A program made the translations under genes and the position numbers. Below, one piece after another: positions 1-64,000 of a stretch of DNA of 64,000 nt. The DNA is taken from positions 310,001 through 374,000 of the forward strand of contig NZ_SZVI01000012.1 of assembly GCF_013416775.1 (NCBI RefSeq). The letters run 5' to 3'. The stretch comes from Rhodoferax sp. BLA1. Its GTDB lineage: Bacteria > Pseudomonadota > Gammaproteobacteria > Burkholderiales > Burkholderiaceae_C. The notes below the pieces were generated by a model that saw only the letters and a list, made by a program, of their open reading frames with translations, did no database searches and had not been told where the DNA came from. The first letter of the stretch is position 1. Every line of letters begins with the position of its first letter.

Positions 1-177
1 GGTCGCGGATCGCGCGGAGGTCGGGGGCGATTTCAAAAAGCGAAGCGTCATGAGCCCCCGGCCTCTGCGCGGTCCACGTCCCGGGTCAAAACTGACACGT
101 TGACGAGTTCACCCGAGGAGAAAACGCCCGAGGGCATCACACGCTCTGTGAAGCGGCCCCGGCGCTCCCATAGATAA
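1..177 (+). CDS. C-terminal tail of an unidentified basic, RG-rich protein (5' truncated)
   Basis: Frame 1 is open from the window edge to a TAA at 175-177. The visible 58 residues are very basic and begin with an Arg/Gly-rich run ([11 protein letters not shown]), then a Ser/Thr/Lys/Arg-rich tail. RG-rich tails of this kind occur at the ends of RhlE-type DEAD-box RNA helicases, but no catalytic domain lies in the window, so that identity is a guess. The stop overlaps the most upstream dapF start as TAATG, which supports a real upstream gene translationally coupled to dapF. A competing short frame ends at 51-53 and cannot be excluded. Confidence 0.4.
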
Positions 178-1055
178 TGCCACCCATGCGAATCCCCTTT
201 ACCAAAATGCAAGGTGCTGGCAACGACTTTGTGGTGCTGGACGAAACCCGCACCCACTACGGCCTCACCCCCGCGCAATACCGCTTTCTGGCCGACCGCC
301 ACTTTGGTGTGGGCGCCGACCAGATCCTCACGGTGCGCCCGGCCACCAGCCCCGACATGGATTTCTCCTACGTCATCCACAACGCCGACGGTGGCCAGGT
401 CGAGCACTGCGGCAACGGCGCGCGCTGTTTCATGGCTTTTGTGCGCCGTCAGGGCCTCACCGCCAAAGACGTGGTGACGGTGCAGACCATGAACCGCGTC
501 TTGCAGTTACAACGCCAGCCCGATGGCCGGGTCACGGTCGACATGGAGGCGCCGGACTTTGCGCTGGCCCACCTGCCGTTTGACGCCACTGGTTTGCAGG
601 TCGACCCCTCCGGTTCTTGGGAAAAATGGCCTCTAGCCCTTAACAATCAAGGGCAGATCACTATTGTTCAAGTAGCGCTGGTGTCCATGGGCAACCCCCA
701 TGCGGTGACGCTGGTGGACGATGTCGACACGGCCCCGGTGTTGACCCTGGGGCCGCTGGTGCAGCAGCAGGGTGCCTTCCCGCGTGGTGTCAATGTGGGG
801 TTTATGCAGGTGCTGGACCGCAGCCACATCCGCCTGCGCGTGTTTGAGCGCGGCGCCGGTGAAACCCTGGCCTGCGGCACTGGTGCCTGTGCGGCGGTGG
901 TGGCGGGCATCCGCCTGGGGCTGCTCGACGTCACGGTCGATGTGGCGACCCACGGCGGCACCCTCACCATCAGCTGGCAGGGCGGCAGTGCGCCGGTGCT
1001 GCTGACCGGCCCGGCCACCGTGGTTTTTGATGGCGAAATTGAACTCCCGAACTGA
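177..1055 (+). CDS. dapF: Diaminopimelate epimerase
   Basis: DapF converts LL- to meso-diaminopimelate in the cytoplasm, the last step before lysine and the source of the third residue of the murein peptide. Both catalytic cysteines are present in their usual settings: C78 in HCGNGARCF and C233 in LACGTGAC. The length of 292 residues is slightly above the family norm of about 275-280. ATG 177 overlaps an upstream stop as TAATG; ATG 186, giving [10 protein letters not shown], matches the family start better and may be the real one. Residues about 152-168 are encoded by a copy of the dispersed palindromic repeat described separately. The order dapF-DUF484-xerC is conserved in many proteobacteria. 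Confidence 0.97.
626..678 (-). repeat. Dispersed palindromic repeat, copy in dapF
   Basis: Read on the minus strand this shows CTGCCCTTGATT, a short loop, then AAGGGCTAGAGGCCAT, the core of the repeat family. It is read in frame through dapF and encodes a segment just before the conserved MGNPHAV motif. Confidence 0.7.
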
Positions 1056-1063
1056 AGGCAAAC

Positions 1064-1783
1064 ATGTCACCCACCTCCCATTTCCCCAGCGCCATTGGCA
1101 GCCCGATCACCGAAGACGACATCGCCAACTATCTGGCCAACACCCCTGATTTTTTTGAACGCCATGCCGAGTTGCTGGCCGCCGTGCAGCTCACCAGCCC
1201 GCACAGCCAGCGTGCGGTCAGCCTGCAAGAGCGCCAGGCCACCTTGTTGCGCGAAAAAATCCGCATGCTGGAGCAGCGCATCATGGACATGATCCGCAAC
1301 GTCAACGAAAACATGGTGTTGTCCGACAAGCTGCTGTTCTGGGCGCGCACCCTGTTCCTCAACACCGATGTGCAGGCGCTGCCGCAGCTGATTGCCGACG
1401 AGCTGGCTGACCAGTTTTCGGTGCCGCAGGTCGGCATCAAGGTCTGGGGTGTGGCGCCGCAATACGCGGCCTGCGAGTTTGCCACCGGCGTCAGCGACGA
1501 TGCCAAGTCCTTTGCCACCTCGCTGACCGAGCCGTTTTGTGGTGTCAACACCGGGCTGGAGGCGATCAACTGGCTGCCCGAACCCCAGGCGGCGGTGTCG
1601 CTGGCGATTCTGCCGCTGCGTGGTTTGCCGGAGACCAACGGCGCACACGGCGGTGTGGCGCCAGCGTTTGGTCTGCTGGTGCTGGCCTCCCCCGACGCAC
1701 AACGTTTTGCCAGCACCATGGGCACCGATTTCCTGGCGCGTATTTCCGAGCTGGCCAGCGCAGCGCTCTCGCCGCTGCGTTAG
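1064..1783 (+). CDS. DUF484 family protein
   Basis: This 239-residue protein belongs to the DUF484 (YigA-like) family, normally found between dapF and xerC, as here. Family members are predicted to hold a GAF-like fold; their biochemical role is not established. The N-terminal part carries the typical opening (a segment like DIANYLANTPDFFERH) and a helical coiled-coil-like stretch at about residues 55-85. The central part from about residue 95 would be the GAF-like domain. It starts 8 bases after dapF and has no signal peptide, so it should be cytoplasmic. Context links it loosely to XerC-mediated dimer resolution or to dapF, but that is inference only. Confidence 0.9.
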   Translation: MSPTSHFPSAIGSPITEDDIANYLANTPDFFERHAELLAAVQLTSPHSQRAVSLQERQATLLREKIRMLEQRIMDMIRNVNENMVLSDKLLFWARTLFLNTDVQALPQLIADELADQFSVPQVGIKVWGVAPQYAACEFATGVSDDAKSFATSLTEPFCGVNTGLEAINWLPEPQAAVSLAILPLRGLPETNGAHGGVAPAFGLLVLASPDAQRFASTMGTDFLARISELASAALSPLR

Positions 1784-1809
1784 TCTCTGTTGCACCGCTT
1801 GTACCGCGC

Positions 1810-2775
1810 ATGATCGACCCCCTGGTTCAGCGTTATCTGGACCATGTGCGTTTTGAAAAACGCCTGGCCGAGCGCACGGTCACGCTCTACAGCCTGGACT
1901 TGGCCAAATTGGCGGACCAGGCCGCTACCGCCGGGGTGGGGCTGACCGAGGTCCAGCCGGCCCATATCCGGCGCTGGGCGGCGCAGATGCACAGCGCTGG
2001 TCGCAGCGGCCGGGGGATTGCGCTGATTTTGTCGGGCTGGCGTGGTTTTTATACCTGGCTGGGCCATGAAGGTCTGGTGCAGGTCAACCCGGTGCTCAAT
2101 GTCAGGGCGCCCAAGGCCGCCAAACCCTTGCCCAAGGCGCTCACTGTGGATGACGCGGTGCAACTCGCCAGCTTCCAAAATGAGCGTGACAACCCCTGGC
2201 TGGAAGCGCGTGATGCGGCCCTGATCGAGTTGCTCTACGGCGGTGGCCTGCGTCTGGCCGAAGTCACCGGTCTGGATGTGGTGGCCAGCGCCACGGCGCG
2301 TGGCTGGCTCGATTTACAAGCCGGTGAGGCCCATGTGCTGGGCAAAGGTAGCAAACGCCGGATTGTGCCGGTCGGCAGCCAGGCGGTGGTTGCGGTGCAG
2401 CGCTGGCTATTGGTGCGCGATCAGGGCTTGACTCAGCGCGCGCAGGCCGCTGGCGCCGCTCCCACCGAAGTACAGGCCGCGCTGTTCATCGGGCGCAACG
2501 GCACGCGTTTGTCGGCGCAGTCGGTCTGGAAGCGGCTGCAGTCACGCAGTCTGCAAGCCGGGCTGGCCGCACCGGTGCACCCGCACATGCTGCGCCATTC
2601 CTTTGCCAGCCATGTCCTGCAGTCCAGCAGCGACCTGCGTGGGGTGCAGGAGTTGCTGGGCCACGCCAACATCAGCACCACCCAGATCTACACCCGGCTG
2701 GACTTTGGCCACCTGACCAAGGCCTATGATGCGGCGCACCCGCGCGCTCACCTCAAGCCGGGTAGTTCAAAATAG
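1810..2775 (+). CDS. xerC: Tyrosine recombinase XerC
   Basis: XerC acts with XerD at dif to resolve chromosome dimers at the division septum. All tyrosine-recombinase residues are present with this start: R148 (GGGLRLAEV), K179 (VLGKGSKRR), H259 and R262 (HPHMLRHSF), H285 (LLGHAN) and the nucleophile Y294 (QIYTRL). An N-terminal SAM-like core-binding domain occupies about residues 1-95. The frame is open back to 1537 inside the DUF484 gene, but that part is a shadow; ATG 1810 gives MIDPLVQRYL and the family length of about 320 residues. It lies 26 bases after the DUF484 stop, so the dapF-DUF484-xerC group is probably cotranscribed. Confidence 0.97.
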   Translation: MIDPLVQRYLDHVRFEKRLAERTVTLYSLDLAKLADQAATAGVGLTEVQPAHIRRWAAQMHSAGRSGRGIALILSGWRGFYTWLGHEGLVQVNPVLNVRAPKAAKPLPKALTVDDAVQLASFQNERDNPWLEARDAALIELLYGGGLRLAEVTGLDVVASATARGWLDLQAGEAHVLGKGSKRRIVPVGSQAVVAVQRWLLVRDQGLTQRAQAAGAAPTEVQAALFIGRNGTRLSAQSVWKRLQSRSLQAGLAAPVHPHMLRHSFASHVLQSSSDLRGVQELLGHANISTTQIYTRLDFGHLTKAYDAAHPRAHLKPGSSK

Positions 2776-2811
2776 CGACTTTCCCCTCAACTTCTCATCA
2801 ACAGGTGCCCT

Positions 2812-3123
2812 ATGCAAAAGCAAATCAGCGTTGTCTTGGACAAAGGAGTTGAACTGACTTTCCCCGTGCCCGACGGTACCCCTCTGGCGCACGACGCCGC
2901 ACGTGCCTGGCTTGACAAACAGTTCGTTGAGCTGGAATGTGAGCCGCTGCGCGCCAGCGGCAAGGTGCTGACCGCTGACAAGGTGCTGGTGGTGACCCAA
3001 GCCGCCGGTGCCGCGCTGTTGAAGGACCCGAAGTGGGCCGCTGGCTACGTGGCCGCGGTGAGTTCGGCGCTGGGCAAACCCATGATCCGTGTGGATGTGC
3101 CTGCCATGGCCATCACGTATTGA
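2812..3123 (+). CDS. Conserved hypothetical protein, 103 residues
   Basis: I do not recognise this family. The start ATG has a plausible AGGTG ribosome-binding site seven bases upstream, and the stop TGA abuts the ATG of the next gene with no gap, so the two are likely translated together. The protein is soluble-looking, with no signal peptide, no cysteine cluster and a single Cys. It has an N-terminal part that looks like beta strands (QISVVLDKGVELTFPVP) and a helical second half. Codon use matches its neighbours, so it is a resident gene. Coupling to an RlmI-type methyltransferase may hint at a role near translation, but that is inference. Confidence 0.75.
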   Translation: MQKQISVVLDKGVELTFPVPDGTPLAHDAARAWLDKQFVELECEPLRASGKVLTADKVLVVTQAAGAALLKDPKWAAGYVAAVSSALGKPMIRVDVPAMAITY

Positions 3124-4305
3124 ATGAAAGTTATCCGTCTGCGACCCGGCAAGGAACGTTCCCTCCTGCGTCAACACCCTTGGATTTTTGAGTCGGCCAT
3201 TGCCCGTGGGAGTGCCGACCCCGGTGAAACCGTGCGTGTGGAATCGAGCGAGGGCCAGTTTCTGGCCTGGGCGGCGTTCAGCCCCAGCTCCAAAATCCGC
3301 GCCCGGGCCTGGAGTTTTGACGAGCAGCAACGCATTGATGCATCGTTTTTTGTAGCTACTTGCGCAAACGCCATCAGGGCTAGAGGCCGATTTGGCATAC
3401 AAAGCAACGGTGTGCGCCTGATTCACGGCGAGTCTGACGGCTTGCCCGGGCTGATTGTGGACCGCTATGCCGACACGCTGGTGGCGCAGTTCACGAGCGC
3501 CGGTGTCGAGCGCTGGAAAGACGTGATTGCCGATGCGCTGCTGGCCGCCACCGGCCTGACCAAACTGTACGAGCGCAGCGACGCCAGCAGCCGCACACTC
3601 GAAGGCCTGGCCGAAGCCACCGGCTGGCTGCGTGGTGAGGGCGAGGTCGAGCTGTTGCTGCAGGAGCACAGCTGGCAGCTCGCGGTGAACATCGCCGAAG
3701 GCCACAAAACCGGCTTTTACCTGGACCAGCGCGACAGCCGCAAACGCTTTTTTGACTACTGCCAACGGCTCAAGTTTGAGCGGGTGCTCAATTGCTACTG
3801 TTATACCGGCGGCTTCACCGTGGCCGGGCTGCAAGGTGGTGCGGCGCATGTCACCTCGATCGACTCCAGTGGCCCGGCACTGGCCAAGGCGGCGGCCAAT
3901 GTGGCGCTCAATGGGCTGGCATCAGATCGCGCCAGCTTCATGGATGCGGATGTGAACGCCTCGCTGCGCCAGTTTGCCGAGCAGGGCCGCACATTTGACG
4001 CCATCGTGCTCGACCCGCCCAAGTTTGCACCCACGGTGGCGCATGCCGAACGCGCCGCGCGGGCCTACAAAGACATCAACCGCCTGGCCTTCAAGATTCT
4101 GGAGCCCGGGGGGGTGTTGTTCACCTACAGCTGCTCGGGCGGCATCAGCGCCGACCTGTTCCACAAAATTGTGGCGTCGGCCGGATGTGACGCCGGGGTC
4201 GACGGTTTTATCCACGAACGTATGGGTGGCGCGCCAGACCACCCGATGACCATCCATTTCCCAGAGGGGGAATACCTGAAAGGTCTGGTGGTCATGCGTA
4301 AGTAA
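3124..4305 (+). CDS. rlmI: Class I SAM-dependent rRNA methyltransferase, RlmI family
   Basis: The protein resembles RlmI, which makes m5C1962 in 23S rRNA. Residues about 2-75 form a PUA domain (MKVIRLRPGKERSLLRQHPW), followed by the RlmI-specific middle domain and a Rossmann methyltransferase domain. The SAM-binding region contains NCYCYTGGFTVAG, and motif IV is VLDPPKFAP near residue 298. The late TYSCSGG motif carries the cysteine expected for m5C chemistry. The length of 393 residues is normal. Residues about 76-92, in a variable linker, are encoded by a copy of the dispersed palindromic repeat. Substrate position is inferred from family; other YccW-like members may differ. Confidence 0.9.
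   Translation: MKVIRLRPGKERSLLRQHPWIFESAIARGSADPGETVRVESSEGQFLAWAAFSPSSKIRARAWSFDEQQRIDASFFVATCANAIRARGRFGIQSNGVRLIHGESDGLPGLIVDRYADTLVAQFTSAGVERWKDVIADALLAATGLTKLYERSDASSRTLEGLAEATGWLRGEGEVELLLQEHSWQLAVNIAEGHKTGFYLDQRDSRKRFFDYCQRLKFERVLNCYCYTGGFTVAGLQGGAAHVTSIDSSGPALAKAAANVALNGLASDRASFMDADVNASLRQFAEQGRTFDAIVLDPPKFAPTVAHAERAARAYKDINRLAFKILEPGGVLFTYSCSGGISADLFHKIVASAGCDAGVDGFIHERMGGAPDHPMTIHFPEGEYLKGLVVMRK
3346..3400 (+). repeat. Dispersed palindromic repeat, copy in rlmI-like gene
   Basis: This is one of the best plus-strand copies: TTTTTGTAGCTACTTGCGC, a loop, then AGGGCTAGAGGCCGATTTGG. It is read in frame within the methyltransferase gene. Confidence 0.75.
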
Positions 4306-4357
4306 GCTGTTACAGGTTCGTCGTTACACTCGCTGCCTTTCCAACCCCCGCTCTACC

Positions 4358-5428
4358 ATGTCTCTGATTCCTGCCACGATCCTCACCGGTTTTCTCGGCT
4401 CCGGCAAAACCACACTGCTCAAACGTGTGCTGGCCGAGGCGCACGGCCAGAAGATTGCAGTGATCGAGAACGAGTTTGGCGAGGAAAACATCGACAACGA
4501 CATTTTGGTGACCGACTCCAAGGAGCAGATCATCCAGATGAGCAATGGCTGCATCTGCTGCTCCATCCGCGAAGACTTGCGTGAAGCGTTGCAGCTGCTG
4601 GCGGCCAAAAAGCGTCAGGGCCTGCTCGACTTTGACCGGGTGGTGATCGAAACCACCGGTGTGGCCGACCCCGGCCCGGTGGCGCAGACCTTTTTCATGG
4701 ACGACGAGATCGCCGAGAGTTATCTGCTCGATTCGATCCTGACCCTGGTGGATGCCAAACACGCCAACCAGCAGCTCGACGACCGCCAGGAAGCGCGCCG
4801 CCAGGTGGGTTTTGCCGATCAGATTTTCCTCAGCAAGACCGATCTGGTGTCGGCCGACGAGGTGGCGGACCTGCAGCATCGCCTCAAACACATGAACCCG
4901 CGTGCGCCGCAAAAAGCCGTGCATTTTGGTGAGGTGGCCTTGAGCGAGGTGTTTGACCTGCGCGGTTTTAACCTCAACACCAAACTTGACATTGACCCGG
5001 ACTTCCTCAAGGAAGACCAGCACGACCATGACCATGACCATGCGGGGCACAACCATGCGCCCGGCGAGGCTTGCGACCACCCGTCGCACCAGCATGATGG
5101 CCACCACCACGCCCACGATGACGACGTGAAAAGTTTTGTGTTCCGTTCGGACCGCCCGTTCGATCCGGCCAAGCTCGAAGACTTTCTGGGCGCGGTGGTC
5201 AACATCTATGGCCCGCGCATGTTGCGTTACAAAGGTGTGCTGTACATGCAGGGTACCGAACGCAAGGTGATTTTCCAGGGGGTGCACCAGTTGATGGGCA
5301 GTGACCTGGGCCCGGCATGGGCCAAAGACGAAAAACGTTGTAGCAAAATGGTATTTATTGGTATCGATCTGCCCCAGGACATTTTCCTGCAAGGTATGGA
5401 GCAAGCCTTGTGTGAGCCTGTCTTTTAA
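4358..5428 (+). CDS. COG0523 family GTPase (CobW/YjiA-type metal chaperone)
   Basis: G3E-family P-loop GTPases of this kind deliver metals, often zinc, to client proteins. The Walker A motif GFLGSGKTT is at residues 11-19. The metal-binding CxCC motif (C65-I-C67-C68) is intact, ETTGVADP follows at about residue 107, and a guanine-specificity SKTD follows later. A His/Asp-rich loop at about residues 222-258 probably binds metal, and a CobW C-terminal domain begins at about 265. It lies 52 bases after rlmI. Zinc is favoured because of the His-rich loop and the neighbouring cysteine-poor DksA, but cobalt or nickel cannot be excluded from sequence alone. Confidence 0.92.
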   Translation: MSLIPATILTGFLGSGKTTLLKRVLAEAHGQKIAVIENEFGEENIDNDILVTDSKEQIIQMSNGCICCSIREDLREALQLLAAKKRQGLLDFDRVVIETTGVADPGPVAQTFFMDDEIAESYLLDSILTLVDAKHANQQLDDRQEARRQVGFADQIFLSKTDLVSADEVADLQHRLKHMNPRAPQKAVHFGEVALSEVFDLRGFNLNTKLDIDPDFLKEDQHDHDHDHAGHNHAPGEACDHPSHQHDGHHHAHDDDVKSFVFRSDRPFDPAKLEDFLGAVVNIYGPRMLRYKGVLYMQGTERKVIFQGVHQLMGSDLGPAWAKDEKRCSKMVFIGIDLPQDIFLQGMEQALCEPVF

Positions 5429-5446
5429 CCCTGCCCCGGAGGGCTG

Positions 5447-6616
5447 ATGTTTGTCTCTCTTTTGCAACTGATGGGTTTTTCGAAGGCTGCGCCAGTACAC
5501 TCGCGCGCCGATGAAAAAGCGCCAACCGGCGTTTCCAGGTTGCCAACGACGGCACAAACAACTGTTTCCTCTGCCAAAGCTCATAAAAACCCCGCCAGGA
5601 GACCACCTGTGAAAGCGCCAGTCGTGAAACAGAAAGCTGTACCCGCCAAAGCGGTTGTTGCCGCCAAGCCCGCCCCTGCGGCCAAAGCCAGTCAAGCGGC
5701 GCCAACCAAGAAGGCGGTGGTGGCCTCTCCAGCCAAACCGGCGGCCAAGCCAGCTGCCAAAGCCAAAGCAGCGGACACGCCTGCGGCGGTTGTTAAGAAG
5801 GCAGCAGCGGTTAAAAAAACCGAAACTGCCAAAGCAGCGCCGGTGCCAAAACCTGCGCCATCCCGTTCCCCAAAGAAGCCTTTATCTGTGACCACTCTCG
5901 ATCAAACCGCAACCGTGACCTCTACTCCCAAATTCACCAGAGCCCCGAAACCCAATGAGTCAGTGGCAGTGGTCAAACCAGCCGCTGTAGCGCAACTGAC
6001 GCCGCTGGGTGTGCCGGTGCGTTCTGGGCGCCCGTCCTCGCGGCTGGCGCAGTTGACCGTTCCGTCCATGGCGCAGTCGGTGGCGTCCACAGCGGCCAAG
6101 GCCAGTTTTACCCAGATGACCTCGGTGCAGCCGATCGTGTCGCCGCTGGCCTCGGCCATCAAAAAAGATCCTAAGTTGGCCAACAACTGGAAGACCAAGT
6201 CGGTGGCCGAACTGACGGATGCCGAAATCATTGCCATGTCGGATGACGACTACATGAACGACACCCAGTTGGCGTTCTTCCGTCAGAAGCTGGTGGCGCT
6301 CAAGACCGACATCCTCAGCAACGCCGGTGAAACCACCGAGCATTTGCGTGAAGACACGGTGGTGGTGCCGGATCCGGCCGACCGGGCCACCATTGAGGAA
6401 GAACACGCCTTGGAGTTGCGCACCCGCGACCGTGAGCGCAAATTGCTCAAGAAGATCGAGCAGTCCATCAACCGCATCGACGCGGGTGACTATGGCTACT
6501 GCGACGAAACCGGCGAGCCGATTGGTGTGGGCCGACTGCTGGCCCGCCCGACCGCCACCTTGTCGCTGGAAGCACAACAACGCCGTGAACTCAAGCAGAA
6601 AATGTTTGGGGACTGA
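5447..6616 (+). CDS. dksA: RNA polymerase-binding transcription factor DksA with long Lys/Ala/Pro-rich N-terminal extension
   Basis: DksA binds the RNA polymerase secondary channel and acts with ppGpp in the stringent response. The core occupies about residues 255-389: a coiled-coil region with the acidic tip (about VVPDPADRATIEEE), then the C-terminal finger region. That region keeps only one of the four zinc cysteines (YGYCDETGEPIG), so it is the zinc-independent type. Preceding it is a Lys/Ala/Pro-rich, histone-tail-like extension of about 245 residues. ATG 5447 has a GGAGG only four bases upstream; GTG 5609, with AGGAG upstream, is a good alternative that would remove 54 residues. It follows the COG0523 gene by 18 bases. 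Confidence 0.93.
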   Translation: MFVSLLQLMGFSKAAPVHSRADEKAPTGVSRLPTTAQTTVSSAKAHKNPARRPPVKAPVVKQKAVPAKAVVAAKPAPAAKASQAAPTKKAVVASPAKPAAKPAAKAKAADTPAAVVKKAAAVKKTETAKAAPVPKPAPSRSPKKPLSVTTLDQTATVTSTPKFTRAPKPNESVAVVKPAAVAQLTPLGVPVRSGRPSSRLAQLTVPSMAQSVASTAAKASFTQMTSVQPIVSPLASAIKKDPKLANNWKTKSVAELTDAEIIAMSDDDYMNDTQLAFFRQKLVALKTDILSNAGETTEHLREDTVVVPDPADRATIEEEHALELRTRDRERKLLKKIEQSINRIDAGDYGYCDETGEPIGVGRLLARPTATLSLEAQQRRELKQKMFGD

Positions 6617-6652
6617 GACCGCGTGTTGGCAGGGCTGATAACACCAGACTGA

Positions 6653-8359
6653 GTGATGGCAACCAAAGACACTCCCACCGGTTTGTTGGCCAGGGTTGCC
6701 AATTTTGTGCGCAGCCCGGTGGCCGACGCGCCACCGCAGCTCGGTGCAGCTGCCGGGGAGCAGGGTGAACTGGGCAAATTGGCGATCAAACGCATGGTTG
6801 AGCGCAAAGCGCACAACGACGCGGTGCGCCAGCGCGAGTTCAGCCAGCTGCGCAAATTGCGCGAAGTGTCGCCGTCAGCCTTGTCCGAAATGGCGGCGCG
6901 CGCTTCGTTTTACCAGGACAGCTCAGGGTTTCCGGAGTCTGAGACACGTGCCTCAACCCTCAAAAAGATCGACGAGATCGAAGCCCAGATGTCCAGGCAG
7001 TGGTGGAACGGCCAGCAGCGCAAGCTGGGTGAACCTGCGCCAACGGCACCACCCAGCCCCAACGCATCAACCCCGTCAGCCACCTCCGTGGCGCGTGCGC
7101 CTGCACTTGCCACCGGGAGCAGCCTCTCCAGCACATCAGCGGCAGAGTCGCAGATCGACACCCGTCTTGCCTTTGCCCCGACCATGCCGACCAAGCTGGA
7201 GGCCGCGATGCCGCAGCTGCCGATCAGCGCCGCTCAGGACAAAGCGTGGTCGGCCAAGTCGCGCGCCAAGCTCTCGATGCCGGTCGGTGTGGCCAGTTTT
7301 GAGCCCACCGATTACAGCGACTTTTCCTGCTCCAACATGGTGTCGGTTGAAATGGGGCAGGTGTCCTCTGATCCGGTGATTGAAGATGCGGCCATCCGTT
7401 TTGCCAATAGCGATGATGCCGGTGCCGAGTTGGTGCTGACGCTGGCGCTCAAAGGGGAAGCCGCCGATCCAAGTGCCAAGGCGGTGTGGACCACCGCCTT
7501 GCAGGACCTGTACCGATCCACCGGCCAGGTCGCCCTGTACGAGCGACTGGCGCAGGTTCAAGCCCAGCGCAGCCCCGCAGTGGCACGGTGGCAGTCGCCC
7601 GCGATGCTCGACAAGCTGGCCGTCGCGCATTTGCAAGCCAGTGTCACAACGGGGGGCAACCTTCACCGGCTGGACTGGCGTCTGCTGGAAAACATCAGCC
7701 CGGACGCGGCGGTCGCTTTGGCGGCGGTGATGCGGCAGTGGTGTGATCAAGCTTTGTCCCTGCAATTTGACAACCTGGACCGTCTGGACGCGCAGTTGCG
7801 TGCCAACACGCCCCTGGGTGACCGGGAAGTTGCCCAGTTCTGGTGGCAATTGCGCCTGAATGCCTTGCGTGTGCTGGGCTCGCGCGAAGAGTTTGAGCTG
7901 GTGTCGATGGACTACTGCGTGACCTACGACATCTCGCCGCCGGCCTGGCAGGATGCGCGTTGTCAGCATGTGTTGGCTCAGAGCACGGGCACTGGGGGGC
8001 TTGACTGGCGTGATGATCTGAACCAGGCCTCGACACTGGCCGACCCCTTGACCGAGCGCACCCCTTTTGTTGATGCCAATGCCAGCCGCATGGAGCTGAG
8101 CGGTGAACTTCTCGGCACCGGGGCTGCCGGACTCAAGCCCTTGCAGCAGGCCTTGCAGGCCAAGGGTGATGTGCTGATCACTTGCGACGCCCTTGTGCGT
8201 GTCGACTTTTCCGCCGCTGGCAGCATTCTGAACTGGGTCGCCAGTGCACAGGCCACCGGCAAAAAAATCGAGTTTGCGCGCTTGCCCCATTTGGTGGCGG
8301 CATTTTTCAACTTGATCGGCATCAACGAACATGCGCGGGTGACAGCCCGTAGCAACTAG
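6653..8359 (+). CDS. STAS-domain protein of unknown role
   Basis: This 568-residue cytoplasmic-looking protein has three visible parts. The N-terminal 140 residues are charged and helical. A Pro/Ser/Thr/Ala-rich linker spans about 125-170. The last 95 residues form a STAS-like domain ([19 protein letters not shown]), as in anti-anti-sigma factors and NTP-binding STAS proteins. The Ser/Thr that is phosphorylated in SpoIIAA-type domains seems to be replaced by the VRVDFSAAG context, so I would not assume partner switching. The start may be GTG 6653 or ATG 6656. It sits between dksA and hslV, 16 bases before hslV. The middle 250 residues match no domain I recognise. Confidence 0.8.
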
Positions 8360-8375
8360 GACACACATCTCACGT

Positions 8376-8921
8376 ATGGAACAATTTCACGGAACCACCA
8401 TCATCAGCGTGCGTCGCCAGACACCGGACGGTGTCCAGGTAGCGATTGGTGGTGACGGGCAGGTGACCCTGGGCAACATCGTGGTCAAGGGCACGGCACG
8501 CAAGGTGCGCAAGCTCTACCATGGTAAGGTGCTGGCCGGTTTTGCGGGCGCTACGGCCGATGCCTTCACCCTGTTCGAACGTTTTGAGGCCAAGCTGGAA
8601 AAACACCAGGGGCATCTGGTGCGCGCCGCCATTGAGCTCACCAAAGACTGGCGTACCGACCGGGTGTTGCGTCGTTTGGAGGCCATGCTGGCCGTGGCCG
8701 ACAAAGAAGCCTCGCTGATCATCACCGGCAATGGTGATGTGCTGGAGCCCGAAAACGGCATTGTGGCGATTGGCTCAGGTGGCGCCTATGCACAGGCTGC
8801 GGCGATAGCATTGCTCAGCAACACCGAGTTGTCAGCCACCGAGATGGTCAAAAAATCCTTGGAAATTGCTGGTGAGATTTGTATCTACACCAACATGAAC
8901 CACACCATCGAGAGTCTCTGA
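8376..8921 (+). CDS. hslV: ATP-dependent protease subunit HslV (ClpQ)
   Basis: HslV is the proteolytic double-hexamer subunit of HslUV, which degrades SulA-like and misfolded proteins in the cytoplasm. The catalytic threonine is T7, exposed after removal of MEQFHG; the motif TTIISVRR is typical. GGDGQVTLG and the later GSGGAYA motif are conserved. The length of 181 residues matches the family. It is followed by hslU after 63 bases, the standard operon order. Confidence 0.98.
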
Positions 8922-8984
8922 ACGCCAGCACACTGGCCTGAACCTCAGCTGCTGCACAGCTGCGCACCTTTCACTGATTGAACC

Positions 8985-10316
8985 ATGTCATCTTTAACCC
9001 CCCAGGACATCGTCGCTGAACTCGACAAACACATTGTTGGCCAGCAGCAGGCCAAACGGGCCGTGGCGATTGCGCTGCGCAACCGCTGGCGCAGGCAGCA
9101 GGTCCACAGCGATCTGCGCGGTGAAATCACCCCCAAGAACATCCTGATGATTGGCCCCACGGGTGTGGGCAAAACCGAGATAGCCCGGCGCCTGGCACGT
9201 CTGGCCGATGCACCGTTCATCAAGGTCGAGGCGACCAAGTTTACCGAGGTCGGGTATGTGGGCAAAGACGTGGATTCGATCATCCGTGATCTGGCGGATG
9301 TGGCGGTCAAGCAAACCCGCCAGGCCGAGATGCACAAAGTGCGGGCCCGCGCCGAAGACGCCGCAGAGGACCGGGTGCTTGACATCCTGATCCCGATGCC
9401 GCGCAAGGAATTTGGCGTGATGGAAGCGCAGGAGCCCGAAAGCGCCGCACGCCAGACCTTTCGCAAGAAGCTGCGTGAGGGGCAGTTGCATGACCGCGAG
9501 ATTGAGCTCGATGTGGCCCAGGCCTCGCCGCGCCTGGAGGTCATGGGCCCGGCGGGCATGGAAGAGATGGCAGAACAGCTGCGCGGTATGTTTGGGCAGC
9601 TCAATACTGGCAAAAAGCAGACCCGCAAGCTCAAGATCAGCGAAGCCCTCAAGCTGCTGGCCGACGATGAAGCCGCCAAACTCGTGAACGACGACGACAT
9701 CAAAACCCAGGCGCTGCAGATGCTGGAGCAAAACGGCATTGTGTTTATTGACGAGATCGACAAGGTGACCTCGCGCGCCGAGAGTGGCAGTGCCGAGGTG
9801 TCACGCCAGGGCGTGCAGCGCGACCTGTTGCCGCTGGTGGAGGGCACCTCGGTGTCGACCAAATACGGCACCGTCAAGACCGACCACATCCTGTTCATCG
9901 CCTCGGGGGCTTTTCATCTGAGCAAGCCCAGTGATCTGATTCCTGAATTGCAGGGGCGTTTTCCGATCCGGGTTGAGCTGCAGTCGCTTTCGGTGGCGGA
10001 TTTTGTCGCGATCCTGACCCAAACCCACGCATCCCTGGTCAAGCAATACCAGGCTTTGCTGGCCACCGAACAGGTGGCGGTGGTTTTCACCGATGAGGGC
10101 ATCACACGCCTGGCGCAGATCGCCTTTGATGTGAATGAGCGCACCGAGAACATTGGTGCACGCAGGTTGTCCACGGTGATGGAGCGCTTGCTCGACGAGG
10201 TGAGTTTCAACGCCAGCCAACTGGGCGGTCAAACGGTGCAGGTGGATGCCGCCTATGTTGAGTCTCGCCTGGCAGAACTCAGCAAAAACGAAGATCTGAG
10301 CCGTTACATCCTGTAA
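8985..10316 (+). CDS. hslU: HslU ATPase (ClpY), unfoldase of HslUV
   Basis: HslU is the AAA+ unfoldase that feeds substrate into HslV. The opening [20 protein letters not shown] is diagnostic. Walker A is GPTGVGKT at residues 57-64 and Walker B FIDEIDK is near residue 250. The intermediate domain lies between them (about 110-235), and the C-terminus ends in SRYIL, which docks into HslV. The length of 443 residues is exact for the family. A perfect 10 bp stem-loop lies 44 bases downstream. Confidence 0.98.
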
Positions 10317-10360
10317 TCCTCTCTCGGCTGCCGACCGTCATCCGGTAACTTTGCACGTTT

Positions 10361-10385
10361 CTTGAGGATGTTTTTCATCCTCAAG
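10361..10385 (+). terminator. Stem-loop downstream of hslU, possible terminator
   Basis: CTTGAGGATG at 10361-10370 and CATCCTCAAG at 10376-10385 form a perfect 10 bp stem with a TTTTT loop. There is no U-tract after it, so it may act as a weak or Rho-assisted terminator, or as an RNA-stabilising hairpin at the hslVU end. Confidence 0.5.
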
Positions 10386-10525
10386 CATCACTTTCAGTGC
10401 GTCTTCTAAGTGCTTCATTTACAACGATTTTGTCGGACTGTCGCCTTCAAAGTCGCTGCTAAGTTGTTGATTCCATTGTAAAAATTTGTAGTCCGTGTGT
10501 TTGCGGGAAACAATTTTGCTGATAC

Positions 10526-10559
10526 AGTGCAAAAAAGTGCAATTTAGTGGTGAAAAGTG
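10526..10559 (+). promoter_or_regulatory. MraZ operator: four AGTG boxes with 10 bp period
   Basis: AGTG occurs at 10526, 10536, 10546 and 10556, exactly one helical turn apart, 50 bases before the mraZ start. This is the arrangement of MraZ-binding repeats, short G-rich boxes with 10 bp spacing, upstream of dcw clusters in other bacteria. MraZ is expected to bind here and regulate its own operon. A promoter should lie just upstream, but I could not assign convincing -35/-10 hexamers. Confidence 0.75.
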
Positions 10560-10608
10560 CCTTTTCTCTGCGTTTGCTCAACTGGTTTATCCAAAAAGGT
10601 CATTTCAA

Positions 10609-11037
10609 GTGTTTCAAGGGGCTTCCTCATTGAGTCTGGATGCAAAGGGTCGGCTGTCTGTGCCGACCCGGCATCGTGACGTCTTGAGTGCCACTGCGAG
10701 TGGCCAGCTCACCATCACCAAACACCCGGACGGCTGCCTGATGATTTTCGCGCGGCCCGAGTGGGAGAAGTTCCGCGAACGTATTGGCTCGTTGCCGATG
10801 TCGGCGCAGTGGTGGAAACGCATTTTTTTGGGCAATGCCATGGATGTGGAGATCGATGCCACCGGTCGTGTGCTGGTGTCGCCTGAACTGCGCGCGGCCG
10901 CCGGCATCACCAAGGAAGCGGTGTTGCTGGGCATGGGCAGCTACTTTGAGCTCTGGGACAAAGCGACCTACGACGCCAAAGAAGCCCAGGCCATGCAGGG
11001 CGGCATGCCCGATGTTTTCAAAGACTTTGCGTTCTGA
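10609..11037 (+). CDS. mraZ: Transcriptional regulator MraZ
   Basis: MraZ is an AbrB-like DNA-binding protein that opens and regulates the dcw cluster. GTG 10609 gives [19 protein letters not shown], the conserved family N-terminus, and 142 residues, the normal length. The frame is open back to 10495, but that part contains the MraZ boxes and is not coding. Two tandem DxxGR half-motifs are visible (DAKGRLSVP and [10 protein letters not shown]), one in each repeat of the double AbrB-like fold. rsmH starts nine bases downstream. Confidence 0.95.
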
Positions 11038-11046
11038 AGGCCAGCG

Positions 11047-12000
11047 GTGGACAACGCATGGACACACACCACCGTGTTGTTGGGCGAGGCAGTTGATGCT
11101 TTGCTTGGCAACGCTGACACGACTGGCCCCAGCCCGGCGCAACCCGTGTATGTGGACGCCACCTTTGGCCGAGGTGGCCACAGCCGCCTGATTCTGTCGC
11201 GATTGGCCGCAGACGCGCGGCTGATTGCGTTTGACAAAGACCCCGATGCCCTGGCGGAGGCCGCCAACATCACCGACCCGCGTTTTTCGATTCGCCACCA
11301 GGGTTTCAGGCATCTGGATGAGTTGCCTGCAGCCAGCGTGGCCGGGGTTTTGCTTGATTTGGGTATCAGCTCGCCGCAGGTGGACAACCCGGCGCGGGGT
11401 TTCAGTTTCAGGTTCGAAGGTCCTCTGGATATGCGCATGGACACAACCCGTGGCACCTCGGTGGCGCAATGGCTGGCCCATGCGGAAGTCGATCAAATAA
11501 CGGAGGTGATTCGTGACTATGGCGAAGAACGGTTTGCTGGCCCCATTGCAAAGGCGATTGTTGCGCGCCGACAGGCTCGGGGCCCCATTTCAACCACCAC
11601 TGAACTGGCCCAACTCGTGGCTGACACGGTCAAAACCCGCGAGCCGGGCCAGAACCCTGCAACGCGCACATTTCAGGCTTTTCGGATTTTCATCAACGCC
11701 GAGCTTGAAGAGCTGCAACAGGCGTTAGACGGCGCGCTCAAGGTGCTTCAGCCCGGTGGGCGGTTGGTGGTGATCAGTTTCCATTCGCTGGAAGACCGCA
11801 TCGTCAAACAGTTCATCACCCAGCACGCCAAAGAGGTGTACGACCGCCGTGCCCCGTTTGCCGCGCCCCAGGTGATGCACCTCAAGGCGCTGGGTCGCAC
11901 GCGTCCGGGCGCCGCCGAGGTGGCGGCCAACCCGCGCGCCCGCAGCGCGATCATGCGGGTGGCTGAACGCACGGCTGAGCCGATCAAGGGGGGCGCATGA
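11047..12000 (+). CDS. rsmH: 16S rRNA (cytosine(1402)-N(4))-methyltransferase
   Basis: RsmH (MraW) N4-methylates C1402 of 16S rRNA using SAM. The start is GTG. The conserved [13 protein letters not shown] opening, [14 protein letters not shown]-binding loop, [12 protein letters not shown] and [13 protein letters not shown] motifs are all present, and 317 residues is a normal length. It is the second gene of the dcw cluster. ftsL overlaps its last codon by ATGA, implying translational coupling. Confidence 0.97.
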
Positions 12001-12326
12001 TGCGTCTGAACCTGTTGCTGCTGCTCGGTGTGGTGCTCAGCGCCCTCTACCTGGTGAATGTGCAGTACGAGTCGCGCCATCTGTTTTCGGAGCTCGACCG
12101 TGCCCGGGCCCAGGCGCACAAGCTGGAACTTGAAAACGAGCGCTTGCAAGTGGAGAAACGCGCGCAATCCACCTCGGCGCGGATCGAGGGGCTGGCCAAG
12201 TCGCGTTTGCAGATGCGTCCGGCCAACCCGGCCATCACCACCTATGTGGCTTATGCCGCCAGTGCTGCTGAGCAGCCCGGTGCTGATCGACCGACCAACT
12301 CCAGCAGCAGCGGACGGGTGAGATGA
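11997..12326 (+). CDS. ftsL: Cell division protein FtsL
   Basis: FtsL is a bitopic inner-membrane protein that forms a complex with FtsQ and FtsB to activate FtsWI. There is a short cytoplasmic N-terminus, one membrane segment at about residues 3-20, and a heptad-like coiled coil at about 25-65. The Ala/Ser-rich tail is unconserved. The identification rests on position between rsmH and ftsI, size (109 residues) and architecture, because FtsL sequences diverge quickly. Its start overlaps rsmH and its end overlaps ftsI by ATGA. ATG 12000 is an equally possible start. Confidence 0.92.
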
Positions 12327-14056
12327 GCCGCAGCATTGCCTACAACTCCAGCCCCCTGTTGGCCAGCCCGACCCCGGTCTGGCGCAGCAAGTTCATTGTG
12401 GCCGCGATTGCCCTGGCTTTTGCCGGACTGGCCGGGCGCGCGGTCTACATTCAGGTGCTTGAAAACGACTTTTTCCAGCGGCAGGGTGAGGTGCGTTTTG
12501 CCCGCACGCTGGCGCTGCCGGCCAGTCGCGGACGCATTTTGGACCGCAATGGGGTGATTCTGGCCTCCAGCATCCCGGTGCCCAGTATCTGGGCGATTCC
12601 CGAAGATGTGGGCCGCGATCCGGTCAAGCTCAAGAAGCTGGCCAAATTGCTGGGTCTGACGATGACCGATCTCAACAAGAAGCTGGAAGACGAGGACAAG
12701 AGTTTTGTCTGGCTCAAGCGGCAGGTCGATGAGTCGGTTGGCAAAGAGATCGAGGCTCTGGCCATCAAAGGCATCTACCAGCGCAAGGAATACAAACGCC
12801 AGTACCCGGAAGGTGAGGCAGCCGCCCATGTGGTGGGCTTCACCAGTGTCGAAGACATGGGCCAGGAGGGCATCGAGCTGGCCTTCAACAAGTACCTGGG
12901 TGGGCGCAGCGGTTCGCGCCGGGTCATCAAGGACCGCATGGGCCGGGTGGTGGAAGCCGTGGGTGAGCAGATCGCCCCGGTGGATGGCCGTGACCTGCAG
13001 CTCAGCATCGACAGCAAGGTGCAGTTTTTTGCCTTCCAGACCCTCAAGGAAGCGGTGTTGCAACACAAGGCCAAAGCCGGCAGCGTGGTGGTGCTTGATG
13101 TGCACACCGGCGAGGTGCTGGCGTTGGCCAACTACCCCAGTTTTGTGCCGGACAAACGCCAGAACCTCAGCGGTGAACAGCTGCGTAACCGGGCCTTGAC
13201 CGATAGTTTTGAGCCGGGTTCGACCATGAAGCCCTTTGTCATAGGGCTGGCGCTCAACACCGGGCGCGTCACTCCCAACACCCCGATCCAGACCGCACCT
13301 GGGCGTTTGACCATTGGCAGCGCCACCATTTCCGACTCACACGCGCACGGTGTGCTCTCTGTCAGCGAGGTGATCCAGAAGTCCAGCAACATCGGCACCG
13401 CCAAGATCGCGCTGCAAATGCCCGCGCGCGAGATGTGGGAGATGTTCAGCAACGTGGGTTTTGGCCAGAAACCGCAGGTGCCGTTCCCGGGCGCAGTGAG
13501 TGGCCGCCTGCGCCCCTACAAAGGCTGGCGGCCGATTGAGCAGGCCACCATGAGTTACGGCTACGGCCTGTCGGTCAGCCTGATGCAGTTGGCCCATGCC
13601 TACACGGTGTTTGGCCGTGACGGTGACCTGGCTCCGATCTCGATGCTCAAGGTGGACAACCCGGTCGGCGGCCAGCCGGTGTTCCAGAGCAAGGTGGCAC
13701 GCGATGTGCGCACCATGTTGCACATGGTGGTCGGCCCCGGTGGTACCGCCTCCAAGGCGCAGACCATGGGTTATTCGGTGGGTGGCAAAACCGGTACCGC
13801 CCACAAGCAGGAGGGCCGGGGTTATGCCGGTCACCGTTACCGGGGCGTGTTTGCCGGTCTGGCACCGATCGACGCGCCACGGATTGTGGTGGCGGTGATG
13901 ATTGACGAGCCCAGCAATGGCAAATATTTTGGGGGCGACACGGCCGCGCCGGTGTTCAGCAAAACCGTGCAACAAACCCTGCGGGTGCTGGGCATTGCAC
14001 CCGACATGACGGTGGTGCCCCAGGTGGTCACCGAGACCGTCGAGGAGTCCTTCTGA
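12323..14056 (+). CDS. ftsI: Peptidoglycan D,D-transpeptidase FtsI (PBP3)
   Basis: FtsI crosslinks septal murein in the periplasm. A membrane anchor spans about residues 24-44, followed by the PBP dimer domain (LPASRGRILDRNG) and a transpeptidase domain. The three active-site motifs are intact: S300-T-M-K303, S354-S-N356 and K489-T-G491. The length of 577 residues is typical. It overlaps ftsL upstream and shares one base with murE downstream (TGATG), so translation is probably coupled. Confidence 0.98.
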   Translation: MSRSIAYNSSPLLASPTPVWRSKFIVAAIALAFAGLAGRAVYIQVLENDFFQRQGEVRFARTLALPASRGRILDRNGVILASSIPVPSIWAIPEDVGRDPVKLKKLAKLLGLTMTDLNKKLEDEDKSFVWLKRQVDESVGKEIEALAIKGIYQRKEYKRQYPEGEAAAHVVGFTSVEDMGQEGIELAFNKYLGGRSGSRRVIKDRMGRVVEAVGEQIAPVDGRDLQLSIDSKVQFFAFQTLKEAVLQHKAKAGSVVVLDVHTGEVLALANYPSFVPDKRQNLSGEQLRNRALTDSFEPGSTMKPFVIGLALNTGRVTPNTPIQTAPGRLTIGSATISDSHAHGVLSVSEVIQKSSNIGTAKIALQMPAREMWEMFSNVGFGQKPQVPFPGAVSGRLRPYKGWRPIEQATMSYGYGLSVSLMQLAHAYTVFGRDGDLAPISMLKVDNPVGGQPVFQSKVARDVRTMLHMVVGPGGTASKAQTMGYSVGGKTGTAHKQEGRGYAGHRYRGVFAGLAPIDAPRIVVAVMIDEPSNGKYFGGDTAAPVFSKTVQQTLRVLGIAPDMTVVPQVVTETVEESF

Positions 14057-15570
14057 TGCGGCATCTGTCCAGCCCCCAAGACGCCGTGTCCTGGTTGCGC
14101 GCGCAGGTAAGTGGCAACTTGCGCACCGACAGCCGCCAGTTGCAGCCCGGTGACGGTTTTCTGGCCTGGCCTGGTGCCGCAGTGGATGCACGCCAACATG
14201 TGACCGGTGCGTTGGCGGCGGGTGCGGCGGCCTGTCTGGTGGAGCAAGCGGGTGTCGAGGCCTTTGCTTTTGACGACCCCCTTGTGGCCAGTTACAGCGG
14301 TCTCAAGGCCGCCAGTGGTCCGCTCGCCAGCCTGTACTTTGGCCAGCCCAGCCAAGCCTTGCAGGTGCTGGCGGTCACCGGCACCAACGGCAAAACCTCC
14401 ACCGCCTGGTGGTTGGCCCAGGCACTCTCGAATTTGAAGCAGGTGGCGCCCATTCCATGCGGGCTGGTAGGCACTTTGGGCATTGGTGTGCCGCCCGATG
14501 TGGTGAGCACCGGCCTGACCACGCCCGACCCGGTGGCGCTGCAGTCGGCGTTTGCGCGTTTTGTGGCTCAGGGCTTTGGTGCCTGCGCCATCGAGGCGTC
14601 GTCGATTGGCATCGAAGAGCACCGCCTGGACGGCACGCAGATTCACACCGCGATCCTGACCAATCTGACGCAGGACCACCTGGATTACCACGGCAGCATG
14701 GAAGCCTATTGGCAGGCCAAGAGCAAACTGTTTGCCTGGCCCGGCCTGCGCGCGGCGGTGGTCAATGTGGATGACACCTACGGCGCTGATCTGGCCCAAA
14801 CCCTGGCGGGTACCGCACTCGATCTCTGGAGTGTGTCGATGTTGCCCGGTGCGGGCAACAGCGCGCGCCTGCAGGCGCAGGCGATTGACTACAGCCAGGG
14901 CGGCACCCGTTTCACGGTCGTGGAAGCTGAGCAGGCGCTGTCACTGGCCACCGGCCTGATTGGTGACTACAACGTGGCCAACCTGCTGGGTGTGATCGCG
15001 ACTTTGCGCAGCCTGGGTGTGCCGCTGGCAGCGGCGGTGGATGCCTGCTCGGCCTTGACCCCGGTGCCGGGGCGTATGGAATGTGTCAACCAGCCGGGGC
15101 AGCCACTGGTGGCGGTGGACTACGCCCACACCCCTGACGCCTTGGCCAAGGCGCTCGATGCTTTGAAGCCTGTTGCCGAGCAACGTGGTGGCCAGCTTTG
15201 GTGTGTGTTTGGGTGTGGTGGTGACCGCGACACCCGCAAACGCCCGCTGATGGGCGCGGTGGCCGCGAGCCATGCCGACCGGGTGCTGGTGACCAGCGAC
15301 AACCCGCGCAGCGAGGCGCCCGACGCCATCATTTGCCAGATTTTGCTGGGCCTGAGTGGGGTGCCGGGTGTCATGGTGGAGCCAGACCGCGCCCGCGCCA
15401 TCGCGCAGGCACTGACGCAAGCCGCCGCAGCCGATGTGGTGCTGGTGGCAGGCAAGGGGCACGAGGATTACCAGGAAATCGCCGGCAAGCGTCACCCGTT
15501 CCTGGACCTGGACCAGGTGCGCCAGGCACTGGCGCAACGTGCTCCAAACGCCAACGGGGTGGACGCATGA
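14056..15570 (+). CDS. murE: UDP-MurNAc-L-Ala-D-Glu:meso-diaminopimelate ligase
   Basis: MurE adds meso-diaminopimelate, the product of DapF, to UDP-MurNAc dipeptide in the cytoplasm. The ATP loop TGTNGKTST has its lysine at residue 113. The DNPR motif (VTSDNPRSEAPD) near residue 417 selects diaminopimelate over lysine. The length of 504 residues is normal. The stop overlaps the murF start as ATGA. Confidence 0.98.
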   Translation: MRHLSSPQDAVSWLRAQVSGNLRTDSRQLQPGDGFLAWPGAAVDARQHVTGALAAGAAACLVEQAGVEAFAFDDPLVASYSGLKAASGPLASLYFGQPSQALQVLAVTGTNGKTSTAWWLAQALSNLKQVAPIPCGLVGTLGIGVPPDVVSTGLTTPDPVALQSAFARFVAQGFGACAIEASSIGIEEHRLDGTQIHTAILTNLTQDHLDYHGSMEAYWQAKSKLFAWPGLRAAVVNVDDTYGADLAQTLAGTALDLWSVSMLPGAGNSARLQAQAIDYSQGGTRFTVVEAEQALSLATGLIGDYNVANLLGVIATLRSLGVPLAAAVDACSALTPVPGRMECVNQPGQPLVAVDYAHTPDALAKALDALKPVAEQRGGQLWCVFGCGGDRDTRKRPLMGAVAASHADRVLVTSDNPRSEAPDAIICQILLGLSGVPGVMVEPDRARAIAQALTQAAAADVVLVAGKGHEDYQEIAGKRHPFLDLDQVRQALAQRAPNANGVDA

Positions 15571-16991
15571 GCACCCTGATGACCCTGCAACAAGCTGCCT
15601 GCTGGCTCGATCAGGCGCAAACCGTGGGAATGGACGCGACTGTGCCGGTGGCGATTGCCCGGGTGCACAGCGACACCCGTAGCCTGCAGCCCGGTGACCT
15701 GTTTGTGGCGCTGCGTGGTGAACGTTTTGACGCCAATGCTTTCCTGGCCGAGGCCAAGGCCAAAGGAGCGGTCGCTGCCATTTGCCAGGGCGAAGGCGCC
15801 GCTGCCCAACTGGTGCAAGCCGGTTTGCCTGGTTTGGTGGTGCCCGATGCGCGGCTGTCGCTGGCACAGCTGGCCACGCAGCACCGTGCCCGGTTTGCGC
15901 TGCCCTTGATCACGGTGACCGGCAGCAATGGCAAAACCACGGTGACCCAGATGGTCGCGGCCATCTTGCGTGCCCACCAAGGCGCCGCCGCTCTGTCCAC
16001 CCAAGGCAACTTCAACAACGACATTGGCGTGCCGCTCACCGTGCTGCGTCTGACCCCGGCCAACACCATCGCGGTGGTTGAACTGGGCATGAACCACCCC
16101 GGTGAAATTGCCACGCTGGCGGCCATTGCCCAGCCCACGGTGGCGCTGGTCAACAACGCCCAGCGTGAGCACCTCGAATTCATGCACACGGTGCAGGCCG
16201 TGGCTGAGGAAAACGGCTCGGTGATCCATGCGCTGCCTGTTGACGGCGTGGCGGTGTTCCCGGCGGACGACGTCTACAGCCCGGTCTGGGCAGCCTTGGC
16301 GGGTCAGCGCCAAGTGCTGACTTTTGCGGCGCAGGCTCAGGCGGGTGCCGATGTGTTTGTGCTGCAAGCCGGTTGGCAGAACGCCGCCTGGCACGTCAGC
16401 GCCAGCACACCCGCCGGTGCGCTGTCCTACAGCTTGCACATCGCCGGTGCCCACAACGTCAAGAACTCCCTTGCAGCGGTGGCCTGTGCCCTGGCAGCCG
16501 GTGTGCCGCTGGCCGCCATCGCGCAGGGGTTGAGTGCGTTTGAACCGGTCAAAGGCCGCAGCCGGGCACTGCAGCTGCAGCACCTGGGTCGCGCCATCAC
16601 CGTGGTGGACGACACCTACAACGCCAACCCGGACTCGGTACGCGCCGCCATCGACGTGTTGGCGGCTTTACCCGGGCCGCGTCTGCTGGTGCTCGGCGAC
16701 ATGGGCGAGGTGGGTGACCAGGGCCCGCAGTTCCATGCCGAGGCGCTGGCCCATGCCCGCCAGAAGAATATAGAAAAAGTGCTTGTGACCGGTATACAAA
16801 CTGGGCAGGCAGCTATGAATTTTGAAGAGATCAAGGTGTACCCCGAGATGATGGATTTACAAGCGGCGGTGCTCAGCACCTTGCCGGAGGTGGCCAGTGT
16901 GCTGGTCAAAGGTTCGCGTTTCATGAAGATGGAGCGCGTGGTGGAGGCACTGCTGGCCACCGCTGACGCATCCAAGGGGGTCACATGCTGA
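15567..16991 (+). CDS. murF: UDP-MurNAc-tripeptide:D-Ala-D-Ala ligase
   Basis: MurF adds D-Ala-D-Ala to complete the UDP-MurNAc pentapeptide. ATG 15567 overlaps the murE stop by ATGA; the frame is open back to 15333 but that part is inside murE. Motifs include the ATP loop [13 protein letters not shown] near residue 118, EHLEFMHTV, and [12 protein letters not shown] near residue 345. With this start it has 474 residues, close to family size. Residues about 401-420 are encoded by a diverged copy of the dispersed repeat, close to the C-terminal domain. The end overlaps mraY by seven bases. Confidence 0.97.
16768..16823 (-). repeat. Dispersed palindromic repeat, diverged copy in murF
   Basis: On the minus strand the segment begins AAAATTCATAGCTGCCTGCC, matching the repeat's outer AGCTGC arm and AT-rich edge. 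The second arm is diverged. It is read in frame through murF. Confidence 0.45.
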
Positions 16992-18163
16992 TCTGGCTGG
17001 CCCAATGGTTGCAAACCCTCTCGCCCGAACTGGGCTTTTTGCGGGTGTTCCAGTACCAGACCTTCCGCGCGGTGATGGCTGCGATGACTGCGCTGCTGAT
17101 GGGCATTGCCGCCGGTCCCTGGGTGATTCGCCGCCTGACCGCCCTCAAGATTGGCCAACCGATCCGCGGCTACGGCATGGAGTCGCACCTGGTCAAAAGT
17201 GGCACACCCACCATGGGTGGTGTGCTGATTCTGCTGAGCATTGCGCTCTCGACCCTGTTGTGGTTTGACTGGAGCAACCGCTTTGTCTGGATCGTGTTGC
17301 TGGTGACCCTGGGTTTTGGTGCGATTGGTTGGTCGGACGACTGGCGCAAGGTGGTCAACAAAGACCCAGAGGGCATGCCCTCGCGCGAAAAATACCTGTG
17401 GCAGTCGCTGATTGGTTTGGCAGCGGCGCTGTACCTGGTGTTCAGCATTTCCGAGAACACCAACTACCGCGTGCTGGAGCTGTTCTTCACCTGGGTGCAG
17501 TCGGGGTTCGATCTGAGCCTGCCACCCAAGGCTGGGCTGATGGTGCCGTTTTTCAAGGAAATCAGCTACCCGCTCGGTGTGCTGGGTTTTGTGATCCTGA
17601 CCTATCTGGTGATTGTGGGTTCCAGCAACGCGGTGAACCTGACCGACGGACTGGACGGCCTGGCGATCATGCCGGTGGTGATGGTCGGTGCCTGCCTGGG
17701 CATTTTTGCCTACGTCACCGGCAACGCGGTGTTTGCCCGTTACCTGTTTTTGCCGCACATCCCCGGGGCCGGTGAGCTGATGATTTTTTGTGCCGCGATG
17801 GCCGGAGCCGGGCTGGCCTTTTTGTGGTTCAACGCGCATCCGGCCCAGGTCTTCATGGGTGACGTGGGCGCGCTGGCGCTCGGTGGTGCTCTGGGCACCA
17901 TCGCGGTGATTGTTCGGCAAGAGATTGTGCTGGCGATCATGGGTGGCATTTTTGTGGCGGAAGCCGTCTCGGTGATGCTGCAGGTGACTTATTTCAAATA
18001 CACCAAGAAACGTTTTGGCAGCGGCAAACGCCTGCTCAAGATGGCGCCCTTGCACCACCATTTTGAGAAAACCGGCTGGAAAGAAACCCAGGTGGTGGTG
18101 CGCTTCTGGATCATCACCATGCTCTTGTGCCTGATTGGCCTGTCCACCTTGAAGCTGAGGTGA
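16985..18163 (+). CDS. mraY: Phospho-N-acetylmuramoyl-pentapeptide-transferase
   Basis: MraY transfers phospho-MurNAc-pentapeptide to undecaprenyl phosphate, forming lipid I at the inner membrane. The protein is polytopic, about ten membrane segments, with signature loops KSGTPTMGG, the [10 protein letters not shown] aspartate motif and [17 protein letters not shown]. The length of 392 residues is typical. It overlaps the murF end and is followed by murD two bases after its stop. Confidence 0.98.
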
Positions 18164-18165
18164 CC

Positions 18166-19767
18166 ATGACAACGACACCCCTTGACACCACGATCACCGC
18201 ATTGCCCCCCGAGGGGGCTTTGGCCGTTTTGGAACAGCCCGCCAGCACCCCACACCCGCTGCAAGACCAGCCCGTGCTGATCCTGGGCCTGGGTGCCTCT
18301 GGCCTGGCGATGGCGCGCTGGTGTGTCCGCTGTGGTGCCCAGGTCACCGTGGCCGACACCCGCAGCGCACCGCCACAGTTGGCCACGCTGCACAGTGAGC
18401 TGCCCGGCGTCCAGTTTGTGGGTGGCGCCTTCACTGCGGCGCTGGTGCAGGGCACCAATCCGCGTGCGGTGTTCAAGAGCCCGGGTCTGAGTCCGGTCGA
18501 GGTTGCTCCTGTCTTTGAAGCGGCCAAGGCAATGAGTATCTGGGCTGCAGGCGAACTGGGCTTGTATGCGCAGGCGCTGGCACAGTTGAAGGCAGAGCGC
18601 GGCTACGCGCCTGCGGTGTTGGCCATCACCGGCACCAATGGCAAAACCACCGTCACCTCACTGACCGGTCAGCTGGTCGAGCGTGCCGGTAAAACGGTGG
18701 CGCTGGCGGGCAACATCGGCCCGACCTTGCTCGACACCTTGGCCCAGCATCTGGACAACAACACCCTGCCCGAGGTCTGGGTGCTGGAGTTGTCGAGCTT
18801 CCAGCTTGACGGTGAAACCGGTTTTGAGCCGACGGCTGGTGCGGTGCTCAACATCACCCAGGACCACCTGGATTGGCATGGCTCCATGGCCGCCTACGCC
18901 GAGGCCAAGCGCCATGTCTTTGGCCAAACGGGTCTGATGGTGCTCAACCGTGAAGACGAGGCGGTGATGGCGATGCTGCCACCACCCGTCAAGGTCAAGC
19001 TGCAAAAGCCTCTGCAGCGCAACTGCATTCTGTTTGGTGGCGATTTGCCGCGGCGCCCGGGTGACTTTGGCATTGAGAGTGTCAACGGCATGACCTGGCT
19101 GGTGCGGGCCCAGGACGCGGACGAAACCAAACGCAAGCGCAGCGAGGCGGCGGACGAGCTGTTCATTCAGCGCCTGATGCCGGCTGACGCCCTGCGCATC
19201 CGGGGCCGCCACAATGCGATCAACGCCTTGTCGGCGCTGGCCCTGGCCAGTGCGGCGGGTTGTGCGCTGGCACCGATGTTGTACGGCCTGCGCGAATACA
19301 CCGGTGAACCGCACCGGGTGCAGCCAATCGGCACCGTCAACGCCGTCGAGTATTTTGACGACAGCAAAGGCACCAATGTGGGCGCCACCGTGGCCGCCTT
19401 GATGGGCCTGGGCGCCGACCGCAAGGTGATCGTGATTCTGGGGGGAGAGGGCAAGGGCCAGGACTTCGGACCCTTGGCCGAGCCGGTGCGCCGCTATGTG
19501 CGTTCGGTGCTGCTGATCGGGCGCGACGCACCGCAGATCCGCGCTGCGTTGTTGGATACCGGTGTGCCGCTGTTGGACGCCAGCTCGATGCTGGACGCGG
19601 TGGAACAGGCCAGCACCCTGGCGCAAGCCGGTGATGCGGTGTTGATGTCGCCGGCGTGCGCCAGTTTTGACATGTTTGACAACTACGAACACCGTGCCCA
19701 GGTGTTTGTGCAGTCGGTGGCCCAACTGGCCAGCGACGCGGGTGTGATGCTGGAGGCGGGTGCATGA
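18166..19767 (+). CDS. murD: UDP-MurNAc-L-alanine:D-glutamate ligase
   Basis: MurD adds D-glutamate to UDP-MurNAc-L-Ala. The NAD-like N-terminal fold begins near residue 30 ([17 protein letters not shown]), the ATP loop is [12 protein letters not shown], and the KGTNVGAT motif lies further on. ATG 18166 follows the mraY stop by two bases; the frame is open back to 18127. At 533 residues it is well above the E. coli length of 438. It has about 28 extra N-terminal residues, which are partly encoded by a GC-rich hairpin (GCCCCC at 18204-18209, GGGGGC at 18213-18218). A charged insertion also precedes the [13 protein letters not shown] segment. Confidence 0.97.
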
Positions 19768-21011
19768 GCAGCCGCAGCCTGCCCCTGGGCCAGCGCCTGC
19801 GTTTGTGGACGCTGGGTGGGCCTGCCGGTGATGTGTTGCCGGTGCGCCTGGGCGCCACCGGCTCGGCACCGGTGCGGGCGCAGGGTTTTGATCAGCCGCT
19901 GTTCTGGGTCACCACGGCGTTGCTGCTGTGGGGGCTGGTGATGGTGTATTCGGCCTCGATTGCGCTGCCGGAGAACCCACGTTTTGCCCAATACACACCG
20001 ACCTACTTTCTGGTGCGGCACAGCATGTGGCTGGTGATTGCGTTTGTAGGCGCCTTGATGGCCTACCAGGTGCCGCTGTCGACCTGGGAAAAAGCCGCGC
20101 CCTGGCTGTTTGTGGTCTCGCTGGTGCTGCTGGCCCTGGTGCTGGTGCCTGGTGTGGGCAAAAAGGTGTACGGCGCACGCCGCTGGATCAGCCTGGGGCC
20201 GCTGAGTTTTCAGCCCTCCGAGATGGTCAAGTTCACCGTGCTGCTGTATGCGGCCAACTACATGGTGCGCAAGATGGATGTGAAAGAGCGCTTCCTGCGC
20301 GCGGTGTTGCCCATGGGGGCCGCCGTGGCGGTGGTGGGTGTGCTGTTGTTGGCCGAGCCCGACATGGGCGCCTTCATGGTGATTGCGGTGATCGCCATGG
20401 GCATCCTGTTCCTGGGCGGCGTGAATGCCCGCATGTTCTTCCTGATTGTGGCAGTGCTGCTGCTGGCCTTTGGCACCATGATTGCCACCAGCGAGTTCCG
20501 CCGCGAACGCATTTTTGCTTACCTCGACCCCTGGAGTGAAACCAACGCCCTGGCCAAGGGTTATCAGCTGACCCACTCGCTGATTGCCATCGGGCGCGGC
20601 GAGATTTTTGGTGTTGGCCTGGGTGGCAGCGTGGAAAAACTCAACTGGCTGCCCGAAGCCCACACCGACTTTCTGCTCGCGGTGATTGGTGAGGAATTTG
20701 GCCTGGTGGGTGTCATTCTGGTGATTGGCCTGTTTTTGTGGATGGTGCGCCGGGTGATGTACATCGGTCGCCAGGCGATTGCGCTGGAGCGGGTGTTTGC
20801 CGGCCTGGTGGCGCAAGGTGTGGCAGTGTGGATGGGCTTTCAGTCCTTCATCAACATGGGTGTGAACCTGGGCGCCTTGCCGACCAAAGGCCTGACCTTG
20901 CCCCTCATGAGTTACGGCGGCTCCGCCATCCTGATCAACCTCGCCGCCATCGCGGTGGTGCTGCGGATTGATCAAGAAAACAGAACCCTCATGCACGGAG
21001 GCCGTGTATGA
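19764..21011 (+). CDS. ftsW: Septal peptidoglycan glycosyltransferase FtsW
   Basis: FtsW is the SEDS-family polymerase that works with FtsI at the septum. The 415-residue protein has about ten membrane segments starting near residue 45, with family motifs MVYSASIAL, the GARRWI-containing loop ending in FQPSEMVK, and the terminal [13 protein letters not shown]. It starts by ATGA overlap with murD. Its last codons (encoding LMHGGRV and the stop) lie inside a 21 bp hairpin and in the first copy of a 22 bp direct repeat whose second copy carries the murG start. Confidence 0.97.
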
Positions 21012-21022
21012 GGGTTCTGTTT
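20978..21022 (+). promoter_or_regulatory. Long hairpin across the ftsW stop codon
   Basis: The arms 20978-20998 and 21002-21022 pair over 21 positions (20 Watson-Crick and one G-T) around an AGG loop. The GGAGG ribosome-binding site of the 21008 ATG spans the end of the 5' arm and the loop, and that ATG and the ftsW TGA lie in the 3' arm. In RNA this would be very stable and could limit coupling, cause RNA processing or act as an internal attenuator. Confidence 0.7.
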
Positions 21023-21098
21023 CACCAAAATCGGACCCAGCGCGCAGCGCGTCAGGGCGCGCCAGCGGCCTGGTTGATGCACGGAGGCCGTGTATGAG
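20991..21098 (+). repeat. 22 bp direct repeat duplicating a ribosome-binding and start region
   Basis: The same 22 bp occur at 20991-21012 and 21077-21098. Each copy holds GGAGG, a six-base spacer and ATGAG. The first encodes the end of FtsW; the second supplies the murG start. Confidence 0.85.
21008..21097 (+). CDS. Possible 29-residue coupled ORF between ftsW and murG
   Basis: ATG 21008 has GGAGG six bases upstream and overlaps the ftsW stop as ATGA. The frame ends at TGA 21095-21097, which overlaps the murG ATG as ATGA. Its last seven residues (LMHGGRV) repeat the FtsW C-terminus because both are encoded by the duplicated 22 bp. It may simply relay ribosomes from ftsW to murG after a local duplication. 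No family is recognised. Confidence 0.3.
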
Positions 21099-22170
21099 CA
21101 AGTGCGCCTTGATCATGGCCGGTGGCACAGGTGGCCACATCTTCCCGGGGCTGGCGGTGGCGCAGGCGCTGCGTGCGCAGGGTTGGCGCGTGCACTGGCT
21201 CGGTGGTCGCGGTCAACCGGGCCAGCCCAGCATGGAAAGCCAGCTGGTGCCGCCGGAAGGGTTTGCCTTTGAGGCGATTGAATTTGGGGGCCTGCGTGGC
21301 AAGGGCTTGAGCACGTTGGCCCTGTTGCCGCTGCGTCTGCTCAAGGCCTTCTGGCAGAGCATCCAGGTGCTGCGCCGGGTCCAGCCCGATGTGGTGGTGG
21401 GCTTGGGTGGCTACATCAGTTTCCCCGCTGGTTTGATGGCGGTGGCACTGTGCAAACCGCTGATCCTGCACGAACAAAATTCGGTGGCGGGTCTGGCCAA
21501 CAAGGTGCTTGCCGGTGTGGCAGACCGTGTATTCACCGCGTTCCCGAATGCCCTCAAGGGCGCCCAGTGGGTTGGTAACCCCTTGCGTGCCGCCTTTTTG
21601 AACCTGCCTGCGCCGGAGCAGCGTTTTGCCGGGCGCAGTGGGCCCCTCAAACTGCTGGTGGTAGGTGGCAGTCTGGGCGCCAAGGCGCTCAACGAGATCG
21701 TGCCGCAGGCGCTGGCGCTGCTGCCAGCAGACCAACGCCCCAGCGTGCTGCACCAAAGCGGCGCCAAGCAGATCGACGCCCTGCGTGCCAATTACGCCCA
21801 GGCCGGTGTGGCGGCCGAGTTGACGCCTTTCATCGACAACACCGCCCAGGCTTTTGCCGAGGCCGACCTGGTGATCTGCCGCGCCGGTGCCAGCACCGTG
21901 ACCGAGCTGGCCGCCGTGGGCGCCGCTGCCTTGTTTGTGCCGCTGCCGCATGCGGTGGATGACCACCAGACGGCCAACGCCCGCTTCCTGGTCGATCAGG
22001 GCGCGGGCTGGCTGGTGCCGCAGCGCGAACTGACGCCGCAGAAGCTGGCTGACATGTTATTAAAAATGGAGCGATCTACCCTTATGAATCAAGGGCTAGA
22101 GGCTAAAAAGTTGCAAAAACTGGAGGCCACCGAGCAGATCGTGGCAGCGTGTGTGGAGGTGACCCCATGA
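21094..22170 (+). CDS. murG: UDP-GlcNAc:undecaprenyl-PP-MurNAc-pentapeptide GlcNAc transferase
   Basis: MurG converts lipid I to lipid II on the cytoplasmic face of the membrane. The glycine-rich MAGGTGGHIFPGLA loop is at residues 8-21, and LHEQNSVAGLAN and the GASTVTE donor-site motif are present. ATG 21094 has GGAGG six bases upstream; the frame is open back to 20968 in ftsW. It has 358 residues, the usual length. Residues about 325-340 near the C-terminus are encoded by a copy of the dispersed palindromic repeat. Confidence 0.98.
   Translation: MSKCALIMAGGTGGHIFPGLAVAQALRAQGWRVHWLGGRGQPGQPSMESQLVPPEGFAFEAIEFGGLRGKGLSTLALLPLRLLKAFWQSIQVLRRVQPDVVVGLGGYISFPAGLMAVALCKPLILHEQNSVAGLANKVLAGVADRVFTAFPNALKGAQWVGNPLRAAFLNLPAPEQRFAGRSGPLKLLVVGGSLGAKALNEIVPQALALLPADQRPSVLHQSGAKQIDALRANYAQAGVAAELTPFIDNTAQAFAEADLVICRAGASTVTELAAVGAAALFVPLPHAVDDHQTANARFLVDQGAGWLVPQRELTPQKLADMLLKMERSTLMNQGLEAKKLQKLEATEQIVAACVEVTP
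22061..22113 (+). repeat. Dispersed palindromic repeat, copy in murG
   Basis: AGCGATCTACCCTTATGAA is followed by TCAAGGGCTAGAGGC and an A-rich edge. CCCTT and AAGGG form the inner stem. It is in frame near the 3' end of murG. Confidence 0.75.
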
Positions 22171-22268
22171 CGAGGCTGACGCTGATGCGGACCGCTTTTT
22201 CTGGCCCCCGCTACACCCCCCTTAACTGGGGCAGGACAACCCACGCGGTGGGAGAAAAGAATCTATGA
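22167..22268 (+). CDS. Possible 33-residue coupled ORF between murG and murC
   Basis: ATG 22167 overlaps the murG stop as ATGA and has GGAGG at 22155-22159 with ideal seven-base spacing. The frame ends at TGA 22266-22268, overlapping the murC ATG at 22265 as ATGA. The peptide ([16 protein letters not shown]...) resembles nothing I know. Either it is a leader that couples murG to murC, or an insertion displaced an original murG-murC overlap. The second reading is inference. Confidence 0.35.
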
Positions 22269-23689
22269 AACACGCCATCAAACACATCCACTTCGTCGGT
22301 ATCGGCGGGGTTGGCATGTCCGGCATTGCCGAAATTTTGTTCAACCTGGGCTACACCATTTCCGGCTCGGACCAGGCCGACAGCGCCACATTACAACGCC
22401 TGGCCAGCCTGGGTATCCAGACCTGCATCGGCCATGCGGCCAGCCAGGTGGCGGGTGCTGATGCGGTGGTCACCTCCACCGCCGTGCAGGCCGACAACCC
22501 CGAGGTGCTGGCGGCCCGGCACAGCCGCATCCCGGTGGTGCCACGCGCGCTGATGCTGGCCGAACTCATGCGCCTCAAACGCGGTATTGCGATTGCCGGC
22601 ACCCACGGCAAAACCACCACCACCAGCCTGGTCGCCAGTGTGCTGGCCGAGGCCGGGCTGGACCCGACCTTTGTCATTGGTGGGCGCCTCAACAGCGCCG
22701 GTGCCAATGCCCGCCTGGGCAAGGGCGACTACATCGTGGTCGAGGCCGACGAGTCGGACGCGTCCTTCCTGAACCTGTTGCCGGTGATGGCGGTGGTGAC
22801 CAACATCGACGCCGACCACATGGAAACCTATGGGCACAACTTCGAGAACTTGAAGAAGGCCTTTGTCGACTTTCTGCACCGCATGCCGTTTTATGGCACC
22901 GCCATCCTGTGCACCGACGACCCGGCGGTGCGTGCCATCGTGCCGCAGGTCACCTGCCCGGTCACCAGCTACGGTTTTGAGGAAGGTGCCGAAGTGCGCG
23001 CGGTCGATGTGCGCGCGGTGGACGGCCAGATGCACTTCACCGTGCAACGCCGCAACGGCGAGGTCTTGCCCGACCTGCAGGTGGTGCTGAACCTGGCAGG
23101 CCGCCACAACGTGCTCAACGCCTTGTCGGCGATTGCGGTGGCGACCGAACTCAATATTGCTGACGACGCGGTGTTGCGCGCCTTGGCCGGGTTCAAGGGC
23201 GTGGGGCGGCGCTTTCAGCGTTATGGCGATCTGCCCGCGCGCAACGGTGGCCACTTCACCGTGGTCGACGACTACGGCCACCACCCCATCGAGATGGCGG
23301 CCACGCTGGCGGCGGCGCGCGGTGCCTTCCCCGGGCGGCGCCTGCTGCTGGCCTTCCAGCCGCACCGCTACACCCGCACGCGCGACTGTTTTGACGACTT
23401 TGTCAAAGTCATCGCCCAGGCCGACGCGGTCTTGTTGACCGAGGTCTATGCCGCTGGTGAAGCCCCCATCGTCGCTGCCGACGGCCGCAGTCTGGCGCGG
23501 GCGCTGCGTGTGGCCGGCAAGATCGAACCCGTGTTTGTCGACAGCATTGCCGACCTGCCACAAGCCATTGCCGACAACGCCCGCGACGGTGATGTGGTGC
23601 TGTGTATGGGCGCCGGGTCGATTGGTGCGGTGAGTGGCAAGGTGGTTGATTTGCTCTTGAATCAAGAGCTAACAGCGCAGGAGATATAG
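22265..23689 (+). CDS. murC: UDP-N-acetylmuramate:L-alanine ligase
   Basis: MurC starts murein peptide synthesis by adding L-Ala to UDP-MurNAc. The N-terminal [17 protein letters not shown] motif, ATP loop [13 protein letters not shown] near residue 115 and VVDDYGHHP are intact. The 474-residue length is typical. A GGGAGA site lies ten bases before the start. The last nine codons overlap a partial copy of the dispersed repeat. ddl starts five bases after the stop. Confidence 0.98.
23646..23680 (-). repeat. Dispersed palindromic repeat, partial copy at the murC end
   Basis: GCTCTTGAATCAAGAGC is a near-perfect palindrome followed by TAACAGC. It matches the TAGCTCTT-type variant on the minus strand and encodes part of the MurC C-terminus. 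Confidence 0.5.
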
Positions 23690-23694
23690 GGGCT

Positions 23695-24654
23695 ATGAGC
23701 CAATTTGACCTAAAAACAGAGAAAGTCGCCGTGCTGCTGGGTGGCCAGTCTGGTGAGCGTGAGGTGTCGCTGATGTCGGGCTCCGGCGTGCTGGAGGCGC
23801 TGCGCTCGCTGGGTGTCAACGCCCACGCGTTTGACCCGAGCCAGCGTGACCTGAGTGAACTCAAGAAAGAGGGCTTTACCCGCTGTTTCATCGCGCTGCA
23901 TGGCCGTTTTGGTGAAGACGGCACGGTACAGGGTGCGTTGGAGCTGCTGGGCATCCCCTACACCGGCCCGGGCGTGATGGCATCGAGCATTGCCATCGAC
24001 AAGATCATGACCAAACGCCTGTGGCTGGCCGACGGGCTGCCCACACCGGCCTGGCGTCTGGTGGCCAGCGCCCAGGCCACCGAAGCCGCGTATGCCGAGT
24101 TGGCCCAGCCCGGTGCCCCCATGATTGTCAAACCCGCACGTGAAGGCTCGACCCTGGGCCTGAGCAAGGTCACCAGCGCCGACCAGTGCGCCGCCGCTTA
24201 TGCCCTGGCCGCTGGCATGGATGAGGAAGTGCTGTGTGAACAGTTCATCGCGGGTGATGAAGTCACCGTGCCGGTGCTCGGCAGTGGTGTTTTGGCGCGG
24301 GTGTTGCCGGTGATCCGTATCCAGGCGCTCGACGGCAACTACGACTTCCAGGCCAAGTACTACACCAACACCACGCGTTATCTGGTGCCCGCCGGTTTGC
24401 CCGAGGGCGAAGAGGCCGCGATCCAGGCCTTGGTGTTGCGGGCCTACCAGAGCCTGGGTTGCCGTGGTTGGGCACGTGCCGACGTGATGATCGACGCGGC
24501 CACCCGCAAACCCTATCTGCTGGAGATCAACACCTCGCCGGGCATGACCAGCCACTCGCTGGTGCCGATGTCGGCCAAGGCCGCTGGCATCAGCTACCCC
24601 GAACTGTGTCTGCAGGTGCTGCAGACCGCCACCCTGGACCACGCCCTCGCATGA
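23695..24654 (+). CDS. ddl: D-alanine:D-alanine ligase
   Basis: Ddl makes D-Ala-D-Ala for MurF. It is an ATP-grasp enzyme of 319 residues. The [14 protein letters not shown] opening, the HGRFGEDGT loop, [14 protein letters not shown] in the ATP-binding domain and the metal-binding EINTSPGMT motif are all present. Its stop overlaps ftsQ by ATGA. It is the DdlB-type copy normally found inside dcw clusters. Confidence 0.97.
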
Positions 24655-25439
24655 GCCAGACCACCCCCCTGCCGATGGACGTTCGCCTGATGCATGCTGT
24701 GGCCAGCCTGCTGTTTGCCGCTGCGGCATTGGCGGGCCTGAGCGCGCTGCTGGCCTGGGGGGCCCGACTGCCTGCGTTTGCCATCCGCGAGGTGCGCGTC
24801 ACCGGGGATGTCAGCCATTACAACGCCATCACCTTGCGTGCCAATGTGATCCCGCGGCTGCAGGGCACGTTTTTCACACTCGATGTGGCGGCGGCACGCC
24901 AGGTGTTTGAGACCATCCCCTGGGTGCGCCAGGCGATTGTCCGGCGCGAGTTTCCGAACCGCCTGAATGTGCAATTACAGGAGCACCAAGCCCTGGCGTT
25001 CTGGGGGCCGGAGGGTTCTTCGAGCATGGTCAACAGTTTTGGCGAGGTGTTTGACGCCAACGTCGGTGAGCTCGAGCAGGACAACCTGCCGCGCCTGAGT
25101 GGCCCGCACGACCAGTCGGCCAGGGTGCTGGCCATGCAGCAGACGCTGCAGCCGTTGTTTGCGCGCCTGGACATGACGATCAATGCGCTGGAGCTCACCC
25201 CACGCGGTGGATGGCGCGCCCAGCTTGATACCGGCACCGAGGTGGAGCTGGGCAGCGGTGAGGCCCCCGAACTGGTGGCCCGTGCCGAGCGTTTTCTGGC
25301 CACCGTGACCCAGGTCACCGCACGGTACCAGCGCCGACCCGAGCAACTGGCTTCGGTCGATCTGCGCCACACAGACGGTTATGCAATGCGGCTGGAGGGG
25401 GTGACCACCCTCGACAGCACGGCCAGCAAACAACAGTAA
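24651..25439 (+). CDS. ftsQ: Cell division protein FtsQ
   Basis: FtsQ is a bitopic membrane protein linking early and late divisome proteins. ATG 24651 overlaps the ddl stop by ATGA and gives 262 residues; the frame is open back to 24459 inside ddl. A membrane segment spans about residues 14-38. The POTRA domain follows ([18 protein letters not shown]), then the beta domain up to the C-terminus. ftsA follows after 21 bases. Confidence 0.96.
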
Positions 25440-25460
25440 TGCAAGACAACAGGTGACATC

Positions 25461-26690
25461 ATGGCAAAAGAGTACAAAGATTTGGTTGTTGGTCTGGACA
25501 TCGGCACCGCCAAGGTGATGGTGGTCGTGGCCGAAGTGTTGCCCGACGGCCACCTCAAACTGGCGGGCCTGGGCGTGGCGCCCAGCAACGGCCTCAAACG
25601 CGGTGTGGTGGTCAACATCGACGCCACCGTGCAAAGCATCCAGCAGGCTTTGAAAGAGGCCGAGTTCATGGCCGATTGCAAGATCACACGCGTCTACACC
25701 GGCATCACCGGCAGCCACATCCGGGGCATCAATTCGCACGGCATGGTCGCCATCAAGGACCGCGAAGTCAGCGCCGCCGACGTGGCCCGGGTGGTGGAAA
25801 CCGCCAAGGCGATCAACATCTCGACCGACCAGCGCCTGCTGCTGGTGGAGCCGCAAGAGTTCATCATCGACGGCCAGGACGTGAAAGAGCCGATTGGCAT
25901 GAGCGGCATCCGTCTGGAGGCCAAGGTGCACATCGTCACCGGTGCCCAGAGTGCCGCCGAGAACATCATCAAATGTGTGCGCCGTTGTGGCCTGGAGGTG
26001 GAGCAGCTGATGCTCAACCCGCTGGCCAGCAGCCAGTCGGTGCTGACCGAAGACGAACGTGAATTGGGTGTGGCCCTTGTCGATATTGGGGCGGGCACGA
26101 CTGATTTGGCCATTTTTACCAACGGTGCCATCCGCCACACTGCGGTGATCCCGATTGCCGGTGACCTGATCACCAGTGACATCGCCATGGCACTGCGCAC
26201 ACCGACCAAGGACGCCGAAGAAATCAAGGTCGAAAACGGTTTTGCCAAGCAACTGCTGGCCGACCCCGAGGCGCAGGTGGAAGTGCCCGGTCTGGGTGAC
26301 CGGGGTCCGCGCATGCTGAGCCGCCAGGCACTCGCTGGTGTGATCGAGCCGCGGGTGGAAGAAATCTTCAGCCTGGTGCACCAGGTGATGCGCGAATCGG
26401 GCTTTGAGGAAATGCTCTCCAGCGGCATTGTGCTCACCGGCGGCAGCTGTGTCATGCCGGGCATGGTTGAGCTCGGTGAAGACATCTTCCTCAAACCGGT
26501 GCGTCGTGGCATTCCCAAATACACCGGCGCCCTGTCCGACATGGTGGCCCAGCCGCGTGCCGCCACGGTGATGGGGCTGCTCGAAGAGGCCCGCATGGCG
26601 CGTCTGCGTGGTTTCAAGGTGGCGCAGAAAAACGGTTCGATGAAAACCGCGTTCAGCGGCATCAAAGACTGGTTTGTAGGTAATTTTTAG
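25461..26690 (+). CDS. ftsA: Cell division protein FtsA
   Basis: FtsA is the actin-like protein that tethers FtsZ to the membrane. The N-terminal phosphate loop is VGLDIGTAKVMVVV, the second is VDIGAGTTDLAIF, and the adenosine motif is GGSCVMPG. The C-terminus ends in an amphipathic helix (IKDWFVGNF) that serves as the membrane-targeting sequence. The length of 409 residues is normal. Confidence 0.98.
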   Translation: MAKEYKDLVVGLDIGTAKVMVVVAEVLPDGHLKLAGLGVAPSNGLKRGVVVNIDATVQSIQQALKEAEFMADCKITRVYTGITGSHIRGINSHGMVAIKDREVSAADVARVVETAKAINISTDQRLLLVEPQEFIIDGQDVKEPIGMSGIRLEAKVHIVTGAQSAAENIIKCVRRCGLEVEQLMLNPLASSQSVLTEDERELGVALVDIGAGTTDLAIFTNGAIRHTAVIPIAGDLITSDIAMALRTPTKDAEEIKVENGFAKQLLADPEAQVEVPGLGDRGPRMLSRQALAGVIEPRVEEIFSLVHQVMRESGFEEMLSSGIVLTGGSCVMPGMVELGEDIFLKPVRRGIPKYTGALSDMVAQPRAATVMGLLEEARMARLRGFKVAQKNGSMKTAFSGIKDWFVGNF

Positions 26691-26830
26691 CATGAAGCAA
26701 CTCAATTCCCGACTGCAAGGCAGCCTGTCACGACGATGGCGATGTGTTGATCCGCCACCCGATCCTGCCCCCTTCATCAACCCTGATTTTTTTGACAACT
26801 TTTTCAGCATTCACCCCCAAGGAGCACACC

Positions 26831-28087
26831 ATGCCTATCGAACTCATTGACGAAGAAACATTCAACCAAGGCACACAAATCAAGGTGATTGGTGTGGGCG
26901 GTGGCGGCGGCAACGCCGTGGCCCACATGATCGCCAGCGCGGTGCAAGGGGTTGAGTTCATTTGTGCCAATACCGACGCACAAGCCCTGTCCACCAGTGA
27001 CGCGCACCGCGTCATCCAGCTCGGCACCACCGGTCTGGGCGCGGGCAGCAAGCCCGACAAGGCGCGTGATGCGGCTGAACTGGCGGTGGAGCACATCCGC
27101 GAAGCCATCGACGGCGCCCACATGTTGTTCATCACCGCTGGCATGGGCGGTGGCACCGGCACCGGCGCGGCACCCGTGATTGCCCGCGTCGCACGCGAGA
27201 TGGGCATTCTGACCGTGGGTGTGGTGACCAAACCCTTCGAGTTTGAAGGTGCCCGGCGCATGGCCAATGCCGACAGTGGCCTGACTGAGCTGGAGGCCAA
27301 TGTCGACTCCCTGATTGTGGTGCTCAACGAAAAACTGCTCGAAGTGTTGGGTGACGACGCCACACAAGACGATGCTTTTGCCCACGCCAACGATGTGCTG
27401 AAAAACGCCGTCGGTGGTATTGCCGAGATCATCAATGTGCCCGGCCATGTGAACGTCGACTTTGAAGACGTGCGCACCGTCATGGGTGAACCCGGCAAGG
27501 CGATGATGGGCACCGCCGTGGCCGCTGGCCCGGACCGCGCCCGCATCGCCGCCGAACAGGCGGTGGCATGCCCGCTGCTCGAAGGCATTGACCTGTCGGG
27601 TGCCAAAGGTGTGTTGGTACTGATCACCGCTGCCAAGGGCTCCCTCAAACTGAGTGAATCCAAACTGGCGATGAACACCATCCGTGCCTACGCTTCGCCC
27701 GACGCGCATGTGATCTACGGCACCGCTTATGACGACCACCTGGGTGACCACATTCGGGTCACCGTGGTGGCCACCGGCCTGAGCCGCCAGGGTGTGCGTC
27801 CCAAGCTGGTGGTGGCACCGCCGCAGCAGCAGGTGCAGTTGCGCACCGGCACCCATGACGTGCCGTTTAATGTGCCGACGCTGGACAACCCGGTGAACAG
27901 CAACCAGGTCACCGGTTTGGCTTCCACCACGTTGGGCCGCAGTGCCCCTGACTATGGCTCGATGGCCACACCGAGTGTCTGGCGCACGCGTGACCGCACC
28001 AGCGCCGCCGCCAAGGTGGATGCGCTGTCCAGCGGTGGCATGGACGACTTCGAGATCCCGGCGTTTTTGCGCAAGCAGGCGGACTGA
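26831..28087 (+). CDS. ftsZ: Cell division protein FtsZ
   Basis: FtsZ is the tubulin-like GTPase of the division ring. The signature G106-G-G-T-G-T-G112 is exact. The C-terminal conserved peptide DDFEIPAFLRKQAD, which binds FtsA and ZipA, is present after a variable linker from about residue 320. ATG 26831 has AAGGAG eight bases upstream; the frame is open back to 26744 but that part is the ftsA-ftsZ gap. It has 418 residues. The 140-base gap after ftsA may contain an ftsZ promoter, though I could not assign hexamers. Confidence 0.98.
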   Translation: MPIELIDEETFNQGTQIKVIGVGGGGGNAVAHMIASAVQGVEFICANTDAQALSTSDAHRVIQLGTTGLGAGSKPDKARDAAELAVEHIREAIDGAHMLFITAGMGGGTGTGAAPVIARVAREMGILTVGVVTKPFEFEGARRMANADSGLTELEANVDSLIVVLNEKLLEVLGDDATQDDAFAHANDVLKNAVGGIAEIINVPGHVNVDFEDVRTVMGEPGKAMMGTAVAAGPDRARIAAEQAVACPLLEGIDLSGAKGVLVLITAAKGSLKLSESKLAMNTIRAYASPDAHVIYGTAYDDHLGDHIRVTVVATGLSRQGVRPKLVVAPPQQQVQLRTGTHDVPFNVPTLDNPVNSNQVTGLASTTLGRSAPDYGSMATPSVWRTRDRTSAAAKVDALSSGGMDDFEIPAFLRKQAD

Positions 28088-28091
28088 GCCC

Positions 28092-28143
28092 GGCGGGCCG
28101 CCCGCCAGCGCATGCTGCGGGTGGCCAAATTGACTTGGCCACC
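28092..28143 (+). terminator. Two hairpins after ftsZ, possible dcw terminator
   Basis: GGCGGGC and GCCCGCC at 28092-28105, and GGTGGCCAA (28120-28128) with TTGGCCACC (28135-28143), can form two stable stems just after ftsZ. There is no U-tract, so termination would need help; the call is tentative. Confidence 0.4.
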
Positions 28144-28201
28144 GGCGCTTGGCTTGGCACACGCTGCTGTACAGTCCCTGTTTTGATCCGAGAGGTTTGA
28201 C

Positions 28202-28900
28202 ATGAGCAAGCAAGAGCAAGTGAGTGACGTGGTCTATGGCACCGAGGACCTGCTGATCAGTTTGTGCAATTCAGTCACCCGTGTGCTGAATGTCGCCACC
28301 AACTGCCAGATCAACTATTCCGGCATGGTCCAGCGCATCACCAAAACCTGCCTGAAGCCGGACATTGGCTGTTTTGTGCTGTTTGACGGCGGCTTTTCTG
28401 GCCTGGTGGTGCTGAACTTCTCCTCTCAAACCGCAATGGAGCTGTACGAGAGTTACATGATCAACATGGGCATGCCCAAGAGTGAGCTGGCCATGTCGCA
28501 CACCGCTGATGAGGTCAGCAACATCATGGGTGAGCTGATGAACCAGATCGTGGGTGACTTCACCGGCAAGGTGCGTCGGGAGTTGCAGACCCACATCACC
28601 CAGAACCAGCCCAAGATGCTGGTGCTCAACAAACAGGTGATGCTCAGTGTGGACACCCAACTCGACAACCCGGAAGCCCGCCGGGTGACCTTCTACACCG
28701 GCAAAAACAACATCTTCTACCTGGAGCTGGCGGTGGACCGCGCCGAGTTCATCAAGTTACACGACTTTGATGCCAAGGAAGTCAACCCCGACGATGTGCT
28801 GGCTGAAGTGAATGCCGGGCGCAACACCGCCCCGGACACCTCGGTGAGCGACGCAGAAGCAGCCAGCCATGAGGAGTTGCTGCGCTCCCTGGGCATGTAA
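28202..28900 (+). CDS. DUF3334 family protein (CheX-like)
   Basis: The 232-residue protein matches the DUF3334 family as I know it. The region at about residues 60-150 resembles the CheX/CheC phosphatase fold: it has a helix with ADEVSNIMGELMNQIVGDF, where the Glu and Asn recall CheX catalytic residues. No chemotaxis gene is nearby, so a role in chemotaxis is only a suggestion. It stands between ftsZ and lpxC with its own GAGAGG site, so it may be transcribed separately. No membrane segment or signal peptide is present. Confidence 0.8.
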   Translation: MSKQEQVSDVVYGTEDLLISLCNSVTRVLNVATNCQINYSGMVQRITKTCLKPDIGCFVLFDGGFSGLVVLNFSSQTAMELYESYMINMGMPKSELAMSHTADEVSNIMGELMNQIVGDFTGKVRRELQTHITQNQPKMLVLNKQVMLSVDTQLDNPEARRVTFYTGKNNIFYLELAVDRAEFIKLHDFDAKEVNPDDVLAEVNAGRNTAPDTSVSDAEAASHEELLRSLGM

Positions 28901-28973
28901 GCAGGCCGCGCCGCAGCACTTGTAGTCGCCCCGACTTGGCGTGGGGCTGTGCCCTCAAACGTAAAATCGAGCC

Positions 28974-29897
28974 GTGCTCAAACAAAGAACTCTCAAATCC
29001 CTGACCCGCGCCGTGGGTGTGGGCCTGCACAGCGGGCAGCGGGTGGAAATCACCTTGCGCCCGGCGCAGCCTGACACCGGCATTGTGTTTCGCCGGGTCG
29101 ACCTGCCGCAGGTGGTGGACATTGCGGTGTCGGCACAGGCCGTCACTGACACCCGCATGGCCTCGACCATCTCGCATGGTCAGGCCAAGGTGCACACGGT
29201 GGAGCACCTGATGTCGGCCTGTGCCGGTCTGGGGGTCGACAACCTGTATGTCGACATCACCGCCGAGGAGGTGCCCATCCTGGACGGCTCAGCCGCCTCG
29301 TTTGTGTTCCTGCTGCAAAGTGCTGGCATCGAGTTGCAGAACGCGCCACGCCGGTTTGTACGCATCCTCAAGCCAGTGGAAGTGCGCCAGGGTGAGGGCA
29401 ACAACGTCAAGTGGGCCCGGCTCACGCCCTACCACGGCTACCAGCTCAGTTTTGAGATCGACTTCAGCCACCCGGCGGTGGACTCCACCGGCCAACGTGT
29501 GGTGTTTGACATGGGCACCGGCTCCTACTCCAAAGACATCGCGCGTGCGCGTACCTTCGGTTTCACCAAGGATGTGGAGATGATGCGTGCCAACGGCCTG
29601 GCGCTTGGTGGTGGCCTGGACAACGCCATCGTCATGGACGACTACAAGGTGCTCAACGCCGGTGGTCTGCGTTATGACGACGAGTTTGTCAAACACAAGA
29701 TCCTGGACGCGATGGGCGATTTGTACCTGCTGGGCAAACCCCTGCTGGCAGCCTACAGCGCGTTTCGCTCCGGCCACGGGCTCAACAACCTGCTGCTGCG
29801 TGAGTTACTGAACCACCCCGAGGCCTGGGACGTGGTGAGTTTTGACGACGAAAAAAATGCCCCAGAAGGTTTTGCCAAACTGGCGCGTGCTTGGTGA
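28974..29897 (+). CDS. lpxC: UDP-3-O-acyl-N-acetylglucosamine deacetylase
   Basis: LpxC catalyses the committed step of lipid A synthesis and is zinc dependent. The zinc ligands H78 (TVEHLM), H241 and D245 ([10 protein letters not shown]) are present, as are GVGLHSG at the N-terminus and the catalytic-base region SGHGLNN. The start is GTG 28974. The length of 307 residues is normal. Its position just downstream of ftsZ is the usual end of the dcw region. Confidence 0.98.
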
Positions 29898-29917
29898 AGA
29901 CCGCTTAGCCTGTCACC

Positions 29918-30094
29918 ATGCTGCTGTTTCGCTGGACCATCCTGTTGCTGCTGCTCTCGGCAGTGGCCTGTTTTGTGTTCTACATCGGCACTGGTGAGCT
30001 GCGTTATCGGCTCTGGGGGCTCAAGGTGCTCAAGTGGACGCTGGTGGCAGCGTTTGGCTTTTTTTCGGTGCTGATCCTGGAGCGCTTGGCATAA
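29918..30094 (+). CDS. Small hydrophobic membrane protein, 58 residues
   Basis: ATG 29918 opens a 58-residue frame with two predicted membrane segments (about residues 7-24 and 40-54) separated by a basic loop (RYRLWGLKVLKW). It starts 20 bases after lpxC on the same strand. Codon use resembles its neighbours. I do not recognise the family; it may be a conserved small protein of this lineage. Confidence 0.6.
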   Translation: MLLFRWTILLLLLSAVACFVFYIGTGELRYRLWGLKVLKWTLVAAFGFFSVLILERLA

Positions 30095-30143
30095 CGGGCT
30101 CGCGCCGCCGTTACCCTTGGCAACATGGGTATCAGCTGATTTG

Positions 30144-30163
30144 CAAGCGCAGCATTGCGCTTG
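30144..30163 (+). terminator. Stem-loop between converging genes
   Basis: CAAGCGCA (30144-30151), loop GCAT and TGCGCTTG (30156-30163) form a perfect 8 bp stem in the gap between the 58-residue gene and the minus-strand operon end. There is no U-tract. It may act as a bidirectional terminator. Confidence 0.4.
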
Positions 30164-30198
30164 AACACTTGTTGCAAGCTACAGCTGGCGTTCTGGCA

Positions 30199-30504
30199 TC
30201 ACTCACTCAACTGGCGCTTGATGTCGCGTCTCACGCGTCGGATGTGGATCGGAATAAACACCAGCAGCAAAGCAGGCGCGGTGAAGATCAGGTTCGCAAC
30301 GATGGTGAAAGTGATCCGGTTGTCGTCCGTTGCACCTTGCAGAATGCTGCGGGTGACCAGGCCAACCACCACCAACCACACCGCGATGATGCCAAGCTCA
30401 CCTGCTTGCAACTCGGATTTACTGGCTTTCTCGATGGCGTTCTTTCGCCTTGCCGCATGAATGCGCGTGAGGTCAGGAACCAACAATAACCACAGTTTTT
30501 TCAT
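30199..30504 (-). CDS. Hypothetical membrane protein at the end of the Mrp operon
   Basis: The protein has 101 residues from ATG 30504 (MKKLWLLLVPDLTRIHAARR); an alternative ATG at 30543 adds 13 residues. A basic, amphipathic N-terminus is followed by two hydrophobic segments at about residues 38-56 and 65-86 and a basic tail. I do not recognise it. It lies about 50 bases downstream of the last D-type subunit on the same strand and may be an accessory gene of that operon. Confidence 0.55.
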   Translation of the reverse strand: MKKLWLLLVPDLTRIHAARRKNAIEKASKSELQAGELGIIAVWLVVVGLVTRSILQGATDDNRITFTIVANLIFTAPALLLVFIPIHIRRVRRDIKRQLSE

Positions 30505-30555
30505 GATGGACGGATGGGTGAGGCCTGTGTGATGGTGTGTCATGGTTGGCGAGGT

Positions 30556-32268
30556 TCAACCCAGGTAGTACAGAGCCAGGTAGGCCAGCAGCATGACCAT
30601 GACCCACAGCGCCATGCTGCCGGTCGGCCAAGAGCGCAACAGCAGACCATCGGGGTGGCGTTGACGTGACAGCGCTTGGCTGACAGACACAATGCCGCGC
30701 GAGGCACTTTGGCTCAAGCCACCACTGACCACGCGCAACCAGTGGCCTGAGACACGGACCATCGCCGGACCAACGGAGCGCCATAACAAGTCGACATCCA
30801 GCGTGATGGTGGGTGTGCGTTTGAGGTAATTGAGCATGACAAAAAAGGCCAGGCCGGAAAACAGCAGCAACTGCAATTGCGTGATGACGTGGGCCGCGGT
30901 GTAGGGCGCATAGTCCACCGCATAGGGCAACAGCGCATACAGTGGGTCTGGCCAGATACCCAGCGCCACACACAAGAAGGCAAAAACCAGCATCGCCCAA
31001 CGCATGCTGGGCGCGGGATCGGACGGACGCAGGCCCGAGTCTTTCTGGAAGAAGACAAACCACGGGAATTTGATGCCTGCGTGCAGGAAGACGCCAGCGG
31101 ATGCTGCTGCCAAAAGCAGCCAGACCATTTGCAAATGGCCATCGGCGGCGGCCTGTGTCACCATCGATTTGGAGACAAAACCCGAGGTCAGCGGGAACGA
31201 GGAAATAGCCAGGGCGCCAATCGTGCCGCATACCGTGGTCAGCGGCATGCTGTGAAACAGCCCGCCTAGTTCAGAGCACTTTCTTTTGCCGGTCGCCGCC
31301 AACACAGCACCGGCTGACATCAGCAGCAGTGCCTTGTAGATGATGTGACTGAACGCATGCGCTGCGGCGCCATTGAGGGCCATCTCAGTGCCGATACCGA
31401 TGCCAACCACCATGAAACCGACCTGGTTCACGATGGAATACGCCAGGATGCGGCGCATGTCGTTCTCCAGCAGCGCGTAGACGATGCCATAGAAGATCAT
31501 GAAGAGGCCGACCCAGATCAGGATCTCGTTACCTGGGAAACCCCGCAGCAGCACATACACCGCTGTCTTGGTGGTGAACGCGGACAAGAACACGGTGCCG
31601 CTCCAGGACGCCTCTGGGTACGCATCAGGCAACCAGGCCGACAGCGGTGGTGCGCCCGCGTTGATGAGAAAACCGATCAAGATCAACCAGGTGGCCAGCG
31701 AATCGACTTGCATGGCATGGAAGCCGACGTCGCCCGTGGCCAGAATTTGCCCTGCCACACCGGCGAAGAGAATCACGCCGCCCGCCAGATGCACCGCGAC
31801 ATAACGACGGCTGGCAGACCAGGCGCCAGGTGTGCCCGCACTCCACAACACCAGCGTGGAGCCCACCGCCATGAATTCCCAGAACAGAAACACAGTCACC
31901 AGATCACCGGCCAGGGTGACACCTACTGCCGACCCGGCATACAAAAACGCCGCCGGAATCTCAAGCTTGCTGGTTTGGCCCAGAGCAAACAAGCCGCCCA
32001 CGGCACTCATGAGCAAGAAGATGGTGGCAAACAGCCGTGAGAGTTTGTCCACCACGAGTGGCGCCAGTGTGTAGTCAAGCCACTGCACTTGCCAGAGTTT
32101 GCCCTCGGGCAGCAGCCACAGGGCGACCAAGGCCAGAATAGGCACACCCAGCACGGCGCTGTTGCGTGCTGTGCCACGCAGCAGCGGCAGCAGCATGGCC
32201 CCCAGGATCAGCACCAAGGCCGGGTGCACAAAGAAGCTGATTCCGATGGTGTTACTCATCGGACTCAT
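30556..32268 (-). CDS. Proton-translocating NuoL/M/N-like subunit (third D-type Mrp subunit)
   Basis: This polytopic protein of 570 residues, roughly 14-16 membrane segments, belongs to the proton-conducting family shared by complex I NuoL/M/N and Mrp A/D. The key membrane Glu is visible in TVFLFWEFMAVGST and the lysine helix in SAFTTKTAVYVLL. A conserved LPDAYPEASWSGT loop lies between them. Its start overlaps the end of the 85-residue gene by 17 bases. Of the three D-type subunits this is the longest and most divergent, with an extra hydrophilic/membrane extension at the C-terminus. Confidence 0.85.
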   Translation of the reverse strand: MSPMSNTIGISFFVHPALVLILGAMLLPLLRGTARNSAVLGVPILALVALWLLPEGKLWQVQWLDYTLAPLVVDKLSRLFATIFLLMSAVGGLFALGQTSKLEIPAAFLYAGSAVGVTLAGDLVTVFLFWEFMAVGSTLVLWSAGTPGAWSASRRYVAVHLAGGVILFAGVAGQILATGDVGFHAMQVDSLATWLILIGFLINAGAPPLSAWLPDAYPEASWSGTVFLSAFTTKTAVYVLLRGFPGNEILIWVGLFMIFYGIVYALLENDMRRILAYSIVNQVGFMVVGIGIGTEMALNGAAAHAFSHIIYKALLLMSAGAVLAATGKRKCSELGGLFHSMPLTTVCGTIGALAISSFPLTSGFVSKSMVTQAAADGHLQMVWLLLAAASAGVFLHAGIKFPWFVFFQKDSGLRPSDPAPSMRWAMLVFAFLCVALGIWPDPLYALLPYAVDYAPYTAAHVITQLQLLLFSGLAFFVMLNYLKRTPTITLDVDLLWRSVGPAMVRVSGHWLRVVSGGLSQSASRGIVSVSQALSRQRHPDGLLLRSWPTGSMALWVMVMLLAYLALYYLG

Positions 32269-32509
32269 CCTCGGCGTAATGGGTGTCAGGGCGCTTCAAC
32301 AGCAGCCCCAAACCCTTGGCCACCAAGATCATCAGCAGGCAGGCGAAAAAACCAAAAGCAGCGTTGAAGCCCGGCCAGTTTTCAATCTCAAAATGGGGAT
32401 GCAGGTCGACAAAAAAGCCCGCCAGCACCGTCAGTGCCAGTACCACGAGAAAGCCGCGCCAAAGCTGCTTCACGTGACGTGGGTCGTCCAGCCAATGCTC
32501 GTATTTCAT
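32252..32509 (-). CDS. Small membrane protein inside the Mrp operon, 85 residues
   Basis: Two hydrophobic segments at about residues 18-36 and 48-70 flank a periplasmic-looking loop, and the C-terminus is acidic (HYAEDESDE). It overlaps the downstream D-type gene by 17 bases and the upstream D-type gene by four bases, so it is translated with them. I do not recognise the family; it may be a small assembly or regulatory subunit of the complex. Confidence 0.7.
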   Translation of the reverse strand: MKYEHWLDDPRHVKQLWRGFLVVLALTVLAGFFVDLHPHFEIENWPGFNAAFGFFACLLMILVAKGLGLLLKRPDTHYAEDESDE

Positions 32510-33966
32510 GGTGCAACCAACAACTGGTGAGCGAGTGCCAGCGGCACATCGGGGAAAAAGAACAGCGCCACCGTACCAGTGGCAGTCAGGGTCAGGGCCA
32601 TCACAATCGGCCAGGGCGCTTCACCATGGGGGTGGGCCTGTGCCTCGGCGGACAGTGGTCGGAAAAAAGCGCGGTAAATGATGGGCAGGAAATACCCGGC
32701 GTTGAGCAGGGTCGACAGCAACACCACCGCCAAGGCCACCCAAGCCTCCTGACTCACAGCGCCCGACACCAGGTACCACTTGCTGACAAAACCAGCGGCT
32801 GGTGGCAAACCGATCATGGACAACACGCCAATAGCGAAGGCGCCCATGGTCCAGGGCATGCGTCGGCCGATGCCATTCAATTGACTGACCTCGGTCTTGT
32901 GTGCTGCGGTGTAAATGGAGCCGGCGGCAAAAAACAGCGTGATCTTGCCAAAGGCGTGGGCGGCGATATGTAATGCTGCCCCGACCACGGAGAGTGGCGC
33001 CAAGATGGCGACGGCCAGGATGATGTAAGACAACTGGCTCACGGTGGAATAGGCTAGGCGGCGCTTCAGATTGTCGGCCGAGAGCGCCACCACCGATGCC
33101 GCCACGATGGTGAAGCCCGAGATGGCCACCAGCCAGTCGGTGGCCCCCACGAGAGCGTCCAGACCAAAAACGTAGATCACCACCTTGATCACCGAGAACA
33201 CACCGGCTTTGACCACCGCCACCGCATGCAGCAGGGCGGACACCGGCGTGGGCGCCACCATGGCTGCTGGCAACCAGCGGTGAAAAGGCATCAGTGCCGC
33301 CTTGCCAATCCCGAACATGAAGAGGGCCAGCAAAATAGCCACAGCACCTTTGTCCATGCCTGCGGGCAAGATGCCCCCGAGTCGGAAATCGGTGGTGCCG
33401 CTGACATGCCAGACATAGATGACAGCGGGCAGCAGGAACAACACCGATGTCCCCATCAAGATGCCGAGGTAGGTGCGCCCACCTTGTTTCGCCTTGTCAG
33501 TACCCGCATGGGTCACCAGCGGATAGGTGATCAGGGTCAGCACCTCATAAAAGAGGAACAGGGTCCACAAATTGGCGGCAAAAGCGATGGCCAGGGCCGC
33601 GCCAATCGCCAAGGCAAAGAACACGTAAAACCGGGTTTGGTTCGCCTCCACATTGCCGCGCATGTACCCAATCGAGTAGATCGAATTGATGATCCACAGG
33701 CCCGAGGCCACCAGCGCGAACAACATGCCCAAAGGCTCAACCCTGAACGCCACGGGCAGACCCGGCAAGGGCTCGGTCAGAAGCCATTCAGGGCGCTGAC
33801 CCGCCAGCACCGGGGCCAGCAATTGCGCTACGCAGAAAAACAGCAGCCCAGCCGTGACCAGGGTCACCGTTTCACGCAGGTTGGGTTTTTTCCTGGCCAG
33901 CACGATGCCTACAGCACCCACCAGGGGCAACACCAGCGCCGCAAGAATGAACATGTTCGCGTTCAT
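32506..33966 (-). CDS. mnhD: Mrp/Mnh cation/proton antiporter subunit D (second D-type)
   Basis: This 486-residue membrane protein is NuoM/MrpD-like. The conserved Glu is in LFLFYEVLTLITYP, the lysine in GKAALMPFHRWLPAAM, and a further lysine in AVVKAGVFSVIK. It works with the other Mrp subunits to exchange Na+ or another monovalent cation for protons. It overlaps genes on both sides by ATGA, so translation is coupled through the operon. Confidence 0.9.
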   Translation of the reverse strand: MNANMFILAALVLPLVGAVGIVLARKKPNLRETVTLVTAGLLFFCVAQLLAPVLAGQRPEWLLTEPLPGLPVAFRVEPLGMLFALVASGLWIINSIYSIGYMRGNVEANQTRFYVFFALAIGAALAIAFAANLWTLFLFYEVLTLITYPLVTHAGTDKAKQGGRTYLGILMGTSVLFLLPAVIYVWHVSGTTDFRLGGILPAGMDKGAVAILLALFMFGIGKAALMPFHRWLPAAMVAPTPVSALLHAVAVVKAGVFSVIKVVIYVFGLDALVGATDWLVAISGFTIVAASVVALSADNLKRRLAYSTVSQLSYIILAVAILAPLSVVGAALHIAAHAFGKITLFFAAGSIYTAAHKTEVSQLNGIGRRMPWTMGAFAIGVLSMIGLPPAAGFVSKWYLVSGAVSQEAWVALAVVLLSTLLNAGYFLPIIYRAFFRPLSAEAQAHPHGEAPWPIVMALTLTATGTVALFFFPDVPLALAHQLLVAP

Positions 33967-35465
33967 TGAACCACCCTGATCAGTTGCTGCGCCGCATCGG
34001 CTGCTGTGCCAACTGTGAAGGACGTGTCAAAACCAAACCACAGGGTGGCCAACACCAGCAGCCAGGCCGGGATCAGGGTCGACAGCGGCGGCTCGTGAGC
34101 CTCGCTGTGTGCAGGCGGTGCCCGGAAATAAGCCACTTCGACAAAACGCCAAACATAGGCCACAGCCAGCAGCGAACTCAGCACAATGGCTCCCACCAGC
34201 CAGAACTGTCCCTTTTCCATGGCTGCCAGAATCAGGTACCACTTGCTGATGAAGCCGACGGTGCCAGGTACACCAATCAGTGACAGCCCGGCCACGACGA
34301 TGCCAAGACAGGTCAGTGGCATACGTTTCGCCAGCCCATTGAGGCGATCAAAACTTGGTGCGGGAGGTATGGCTCCATTTTTTGTCAAACCCAGCACCAT
34401 GGCGCCAATCAGCAGAAAAATCGCGCCCTTGGCCAGCCCGTGGTTGAACAGATGCACGATGGAGGCGGTCAAACCACTGACCGAGTCAAACGACAGACCC
34501 AAGGTGATGTAGCCGATTTGCCCCACACTCGAATAGGCAAACAGGCGCTTGAGGTTGTCCTGAAAAATGGCGATGAAGCTGGCCGCAAACATGGCCAGCA
34601 GCGACAGGCCCAGCATGATCTTGGGCAAGGGTAACTTGTCAAAAATCAGGCTCTCACCAAAGACCGTGAAGTAAAACCGGATCAACACATACACGGCGAC
34701 CTTGGTCGCTGTTGCGGCAAGAAAGGCTGTCACCGCCGATGGCGCATAGGTGTAGGCGTTGGGCAACCACTGATGCAGGGGGAACAACGCGAGTTTGAGC
34801 GAGATGCCCACGGTGATAAATGCCAGTGCTGCCAACACCGGCTTGCTGCTCTGAACGTCACGCAGGCGAATAGCCATGTCGGCCAGATTGAGCGTACCTG
34901 TCGTCAGGTACAGAAAACCGATGCCGATCACAATGAAGGTGGCACCAATACTGCCCATGATCAGGTAACGATAAGACGCTGCCAGTGCCCGGCGATCACG
35001 CCCCAGCGCAATCAGCACATAGGTGGACAGCGAGGACACCTCCAGAAAGACAAAAATATTGAACGCGTCGCCGGTGATCGTGATGCCCAGCAGACCGGTG
35101 AGGCACAGCCCGAACATCGCGTAATACAGGTAGTGCACGTTGCGGGGGATTTCACGGGCAATACTGGCCCGACCCCAGGGCAACACGATGGCGGCCATGC
35201 CCGATACCAGCAGCAGCACAAAGCTCGACAGCCTATCAACACGGTATTCAATACCCCACGGGGGTGCCCAGCTACCCAGGTGGTAGGAAATGGTGCCGCT
35301 GGCATCCACCTGGAACCAGAGGGCAATGGCGGTTGCAAAAGCCAGCCAGGCACCTGCGGTCACCAGGCCAAAGGCCAGCCCGCCATGGCGCAGTAACACG
35401 GCCAAGGGCGCGGACATCAGCGGCACAATGACCTGCAACGCTGGCAGATGCTGAGCCAGGGTCAC
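33963..35465 (-). CDS. mnhD: Mrp/Mnh cation/proton antiporter subunit D (first D-type)
   Basis: This 500-residue protein is NuoN/MrpD-like. The Glu helix is NIFVFLEVSSLSTY, and the lysine segments are LKLALFPLHQWLPNAY and ATATKVAVYVLI. It lies directly after the C subunit, the usual place of MrpD. Overlap with the C subunit and the next D subunit is four bases each. Three D-type paralogues in one operon is unusual; this one is the most likely canonical MrpD. Confidence 0.9.
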   Translation of the reverse strand: MTLAQHLPALQVIVPLMSAPLAVLLRHGGLAFGLVTAGAWLAFATAIALWFQVDASGTISYHLGSWAPPWGIEYRVDRLSSFVLLLVSGMAAIVLPWGRASIAREIPRNVHYLYYAMFGLCLTGLLGITITGDAFNIFVFLEVSSLSTYVLIALGRDRRALAASYRYLIMGSIGATFIVIGIGFLYLTTGTLNLADMAIRLRDVQSSKPVLAALAFITVGISLKLALFPLHQWLPNAYTYAPSAVTAFLAATATKVAVYVLIRFYFTVFGESLIFDKLPLPKIMLGLSLLAMFAASFIAIFQDNLKRLFAYSSVGQIGYITLGLSFDSVSGLTASIVHLFNHGLAKGAIFLLIGAMVLGLTKNGAIPPAPSFDRLNGLAKRMPLTCLGIVVAGLSLIGVPGTVGFISKWYLILAAMEKGQFWLVGAIVLSSLLAVAYVWRFVEVAYFRAPPAHSEAHEPPLSTLIPAWLLVLATLWFGFDTSFTVGTAADAAQQLIRVVQ

Positions 35466-35851
35466 GCCACATTCCCTTCGGACTCATCCGCCTGGTTGTC
35501 CAGATCGGTGATGTCATCTTCTTCAATGCTCCCGTAGGCTTCACGGATGCGTACCGCCAGTGCCAGCCCCAGCGCCATGGTGGCCACACCCACCACGATG
35601 GCTGTCAGAATCAGGACGTGGGGCAATGGGTTGGAGTACACCGAGTACTGCGCAGACAAAATCGGCGCTGTGCCCCCCAGCAGCTTGCCGGGGATGATGT
35701 AGAGCAGGTAGACCGAGGTCTGGAAGACAGACAAGCCCACCAGTTTTTTGATCAGGTTGCCACGAGCAATCACGATGAACAAACCTGTCACCATCAAAAA
35801 AACCGTGACGATGTAGCCGAAATGGTTGAGAAACTGACTCAGCATCATCAT
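35462..35851 (-). CDS. mnhC: Mrp/Mnh antiporter subunit C (NuoK-like)
   Basis: This 129-residue protein has three membrane segments and a NuoK-like core, with the conserved GLSVFQTSVYLLYI helix and DPLPHVLILTAIVVG-type segment (here SNPLPHVLILTAIVVGVAT). The C-terminal tail is acidic. The next two genes overlap it by four bases each, keeping the order B-C-D seen in Mrp operons. Confidence 0.92.
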   Translation of the reverse strand: MMMLSQFLNHFGYIVTVFLMVTGLFIVIARGNLIKKLVGLSVFQTSVYLLYIIPGKLLGGTAPILSAQYSVYSNPLPHVLILTAIVVGVATMALGLALAVRIREAYGSIEEDDITDLDNQADESEGNVA

Positions 35852-36285
35852 TCGTCGCTCGGGCCATCAGCGTGTCCGCGCGATGCGAACATGTAGAAAA
35901 TCTTCAGCATCACCCCACTGACGGTGACAGCGACACCCACCTCAACCCAGAAAATACCGCGGTGCTGGCCGTGCACTGGGTCATGCGCCAGCACCGAGTA
36001 GTCCAGGAAATTGCCTCCCAGCAGCAAGCCGGCAACCCCGACGCCCGCGTAGATCAACACACCTGCGGCGAGCATGGTTTCCACCAACCAATCCGGCATC
36101 ACCTTGCGGGTGTTGACCAGGCCAAAGATCAGCGCATACAAGACCATACCGGCCGCAAAAATGACACCCGCCTGAAAGCCCCCACCCGGGCCAAAATCCC
36201 CATGAAACTGCACGTACAGGGCAAAAAGCAGAATGAAGGGAATCAACAGCTTGCCGACAATGCGCAAGACCAAGTCACTTTTCAT
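35848..36285 (-). CDS. mnhB: Mrp/Mnh antiporter subunit B
   Basis: This 145-residue MnhB-family membrane protein has about four membrane segments. The family motif GDFGPGGGFQAGVIFAAG is present, as is the later GIFWVEVGVAVTVSGV helix. ATG 36285 overlaps the upstream gene by 11 bases; the frame extends to 36507 without further family similarity. Confidence 0.92.
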   Translation of the reverse strand: MKSDLVLRIVGKLLIPFILLFALYVQFHGDFGPGGGFQAGVIFAAGMVLYALIFGLVNTRKVMPDWLVETMLAAGVLIYAGVGVAGLLLGGNFLDYSVLAHDPVHGQHRGIFWVEVGVAVTVSGVMLKIFYMFASRGHADGPSDE

Positions 36286-36802
36286 CACGACCCCGATTGT
36301 TCCCACGGCGCCGCAGCAAGGCGATGATGCCGGCACCCGCCGTGAACACCACCGTTGTTTCTCCAAGCGTGTCATAACCGCGAAAACTCGCCAGCACTGC
36401 GGTGACCACATTGGGCACATCCACTTCGTTTTGCAAGTAACGTGGCACAACCTGCTGATGGATGGCGGCTTGCGGATCAGCAAAGTCTGGCAGACCCAGA
36501 CCGCCATAGATCAGAAGCGCCGCTGTCGACAAGGACAGTGCCAGCGCAAGCCAGGGCTTGTGCGCGGGCCGTGCCTCATGACTGCGACACAAATACAGCG
36601 CACCTAACAACAGCACGGTTGACACCCCCGCACCCACGGCAGCCTCTGTCATGGCGACGTCCACCGCATCCAGGGCCACCAGCACCAGGGCCATCAGAAA
36701 GCTGTAGACGCCAGACAGCACCACCACCGCAAACAGGTTGCGCGACCTGGCCATGATCAGCGCGGTGACCACCATGAACACGAGTACCACGTGAATGATC
36801 AA
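36275..36802 (-). CDS. Stand-alone DUF4040/MbhD-type subunit (corresponds to the MrpA C-terminal part)
   Basis: In most Mrp operons this module is the C-terminal end of the large MrpA protein; here it is a separate gene of about 175 residues. The DUF4040 core is visible (RSRNLFAVVVLSGVYSFLMA, then AMTEAAVGAGVSTVLLLGAL). Residues about 115-160 resemble the MbhE/MnhB N-terminal region (NVVTAVLASFRGYDTLGETT). No ATG fits: TTG 36802 overlaps the mnhG stop as TTGA and is my choice, with GTG about 12 bases later as an alternative. The NuoL-like half of MrpA is absent from the operon. Confidence 0.82.
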   Translation of the reverse strand: MIIHVVLVFMVVTALIMARSRNLFAVVVLSGVYSFLMALVLVALDAVDVAMTEAAVGAGVSTVLLLGALYLCRSHEARPAHKPWLALALSLSTAALLIYGGLGLPDFADPQAAIHQQVVPRYLQNEVDVPNVVTAVLASFRGYDTLGETTVVFTAGAGIIALLRRRGNNRGRDEK

Positions 36803-37128
36803 GGTTTCGATGGCAGCCTCGCTTCGTTCGACAACACCGGCTTCACACCCCGAAAGAAGGCCGACCTTGCCAAGGCATGACTGACAGTGGGGCTGACAAA
36901 GAAGATCAGCACACCCATCATCACCAGTTTGACGGTGACCAGGGTCAACCCGCCCAAGAACATCAACCCCAGAAGAATGAACCCGACGCCGAGTGTTTCG
37001 GTCACACTGGCAGCGTGCATGCGGGTGTAGAAGTCGGGCATGCGCAACAGCCCAAGGCTCCCAACCAGGCAAAAAAAGCCGCCGATCAGCAGGAAAAATC
37101 CGCTGAGCACATGGGTTGCGTCGATCAT
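36799..37128 (-). CDS. mnhG: Mrp/Mnh antiporter subunit G
   Basis: This 109-residue protein has three membrane segments. The family motif GLLRMPDFYTRMHAAS is exact, followed by the GVGFILLGLMF helix. It overlaps mnhF by ATGA and ends against the DUF4040 gene. Order E-F-G is kept. Confidence 0.94.
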   Translation of the reverse strand: MIDATHVLSGFFLLIGGFFCLVGSLGLLRMPDFYTRMHAASVTETLGVGFILLGLMFLGGLTLVTVKLVMMGVLIFFVSPTVSHALARSAFFRGVKPVLSNEARLPSKP

Positions 37129-37418
37129 GAGCCTCCGTCGGTTTTGGTGGGTGGGAAGTCGTCCCCGCCCAGGTCGCCTTGACGCATGAACTTCAACACC
37201 GCAAACATGCCGATGGCGTTGAGCAATCCATAGGTCAGGGCCAGATCCAGAAAGTCTGGCCGCCCGCTCAGAAACCCCAATACCGCCAACAGCAGCATGG
37301 CCACGGTGCCCACGGTATTGGCCGCCTGTAGGCGGTCAAACACCGAGGGGCCCAAAGCAGCCCTCACCAATGCCATAGCGATGGTGACCAACAGAGCAAT
37401 GGCGGCAACCGAGAGCAA
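37125..37418 (-). CDS. mnhF: Mrp/Mnh antiporter subunit F
   Basis: The core shows the MnhF pattern of three membrane segments, with LVRAALGPSVFDRLQAANT in the first loop and LDLALTYGLLNAIGMFAVLK in the last. No in-frame ATG suits; TTG 37418 lies one base after the mnhE stop with GGAGG about ten bases upstream and gives 97 residues (MLSVAAIALLV). A longer frame reaches 37535 but covers mnhE. The C-terminus is acidic and hydrophilic. Confidence 0.88.
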   Translation of the reverse strand: MLSVAAIALLVTIAMALVRAALGPSVFDRLQAANTVGTVAMLLLAVLGFLSGRPDFLDLALTYGLLNAIGMFAVLKFMRQGDLGGDDFPPTKTDGGS

Positions 37419-37419
37419 A

Positions 37420-37896
37420 CTAACGCCCCTCCAATGCAAGACAGCGGCGGTCCATGTCGCTACCGGCCAGCCCGCAGGCATTGCTTTGTGTGAGCGCATG
37501 CACCAGAAATCGGTGTGGCTCCACCTCGACGGCAATCGTGCCAGGCGTCAGGGTGATCGAATTGGCATGGATCACCAACCCGACATCGGATGTTTGTGAA
37601 GGTTTGAATTCAACCAGCGCAGGAGAAATGGGCAGTGCCGGATTCAGAATCCGTTTGGAGACATCCCAACCGGACTTGATGATCTCTATCAGCAACCAGG
37701 GTATATACGACAGAGCGGCAGGCCAGACCAGATGCATCGACCGACCGGCATGGTCAGCCCGGTTCATGCGCCGGGCAAGGAGGCCAATGGCGATGGCACA
37801 TCCCGCACCAGCGGCCACAAGGAACGGCGTGAACATGCCTGACAACAGCAACCAAAACACAAAAAGAGACAAGAACGCACCGACTAGACGAAACAT
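37420..37896 (-). CDS. mnhE: Mrp/Mnh antiporter subunit E
   Basis: This 158-residue protein is the first gene of the operon. MnhE hallmarks include an N-terminal double membrane segment (LFVFWLLLSGMFTPFLV), the IPWLLIEIIKSGWDVSKRIL helix and the SITLTPGTIAVEVE beta-rich segment. Its start faces the kinase gene across a 210-base divergent region. Confidence 0.92.
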   Translation of the reverse strand: MFRLVGAFLSLFVFWLLLSGMFTPFLVAAGAGCAIAIGLLARRMNRADHAGRSMHLVWPAALSYIPWLLIEIIKSGWDVSKRILNPALPISPALVEFKPSQTSDVGLVIHANSITLTPGTIAVEVEPHRFLVHALTQSNACGLAGSDMDRRCLALEGR

Positions 37897-37950
37897 CCGC
37901 GCATCGTAGCCAGGGGACGCCGTTTTGAAAATGAGGGATCAAACGTAAGT

Positions 37951-38045
37951 GGAATGACAAAAAATCTCAGTATCTTGCGGAGGAAAAAACTCAGACAAAT
38001 CAATGCACTTGCTTATCTATACGTGATTCACGTACGTGTCATTCC
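37951..38045. promoter_or_regulatory. Divergent control region with 15 bp palindrome
   Basis: The 210-base gap between mnhE and the kinase gene is AT-richer than its surroundings. TACGTGATTCACGTA at 38020-38034 is a palindrome perfect apart from its central base. GGAATGAC (37951-37958) and GTCATTCC (38038-38045) are an exact 8 bp inverted pair about 87 bases apart. Both look like operator sites; the FixJ-type regulator encoded downstream is the obvious candidate ligand, but this is inference. Confidence 0.5.
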
Positions 38046-38106
38046 CAGTTACATCTTGGGCCTTGCTCAAGCAAAATAACCCTTTGTTGTTCTCGAGAAA
38101 CCGATC

Positions 38107-39708
38107 TTGTCTATTTCTCCTACGCCGCAGCTTGGCGGGCGTCATGTCCTGATCCTGATCTTTGGCTATATCGCGCTGGATTGGGTGAGTTATATCCACG
38201 CGCTCCATGGTCTCAATATCACCCCGTGGAGCCCCGCGCCAGCCTTGGGTCTGGTGTTCCTGATTCGGTTTGGCAAAAAGGCCGTATTGCCCTTGATGCT
38301 GTCGATTTTGCTGGCCGATCTTTGGGTACGCCAGTTGTCGGCGCCATTGCCCGGCGCCATCGGAATGTCCGGGCTGTTGGCGCTAGGTTACTGGGGCATT
38401 GCAGAGGGGATGCGACGCAGGTTGGGGCATCTGGACATCTCCAGGATCCGTCAGGGTTTGCTGGAATGGGTCAGCATCATTGCGCTGGGAACACTGGTTG
38501 TCAGTCTGCTGTTTGTCTCGCTGCAGTTTTGGCGGGGCCTCATTCCGGCTGGTGGCTGGCTCCAGGCACTGGTCCACTACTGGGTGGGGGATGGTGTTGG
38601 CATCTTGATCACCATGCCGATGATCTGGATGCTGCACGATGATCGTGGTAGGGCACATATCGCCAGTCTGCTTCGGTCAAAACACACCTGGATCTACCTG
38701 ATGGGTACTGGCATGGCCATGTGGGTGGCTTTTGGGCACGGTGATCATGGGCAGGCCAGCTATTTTTATGTCCTGTTCCTGCCGGTGGCGTGGGCCGCAG
38801 CGCGGCAAGGCTTGTCAGGCGCGGTGTTCAGTGCCGTGGTGGTCCAGATCGGCATCATTGGCTCGGTGCAGTTGCAGGGGTTCCCGGCCATCACGGTCCT
38901 GGAAATCCAGATATTGATGGTGGCACTGGTGTTGTTTGGCTTTTTCATGGGCATTGTGATCGATGAAAAACAACGGGTCAGTTTGGAGTTGCGGGAGTCT
39001 TTGCGTCTGGCTGCGGCAGGAGAGATGGCTGGGGCCCTGGCCCACGAGCTCAACCAGCCACTTTCGGCCTTAACAACCTACGGCGCGGCCTGCGAAAAGC
39101 TGATTGAACGAGGCGCATCGACCGAGCAGTTGCGAGACACCGTCTCTCGCATGGTGGAGGAGTCCTACCGGGCCGCCGAGGTTCTGCGGCGGCTGCGGGA
39201 TTTTTTTCGCAGTGGCGCCACCCGGTTGGAACCGGTCCAGCTCGATACCCTGCTGCGCCAGGCCAGTGCCCCTTTTTTGGCCAAGTCGCAGAGCCTGGGT
39301 ATTGACTTGATTGTGGACGTTGGGCCGCCATGCACCTTGCTGGCCGACAGTCTCCAGCTGGGGGTTGTTTTTCGCAACCTGCTGTCCAACGCGGTCGATG
39401 CGGTGTCAACCCAGCCAGCGGGGCAGCGCCACATCATCCTGTCAGCCGCGCCTGCTGGTGCAGGACGGGTCAGGATTTGTGTCGAAGACAGCGGAGACGG
39501 CTTGTCGGCTGAGTCGGTGGTGGCGTCATTCGAGGCCTTTCAATCCACCAAGTCAAACGGACTGGGGCTGGGGCTGTCCATCAGCCGTGCGATGGTTGAG
39601 GCGCACGGCGGCAGCCTGCGAGCGGAAATCGCCGATTTTGGCCTGTTCATTGTGGAGCTACCCACAGGAGGAGACACTGAAAATGACACGCAGCATCTAC
39701 ATCGTTGA
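38107..39708 (+). CDS. MASE1-domain sensor histidine kinase
   Basis: The N-terminal 290 residues contain about eight to ten membrane segments of the MASE1 type. A dimerisation/phosphoacceptor domain follows, with H313 in ALAHELNQPLSALTTYG, and an ATPase domain with N box NLLSNAVDAV and G boxes EDSGDGL and GLGLGLSISR. This HisKA variant with HELNQPL is typical of FixL/TodS-like kinases paired with FixJ-type regulators, as here. The start is TTG 38107; no better ATG is in frame nearby. It overlaps the regulator gene by 26 bases. Its signal is unknown. Confidence 0.92.
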   Translation: MSISPTPQLGGRHVLILIFGYIALDWVSYIHALHGLNITPWSPAPALGLVFLIRFGKKAVLPLMLSILLADLWVRQLSAPLPGAIGMSGLLALGYWGIAEGMRRRLGHLDISRIRQGLLEWVSIIALGTLVVSLLFVSLQFWRGLIPAGGWLQALVHYWVGDGVGILITMPMIWMLHDDRGRAHIASLLRSKHTWIYLMGTGMAMWVAFGHGDHGQASYFYVLFLPVAWAAARQGLSGAVFSAVVVQIGIIGSVQLQGFPAITVLEIQILMVALVLFGFFMGIVIDEKQRVSLELRESLRLAAAGEMAGALAHELNQPLSALTTYGAACEKLIERGASTEQLRDTVSRMVEESYRAAEVLRRLRDFFRSGATRLEPVQLDTLLRQASAPFLAKSQSLGIDLIVDVGPPCTLLADSLQLGVVFRNLLSNAVDAVSTQPAGQRHIILSAAPAGAGRVRICVEDSGDGLSAESVVASFEAFQSTKSNGLGLGLSISRAMVEAHGGSLRAEIADFGLFIVELPTGGDTENDTQHLHR

Positions 39709-40297
39709 GGACGATCCATCGGTTCGGGATTCATTGAGTCTGCTGCTTGGACTCGAAGGCTACACCGTGGCACTTTTCGCCAATTCAGAGAGTTTGCTCA
39801 AGGCCTACAAGCCGAGCTGGCGTGGTTGTTTCCTGATCGACATTCGTATGCCCGATATGGATGGCCTCTCCCTGCAAAAGCACTTGCTGAACATGCGCTG
39901 CCAGATGCCCGTCATTGTGATGACCGGACACGGCGACGTCTTTTCTGCCCGCGAGGCCTTTCGTGCACACGCGGTGGATTTTTTGGAAAAACCGATTGAC
40001 CACGAAAAACTCAGAGTCGCTCTGGACGATGCCTTCACGCGCTTGTCCGAAAGCCAGCATGTCAAGGAGCAGGAACTGGGACTGGAACACCTCTTGTCGA
40101 GCCTGACACCGCGTGAAAAAGAAGTCATGGACCTGGTGGTTGCAGGCAAACACAACCGTGAGATCGCCGACCAGCTGGGCATCAGCGTGCGTACGCTCGA
40201 AGTCCACAAGTCCCGCATGATGAGCAAGCTCAACGTCAACGGCATTTCACAGCTGGTGAGGCTCAGTCTGGGTTTGAGCAGCACCAACAGCGCATAA
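39683..40297 (+). CDS. Two-component response regulator, FixJ/NarL type
   Basis: This 204-residue protein has a receiver domain with phosphoacceptor D53 and the acidic pair E9/D10/D11, and the switch-region motifs MTGHGD and K-P (FLEKPIDHEKL). The LuxR-type HTH spans about residues 140-195 (LTPREKEVMDLVVAGKHNRE). ATG 39683 has an AGGAGGAG site 10-12 bases upstream. It should be activated by the upstream kinase and bind DNA, possibly the palindrome at 38020. Confidence 0.95.
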   Translation: MTRSIYIVEDDPSVRDSLSLLLGLEGYTVALFANSESLLKAYKPSWRGCFLIDIRMPDMDGLSLQKHLLNMRCQMPVIVMTGHGDVFSAREAFRAHAVDFLEKPIDHEKLRVALDDAFTRLSESQHVKEQELGLEHLLSSLTPREKEVMDLVVAGKHNREIADQLGISVRTLEVHKSRMMSKLNVNGISQLVRLSLGLSSTNSA

Positions 40298-40339
40298 AAG
40301 CACAGCTCGCCCCGAGCTTGCCCGCACACGCGCCAGATC

Positions 40340-40900
40340 TCAGCGGCTGCGCCCGCCCTTGTAAGCCGCCTTTTGGGTCTGTTGCTGTACACCGCCCACG
40401 CCTTTGGCCTGGGCCAGGCGGGCCATCGAGGTGGCGGCGTGGGCGTGGGTGATGGCCAGGCCCAGGGCATCGGCTGCATCTGGTCCGGGCAGGCCGGGTA
40501 ACACCAGCAGGCGGCGCACCATTTCCTGGATCTGGGTCTTGTCGGCACGGCCATAACCCACCACCGCCTGTTTCATCTGCAAGGCGGTGTATTCGGCCAC
40601 CGGCAGGTCGGCCGACACCAGCGCCGTCACGATGGCGCCACGCGCCTGACCCAGCAGCAGGGTGGACTGCGGGTTGACGTTGACAAACACAATCTCGACC
40701 GAGGCCGCATCTGGCTGATACCGTGCCACCACCTCGCGCACGCCGTCAAACAGCACCTTCAGGCGTGCGGGCAGCTGGTCTTTTTCGATGTGGATGGTGC
40801 TGATGGTGCCGCTGGCCACATAACTCAGCGTGCCGCCATCGCTGTCCACCACACCAAAACCGGTGGTGCGCAGGCCCGGGTCAATGCCGAGGATTCTCAT
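40340..40900 (-). CDS. ruvC: Crossover junction endodeoxyribonuclease RuvC
   Basis: RuvC cuts Holliday junctions, working with RuvAB. The N-terminal [19 protein letters not shown] carries the first catalytic Asp (D7). The Glu in SVEIVFVN and the late [14 protein letters not shown] acidic pair complete the active site. The length of 186 residues is normal with a basic tail. It lies 59 bases downstream of the cdsA-like gene, with a dispersed repeat in the gap. Confidence 0.97.
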
Positions 40901-40929
40901 GGTGATGGGGCTCTGGTTTGCTGCAGGAT

Positions 40930-40975
40930 ATATAGCTATCTGCCCTTATTGAATAAGGGCTATAGCTTGAAATAC
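40930..40975 (+). repeat. Dispersed palindromic repeat between ruvC and cdsA-like gene
   Basis: This copy is nearly a perfect palindrome: TATAGCTATCTG, CCCTTATT, a single G, AATAAGGG, CTATAGCT. The reverse strand of its right arm encodes the last residues and TAG stop of the cdsA-like gene. Confidence 0.85.
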
Positions 40976-41958
40976 CATCTGGCGGAGTAGAAAAACACGG
41001 GCGCTGCAAAACACAGCGCGTCGATGTGGTCAAGCATACCGCCTGCGCCAGTGACGGCGGTGCGCTGGCCGCGCCACATCGGGATGCCCCGGTCGCGTTT
41101 GAGCGCCTTCATCACCAGGTGCCCCATGCTGCCTGCGGCACACGCAATGAAAGACAGCGCAAACGCCTGGCCCGGCACAAAGGGGGTGATGCCCGACAAC
41201 AAGGCTCCCATCAGGCTGCCTGCGGCCATGCCTGCACGCCAGGCGCGCCAGATGAAGCTCTGGCTGATGGCGGGCACCGCCGGGCGTTTGCCCAGTTGCA
41301 TCAAACGGTGTGACACCAGGTGCTGGGTGACCATGCAGGTCTGCACCACCAGCACCAGAAACAGCACCAGAAATGCGTTTTGGTGGTTGTAGTGCGGGAA
41401 CTTGAGCAGCAGCAGCGCCGGCACATGGCTCATGCCGTAGATACACACCATGATGCCCCACTGCAGCTTGGCGTTGCGCTCCAGAAACTGTTTGGGGTCG
41501 TTGGCCAGCACGCTGGTCACTGGCAGCGCCAGAAACACATACACCGGGATGAACACCGTGAACAGCGCCACCTGCCCGGTGCCCACCAGCCAATACTGGC
41601 ACGGCAGGATGACAAAAAACGCCAACACCAGGCTACGGTGGTCCCCATGGCGGGTGGGTGAGAGTGTCAGAAACTCGCGCAGCGCAAAAAACGAACCCAG
41701 CGCAAACAAGACCAGGCGCGAGATGTCCCCGGCCAGCCAGGCCAGCCAGAACACAAACACCAGCAGCCAGCTGGTTTTGAGCAGCTGGGTCAGCCGGTCG
41801 AGCTCGTCGCGGTGTTGTGCGCCCTGCTGCGGGTCATCAAACTCGCGCATGGAGCGCAAAAAAATCACCAGCCCGCCGACCATCAGCAGGCCAAACACGA
41901 TGATGAACAGCGCACCGATCTGTTCGGTGGGGTTGAGGTTTCTCAGGGCCCGATGCAT
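40960..41958 (-). CDS. cdsA: CDP-diglyceride synthetase-like phosphatidate cytidylyltransferase
   Basis: The protein is 332 residues from ATG 41958 (MHRALRNLNPTEQIG), with about eight to nine membrane segments. The C-terminal cytidylyltransferase signature is recognisable: GHLVMKALKRDRGIPMW, then GAGGMLDHIDALCFAAPVFF with the conserved Asp pair. Combined with the upstream acyltransferase it would turn phosphatidate into CDP-diacylglycerol. It may be a second, specialised CdsA, because the housekeeping copy usually sits near dxr/uppS. The WYFKL end and stop codon come from the dispersed repeat. Confidence 0.85.
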   Translation of the reverse strand: MHRALRNLNPTEQIGALFIIVFGLLMVGGLVIFLRSMREFDDPQQGAQHRDELDRLTQLLKTSWLLVFVFWLAWLAGDISRLVLFALGSFFALREFLTLSPTRHGDHRSLVLAFFVILPCQYWLVGTGQVALFTVFIPVYVFLALPVTSVLANDPKQFLERNAKLQWGIMVCIYGMSHVPALLLLKFPHYNHQNAFLVLFLVLVVQTCMVTQHLVSHRLMQLGKRPAVPAISQSFIWRAWRAGMAAGSLMGALLSGITPFVPGQAFALSFIACAAGSMGHLVMKALKRDRGIPMWRGQRTAVTGAGGMLDHIDALCFAAPVFFYSARWYFKL

Positions 41959-41971
41959 GGTTCTGACACTT

Positions 41972-42607
41972 TCAAACGTCGCGCAGCGCCAGCACCGCCA
42001 GGCGGGCACGCTGCAAAAAAGTTGGGCAGTCTTCGCCGGGCAAGACCTGCATCGGCACCCCAAAGGTCACCGAACACAGCACCGGCACCGGCACCACCTC
42101 ACCCTTGGGCATGACTCGCTGCACATTGTTGATCCAGGCCGGTACCAGCTCCACCTCGGGGAACTTGAGCGCCAGGTTGTAGAGCCCCGCCTTGAAGGCC
42201 TGGGGTTCGTCGGCAAAACCGCGGGTGCCCTCGGGAAACAGGATCAGAGAGTCGCCATTGCTCATGGCCTCGATCAGCGGCTCCAGCGGGTCCTCACTGG
42301 CCTGGCGATCACGTGACACGTAGATCACATTGAACACCGCACTGGTGAGCCAGTGTTTGAACGGGGTGCGTGTCCAGTAGTCGCGCGCCGCCACCGCACG
42401 GGTGTTGTGGCGCAGCTCCTTGGGCAGCGCGGCCCAGATCATCACCAGGTCGGCATGGCTCTGGTGGTTGGCGAAATAGATGCGCTGCAAGGCCTTGGGC
42501 GGGCAGCCCCACCAGCGCGCCTGGGAGCCGGTCAGGATGCGGATCAGCCCGAGCAGGAAATAACTCACGAGCACCGCCACCCAGTCGAGCACAACACGTT
42601 TCATCAT
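41972..42607 (-). CDS. Lysophospholipid acyltransferase family protein (PlsC-like)
   Basis: PlsC-family enzymes acylate lysophosphatidate at the membrane. H48-QSHA-D53 is the catalytic HX4D motif, and FPEGTRG follows near residue 132. One N-terminal membrane segment spans about residues 8-25. At 211 residues it is a little shorter than typical PlsC. It precedes the cdsA-like gene by 13 bases, an arrangement consistent with a phospholipid-synthesis pair. Confidence 0.9.
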   Translation of the reverse strand: MMKRVVLDWVAVLVSYFLLGLIRILTGSQARWWGCPPKALQRIYFANHQSHADLVMIWAALPKELRHNTRAVAARDYWTRTPFKHWLTSAVFNVIYVSRDRQASEDPLEPLIEAMSNGDSLILFPEGTRGFADEPQAFKAGLYNLALKFPEVELVPAWINNVQRVMPKGEVVPVPVLCSVTFGVPMQVLPGEDCPTFLQRARLAVLALRDV

Positions 42608-42640
42608 GACAAAGTTTCCGTTACCGCCGTGTGTGCCGGG

Positions 42641-43429
42641 TCAGGGCAGTTCGGCGTTGTCCAGCCGGTTGGCGATCACCCGGGCCCGCCCGGCCACATA
42701 ACTGGAGTTGGGCAGCTTCTCGAAATACTTCGGGCGCGGCAACATCACCGCCAGCCGCGCCGCCTCGTAACTGCTGAGCTGGGCCGCGGGTTTGCGAAAG
42801 TAGTGCTGGGCTGCGGCCTCGGCGCCAAACACACCGTCACCCCACTCGACGTTGTTGAGGTAGATCTCGAGGATGCGCTGTTTGTCGAGCATCGCCTCCA
42901 GCAGCAGGGTCAGCGCAAATTCCTGGCCCTTGCGCAACAAGGTGCGTTCACCCGACAACAACAGGTTTTTGGCCAGCTGCTGGGTGATGGTGGAGCCACC
43001 AATCACCTTGGGCGCTTTCACGGGTTTGGGTGGTGTTGCGGCGGCGTGGGCCGGGTTTTTGCTGGCTGAGCGGGCCTGGGCCTTGGCCGCTTGTTCCTGG
43101 GCCTTGGCCAGGCGTTGTTCGGCGAGGGCGTTTTTTTGCCAGGCTTTCTCAAGCGCGTCCCAGTCGACGCCGTCGTGGTTGACAAAACCATCGTCCTCGC
43201 TGGCAATCACCGCCCGTTTGAGGTGGTTGGAGATGGCGCTGTAGGGCACCCATTGCTGGCGCCAGCGCAGTTCACCCTTTTCCGTGAGCAGACGCCAGGC
43301 CTCCGAGCGTTCAAACGCGGTCGACTGCGGGTCGATCACCAGCATGGCTGCAATCCGGACCACAAAAAACAGCTGCAGCAGCAGGCCCGCCAGCAGCACC
43401 AAGAACAGCCATCGCCACAACGCCTTCAT
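42641..43429 (-). CDS. mtgA: Monofunctional biosynthetic peptidoglycan transglycosylase
   Basis: MtgA is a GT51 glycosyltransferase that polymerises lipid II outside the inner membrane. A membrane anchor spans about residues 5-28. E78 in IASEDDGFVNHDG is the catalytic glutamate, and GGSTITQQLAKNLLLS and the later IEIYLNNVEWG-like motif (ILEIYLNNVEWGDG) are intact. Residues about 101-141 are an Ala/Lys/Gln/Pro-rich insertion between the two active-site motifs, not present in E. coli MtgA as I recall it. aroE ends five bases upstream. Confidence 0.96.
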   Translation of the reverse strand: MKALWRWLFLVLLAGLLLQLFFVVRIAAMLVIDPQSTAFERSEAWRLLTEKGELRWRQQWVPYSAISNHLKRAVIASEDDGFVNHDGVDWDALEKAWQKNALAEQRLAKAQEQAAKAQARSASKNPAHAAATPPKPVKAPKVIGGSTITQQLAKNLLLSGERTLLRKGQEFALTLLLEAMLDKQRILEIYLNNVEWGDGVFGAEAAAQHYFRKPAAQLSSYEAARLAVMLPRPKYFEKLPNSSYVAGRARVIANRLDNAELP

Positions 43430-43434
43430 GTCAC

Positions 43435-44271
43435 TCAGATACCCATGTGTGCCCGCAGTTCAGCCAGCACCTGCGCCGCAGGCGGCATCACACCGCGCCA
43501 GATGGCAAAAGCCTCGGCGGCCTGTGCCACCAGCATGCCCAGACCGTCGCGCGGCACCGCACCGTGGCTGTGTGCCCAGTCCAGGAAGGGTTTGGCAGCG
43601 GCGCCGTACATCATGTCGTAGGCCAGTGCGCCGGGCGCCAGCACATGCGCGCTCACCGGGACGCCGTGGCCACCCAGGCTGCTCGCTGTGCCGTTGATGA
43701 TGATGTCGAATTGTGCCTCTAGCCCTTTTAGATCTTGGGCTAGTAGCTCTACATTGTGTAGCGCGGCGAGGGGCAGGTGGCGCGCCACCAGCTGTTCGGC
43801 TTTGGGCAGGGTGCGGTTGGCCACGCAGATCTGGGCGGGCTGGGCTTGGATCAGCGGGCCCAGCACGCCCGCAGCGGCCCCGCCGGCCCCCATCAGCAAC
43901 ACGCGCTTGGCTTTGAGCGACACCCCGGCGTTTTGTTCGATATCGTCGACGAGACCAATGCCGTCGGTGTTGTCGCCCAGGATCTGCCCGGGTTTGAAGC
44001 TCAGGTGGTTGCAGGCCTGGGCCAGCTTGGCACGTTCGCTGGTGTGGGTGGCCAGCAGGGCCGCCTCAAACTTGAACGGCACGGTGATGTTGCAGCCGTG
44101 CCCGCCTTCGTCGATGAAGGCCTGCACACTGCCGGGAAAATGGTCCAGCGGGATCTCCCGCTTGGTGTAGAGCATGTCCTGCCCGGTGAGTTCGGCAAAG
44201 CGGGTGTGGATCCAGGGCGACTGGCTGTGCGCCACCGGGTGGCCCATCACGCAGTAGAGGTCGGTGCTCAT
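43435..44271 (-). CDS. aroE: Shikimate dehydrogenase
   Basis: AroE reduces 3-dehydroshikimate with NADPH in the aromatic pathway. From ATG 44271 it is 278 residues. SxS at residues 16-18, K67 in NITVPFK and D103 in DNTDG are the shikimate-binding and catalytic residues. The NADPH loop GAGGAAAGVLG follows near residue 132. A copy of the dispersed repeat encodes about residues 172-186 (about LLAQDLKGLEAQF). The mtgA neighbour is a common arrangement in Burkholderiales. Confidence 0.96.
   Translation of the reverse strand: MSTDLYCVMGHPVAHSQSPWIHTRFAELTGQDMLYTKREIPLDHFPGSVQAFIDEGGHGCNITVPFKFEAALLATHTSERAKLAQACNHLSFKPGQILGDNTDGIGLVDDIEQNAGVSLKAKRVLLMGAGGAAAGVLGPLIQAQPAQICVANRTLPKAEQLVARHLPLAALHNVELLAQDLKGLEAQFDIIINGTASSLGGHGVPVSAHVLAPGALAYDMMYGAAAKPFLDWAHSHGAVPRDGLGMLVAQAAEAFAIWRGVMPPAAQVLAELRAHMGI
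43709..43755 (-). repeat. Dispersed palindromic repeat, copy in aroE
   Basis: On the minus strand it reads GTAGAGCTACTAGCCC, a loop, then AAAAGGGCTAGAGGC and CAATT, a close match to the family. It is in frame within aroE. Confidence 0.8.
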
Positions 44272-44302
44272 GGGGGAGGTCTTTCTTGAGGGAGACGGTG
44301 TC

Positions 44303-45160
44303 TCAAGGGGCATTGAGCCGGGTTTGCAGGGTGTCGTCGCGGGTGAACTTGAAGCGTGACACCACCGCAATCTGGTCGGCCTGGCGGCGCATCTCGCGGT
44401 TGAAGTTGCCAAACGGCCCGGCGCTTTTGGCAATGGCCTGGGCGCGCCGGTCCAGCAGTTTGTTGCCCGAGCTTTGCACCACCTCGGTGGCCAACACTTT
44501 GCCATCGTGATTGACGGTGACGATCATGGTCAGCTCGCCATAGAGCTTCTGGCCATTGGCCTCGGGGAAATTCTCTGTGCCTTTGTCTTCGATGGCGCGA
44601 CGCAGCCGGTCGTAGTAGATGGCGTAGACCGCTTCACGCGTGGCCGGGCTGATGTAGCGCTTTTTCGGGCGCTCGTTTTCCATCTGGATACGCCGCTCGA
44701 TCTCGGCCAGCAGGTCAATCAGCTGGCGGCGTTTTTCCTCGCGCTGGATATCGTCGGGGCTGAGTTTTTGTTGCAGCGGGTCGGTCGGCGGCATCGCGGC
44801 CAGCACCGATTTGACCTTGGACAACAACACCCTCTGCTGCTCCTGCATTTCGCGCACCTGGCGTTCGCGGTCGTGTTCGCTGGCCTCACCGGGCATCGCC
44901 ACCAGGGCGGGCGGCAGCGGGCTGGTGGCGCGGCCCTTGGCCGCATCACCGCCACCGGCCATGTTGGCTTGGGCGATGGCGCGTGCCTTGCTCGGTTTTT
45001 CGTTGGTCTGGGCGTTGACCAGGATCACCTCCAGCGGGGTGTCTTCAAACACCCGGTTGAAGGCCTCGGGGTCGACCACCCGCACCGTCAGCAGCGCGGC
45101 GTGCACGGCAATGGACACGCCCAGGGCGAGTTGGAGGGTGCTGAAAGACCGCAGTTTCAC
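44303..45160 (-). CDS. tonB: Energy transducer TonB
   Basis: This 285-residue protein has one N-terminal membrane anchor (about residues 10-28), a long helical/charged periplasmic region at about 85-160, and a TonB C-terminal domain (about 185-285, with GELTMIVTVNHDGKVLATEV). No exbB or exbD gene is nearby. The middle region lacks the classical Pro-rich spacer, so it might serve a specialised system. GTG 45160 overlaps the upstream ribonuclease stop by GTGA. Confidence 0.88.
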   Translation of the reverse strand: MKLRSFSTLQLALGVSIAVHAALLTVRVVDPEAFNRVFEDTPLEVILVNAQTNEKPSKARAIAQANMAGGGDAAKGRATSPLPPALVAMPGEASEHDRERQVREMQEQQRVLLSKVKSVLAAMPPTDPLQQKLSPDDIQREEKRRQLIDLLAEIERRIQMENERPKKRYISPATREAVYAIYYDRLRRAIEDKGTENFPEANGQKLYGELTMIVTVNHDGKVLATEVVQSSGNKLLDRRAQAIAKSAGPFGNFNREMRRQADQIAVVSRFKFTRDDTLQTRLNAP

Positions 45161-47226
45161 GGGGCGGAATTATCGCCGGGTGCCGGGTCGCCTTCGCCCA
45201 GGTCCACCGCAATCGCAATCGGGCCGGCCAGGGTGTCGTCGTCGGACTCGTCGTCTGGCGCCTCGGCCGTGTCGCCTGCGCTTTTGTCGTCCGGGCCACC
45301 GTCGAGTCGCGCGGTCACGGTGCCGTGGATGTCGAGCGAGACCTCGTCGATGTCACCCAGGCGCACCATCACCTGCGCCCAGCGTGGCAGGCCCTGGGCA
45401 CCAGCCACCGGCAACACCAGCGGCAGGTGGTCGGCGCGCACCAGGTTGTCCTTGAACAGGCTCGCGGGCAGCTCGGTGATGCCTTGCTGTTGCACATATT
45501 TGAGCACCCAGAAACGCTCCATCGCGTTCTGGAAGCCGTTGTAGGCGGCGTAGGTGGCATCAAAGCTGGAGATGATCGAAAACAGCTCGGCGTCCTTGGG
45601 TTTGAACGGCGCGGCCAGCGCGGCGGTGTGCCCAAAGCGCGCGCAGGCAATGATCTGCCACTGGTTGACCAGGTCGGTGTAACGGCGCAGCGGCGAGCTG
45701 CTCCAGGCGTAACTCTTCACCCCGATCCCGGCGTGCGGCAGCGCCTTGGTGCCCATGCGCACCTTGACACCTGGCGCCAGGCTGGCCTGGCTGCGGTAAA
45801 TGCCAGGCACGCCCAGGTCTGCCATCCAGCTGCCCCAGCTGCTGTTGGCCAGAATCATCGCCTCGGAGACGATCAAATCCAGCGGTGCGCCACGCTGGCG
45901 CACACTGATCTCGACCTGTTCATCACCCTTGGGCTCGGCGCCGTTGTTGCCGACCAAGCGGTAGTTGTAGTCAGGCCGGTTGAAGGTCTCGGGTTTGCCA
46001 CGCACGACTTCGCGCTTGGCTTTGAGGTCTTTGGCGAGCCGGTGTAAAAAAGAGAGCGACTCGCGCTTATCCAATAAGGGCTTAGGGTCGATTTCATGCT
46101 CAAAGGCCGGGTTTTCCAGCCAGTCGGTGGTGACCACCGCGTCGAGCTGATCGTGGCGCAGGTTGGCTTCGATAAAGACGCGCTCAAGCTTCGTTTCGCT
46201 GCTTTTGATCTCGAGCGTGGCCTCATCCAACGTGACATACAGCGACACCGCCGGGCAGTTCTGCCCCTCCATCAAGGTGTAGGCCTGCACCACCTCGTCG
46301 GGCAACATGGTGATCTTGTAACCGGGCATGTAGACGGTGGACAGCCGGGCGCGGCCCAGCTGGTCGATTGCGCTGCCGGGCTGGATCGCCAGACCGGGTG
46401 CCGCGATGTGGATGCCCAGCAGCACCGTGCCACTGCCCAAGCCTTGTACCGACAGGGCGTCGTCAATTTCGGTGGTGGCCGAGTCGTCGATGGAGAACGC
46501 GCGTGCGCTGGAGAGCGGCAACTCGTCGGTGATGCGCGGTGCTTCGAGTTTGGGGAAAGCCGTGCCTTTGGGAAAGTTTTCCAGCAAGAAGCGTTTCCAG
46601 TGGAACTGGTAGGGCGAGTCGATGGCGCCCGCCTTGATCAGCAGCTCCAGCGGGCCCAGATGGGTGGCGCGGGATGCTTCCACCACCGCCTTGTATTCGG
46701 GCGCGTTTTTGTCGGGTTTGAACAGAATTTTGTAGAGCTGTTCACGGATCGCGGCCGGGCAGGACCCTGCGCTGAGCTCCTTGACCCAGGCCTCGATCTG
46801 CAGCGCAATCTGTTTCTTTTTCTCGATGGCGGCCAGCGCCTGTGCCAGGATCTCTTTGGTGGCCTTGCGAAAACGCCCTTTGCCCGCACGGCGGAAATAG
46901 TGCGGCGCCTCAAACAGCGCCAGCAGCATGCCGGCCTGTTCACTCAGGGTGGCTTGTTCAGAAAAATAGTCGCGCGCGAGCTCGGCAAAACCAAACTCGT
47001 CTTCGGGGGCAAATTCCCAGGCCATGTCGAGTTCAATGCCGCTGGCCACGGCCTGGGCGGAGGCCATCAGCTGGGCCGGTTCGGGCTTCTCAAACTTGAG
47101 CAGGATGTTGGCCGCTTTGACCTTGACACGTTTGCCGCTGTCGAGCTCGACCTGCGCCGAGGCGTCGGCCTCGGACAGGATCCGGCCAGCGAGGAATTTG
47201 CCGGTTTCTTCAAATAATAGGTGCAT
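45157..47226 (-). CDS. RNase II family exoribonuclease (RNB domain)
   Basis: This 689-residue protein has an SH3-like or OB-like N-terminal domain (about 1-50), a helical region, and an RNB catalytic domain starting near residue 245. The catalytic aspartates are visible in FSIDDSATTEIDDALS, and the later SSPLRRYTDLVNQ motif is conserved. The C-terminal S1 region is short and ends in an acidic tail. I would not assign RNase II or R specifically. ATG 47226 gives MHLLFEETGKFLAG; the frame reaches 47334. One copy of the dispersed repeat encodes about residues 377-393. Confidence 0.9.
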   Translation of the reverse strand: MHLLFEETGKFLAGRILSEADASAQVELDSGKRVKVKAANILLKFEKPEPAQLMASAQAVASGIELDMAWEFAPEDEFGFAELARDYFSEQATLSEQAGMLLALFEAPHYFRRAGKGRFRKATKEILAQALAAIEKKKQIALQIEAWVKELSAGSCPAAIREQLYKILFKPDKNAPEYKAVVEASRATHLGPLELLIKAGAIDSPYQFHWKRFLLENFPKGTAFPKLEAPRITDELPLSSARAFSIDDSATTEIDDALSVQGLGSGTVLLGIHIAAPGLAIQPGSAIDQLGRARLSTVYMPGYKITMLPDEVVQAYTLMEGQNCPAVSLYVTLDEATLEIKSSETKLERVFIEANLRHDQLDAVVTTDWLENPAFEHEIDPKPLLDKRESLSFLHRLAKDLKAKREVVRGKPETFNRPDYNYRLVGNNGAEPKGDEQVEISVRQRGAPLDLIVSEAMILANSSWGSWMADLGVPGIYRSQASLAPGVKVRMGTKALPHAGIGVKSYAWSSSPLRRYTDLVNQWQIIACARFGHTAALAAPFKPKDAELFSIISSFDATYAAYNGFQNAMERFWVLKYVQQQGITELPASLFKDNLVRADHLPLVLPVAGAQGLPRWAQVMVRLGDIDEVSLDIHGTVTARLDGGPDDKSAGDTAEAPDDESDDDTLAGPIAIAVDLGEGDPAPGDNSAP
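46046..46096 (+). repeat. Dispersed palindromic repeat, copy in RNase gene
   Basis: GAGCGACTCGCGCTTAT, a CC centre, AATAAGGGCTTAGGG and CGATTT match the family with some decay. It is in frame within the ribonuclease gene. Confidence 0.6.
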
Positions 47227-47336
47227 GCGCCGGATTGTCCCATGGGTGCCTGCTGTCTGGCCTGGGGTCTGACTTGCGTAGGCGTATATTGGCCGGACAA
47301 GCTTTGCACCAAGCTCCCGCACCAGAAAGGACAAGC

Positions 47337-47924
47337 ATGAACGAGCGCATCAGCCAGCTACTGGCCCAAATGGCCACTCTGGAGGCCGAACTGGTCACCG
47401 CGATGCACGAGCAGCAAAGTCGCATGTTTTTCCAGATCAAGGGCAAACGTGTCGAGTTTGAGGGTTCGGTCAAAGCCGCGCACCGCAAGCTCAAGATGAA
47501 TTTTTTCAGATGGCTGGTGAGTTTTCGCCCACAAAACCTGATCACCGGCCCGATCATCTACGGCATGATTGTTCCGCTGGTGCTGCTGGACCTGTGTGTC
47601 AGCTTCTACCAGTGGAGCTGCTTTCCGATTTACGGCATCACCAAGGTGCGCCGCGCCGACTACCTGGTGTTTGACCGCCGCCAGCTGCAGTATCTGAACT
47701 TCATCGAGAAGTTTCACTGCACCTACTGCGAATACGGCAACGGGCTGGTGGGTTATTGGCGAGAGATTTTGGCGCGCACCGAAGCCTATTTCTGCCCGAT
47801 CAAACACGCCAAAAAAGTCTTAGGCACCCATGCCCGCTACAGCCAGTTTCTGGACTATGGCGACGCCACCGACTACGAGGCGCGGCTGGAGGCGATCCGG
47901 GTATCTCTGGGCAAACTCAAATAG
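47337..47924 (+). CDS. Conserved hypothetical protein, likely membrane-associated, 195 residues
   Basis: I do not recognise the family. From ATG 47337, with GAAAGGA upstream, it has a helical N-terminus, one or two hydrophobic segments at about residues 65-95 (ITGPIIYGMIVPLVLLDL), and a striking CTYCEYGNGLVGY motif near residue 124. CxxC motifs of this sort can bind metal or form a disulphide. A further Cys-Pro occurs in the FCPIKHAKK region. It stands divergent from the ribonuclease gene. Confidence 0.7.
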   Translation: MNERISQLLAQMATLEAELVTAMHEQQSRMFFQIKGKRVEFEGSVKAAHRKLKMNFFRWLVSFRPQNLITGPIIYGMIVPLVLLDLCVSFYQWSCFPIYGITKVRRADYLVFDRRQLQYLNFIEKFHCTYCEYGNGLVGYWREILARTEAYFCPIKHAKKVLGTHARYSQFLDYGDATDYEARLEAIRVSLGKLK

Positions 47925-47961
47925 CCCGCGTCTGAGCGTTCCGGGCGGCGCACCATTCGGC

Positions 47962-48288
47962 TCAGTCTGATGCGTCTTGAGTGAACACCGCAGGCAGCTT
48001 GGTCGGGGCGGTGATGCGCAGCTGTTTGTTGACGTTTTCCTGGCCAAACACCACCTCGACGGCCGACACACTGACCCCAAACAACGGCGCCAGAAAACGC
48101 ACCATGTGGTCTGTGGCTTTGCCACCCAGCGGTTTGGCGGTCACGCTGACCTTGAGCTGGGTGCCGTGGGGTTTGCCAATCGCGTCCTTGGCCGCACTGG
48201 GTTTGCCCAGGATGTTGACCACCAGAACGTTGCCGTCCCAGGCAAAAAAGGAGTCGCCAGTGATGTTTCTGATCTGGCCCCGGCTCAT
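47962..48288 (-). CDS. DUF167 family protein (YggU-like)
   Basis: This 108-residue protein is of the small YggU family. The glycine-rich GTQLKVSVTAKPLGGKATDHMVRFLAPLFGV region is the family core, here seen in parts such as VTAKPLGGKATDH. The molecular role is unknown. It overlaps the downstream end of the alaX-like gene by four bases and is probably translated with it. Confidence 0.85.
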   Translation of the reverse strand: MSRGQIRNITGDSFFAWDGNVLVVNILGKPSAAKDAIGKPHGTQLKVSVTAKPLGGKATDHMVRFLAPLFGVSVSAVEVVFGQENVNKQLRITAPTKLPAVFTQDASD

Positions 48289-49043
48289 GGGGCAAAACCC
48301 AGCACCACACGGCGGGTGCTGGCAGACTTTTTCTCGATCTTGGTGACGATGACCGGGCCAATTTCCGCCGTGTTGGCCACATGGGTGCCGCCGCAGGGTT
48401 GCAGATCAATCAAGGTCTCGTCGCCAATCCGTATCGTGCGGATCTGTCCACTGCCGCGCGGTGGTTGCACCGACATGCTTTTCACCAGCGCCGGGTTGGC
48501 ATCGAGTTCGGCATCGGTGATGGCGCCCACCGTCACCGGGTGGGCGGCGCCCACCAGCTTGGCTATTTCGGCTGTCAAAACCTCTTTGTCCAGCGCGTCG
48601 GTCATGTTGAAGTCCAGCCGCGCGTAGTCGGGGGTGATGGAGCAGCCGTTCACCAGCTGCGGCACGATGTGGCACAACAAATGGGTGGCGGTGTGGAAAC
48701 GCATCATCCGGTGGCGCCGCGCCCAGTCGATGCGTGCCGTCACGCAGTCGCCCACCACGAGTTTGGTTTGCTCTTGAGTTAATAGCTGCTCAAGCACGTC
48801 TGGCGAGGGCAGGTGGCAGATTTCTTGTGTAAAGCTGCCATCCTCGGCCTTGCCCTTGCGGGTGTCCACGATGGTGATTTCGGTGCCATCGGCCAGCACT
48901 ATCACACCACTGTCCCCCGCCTGACCACCACCCAGCGGGTAAAACACGGTGCGGTCCAGCACAATGCCCTGCGGTGTGATCGCAGTCACTGTGGCGGAGG
49001 TCTCTGTCAGATAAGCGTCGGTGCGGAAGATGTCTTGTGTCAT
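48285..49043 (-). CDS. alaX: Alanyl-tRNA editing protein AlaX
   Basis: AlaX hydrolyses mischarged Ser-tRNA(Ala) or Gly-tRNA(Ala) in trans. It resembles the AlaRS editing domain without the synthetase. The zinc ligands are H117 and H121 (HTATH) and C217 and H221 (CGGTH). Start ATG 49043 gives 252 residues. A partial copy of the dispersed repeat encodes about residues 83-95 (LLTQEQTKLVVG). It overlaps the DUF167 gene. Confidence 0.93.
   Translation of the reverse strand: MTQDIFRTDAYLTETSATVTAITPQGIVLDRTVFYPLGGGQAGDSGVIVLADGTEITIVDTRKGKAEDGSFTQEICHLPSPDVLEQLLTQEQTKLVVGDCVTARIDWARRHRMMRFHTATHLLCHIVPQLVNGCSITPDYARLDFNMTDALDKEVLTAEIAKLVGAAHPVTVGAITDAELDANPALVKSMSVQPPRGSGQIRTIRIGDETLIDLQPCGGTHVANTAEIGPVIVTKIEKKSASTRRVVLGFAP
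48761..48795 (-). repeat. Dispersed palindromic repeat, partial copy in alaX
   Basis: The minus strand reads AGCAGCTATTAACTCAAGAG, the AGCTATT arm followed by the CTCTTG-type variant core also seen at the murC end. It is in frame in alaX. Confidence 0.45.
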
Positions 49044-49145
49044 CCGCACATGATACTGAAGCGTGACCCACGCGCCCAGCAGCTGAATTGGCCTCGTACA
49101 CTTGTCACCCTTGGGTTGAACCCACCTTTTTTCTGAATTTTCACT

Positions 49146-49493
49146 ATGTCTCAGTTTCCCGCCTGCCCCCAATGCACCTTAGACAACACCTACCCGGATG
49201 GGGACAACTACATCTGCCCGGACTGTGGCTTCGAGTGGCCCCAAACCGCTGCGGTGGACGAGGGTGAGGCCACCAGCGGTCCGGTGGTGGACGCCAATGG
49301 CAACCCGCTGGCCAGTGGTGACACGGTGATCCTGATCAAGGACCTGAAGGTCAAGGGCTCGTCGATCGTGCTCAAAAAAGGCACCAAGATCAAAGGCATC
49401 CGCCTGCCCGAAGGCGCGGGTGACCACGAGGTCGATTGCAAGACCGACCAGGGCGCCTTCATGCTCAAGGCCGAGTTCATGAAAAAGGCCTGA
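49146..49493 (+). CDS. yjdM: Zinc-ribbon protein YjdM (PhnA family)
   Basis: This 115-residue protein has an N-terminal zinc ribbon (C7, C10, C24, C27) and a C-terminal SH3-like KOW-type domain (GDTVILIKDLKVKGSS). The family is called PhnA for historical linkage to phosphonate genes in E. coli, but no phosphonate genes occur here and its function is unclear. Length and domain order are typical. Confidence 0.95.
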   Translation: MSQFPACPQCTLDNTYPDGDNYICPDCGFEWPQTAAVDEGEATSGPVVDANGNPLASGDTVILIKDLKVKGSSIVLKKGTKIKGIRLPEGAGDHEVDCKTDQGAFMLKAEFMKKA

Positions 49494-49527
49494 ACTGCCT
49501 GCGACTTCCTCTTAATCAGCACCCACC

Positions 49528-50373
49528 ATGAGCACCTTTTCACGCTACTGGGCCGACCTGAGTACCCGTGACTTTGCCGCCTTGTTGGCCAGTGGCGAGG
49601 CGGCGCGCACCATCGCGGTGTTGCCGGTGGCCGCCATCGAGCAGCATGGGCCGCATTTGCCGGTGAGTGTGGACTCGGTGCTGGCGAACGGCATCGTGGC
49701 AGCAAGCTTGCCGCACTTGGCCCCAGACCTGCCGGTGCTGTTTTTGCCGACCCAGGCCATGGGACTGAGTCCTGAACATGCCCGCTTCCCCGGCACGCTG
49801 ACCCTCAAAAACGAGACCATTCTGCGGCTGTGGACCGACATCGGCGAGTCTGTCGCCGCCAGCGGCATCACCAAGCTGGTGCTGTTCAACACCCATGGTG
49901 GCCATGTGAGTGTGATGGACCTGGTGGCGCGCGATCTGCGTGCACGGCTGGACATGCTGGTGTACAGCGTGAGCTGGTTCAATCTGCCGCTGCGTGATAC
50001 CCAAGGGCAAGACGTGAACGCCTTGTTCTCTGCTGATGAGCACCGCTTTGGCATCCACGCCGGTGACATCGAAACCTCGATGATGCTGGCGCTGGACCCA
50101 GCGCATGTGGTGATGGATCAGGCGCAGAACTTCGCGTCCACCTCACACACCCGCGCCCAGCAATTTGAGATTCTGGGTAATGGCAAAAGCGCCAAGCTGG
50201 GTTGGCAGATGCAGGACTACAACCCGGCGGGTGCGGTGGGCAACGCCGCCGCTGCTACGGCCGACAAGGGTCACGCGCTGGTAGATGCCGCTGGCCGGGC
50301 GCTGGCGCAGCTGCTGGCTGAAATCGATCAGTTGCCGCCAGACACCCTGACGAACCGGACCGCCCCGCGCTGA
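49528..50373 (+). CDS. Creatininase-family metal amidohydrolase
   Basis: This 281-residue protein has the family metal ligands: E38, H40, H43, D49 (IEQHGPHLPVSVDS), NTHGGH near residue 131, and DIETSMML near 188. Members include creatinine amidohydrolase, MftE and other small-molecule amidases, so the substrate is not known. It starts 34 bases after yjdM. Confidence 0.9.
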   Translation: MSTFSRYWADLSTRDFAALLASGEAARTIAVLPVAAIEQHGPHLPVSVDSVLANGIVAASLPHLAPDLPVLFLPTQAMGLSPEHARFPGTLTLKNETILRLWTDIGESVAASGITKLVLFNTHGGHVSVMDLVARDLRARLDMLVYSVSWFNLPLRDTQGQDVNALFSADEHRFGIHAGDIETSMMLALDPAHVVMDQAQNFASTSHTRAQQFEILGNGKSAKLGWQMQDYNPAGAVGNAAAATADKGHALVDAAGRALAQLLAEIDQLPPDTLTNRTAPR

Positions 50374-50381
50374 CTTTCCCC

Positions 50382-51275
50382 ATGCTTGCTTACGATTTGT
50401 TGGCGCTGGGCGCCGCCGCCTGCTGGGCGATGGGCAGTGTGATGTCGGTCACACCCTCGCGCCACCTCGGGGCGTTTGCCTTCACCCGCTGGCGCATGGC
50501 CATGGTGGCGGTGATGTTGTGGTCGGTGGTGGCCGTAACCGGTGGCTGGTGCGGTTTTGGGCTGGAGGCCTGGGGCGCGATGGCCATCAGTGGGCTGATC
50601 GGTATTTTTGTCGGTGACACCGCCTTGTTTGCGGCCATGAACAGCCTGGGGCCACGCCGCGCCGGGGTGTTGTTCGCCACCCATGCGGCTTTCAGCGCGG
50701 CGTTGGGCTTTTGGCTGCTGGACGAGCGCATGAGTGTGCAGGCCTTGGTGGGTGCGGCACTGACGCTGGCCGGGGTGATGACCGCGATGGCCCTGGGCCG
50801 ACGCAAGGACGAAAACCACGCCTGGGAGGTCGACCGTGGCCATGTCGGGCTGGGCGTGGCGCTGGCGCTGCTGGCCGCCTTGTGCCAGGCGGTGGGTTCG
50901 CTGGTGGCCAAACCGGTGATGGCTTTGCAGGTGGACCCGATGATGGCCTCGGCGGTGCGGGTGACGGTGGCCACCGCCGCGCATGGGGTGCTGCTGCTCT
51001 CAGGTTTTCGGGCGGCGCGCGCCACCACAGCGCCGACGGCGCGCGTGCTGTTGCAGACCGGGCTCAACGGTTTTGTCGCCATGGGGGTGGGCATGACGCT
51101 GGTGCTGCTGGCGCTGGAAAAGGGCGATGTGGGCATGGTCGCGATCCTGTCCTCGGTCTCGCCGATCTTGGTGTTGCCCTTGTTGTGGTTCCAGCTCAAA
51201 CGTGCGCCAGCACCGGGTGCCTGGCTGGGGGCGCTGATGACGGTGGTGGGCACCGGGCTGCTGCTCTGGCGCTGA
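50382..51275 (+). CDS. DMT superfamily transporter (EamA type)
   Basis: This 297-residue inner-membrane protein has ten predicted membrane segments in two EamA repeats (about 3-140 and 155-295). It starts eight bases after the creatininase-like gene and the two are probably cotranscribed. Substrate unknown; family members export amino acids, nucleotides or metabolites. Confidence 0.92.
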   Translation: MLAYDLLALGAAACWAMGSVMSVTPSRHLGAFAFTRWRMAMVAVMLWSVVAVTGGWCGFGLEAWGAMAISGLIGIFVGDTALFAAMNSLGPRRAGVLFATHAAFSAALGFWLLDERMSVQALVGAALTLAGVMTAMALGRRKDENHAWEVDRGHVGLGVALALLAALCQAVGSLVAKPVMALQVDPMMASAVRVTVATAAHGVLLLSGFRAARATTAPTARVLLQTGLNGFVAMGVGMTLVLLALEKGDVGMVAILSSVSPILVLPLLWFQLKRAPAPGAWLGALMTVVGTGLLLWR

Positions 51276-51310
51276 CCACGGTTTTAGAGCTTGTCATCTA
51301 GTTTATTTGT

Positions 51311-51377
51311 TGCGGTGCAGCAAAAAGTGCTTGTTTTGGGCTTGGGTGTCCCTATAATTTAGTCATGCTGCACTGCA
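51311..51377 (+). promoter_or_regulatory. Phasin promoter flanked by inverted TGC-rich operator halves
   Basis: A strong promoter is visible: TTGTTT at 51331-51336, a 16 bp spacer and TATAAT at 51353-51358. TGCGGTGCAGCA (51311-51322) and TGCTGCACTGCA (51366-51377) are inverted copies of each other with one mismatch and bracket the promoter. TGC-rich sites at phasin promoters are bound by the PHA-responsive repressor PhaR in related bacteria, so PhaR is the likely ligand. Confidence 0.65.
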
Positions 51378-51432
51378 ACATAAGTTTGCAAAGCATCCCT
51401 GGTTCATCAACCTCTTCCTGAAAGACGCCGCC

Positions 51433-51978
51433 ATGTTTATCACCGCTGACCAAATCACCGCCGCCAACAAGACCAACCTGGACGCTGTCACCGGCCTGTC
51501 CACCAAGGCCTTCTCTGGCTTCGAAAAACTGGTTGAACTCAATCTGGCCGCTGCCAAAGCGGTACTGACCGAGTCCTTCAGCCACGCCCAAAGCCTGCTG
51601 GCAGCCAAAGACCTGCAGCAAGTGATGGCCTTGCAATCCGGTCTGATTGGCCCCAGCGCTGAAAAAGCAGCTGCCTACAGCCGCCACGTGTACGGCATCA
51701 CAGTTGAAACCAGTGCCGAGTTCACCAAGGCATTTGAAGCCCAGGCCGCAGAGAGCCAAAAGACTTTCACCAAGGCCATTGACAGCCTGGCCAAGAACGC
51801 ACCGGCTGGCACCGAGTCGGCCGTGGCGGTGCTCAAAAGCGCTCTGGCATCCAGCCAAAACGCCATCGAGTCGGCCCAAAGCACCGCCAAAAAGGCACTC
51901 GCCCTGGCTGAAAGCAATGTCGCTGCGGTCACCGAACACGCCCTGAGCGCCGCCGCTGCGGTCAGCAAAAAGGCCTGA
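51433..51978 (+). CDS. phaP: Phasin family protein (PHA granule surface protein)
   Basis: This 181-residue, mostly helical, Ala/Lys/Ser-rich protein matches the betaproteobacterial phasin family (TIGR01841 type). Its opening is MFITADQITAANKTNLDAV and repeated Ala-rich helices follow. Phasins coat polyhydroxyalkanoate granules. No PHA synthase is in the window. Strong promoter and terminator around it indicate a well-expressed monocistronic gene. Confidence 0.94.
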   Translation: MFITADQITAANKTNLDAVTGLSTKAFSGFEKLVELNLAAAKAVLTESFSHAQSLLAAKDLQQVMALQSGLIGPSAEKAAAYSRHVYGITVETSAEFTKAFEAQAAESQKTFTKAIDSLAKNAPAGTESAVAVLKSALASSQNAIESAQSTAKKALALAESNVAAVTEHALSAAAAVSKKA

Positions 51979-52017
51979 TGTGCCGCAGGCCTCGTGCCTG
52001 TCGGCCCACGCGGACAC

Positions 52018-52044
52018 AAAAAAAGCACCTTCGGGTGCTTTTTT
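52018..52044. terminator. Bidirectional Rho-independent terminator
   Basis: GCACC (52025-52029), loop TTCG and GGTGC (52034-52038), flanked by an A-tract before and a T-tract after, form a classic terminator. It ends phaP and, by symmetry, the minus-strand gene ending at 52077. Confidence 0.92.
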
Positions 52045-52076
52045 CGTGTCTGATGCAAGCGTAGCGTCGGGTGGGT

Positions 52077-52427
52077 CTACTCCGAGAGCATGGCCTTGGC
52101 CTGCCTGACACGCAGGTTGGCGGGCATGGTCAGTGTGGCCCGGTCCCATTTTTCGAGGGTCAAGATCTGGTCCAGACAGTCCTGCAGGTGGGCATGGGCG
52201 TGGATCGCGCTTTGGGCAATGGTCTGGTGCACCTCGGACTGGTTGTCCGGGTCGTTGATGCAGTGGTACTGGTAGCGGTAGAGGGCGCGGAGTTTGCGGA
52301 TGGCATCGGCCACCTGCGCCGGGCAGGCGCACATGTAAATCAGGCCTTCATCAACGATTTTTTCCAAATCGCGGTCGGTAAATCGTTCTTGGTAGTCCAT
52401 GTTTGTGTTGCTCTGAGTGCTTTCCAT
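52077..52427 (-). CDS. Hypothetical protein, 116 residues
   Basis: I do not recognise it. From ATG 52427 (MESTQSNTNMDYQERF) it is helical and rich in Gln, His and Asp, with a CxC (YMCACPAQ) near residue 33 and HAHAHLQD near residue 77. A later ATG at 52400 is possible. Its 3' end shares the terminator with phaP. No membrane segment or signal peptide is visible. Confidence 0.6.
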   Translation of the reverse strand: MESTQSNTNMDYQERFTDRDLEKIVDEGLIYMCACPAQVADAIRKLRALYRYQYHCINDPDNQSEVHQTIAQSAIHAHAHLQDCLDQILTLEKWDRATLTMPANLRVRQAKAMLSE

Positions 52428-52589
52428 GAACAGCAGTTTGCGCCGACACCGGTGCTGAAGTGTGGCGCGCACTGCCAGTCAGCAACTTTGATTTTGCATC
52501 CTTGTGATGTTGTTGGGGTCACTTTTTGGTGACCATCACCTGAAAAATCACCGCACCCGGGCCATCCCAGGCGCTTTTTGGGTGCAGGT

Positions 52590-53531
52590 CTACAGCGTCA
52601 CCGTCCCGTCGATACAGGTCACCACATCGCCCCCCACCCAGACCTGGCCTTGGCCGTCTTGTGACACCATCACCTGGCCGTGTCGCCCCAGGCAGGTGCC
52701 CTGGGTGGCGATGTAGCTACTGGGGGCCAGCCCCTCGGTGATGAGCCACTGGGCCAGGCTGGCGTTGAGGCTGCCCGTGACTGGGTCTTCGTTGACACCG
52801 ATCGGTGCCGCAAAAGCGCGCACCTGTGCCTGGGCCACACCCGGGGCTGCGCCGGGTGTGCTGGTGCGTGGACCAAAGGCGCGTGCCTCGCGGTTGGAGC
52901 GCGCTATCAGTGGTGTAGCTGTTGACCCTTGATCTATATGGGCTACACCCACTTTTTGCCCCAAAGCCTTGAGCGCGGCGTGGTCAGGCTCCAGCGCCAG
53001 AAGCAGCTCCTCGTCATCGAGCAACAGGCCCAACCACAGTGGCCCGTTGTTGAGCAACTGGCTGGCCAGAATGTGCTGCGGCGCCAAGCCGAGTGCGGCG
53101 CTGACATCGGCCAGCAGTTGGGCACTGGGCAGACTGCGTTGCAACGGCGGCGCGGCAAAAACCAGGCGGCGGCCATCGCGGCGGATGCGCACCAGCCCCT
53201 GGCCACATTCCTGCACCACATGGTCAGGTGACTTGGGCTGGCCACCCGCTTGCAGCCAGGCGTGGCAGGTGCCCAGTGTCGGGTGACCAGCAAACGGCAA
53301 CTCACCACCGGGCGTGAAGATGCGCACCTGGTAGTCGGCACCTTTTGCCGCAGCTTCTGGCGTGGGTGGCAGCAAAAAAGTGGTCTCGGACAGGTTGGTC
53401 CAGCGTGCAAAGTGCTGCATGTCGCTGGAGTCCAGCCCCGAGCCGTCCAACACCACGGCCAGCGGGTTGCCGAGGTAGGCGGTGTCGGTGAAAACGTCGA
53501 CTTGTTTGAAGGCTCTGGTGATCATGGGCAC
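52590..53531 (-). CDS. PhzF family isomerase-like protein
   Basis: PhzF-family proteins are two-domain DAP-epimerase-fold isomerases; most outside phenazine clusters have unknown substrates. E49 in TNLSETTF is the conserved catalytic residue, and GGELPFAGHPTLGTCH and EDPVTGSLNASLAQWL are family motifs. It is 313 residues from ATG 53531; ATG 53525 is equally possible. A copy of the dispersed repeat encodes about residues 194-207 (HIDQGSTATPLIAR). Confidence 0.92.
   Translation of the reverse strand: MPMITRAFKQVDVFTDTAYLGNPLAVVLDGSGLDSSDMQHFARWTNLSETTFLLPPTPEAAAKGADYQVRIFTPGGELPFAGHPTLGTCHAWLQAGGQPKSPDHVVQECGQGLVRIRRDGRRLVFAAPPLQRSLPSAQLLADVSAALGLAPQHILASQLLNNGPLWLGLLLDDEELLLALEPDHAALKALGQKVGVAHIDQGSTATPLIARSNREARAFGPRTSTPGAAPGVAQAQVRAFAAPIGVNEDPVTGSLNASLAQWLITEGLAPSSYIATQGTCLGRHGQVMVSQDGQGQVWVGGDVVTCIDGTVTL
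52913..52950 (+). repeat. Dispersed palindromic repeat, copy in phzF-like gene
   Basis: TGTAGCTGTTGACCCTTGA, TCTATA and TGGGCTACA match the family arms. It is in frame within the gene. Confidence 0.6.
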
Positions 53532-53543
53532 AACTCCAAGGTG

Positions 53544-54161
53544 TCAAGCCAGGGGCAAGTCCAGCACCCCCCGAGTTGCCGGGCGGGCCATGATCTGGGC
53601 ATACCAGCGTTCCAGGTTGGGCAACTCTGGGCGGGTTTGGGGCAGGCCAAACCAGCGGTGTACATCACAGGCCACCGGGATGTCGGCCATGCCGAAGCTG
53701 TCACCCCCCACGTAGGCGCGTTGTGACAGATGCTGGTCCAGCAGTAGCAGCAACGGGGTCATGGTGGCCACCGACTTGGTGATCACACTCTGGTCGCGCT
53801 GCTCTGGCGCGGTGCGAAACCACTGGATGAAGGCCGGGCTGCCGGCGGGGTTGAGGCTGGTTTGTTGCCAGTCCATCCAGCGTTCGGCATCAAAACGCGC
53901 GGCCAGCTCCTGCGGGTACAAGGCCGGGGCGTAGCGTGCACACAGGTAACGCACGATCACGTTGGACTCCCACAACACCAGCTCACCGTCCTGCAGCGTG
54001 GGCACCTGGGCGTTGGGGTTCAGGCGCAGGTAGTCAAAGGTTTTCACCACCCCAAAAGTCAGGCCCGCGTCGGTGCGGGTGAAGGGCACACCGGTTTCCT
54101 GGGCGGCCCAGACCACCTTGCGCACGTTGATGGAGCTCAACCGTCCCCAGATGTGCACCAT
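53544..54161 (-). CDS. Glutathione S-transferase family protein
   Basis: A thioredoxin-fold N-terminal domain of about residues 1-78 holds the opening MVHIWGRLSSINVRKVVW, VPTLQDGELVLWESNVI and the cis-proline. The helical C-terminal domain follows to residue 205. Ser9 or Ser10 in the opening is the likely catalytic residue. ATG 54161 is close behind the aminotransferase stop (gap two bases). Substrate unknown. Confidence 0.92.
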   Translation of the reverse strand: MVHIWGRLSSINVRKVVWAAQETGVPFTRTDAGLTFGVVKTFDYLRLNPNAQVPTLQDGELVLWESNVIVRYLCARYAPALYPQELAARFDAERWMDWQQTSLNPAGSPAFIQWFRTAPEQRDQSVITKSVATMTPLLLLLDQHLSQRAYVGGDSFGMADIPVACDVHRWFGLPQTRPELPNLERWYAQIMARPATRGVLDLPLA

Positions 54162-54163
54162 GT

Positions 54164-55429
54164 TTATGCTCCTGTCTGTTGTTGCGCGATGGCGCGGGCC
54201 AGTGCCGCCACCCCACGATGGATCTCTTCGACACTGGGTGTCACAAAACTCAGGCGCAGTGTGCGCTCGTCGCCGTGATCGGCGTAAAACGGCGCGCCCG
54301 GCACAAAGGCCACGCCTTGGTCCACCGCGAGGGGCAGCAGGTCCACCGCACGTTGGCCCTGGGGCAGGCGTGCCCACAAGAACATGCCACCGGCCGGGCA
54401 GTTCCAGGTGAGGCGGCTGTCGAGCGTGGCCGCACTGGCCTGGGTGGGCACGGGGCCAAAGTGCTGCGCCAGCGCCTCCAGCATCGCATCACGCTGGGCC
54501 TTGTAGAGCGCACGGATCTTGGGCACATGGCGATCCAGAAAACCGCCTTGCATCACCTGGGCAATCATGCGCTGGTTAAAGCCCGGGCTGTGTAAATCGG
54601 CCGCCTGTTTGGCCTCCAGCAGTTTGGGGTAGACCGCTTTGGGTGCCACCAGAAAACCGAGGCGCAGCCCGGGTGCCAGCACTTTGGAGAAAGATCCCAG
54701 GTAGATGCAGCCGTCCGGGTTGCGGGCGGTCAGGGGCGCAGGGGGTGGGGTGTCAAACCACAGGTCGCCGTAGGGGTTGTCCTCGATCAGCGGCAGGTTC
54801 AGCTCGGCAGCGACTGTGCTGAGCGCAGCGCGGCGGGCCTCACTCATGGTGTTGCCGGTCGGGTTCTGGAAATTGGGCAACACATAGAGGAAACGCGCCC
54901 CGGCGGCCTTGGTCCGCAGGTCGCTGATGTCCACACCTTGCTCATCGCTGGCCACACTCACCACGTCCGGTTCCATCGGGATAAAGGCCGACACCGCCCC
55001 CAGATAGGTCGGCGACTCCACCAGAATCTTGCTGCCCGCATCCACCAGCACCTTGGCCACCAGGTCCAGCCCCTGCTGGCTGCCGGTGGTGATCAGCACC
55101 TGCGCCGGGTCCACCTCCCAGGTGTGGCCCGCTGCGGCGGCCTTGGTCCGCAGTTGTTCGGCCACCATCTGGCGCAGCGGGGCGAAACCTTCGCTGGCGG
55201 CGTATTGCAGTGCACCCGCCGCGTCGTCCTTGAGCACCTGGGCGCAGGCGGCCTCAAACTCGGCCACCGGGAAGGTTTTGCTCGACGGCAGGCCACCGGC
55301 AAAACTGATGATGCCGGGGCGCTCGGTCACTTTCAGGATCTCACGGATCACCGACGGGTTCATGCGCTCGGCGCGGCGGGCGAGTTGCCAGGGTGAGTTC
55401 AGACAATCTGGGGGCAGGGGTGCGTTCAT
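54164..55429 (-). CDS. PLP-dependent aminotransferase (LysN/2-aminoadipate type, class I/II)
   Basis: This 421-residue fold type I aminotransferase has K249 in GSFSKVLAPG for PLP, NPTGNTMS near residue 190, and a C-terminal Arg for carboxylate (ERTLRLSF). Sequence style resembles 2-aminoadipate or LysN-type transaminases, not AspC. No GntR HTH is present, in contrast to the MocR protein at 57376. It lies in a run of five minus-strand genes. Confidence 0.9.
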   Translation of the reverse strand: MNAPLPPDCLNSPWQLARRAERMNPSVIREILKVTERPGIISFAGGLPSSKTFPVAEFEAACAQVLKDDAAGALQYAASEGFAPLRQMVAEQLRTKAAAAGHTWEVDPAQVLITTGSQQGLDLVAKVLVDAGSKILVESPTYLGAVSAFIPMEPDVVSVASDEQGVDISDLRTKAAGARFLYVLPNFQNPTGNTMSEARRAALSTVAAELNLPLIEDNPYGDLWFDTPPPAPLTARNPDGCIYLGSFSKVLAPGLRLGFLVAPKAVYPKLLEAKQAADLHSPGFNQRMIAQVMQGGFLDRHVPKIRALYKAQRDAMLEALAQHFGPVPTQASAATLDSRLTWNCPAGGMFLWARLPQGQRAVDLLPLAVDQGVAFVPGAPFYADHGDERTLRLSFVTPSVEEIHRGVAALARAIAQQQTGA

Positions 55430-56337
55430 ACAGGTTCCTTTGAGGCGACGAGGGTAACAACAACAGGGGCAGGCCTGGCAAAACGCCTGCCCAGAAAAAC
55501 GGTGGTGATCACGGCCAGGGCAAAGCCCAGGGTGGCCAGTTCCAGCGGCTCACCCAACAAGGGCACGGCGGCCAGGATACTCAAAAATGGTTGTAACAGC
55601 TGGGTCTGGCTCACGCGCAGTGCGCCACCCATCGCCATGCCGCGGTACCAGGCAAAAAAACCGGCCCACATCGAAAACACACCCACGTACACCAGGCCCA
55701 GCCAGGCTGAGCTGGGCACGCTGTGGCTGGGCCAGGTCAGCAGCGCACCGGGCACGGTGAGTGGCAGCGCCATCACACAGACCCAGCAGATCACCCGCTC
55801 GGCGCCCAATGCATGCGTCACCTGCGCACCGTAAACATAGCCCACCGAGGCAGATAACACCGCACCCAGCAGCAACAGGTCGGCCCAGGCCAGGCCAAAA
55901 CCGTGGCCCTGGCTGTGGCTGCGCCACAACACAAACACCAGCACCAGGCCACTGCCCAGCGCGGCAAACAACCAAAAACCCAGCCGCGCCCGCTGGTGCA
56001 ACACCAGAGCGGCCACCGCCGCCGTGCTCAGCGGCAGCAGCGCGGTGATCACCGCCGCGTGGCCGGAGCTGACATGCAACAACGCAAACCCCAGCAGCAG
56101 CGGGTAACCGATGGCATTGCCCAACAGCGCCATCACCAGCGGCTTGCGCTGCGCCGGGGTGGGCAGGGGCGAGCGGGTGGCCAGCAAAAACACCAGGGAC
56201 AAGGCCCCTGCCAGCACCGCCCGCCCAAAGGTCACAAACCAGGGCGAGAGGTAAGGCGCCTGCGCGGTGCCGGTGGCCAGGCGCGTCATCGGCAGCGTCA
56301 CCGCAAAGATGGCAACACCCAGCACACCGAGCCACAT
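55426..56337 (-). CDS. DMT superfamily transporter (EamA type), second copy
   Basis: About ten membrane segments in two EamA repeats. ATG 56337 gives 303 residues (MWLGVLGVAIFAV); a TTG at 56367 could add ten residues. It overlaps the aminotransferase start by four bases, implying coupled translation, and its own start lies shortly downstream of the racemase. Together with the aminotransferase and racemase it may handle an amino acid. Confidence 0.88.
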   Translation of the reverse strand: MWLGVLGVAIFAVTLPMTRLATGTAQAPYLSPWFVTFGRAVLAGALSLVFLLATRSPLPTPAQRKPLVMALLGNAIGYPLLLGFALLHVSSGHAAVITALLPLSTAAVAALVLHQRARLGFWLFAALGSGLVLVFVLWRSHSQGHGFGLAWADLLLLGAVLSASVGYVYGAQVTHALGAERVICWVCVMALPLTVPGALLTWPSHSVPSSAWLGLVYVGVFSMWAGFFAWYRGMAMGGALRVSQTQLLQPFLSILAAVPLLGEPLELATLGFALAVITTVFLGRRFARPAPVVVTLVASKEPV

Positions 56338-56377
56338 GCCCAGGGTTTCGTGGTGGGTGTTTTTCAAAAGCAAACTT

Positions 56378-57070
56378 TCAAGACAGCGCCCACAACGCAG
56401 CGCTGCGGGCGTGCAGGGCGGTGGTGTCAAACAGAGGCAGGCTGAGGTGCTGTGGCTGCAGGCTCATGGCCAGTTCGGTGCAACCCAGGATGATGGCTTG
56501 TGCGCCCTGCGCTTGTAGTTGCGCGGCAATGTGCTGCAGGGTGTGTTGCGAGCCCGCTTGCACCTGGCCCAGGCACAACTCATCAAAGATGATCCGGTGC
56601 ACCTCGTTGCGCGCCTCAGGCGGCGGTGTGAGCACCGTCAGGCCAAAACGGCTCTCGAGGCGGGCGCGGTAAAAGTCCTGCTCCATCGTGAAACGGGTGC
56701 CCAGCAGCCCGACAGTGTTCAGCCCGGCTTGTTGAATGGCCTGTGCGGTTGGGTCGGCGATGTGCAACAAGGGGATGTCGACCGCAGCCTCGATGGCCGG
56801 GGCCACCTTGTGCATGGTGTTGGTGCAGAGCACCAGCGCGTCGGCCCCGGCGTGCGCCAGCTTGCGCGCCACATCTGCCAGCAAAGCGCCCGCCGCATCC
56901 CATTGACCGCTTGCCTGCAGTTGCGCAATCTCGGCAAAGTCCACGCTGTACAGGATCAGTTTGGCCGAATGCAAGCCCCCCAAGGTTTCTTTCACCGTTT
57001 GGTTGATGTGCTGGTAATAAGGCAGCGTGGACTCCCAGCTCATGCCACCGATCAGGCCCAGCGTTTTCAT
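56378..57070 (-). CDS. Aspartate/glutamate racemase family protein
   Basis: The cysteine pair C82 (LCTNTMHK) and C197 (LGCTEL) is the catalytic pair of the RacD/YgeA type of amino-acid racemases. MKTLGLIGGMSWEST is the family opening. At 230 residues it is typical. It is divergent from the MocR gene across a 305 bp region, and MocR proteins often control neighbouring amino-acid enzymes. Confidence 0.93.
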   Translation of the reverse strand: MKTLGLIGGMSWESTLPYYQHINQTVKETLGGLHSAKLILYSVDFAEIAQLQASGQWDAAGALLADVARKLAHAGADALVLCTNTMHKVAPAIEAAVDIPLLHIADPTAQAIQQAGLNTVGLLGTRFTMEQDFYRARLESRFGLTVLTPPPEARNEVHRIIFDELCLGQVQAGSQHTLQHIAAQLQAQGAQAIILGCTELAMSLQPQHLSLPLFDTTALHARSAALWALS

Positions 57071-57088
57071 GGGTGTGCTCCATTTGTC

Positions 57089-57140
57089 ATAGCTATTGGT
57101 CCTTTTGTCGTAAGGGCTGGAGGCAAATTTGGCTTGAATC
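57089..57140 (+). repeat. Dispersed palindromic repeat upstream of racemase gene
   Basis: ATAGCTATTGGTCCTTTT, GTCG, TAAGGGCTGGAGGC and AATTTGGCTTGAA form one of the most complete copies. It lies outside genes in the racemase-mocR control region. Confidence 0.8.
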
Positions 57141-57241
57141 CTGCTGATCCGTGCAGCATCGTGCCGTCACAGCGCGGCGCTTGGGGTGGTGATCAGCGGG
57201 GGGAGAAAAGCCCATCATGGCCACAAATGTAGTGCCAAAAA

Positions 57242-57298
57242 CAATACAGCTGCAGTACACTTAAAAAGACATTTCAGACTACTGTATTGTCTGTATTG
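57242..57298. promoter_or_regulatory. Direct and inverted CTGTATTG boxes, candidate MocR operator
   Basis: CTGTATTG occurs twice as a direct repeat (57282-57289 and 57291-57298, nine-base period), and its reverse complement CAATACAG is at 57242-57249. This lies in the divergent region between the racemase gene and the MocR-type gene. Paired direct repeats upstream of divergent genes are a known arrangement for GabR/PdxR-type regulators; binding here is inferred. Confidence 0.55.
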
Positions 57299-57375
57299 GC
57301 AACACAGCTGCCGCCACCGTGTGGTGGCAAGCCAGCTGGGTTGAAGTGTTGGCAACCTTGGAGGGAGTACACACG

Positions 57376-58824
57376 ATGTTGGTCAGAACCCGGTCACAGT
57401 CCTTGTCCGCACAACTCGCGGCGCGCCTGGCAGAGCGCATCAACAGCGGTCTGCTGGCTGCGGGTAGCCGCCTGCCTTCGGTGCGTTTGTGTGCGCAGCA
57501 GCAGGACGTGAGCCCGAGCACGGTGGTGGCGGCCTACGACCAGTTGCTGGCGCAGGGCCTGGTGGAGGCCCACAAAAACCGCGGCTTTTTTGTCAGAAAT
57601 CGCACGCTGGCCCTTGTAGATAAAGGGCAGGTTGCTACAAAAAATGTGGATCTGATGCCGCCCGGTGCCAGCTCGGTTGGCAGCGTTTTTGCGGCGCAGC
57701 ATGTGCCGGTCAACGCCACCGCACTGATCCGTGGCATGTTCCAGCGTGGCAGCGACAAACCCCAGCCCGGCCTGGGCGCCTTCCCGCCGGACTGGCTGGA
57801 GACCGGTTTTTTGCCCGCCGCCATCCGCCGTGTCAGCAGTGGTGCGCAGCTGCGCGCCTTGTCGCTGCAGTATGGTGAACCCGCCGGAGACTCGGGGCTG
57901 CGCCAGGCGCTCTCGGCCCGGCTGGCGGCGCTGGCGATTCCGGCCACCGCGCAGCAGATCATCACCACCGTGGGGGCCACCCACGCGCTCGACATCGTCA
58001 GCCGCACCCTGCTGCGCACCGGTGACTGTGTGATGGTGGAGGAGCCCGGCTGGGCCATCGAGTTTGCCCGGCTCGACGCCCTGGGCATGCGCATCCTGCC
58101 GGTGCCACGCGGGCCGGACGGGCCGGACCTGGCGGTGATGGCGCGGTACTGTGAGTTGCACCAACCCAAGCTCTTTGTCAGCGTCAGTGTCTTGCACAAC
58201 CCGACCGGTTTTTGCCTGAGCCCGGGCAGTGCGCACCGCTTGTTGCAGTTGGCCAGCGCGCACAACTTTGTGATTGTGGAGGACGACACCTACAGCCACC
58301 TGGCGCCCGAACACGCCACCCGGCTGAGTGCGCTGGACGGTCTGCAGCGCACCATCTACGTCAGTGGTTTCTCCAAAATCCTGGCGCCCGGCTGGCGCAT
58401 CGGTTTTCTCGCCGCACCCACCCATCTGTACGAACAACTGCTCGACACCAAGCTGCTGGCCACCCTGACCACCCCGGCGCTGCTCGAGAAAGCGCTGGCC
58501 TGGTGCATCGAACAGGGCCAGCTGCGCCGCCATGCCCAGCAGGTGCGCACCCGGCTGGCCCAGGCGCGGGGGCGCAGTGCGACGCTGGCGCTGGCGGCGG
58601 GGTGCCACTTTGTCGCGCCACCGGCGGGCCTGTTTGGCTGGGTCGACACCGGGGTCGACACCGACGCGCTGGCACAACGCATGCTGGACCTGGGTTACCT
58701 GCTGGCGCCGGGCTCGCTGTTTCATGCCAATCGGGCGCCCGGCACGCTGATGCGCATCAACTTCTGCACCACACAGGACGCGGTGTTCTGGCAGGTGTTT
58801 CAGGAGATGCGCGCCAGCTTGTGA
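57376..58824 (+). CDS. MocR-type transcriptional regulator (GntR HTH plus aminotransferase domain)
   Basis: An N-terminal winged helix of the GntR type (about residues 1-75, with SLSAQLAARLAERINSG and LPSVRLCAQQQDVSPSTV) precedes an aminotransferase-like domain with PLP lysine K334 (SGFSKILAPG). The length of 482 residues is typical. ATG 57376 has GGAGGGAG upstream; the frame is open to 57319. The region about residues 77-90 is encoded by a copy of the dispersed repeat, between the HTH and the effector domain. Such regulators respond to PLP or amino acids and often control neighbouring divergent genes, here the racemase and its cluster. Confidence 0.94.
   Translation: MLVRTRSQSLSAQLAARLAERINSGLLAAGSRLPSVRLCAQQQDVSPSTVVAAYDQLLAQGLVEAHKNRGFFVRNRTLALVDKGQVATKNVDLMPPGASSVGSVFAAQHVPVNATALIRGMFQRGSDKPQPGLGAFPPDWLETGFLPAAIRRVSSGAQLRALSLQYGEPAGDSGLRQALSARLAALAIPATAQQIITTVGATHALDIVSRTLLRTGDCVMVEEPGWAIEFARLDALGMRILPVPRGPDGPDLAVMARYCELHQPKLFVSVSVLHNPTGFCLSPGSAHRLLQLASAHNFVIVEDDTYSHLAPEHATRLSALDGLQRTIYVSGFSKILAPGWRIGFLAAPTHLYEQLLDTKLLATLTTPALLEKALAWCIEQGQLRRHAQQVRTRLAQARGRSATLALAAGCHFVAPPAGLFGWVDTGVDTDALAQRMLDLGYLLAPGSLFHANRAPGTLMRINFCTTQDAVFWQVFQEMRASL
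57607..57647 (-). repeat. Dispersed palindromic repeat, copy in mocR-type gene
   Basis: The minus strand reads TTTTTTGTAGCAACCTGCCC, TTATCTACA then AAGGGCC, a full core copy. It is in frame at the HTH-linker junction of the regulator. Confidence 0.7.
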
Positions 58825-58884
58825 GCAGGAAAGCTTGATCTGCAGCAACAGCAACAAGGGTAAGCCCGCATTGTTTGGGTGTTT

Positions 58885-58907
58885 TATTAATTAACAATTA
58901 ATTAATT
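58885..58907. promoter_or_regulatory. AT-rich palindrome upstream of sugar ABC operon
   Basis: TTAATTAA occurs at 58887-58894 and again at 58898-58905, about 50 bases before the first transporter gene, in otherwise GC-rich DNA. It may be a promoter UP-like element or regulator site. Confidence 0.4.
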
Positions 58908-58952
58908 CGGGTGGCGCTGTGCGTCTGCCTGGATCGATTTTCAGGAGTGGAC

Positions 58953-60203
58953 ATGGTCAAACGAATCCCGACAGCGCTTGCCGTGTTGTGCCTGCTGGCT
59001 GGTAGATGCGTGCTGGCGGGTGAGGTGGAGGTGCTGCACTGGTGGACCTCGGGCGGCGAGGCCCGGTCCATGGCCGAGTTGAAGAGGACCATGCAGGCCC
59101 AGGGCCACAGCTGGAAAGACTTTGCGGTGGCCGGGGGCGGTGGTGACAACGCCATGACCGTGCTCAAAAGCCGCGTGATCGCGGGCAACCCGCCCGCAGC
59201 CGCCCAGATCAAGGGTCCGGCGATCCAGGAGTGGGCGAACGAGGGCGTGCTGGCCAACCTGGATGCCACCGCCAAAGCCGAAAAGTGGGACAGCCTGCTG
59301 CCACCGGTGGTGGCCAACGGCATGAAATACCGGGGCAGTTATGTGGCCGCACCGGTCAATGTGCACCGCGTCAACTGGATCTGGGCCAACACGGCGGTGC
59401 TCAAAAAGGCCGGTGTGGCAGGCATGCCCAAGACCTGGGACGAGTTTTTTGCCGCCGCAGACAAGGTCAGAAAAGCCGGTTTGATCCCGTTGGCGCATGG
59501 CGGGCAGAACTGGCAGGACCTCACCGTCTTCGAGTCGGTGCTGCTGGGGGTGGGTGGGCCTAAGTTTTACCAGGACGCGCTGGTCAAGCTCGACCCTGCC
59601 GCCCTGAACAGCCCGACCATGGCCAAGTCGCTGGAAACCTTTCGCAGGCTCAAGGCCTACACCGACCCGGCCGCCCCGGGGCGCGACTGGAACCTGGCCA
59701 CCGCACTGCTGATCCAGAACAAGGCCGCCTTCCAGATCATGGGGGACTGGGCCAAGGGAGAGTTCAGCGCCGCAGGCAAGTTGCCCGGCAAGGACTACCT
59801 GTGTGCCGCCGCGCCGGGCAGCACCAATGCCTACACCTTCAATCTGGACTCGTTTGTCATGTTCAAGCTCAAAAGCGCCGGGGCGCAACAAGCCCAGGCC
59901 GATCTGGCGGCCGCCCTCATGGGCACCACCTTCCAGCAGACGTTTAACCTGAGCAAGGGCTCGATTCCGGTGCGCCTGGGCATGGACATGAGCAAGTTTG
60001 ACGACTGCGCCAAGCTGTCTGCCAGAGACTTTGCCACCTCTGGCAGGGCGGGCTCCCTGGTGCCATCCATTTCCCACGGCATGGCGGTCAAACCCGCCAT
60101 CGAGGGCGCGATCAAAGACGCGGTGAGCCAGTTCTGGAACAACGACAAGATCAGCGTGGCCGAGGGTGTCAAAAGCATCGCCAAGGCGGCGGCGACGCAG
60201 TGA
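58953..60203 (+). CDS. gtsA: Sugar ABC transporter periplasmic binding protein (GtsA-like)
   Basis: A signal peptide of about 23 residues ends in CVLAG. The mature protein opens with EVEVLHWWTSGGEA and has FAVAGGGGDNAMTVLKSRV, KGPAIQEWANEG, typical of GtsA-like glucose/mannose-binding proteins in Pseudomonas. Length 416 residues. ATG 58953 has CAGGAG upstream; the frame is open to 58911. It heads a four-gene operon, gtsA-B-C-D. Substrate glucose or mannose is inferred from family. Confidence 0.92.
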   Translation: MVKRIPTALAVLCLLAGRCVLAGEVEVLHWWTSGGEARSMAELKRTMQAQGHSWKDFAVAGGGGDNAMTVLKSRVIAGNPPAAAQIKGPAIQEWANEGVLANLDATAKAEKWDSLLPPVVANGMKYRGSYVAAPVNVHRVNWIWANTAVLKKAGVAGMPKTWDEFFAAADKVRKAGLIPLAHGGQNWQDLTVFESVLLGVGGPKFYQDALVKLDPAALNSPTMAKSLETFRRLKAYTDPAAPGRDWNLATALLIQNKAAFQIMGDWAKGEFSAAGKLPGKDYLCAAAPGSTNAYTFNLDSFVMFKLKSAGAQQAQADLAAALMGTTFQQTFNLSKGSIPVRLGMDMSKFDDCAKLSARDFATSGRAGSLVPSISHGMAVKPAIEGAIKDAVSQFWNNDKISVAEGVKSIAKAAATQ

Positions 60204-60282
60204 ATCGAGCACACATGTTGAGACAACGGTTTTTGCGGCGTTTGCTCCCGGCGATGGTTGGTGGCGTTGGTGGTGATCGCCC

Positions 60283-60374
60283 GCTGCAGGGCTGGGGTAT
60301 GTGTCACCGCTCATGTCCCCCGCCCTGCGGGCTCCTCCTTGACTTCGCTATGACACGCACCCCATCCCTGCAGC
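60283..60374 (+). repeat. Long-stem repeat element, copy 1
   Basis: Arms of 24 bases at 60283-60306 and 60351-60374 are inverted with three mismatches. The 44-base centre contains a small hairpin GCCC-TGC-GGGC. It is homologous to copy 2 in reverse orientation. Confidence 0.8.
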
Positions 60375-60422
60375 TGACAGCGTGGTGTGCAAGTCTGGCA
60401 ACTCCAGCGTATCGGACCGAGT

Positions 60423-60500
60423 GGGTTGGGTGTTCTGCGAAGCGAGGTAAAGGGGGAGGCCGAAGGCCGGAGGACACGAGCGCAGCAGAGCACCCAGCCC
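60423..60500 (-). repeat. Long-stem repeat element, copy 2, opposite orientation
   Basis: Arms of 16 bases at 60423-60438 and 60485-60500 are inverted with two mismatches. Read on the minus strand, the centre aligns with copy 1 (GTGTCCTCCGGCC versus ATGTCCCCCGCCC), and its inner hairpin is GGCC-TTC-GGCC, with both strands of the stem changed together. Confidence 0.8.
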
Positions 60501-60561
60501 GCGCGGTCTTGTGCAGACGCAGCGCGAACAGGCCCTCCAGGCTCGGCACAGTGTGCTGCCT

Positions 60562-61431
60562 ATGAAGTCCCTTGAAAACCTATTGCCCAAACTGGTGGTT
60601 GCGCCAGGCTTTGTGCTGGGGTTTGCCTTCATCTACGGGCTGATGATCTGGAACGGTGTGCTGTCGGTCACCAACTCACGCATGTTGCCCAACTACGATG
60701 AGTTTGTTGGGCTGGAACAGTATGTGCGCCTGTGGGACATGGAACGCTGGCACGTTGCGCTCCAAAACCTGGTTCTTTTCAGCCTGCTGTATGTGGGCGG
60801 CTCGATGCTGCTGGGCCTGCTGCTGGCGGTGTTTCTGGACCAGAAGATCAGGGGTGAAGGCGTGTTACGCACCATCTACCTGTACCCCATGGCGCTGTCC
60901 TTCATCGTCACCGGCACCGCCTGGAAATGGATTCTGAACCCCAGCCTGGGCCTGGAGAAACTTTTGCACGACCTGGGCTGGACATCGTTCGGTTTTGACT
61001 GGCTGGTGCAGAGCGACACCGCCATTTACTGCGTGGTGATCGCCGGCATCTGGCAGTCCACCGGTTTTGCCATGGCCCTGTTCCTGGCGGGCCTGCGGGG
61101 TATTGATGACAACATCATCAAGGCCGCGCAGATCGACGGCGCCAGCTTGCCGCGCATTTACTGGCGCATCATCCTGCCGATGTTGCGCCCGGTGGTGTTC
61201 TCGACCATTCTGGTCTTGTCCCATCTGGCGATCAAGGCGTTTGACCTGGTGATGGCGCTCACCGCGGGCGGGCCGGGTTATGCGTCGGACCTGCCCGCCA
61301 CCTTCATGTACACCATGAGTTTCACGCGTGGCCAGATTGGCCTGGGGGCAGCCAGCGCCACCATGATGCTGGCCACTGTGGCGGCTATCGTGGTGCCTTA
61401 CCTTTACAGCGAGCTGCGCGAAAAAAGATGA
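60562..61431 (+). CDS. gtsB: Sugar ABC transporter permease (GtsB-like)
   Basis: This 289-residue MalF-type permease has about six membrane segments. The EAA loop that contacts the ATPase is visible as IIKAAQIDGASLPRIYWRII. ATG 60562 gives MKSLENLLPKLVVAPGF; the frame is open to 60511. It pairs with GtsC. Confidence 0.94.
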   Translation: MKSLENLLPKLVVAPGFVLGFAFIYGLMIWNGVLSVTNSRMLPNYDEFVGLEQYVRLWDMERWHVALQNLVLFSLLYVGGSMLLGLLLAVFLDQKIRGEGVLRTIYLYPMALSFIVTGTAWKWILNPSLGLEKLLHDLGWTSFGFDWLVQSDTAIYCVVIAGIWQSTGFAMALFLAGLRGIDDNIIKAAQIDGASLPRIYWRIILPMLRPVVFSTILVLSHLAIKAFDLVMALTAGGPGYASDLPATFMYTMSFTRGQIGLGAASATMMLATVAAIVVPYLYSELREKR

Positions 61432-61448
61432 GCCCCCTGAGCCGCTTC

Positions 61449-61475
61449 GCGTCTTCCCCCCTGACGGGGGGACGC
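61449..61475 (+). repeat. GC-rich hairpin between gtsB and gtsC
   Basis: CCCCCC (61456-61461), loop TGAC and GGGGGG (61466-61471) form a strong stem, extended by GCGT/ACGC with a bulge. It is of the same general design as the GCCCCC/GGGGGC hairpin in murD. Confidence 0.7.
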
Positions 61476-61543
61476 ACCCTATGGCCAGGCGTAGCCAGTT
61501 CCATGGGTGCTCCCACACATACCCCATGCTCGGGCAAAGACGC

Positions 61544-62404
61544 ATGAATGCCAAATTGTTGCTGTTGTCGCGTCTGCTGGTGTACGGCGTGTTGCTGCTG
61601 GCGGCGCTGTTTTTTCTGGCGCCTTTGTATGTGATGTTGGTCACCAGCTTCAAAGATGCCGAGCAAATCCGTTCCGGCAACCTGGTGAGTTTGCCGAAAG
61701 GGCTGAACCTGGATGCTTGGCGGTTGGCCTGGTCCAGCGCCTGCACCGGGGTCGACTGCCGGGGTCTGCAACCCTATTTTTTGAACTCGGTGACGATGGT
61801 GGTGCCTGCGGTGCTGATCTCCACCGCCTGGGGCGCGGTCAACGGGTATGTGCTGAGTCTGTGGCGTTTCAGGGGCTCGGAGTTCTTGTTTGGCTTGCTG
61901 CTGTTTGGTGTGTTCATGCCGTTCCAGGTGGTGCTGTTGCCGATGAGCCAGGTGCTGGGGGATCTGGGCCTGTCGAGCTCGGTGTTCGGGCTGGTGCTGG
62001 TGCACAGCCTGGCGGGCATGGCGGGCACCACGCTGTTTTTCCGCAACTACTACAGCGCCATCCCGCGCGAGCTGGTCAACGCCGCACGTCTGGACGGTGC
62101 GGGTTTCTGGCGCATCTTCTGGCGCATCGTGTTGCCGATGTCCACACCGATTTTGATGGTGACGCTGATCTGGCAGTTCACCAACATCTGGAACGATTTC
62201 CTGTTTGGGGTGGCCTTCAGCGGTGCCGACAGCCAGCCGATCACGGTGGGCCTCAACAACCTGGCCAACACCAGCAGCAGCGTCAAGAACTACAACGTGG
62301 ACATGGCCGCCGCCATCATTGCCGGCCTGCCCACCATGCTGGTCTATGTGCTGGCTGGCCAGTATTTCGTCAAAGGCTTGACTGCTGGTGCCGTCAAAGG
62401 ATAA
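61544..62404 (+). CDS. gtsC: Sugar ABC transporter permease (GtsC-like)
   Basis: This 286-residue MalG-type permease has six membrane segments and the EAA motif LVNAARLDGAGFWRIFWRI. ATG 61544 gives MNAKLLLLSRLL; the frame is open to 61481. It lies 112 bases after gtsB with a GC-rich hairpin in between, and four bases before gtsD. Confidence 0.94.
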   Translation: MNAKLLLLSRLLVYGVLLLAALFFLAPLYVMLVTSFKDAEQIRSGNLVSLPKGLNLDAWRLAWSSACTGVDCRGLQPYFLNSVTMVVPAVLISTAWGAVNGYVLSLWRFRGSEFLFGLLLFGVFMPFQVVLLPMSQVLGDLGLSSSVFGLVLVHSLAGMAGTTLFFRNYYSAIPRELVNAARLDGAGFWRIFWRIVLPMSTPILMVTLIWQFTNIWNDFLFGVAFSGADSQPITVGLNNLANTSSSVKNYNVDMAAAIIAGLPTMLVYVLAGQYFVKGLTAGAVKG

Positions 62405-62408
62405 GAAC

Positions 62409-63479
62409 ATGGCAGCTTCACTCCACATTGCGGGCATTCGCAAGGTGTTCGGCAAAGGTCCCCGCGCGATTGAGGTGCTCAGCCACATCAACATCGATGT
62501 GGCGCCGGGCGAGTTTCTGATTCTGGTCGGGCCCTCGGGCTGTGGCAAATCGACCCTGCTCAACATCCTGGCCGGGCTGGAGGCGCCCACCGAAGGGGAG
62601 TTGTGGATCGGTGGCAAAAACGTGGTCGACATGCCACCGGCGCAGCGCGACATCGCCATGGTGTTCCAGAGTTATGCGCTGTACCCGACCATGAATGTGG
62701 CGCAGAACATCGGCTTTGCGCTCGAGATGCGCAAGATCCCGCTCGATGTGCGCACCCGCCGTATCCACGAGGTGGCCGCCTTGCTGCAGATCAAGCACCT
62801 GCTGGAGCGCCGCCCGGCGCAGCTCTCGGGTGGTCAGCGCCAGCGGGTGGCCATGGGCCGGGCGCTCGCGCGTGACCCGCAGCTGTTCCTGTTTGACGAG
62901 CCGCTCTCCAACCTGGACGCCAAGTTGCGCGTGGAGATGCGTGCCGAGATCAAACGCCTGCACCTGCTCAGCGGCATCACCAGCGTGTATGTGACGCACG
63001 ACCAGATCGAGGCCATGACGCTGGGCAGCCGCATCGCGGTGTTGAAGGACGGCACACTGCAGCAGATTGGCACCCCCTACGAGATTTACCGCCAGCCAGT
63101 CAACACCTATGTGGCCGGGTTCATTGGTTCACCCACTATGAATTTCATAACAGGTAACGCAAGTGGTACAAGGGCTGATGGCCAATTTTCCTTTGAAGGA
63201 GGGGTTTTGCAGCTGCCCGCACCGGTGGCCGGGGCGGTGACCCTGGGCCAGCGCCCGGAGCACATCCACCTGGCTGATGATGCGCCCTGGCGCGGTGAGG
63301 TCACGCTGGTGGAGCCGACCGGCGCTGACACCTATGTGGTGGTCCAAACTGGTGCCGGGCTGATCAATGTGCGTGTGCCGCCGAGCACCCCGGTGGCCGT
63401 GGGTGACAACGTGGGCCTGACCATCAGCAGCCGCCACAACAACTGGTTTGATGTCCAGACCGGTGTGCGACTCGGCTAA
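62409..63479 (+). CDS. gtsD: Sugar ABC transporter ATPase (MalK/UgpC/GtsD family)
   Basis: Walker A GPSGCGKST is at residues 41-49, the ABC signature LSGGQRQRVAMGRAL follows near 140, Walker B is LFLFDEPLSNLD, and the switch His is VTHDQIEAM. The C-terminal part is a TOBE/MOP-like regulatory domain. Length 356 residues. Residues about 245-264 are encoded by a copy of the dispersed palindromic repeat, just before the TOBE domain (MNFITGNASGTRADGQFSFE). Confidence 0.95.
   Translation: MAASLHIAGIRKVFGKGPRAIEVLSHINIDVAPGEFLILVGPSGCGKSTLLNILAGLEAPTEGELWIGGKNVVDMPPAQRDIAMVFQSYALYPTMNVAQNIGFALEMRKIPLDVRTRRIHEVAALLQIKHLLERRPAQLSGGQRQRVAMGRALARDPQLFLFDEPLSNLDAKLRVEMRAEIKRLHLLSGITSVYVTHDQIEAMTLGSRIAVLKDGTLQQIGTPYEIYRQPVNTYVAGFIGSPTMNFITGNASGTRADGQFSFEGGVLQLPAPVAGAVTLGQRPEHIHLADDAPWRGEVTLVEPTGADTYVVVQTGAGLINVRVPPSTPVAVGDNVGLTISSRHNNWFDVQTGVRLG
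63139..63200 (+). repeat. Dispersed palindromic repeat, copy in gtsD
   Basis: AATTTCATAACAGGTAACGC, AAGTGGTACAAGGGCTGATG, GCCAATTTTCCTTTGAA: arms and right edge match the family. In frame within the ATPase gene. Confidence 0.65.
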
Positions 63480-63505
63480 GGTGAACACCTGGCCCGCCGC
63501 CTGGC

Positions 63506-64000
63506 TCAGAGCGCGGCGTTGACGGTAGGTGGGTGGACGTGGATCTGGCCACAGATCTGTTCAAACTCGGCCGCACTCACCGGCCTCGAGAAGAAATAAC
63601 CCTGGCCAAAGTCACACCCCGCTGCGGCCAGCAGCGCGCGCTGCTGCTCGGTCTCGATGCCCTCGGCCACCACCTGGATGCCCAGCGCATGCGCCATCGC
63701 GATGATGCCTTGGCACAGCGCCAGGTTGGTGGACTGCGGCGCCAGTTGGCGCACAAACGACTGGTCGATCTTGATCACGTCGATGTGGAACTTCTGCAGA
63801 TAGGCCAGCGACGAGTAGCCGGTGCCAAAGTCGTCCAGCGAGACCTGGATCCCGTCATCCCCCATGGCCAGCAGCTGTTCGGTCACCCCGGCGCTGGTGG
63901 ACAGCAGCAGGCCCTCGGTGATCTCCACCACGATGCTGTCGCCACCGAGCCCGCGTGCACGTAGCTGCTCGATCCAGGGTGTGGCTTGTGGGTCAGGGTT
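63506..64000 (-). CDS. EAL-domain cyclic-di-GMP phosphodiesterase, C-terminal part
   Basis: The visible 164 residues are the C-terminal half of an EAL domain; the N-terminal part runs past the window end. Motifs include VVEITEGLLL, LDDFGTGYSSLAYLQKF with the metal and loop-6 residues, DVIKIDQSFV and VVAEGIETEQQ. The catalytic acidic residues in this half are present, so activity is plausible. The EAL motif itself and any sensor or GGDEF domain lie outside. Its 3' end is 26 bases from gtsD, convergent. Confidence 0.95.
   Translation of the reverse strand, partial: NPDPQATPWIEQLRARGLGGDSIVVEITEGLLLSTSAGVTEQLLAMGDDGIQVSLDDFGTGYSSLAYLQKFHIDVIKIDQSFVRQLAPQSTNLALCQGIIAMAHALGIQVVAEGIETEQQRALLAAAGCDFGQGYFFSRPVSAAEFEQICGQIHVHPPTVNAAL

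Follow-up and report, generated by a model that had tools for sequence, protein, structure and literature searches.

The closest known process to the one proposed here is biased uptake in natural transformation, where known uptake sequences have cores of 9-12 bp. In Neisseriaceae, DUS of 10-12 bp occur in many copies, in genes and in spacers, and both a receptor (ComP) and uptake have been shown. DUS have been reported to form genome-specific dialects (PMC3630211); a recombinational origin has been proposed for them, and in other genomes a gap often lies opposite (PMC2397512). The USS of Pasteurellaceae has a GC-rich core of 9 bp flanked by AT tracts, present about 1,465 times in H. influenzae (PMC7811141), and is described in palindromic pairs at gene ends (PMC5217627). 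In Comamonadaceae, transformation that discriminates between the DNA of different species has been reported (PMC4212676); a search of the open-access literature found no paper describing an uptake sequence in this family, the nearest being PMC5217627 and PMC4212676. The former reports, as unexplained, the spaced motif pairs GCTTAT(N)5AAGCG in Acidovorax ebreus and ATAGCT(N)22CAAAAG in Polaromonas naphthalenivorans (94% and 81% intergenic, respectively), such pairs lying mostly between convergent or co-oriented genes, and R. ferrireducens T118 having the most significant pairs of all its genomes (140). Palindromic repeats are also found in frame in unrelated genes: the RPEs of Rickettsia are inserted elements of approximately 150 bp (PMC10969869).

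The repeat of Rhodoferax sp. BLA1 is a real, dispersed, and partly palindromic family. In the genome, exact matches to the 14-mer core number 82, compared with 0 for the reversed pattern, and an iterated profile HMM (with a training set drawn partly from copies in the window, the whole 64-kb stretch analyzed here) finds 113 sites in 644 kb, compared with 1 in order-3 Markov (shuffled) sequence. The case for the family rests on these genome-wide counts and not on the window, where enrichment of a plain 13-mer with at most three mismatches is barely above chance (23 matches against a shuffle mean of 14.35, with 1 of 100 shuffles reaching 23). The initial annotation had described such a family, translated in frame in core genes, present in other Comamonadaceae, and without an established name; all of this stands, as copy number is well above the shuffled level, other members of Comamonadaceae carry the family, and no name for it was found. 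The annotation had listed 13 places in the window, and 11 of these are among the 113 profile sites, with E<0.01. Trained on 30 copies that all lie elsewhere than in the window, a covariance model recovers seven at E<0.001 and an eighth at 0.012. The sites in the window are as follows, with scores from this outside-trained model unless the iterated profile is named:

613..680, minus strand: copy inside dapF (gene on the plus strand); 45.7 bits, E=2e-9.
3336..3403, plus strand: copy inside the rlmI-like methyltransferase gene; 39.9 bits, E=7e-8.
16793..16827, minus strand: weak partial copy inside murF (gene on the plus strand); 18.5 bits with the iterated profile.
22052..22119, plus strand: copy in the 3' part of murG; 49.2 bits, E=2e-10.
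23654..23706, plus strand: copy across the murC/ddl junction; 28.1 bits, E=1e-4, and 23.7 bits with the iterated profile.
40916..40983, plus strand: intergenic copy upstream of ruvC; 37.0 bits, E=4e-7.
43699..43766, minus strand: copy inside aroE (gene on the minus strand); 39.1 bits, E=1e-7.
46037..46104, plus strand: copy inside the RNB-domain RNase gene (gene on the minus strand); 24.4 bits with the iterated profile.
52899..52966, plus strand: copy inside the phzF-like gene (gene on the minus strand); 23.0 bits with the iterated profile.
57073..57140, plus strand: intergenic copy upstream of the aspartate/glutamate racemase gene; 42.9 bits, E=1e-8.
57587..57654, minus strand: copy inside the mocR-type (GntR/aminotransferase) gene (gene on the plus strand); 29.9 bits with the iterated profile.

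With the outside-trained model, the mocR-type copy scores 20.7 bits (E=0.012), the RNase-gene copy has E=0.13, the phzF-like copy is absent from the matches, and the murF copy, the weakest of the 11, has E=6.4. The two remaining places, in gtsD (an ABC-transporter ATPase gene; 63128-63209, E=0.42) and alaX (48763-48844, E=8), are not above chance with this model.

The repeat unit is approximately 68 bp, from -39 to +28 counted from the first A of AAGGGC, and conservation extends over this whole length (some 53-55 bits). AT-rich blocks surround GC-rich ones in the order GCTAC, AT tract, ATAGCT, GC[C/G]CTT, short AT-rich spacer, AAG[G/C]GCTAGAGGCC, AT tract. The AT-rich blocks are about 20-24 bp apart, and a 10-bp AT periodicity is not borne out. 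Most copies had been placed inside genes, which is true of the window but not of the 644-kb sample, where classes from a simple purpose-made gene caller give 27 sites inside genes, 8 overlapping a gene end, and 78 intergenic. As hints about acquired DNA, one viral contig has a strict GCGC-type pattern, and an integron cassette on plasmids does bear a copy of the motif.

If the genic copies were mobile in-frame inserts that each add a peptide, as was first suggested, then orthologues without the motif should be shorter. Orthologues of six genes were compared in other genomes of the genus. Of the 135 sequences, 129 are ungapped across the 68 bp, 54 of them motif-poor (sites scoring 25-29 being placed in neither motif class): dapF in 24/26, the rlmI-like gene in 23/23, aroE in 28/28, the RNase gene in 25/26, the phzF-like gene in 14/17, and the mocR-type gene in 15/15. 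In murG, all 65 of 65 loci are ungapped across the segment, and the alignment rows printed for murF have no gaps, while the murC/ddl junction has gaps in several relatives. Differences between genomes at genic sites are substitutions that leave gene length unchanged, and solved homologues of MurG, RlmI, and AroE have no insert-sized gap at the motif site. The orthologue comparison proposed at the outset speaks against added peptides, since motif-free orthologues carry a segment of equal length. Judged from these alignments, the genic copies are existing sequence rewritten at equal length into a shared tag and not inserted pieces.

Genic copies use rare codons and hold their third codon bases. 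The rarest 16 codons make up 114 of 415 codons in genic copies (27.5% versus 4.7%), and GC3 is 0.364 versus 0.755. Among codons with the first two bases equal, third-base identity in motif-bearing genomes is 367/470 at motif positions versus 4560/7414 outside, while in motif-poor genomes it is 99/332 versus 4007/6941; in the score class 24-29 there is no difference (97/170 inside, 1708/2927 outside).

Some of the genic copies are also largely kept or lost in concert. Motif scores in dapF, rlmI, aroE, and the RNase gene, four unlinked genes of the six genic sites, correlate with Spearman coefficients of 0.69-0.85, the motif being held or missing largely together; the correlation with the other sites is weak for phzF and all but absent for mocR (10-14 genomes). 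Motif-poor genomes sit in three places of the tree. The core also differs between genomes, with GGGC/GCGC counts of 82/0 in G000, 59/0 in G004, and 42/0 in G005, but 12/25 in G010, 18/42 in G023, 3/11 in G022, and 2/8 in G002. At orthologous genic sites (G040 left out), G is present in 15/15 in GGGC-type genomes and in 6/15 in GCGC-rich genomes (P=0.0007), and the left arm differs marginally between the groups (P=0.05), these P values being descriptive because the genomes compared are related. Such core variants are genome-specific dialects of the kind found in uptake sequences.

The explanation we prefer, at roughly an even chance, is that the copies represent a single long DNA signal, recognized by its sequence, in Rhodoferax and other members of Comamonadaceae, of the uptake type and spread by recombination. 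A protein would read the double-stranded signal in trans, DNA bearing the signal would be favored, and homologous recombination would spread it; loss of the reader protein would let copies erode everywhere, and a shift in its preference would be followed by the copies. The motif resembles DUS in its many copies in genes and spacers and in its genome-specific variants, and USS in its GC-rich core and AT tracts. It differs from DUS, which are far denser and with which no sequence likeness was noticed, in being known from sequence alone, and from USS in its length (50-68 bp). As the motif is conserved over about 68 bp and not a core of about 9-12 bp, likeness to uptake sequences is claimed and not membership. 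Several observations argue against uptake: the motif is far longer than known uptake cores and sparser (113 in 644 kb), GCGC-rich genomes retain G at six of 15 genic sites, and a plasmid-borne cassette carries a copy. Two competence genes, comEC and that of the GspH pilins, do not separate the groups among the 40 genus genomes. ComEC is found in 39, motif-free ones included, the sole genome without a match being the motif-rich G023, a draft assembly; GspH pilins have a match in 35; the five without one carry the motif, and good matches are frequent in motif-poor genomes. The spaced pairs of A. ebreus and P. naphthalenivorans are probably parts of the same signal as the Rhodoferax motif, although in the part of PMC5217627 covered here substitution origin, core variants, and concerted loss are not mentioned. 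A broader proposal, which is possible but doubtful, is a self-recognition signal of a class not described before and of very great length (50-68 bp). Unlinked sites in their hundreds, codons of essential genes among them, would be rewritten in trans toward a common sequence, with variants shifting together and the whole set being lost together; such a signal would either exceed all known uptake signals in length or be a non-transposing copy-and-overwrite drive.

It is unlikely, but deserves weight, that the motif is instead the binding site of a protein acting in chromosome organization, segregation, replication, or recombination; such a site would be under selection where it stands and would disappear or change along with its protein. 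The models for such sites are matS, KOPS, and Chi, which are short, and KOPS and Chi have a leading-strand bias. In-place origin, occurrence on both strands, concerted loss, and core variants are explained equally well by such a site, and the copies are evenly spread (33 blocks of 20 kb, one shorter, with a mean of 3.42 sites per block and a variance of 3.46). However, the motif is long and has no leading-strand bias (52 versus 61 relative to GC skew), and the upkeep of hundreds of costly genic copies is left unaccounted for. Templated overwriting, in which single-stranded motif copies pair with stretches that already resemble them in part and take their place without a change in length, by copying and not by transposition, is improbable. 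It would fit the equal length and the common 50-68 bp sequence at unlinked sites, and graded partial matches could act as annealing sites; however, these are as likely to result from mutation or erosion, and no source gene or enzyme was found, the RAYT-like gene also being present in motif-free genomes.

That the family is a mobile palindromic element of the RPE, REP, or MITE kind, with in-frame insertions in genes and others in spacers, is highly improbable, despite two observations in its favor. In the spacer upstream of ruvC, the whole stretch is missing as a gap in several motif-poor genomes, so that some 50-65 bp were inserted (or deleted) there, and BLA1 has a single Y1_Tnp gene, the 3' end of which is overlapped, judged by eye, by a weak copy (25.3 bits). 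Gaps opposite the motif are also frequent for uptake sequences (PMC2397512), and the ungapped genic copies do not fit insertion. The motif is like the RPEs in being palindromic and translated in frame in unrelated genes, but RPE-type insertion is ruled out for the seven genes compared, where orthologues are ungapped. REP/REPIN elements with RAYT are likewise small, numerous, partly palindromic, and mostly intergenic, but the present motif is written in place in genes, and the suggested correlation of copy number with a RAYT-type gene is absent among the 40 genus genomes: Y1_Tnp matches occur in 39, including G003, G006, G007, G012, and G021, which have no exact core copy. Nor is there arm covariation in G010 and G023, where position -11 of the left arm is G in 40/40 copies, with either GGGC or GCGC in the right arm; this speaks against a hairpin as the conserved feature in these two genomes. 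An RNA-level element (terminator or mRNA structure) is extremely improbable, because although intergenic and end-overlapping copies avoid divergent spacers (4/86 versus a background of 59/298) and prefer convergent ones (24/86 versus 34/298), and pairing between the arms of BLA1 intergenic copies is good (5.1 of 6 on average), the lack of covariation, the occurrence of genic copies in both sense (8) and antisense (19), and an Rfam search of the window and four loci in which no family reached its gathering score oppose it.

If the motif is an uptake signal, then Comamonadaceae would be another bacterial family with sequence-directed transformation, with a signal whose length is several times that of the ones known to us, and the origin of such signals, left open in the part of PMC2397512 covered, would become testable. 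Because the genus shows several losses and two core variants, comparison would be able to find the receptor. The motif in the integron cassette may indicate the donor of that cassette. A repeat read in frame within genes need not be an insertion, which corrects a natural misreading, and in the Rhodoferax/Comamonadaceae group the codon choice of essential genes, and possibly some residues, are shaped by a signal at the DNA level.

The genome to which the window belongs measures 4.46 Mb in 15 contigs and has 82 exact copies of the motif core, AAGGGCTAGAGGCC, compared with none of the same pattern read backwards. Among 30 core copies, all outside the window, the conserved unit spans -39 to +28 around the core, and positions beyond it are near background. 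A covariance model built from those 30 copies identified seven copies in the window with E<0.001 and one more with E=0.012. An iterated profile HMM identified 113 sites in 644 kb versus one in order-3 Markov sequence, with 11 in the window. The initial annotation had listed at least 13 copies of a possibly mobile repeat, most of them in frame within genes, each seeming to add or replace a short peptide; 11 of its 13 places are supported, while the other two, in the ABC-transporter ATPase gene and alaX, are at chance level with the covariance model. The 113 sites comprise 78 intergenic, 8 overlapping a gene end, and 27 genic. Among the intergenic and overlapping sites, divergent spacers are underrepresented (4/86 versus a background of 59/298) and convergent spacers overrepresented (24/86 versus 34/298), and orientation relative to GC skew is unbiased (61 versus 52). 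Genic and intergenic copies have similar information content (54.9 bits for 27 copies and 55.1 bits for 78, uncorrected for sample size).

Orthologous DNA from genomes of the same genus and from named Comamonadaceae contigs was compared across the 68 bp of six genic copies.

Other-genome sequences aligned without gaps across the 68 bp
dapF: 24 of 26
rlmI: 23 of 23
aroE: 28 of 28
RNase gene: 25 of 26
phzF: 14 of 17
mocR: 15 of 15

Altogether 129 of 135 sequences are ungapped; 54 of them are motif-poor, scoring below 25 of 41 positions, and so are all six gapped sequences at the site. The murG gene, found in 65 of 80 fetched loci, is ungapped over 23 residues in all 65. Among solved homologues, Escherichia coli MurG is ungapped at the motif place, in E. 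coli RlmI the difference is one to three residues at the edge of that place, and in AroE enzymes it is five residues. The DapF enzymes compared are approximately eleven residues shorter around this place, but the motif is not the source of the extra residues because motif-poor and motif-bearing members of the genus are equal in length. The same genic sites show graded partial motifs across genomes. Judged by these alignments, the genic copies are not insertions. The copy at the murC/ddl junction has gaps in several relatives, and several motif-poor genomes show a gap opposite the copy in the ruvC spacer. At this spacer (window 40900-40983; compared loci L148 and L149), ruvC almost touches the gene upstream of it in several motif-poor relatives; in motif-bearing genomes a motif-containing spacer separates the two, and the CTA of GGGCTA, by eye, supplies the stop codon of the upstream gene.

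Third codon bases were compared with the source genome only where the first two bases agree. In motif-bearing genomes, excluding the nearest relative (G004, which alone gives 59/65), the third base is identical at 367/470 motif positions versus 4560/7414 outside the motif. The corresponding values are 97/170 versus 1708/2927 in the middle motif class and 99/332 versus 4007/6941 in motif-poor genomes. In the 27 genic copies, 114 of 415 codons belong to the 16 rarest, versus 4.7% in genes, and GC3 is 0.364 versus 0.755. By this codon evidence, the genic copies are maintained at the DNA level.

The arms pair well in the source genome, G000. In two other genomes of the genus, G010 and G023, the same left-arm position is G in 40 of 40 copies, of which 20 have GGGC and 20 GCGC right arms; this constancy under both right arms speaks against pairing as the feature conserved there. 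The suggestion that the motif tracks a RAYT-type gene was not borne out, as 39 of the 40 genus genomes have a Y1_Tnp gene, some of them lacking any exact copy of the core. In G000 (locus L031:2137-2218, contig C8), a weak copy of the motif (25.3 bits) overlaps, on visual inspection, the 3' end of that genome's sole Y1_Tnp/RAYT-like gene, a coincidence of uncertain weight. In the window and four further loci, no Rfam family reached its gathering score. A second repeat, GC-rich and palindromic, lies at window 13-71; among the matches listed, similar repeats occur at many places in G000 and other genus genomes, including some without an exact motif core, and in Rfam it has only a below-threshold microRNA match.

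Motif scores of dapF, rlmI, aroE, and the RNase gene correlate between genes (Spearman 0.69-0.85; 19-26 genomes), while phzF correlates less with other genes (0.38-0.68) and mocR is uncorrelated (-0.13 to 0.35), both on 10-14 genomes. G041 is mixed, and in G055 the RNase site is good. In a tree built from four genes of 25 genomes, the motif-poor pair G003/G021 (support 1.0) is nested in a motif-bearing clade (0.951), motif-poor G006 adjoins motif-bearing G048 (0.991), and the third motif-poor place is a larger clade (1.0). The straightforward interpretation of this tree is several losses, though gains are also possible. The right-arm core also varies between genomes.

Exact core copies by right-arm variant (GGGC/GCGC)
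G000 82/0, G004 59/0, G005 42/0
G010 12/25, G023 18/42, G022 3/11, G002 2/8

Where orthologous genic sites carry a good motif, 15/15 have G in the first three genomes and 6/15 in the other four.

Neither core was found in 16 searched genomes from other families of the order. Within the family, 59 of 250 searched genomes, in 39 of 126 genera, have at least one core match; a single match per genome means little because the reversed control pattern gives up to three. The G000 profile matches 13 of 80 named cell-wall gene cluster loci, including those of Curvibacter and Acidovorax. Acidovorax ebreus is reported to carry 114 copies of an unexplained motif pair and Polaromonas naphthalenivorans 125, and Rhodoferax ferrireducens T118 had more pairs than any other genome in that study (PMC5217627); the A. 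ebreus and P. naphthalenivorans pairs are probably pieces of the present signal. No paper naming the motif an uptake sequence was found in searches of open-access papers. A blastn search of plasmids gave 1834 records at E up to 10, and details come from two of these. In NZ_CP054279.1, a DUF1010 gene between dfrA12 and aadA2 of a class 1 integron has a good copy (36.8 bits; L362:1491-1540), which may be a sign of a Comamonadaceae cassette donor. Plasmid LC623924.1 (L363) has six copies approximately 320 bp apart at 1540-3184.

Since the signal appears double-stranded, written in place, variable in its core, and lost in concert, something acting in trans is called for. The main rival is a chromosome-organising site, which would account for the same facts as an uptake signal. 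On the uptake reading, which is the favored one, the motif would be a double-stranded signal read in trans, like the uptake sequences of transformable bacteria. DUS are reported to have dialects (PMC3630211), and the motif has core variants; DUS also seem to arise by recombination, often opposite gaps in other genomes (PMC2397512). AT tracts are reported to help uptake of USS (PMC7811141), and the motif has AT-rich blocks approximately 20-24 bp apart around GC-rich blocks. ComEC has a match in 39 of 40 genomes, all but G023, a motif-rich draft, and GspH has no match in five genomes, all of them motif-bearing. In the same family, free DNA is reported to have transformed Verminephrobacter eiseniae, Acidovorax temperans, and A. 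facilis; in V. eiseniae, competition pointed to sequence specificity, and the Acidovorax tested are described as having no detectable uptake from other Acidovorax species (PMC4212676). Known uptake sequences have a short core that the motif here lacks, and because of this difference the claim is not that it is an uptake sequence; we infer that it works like one, with DNA taken up through a hypothetical receptor.
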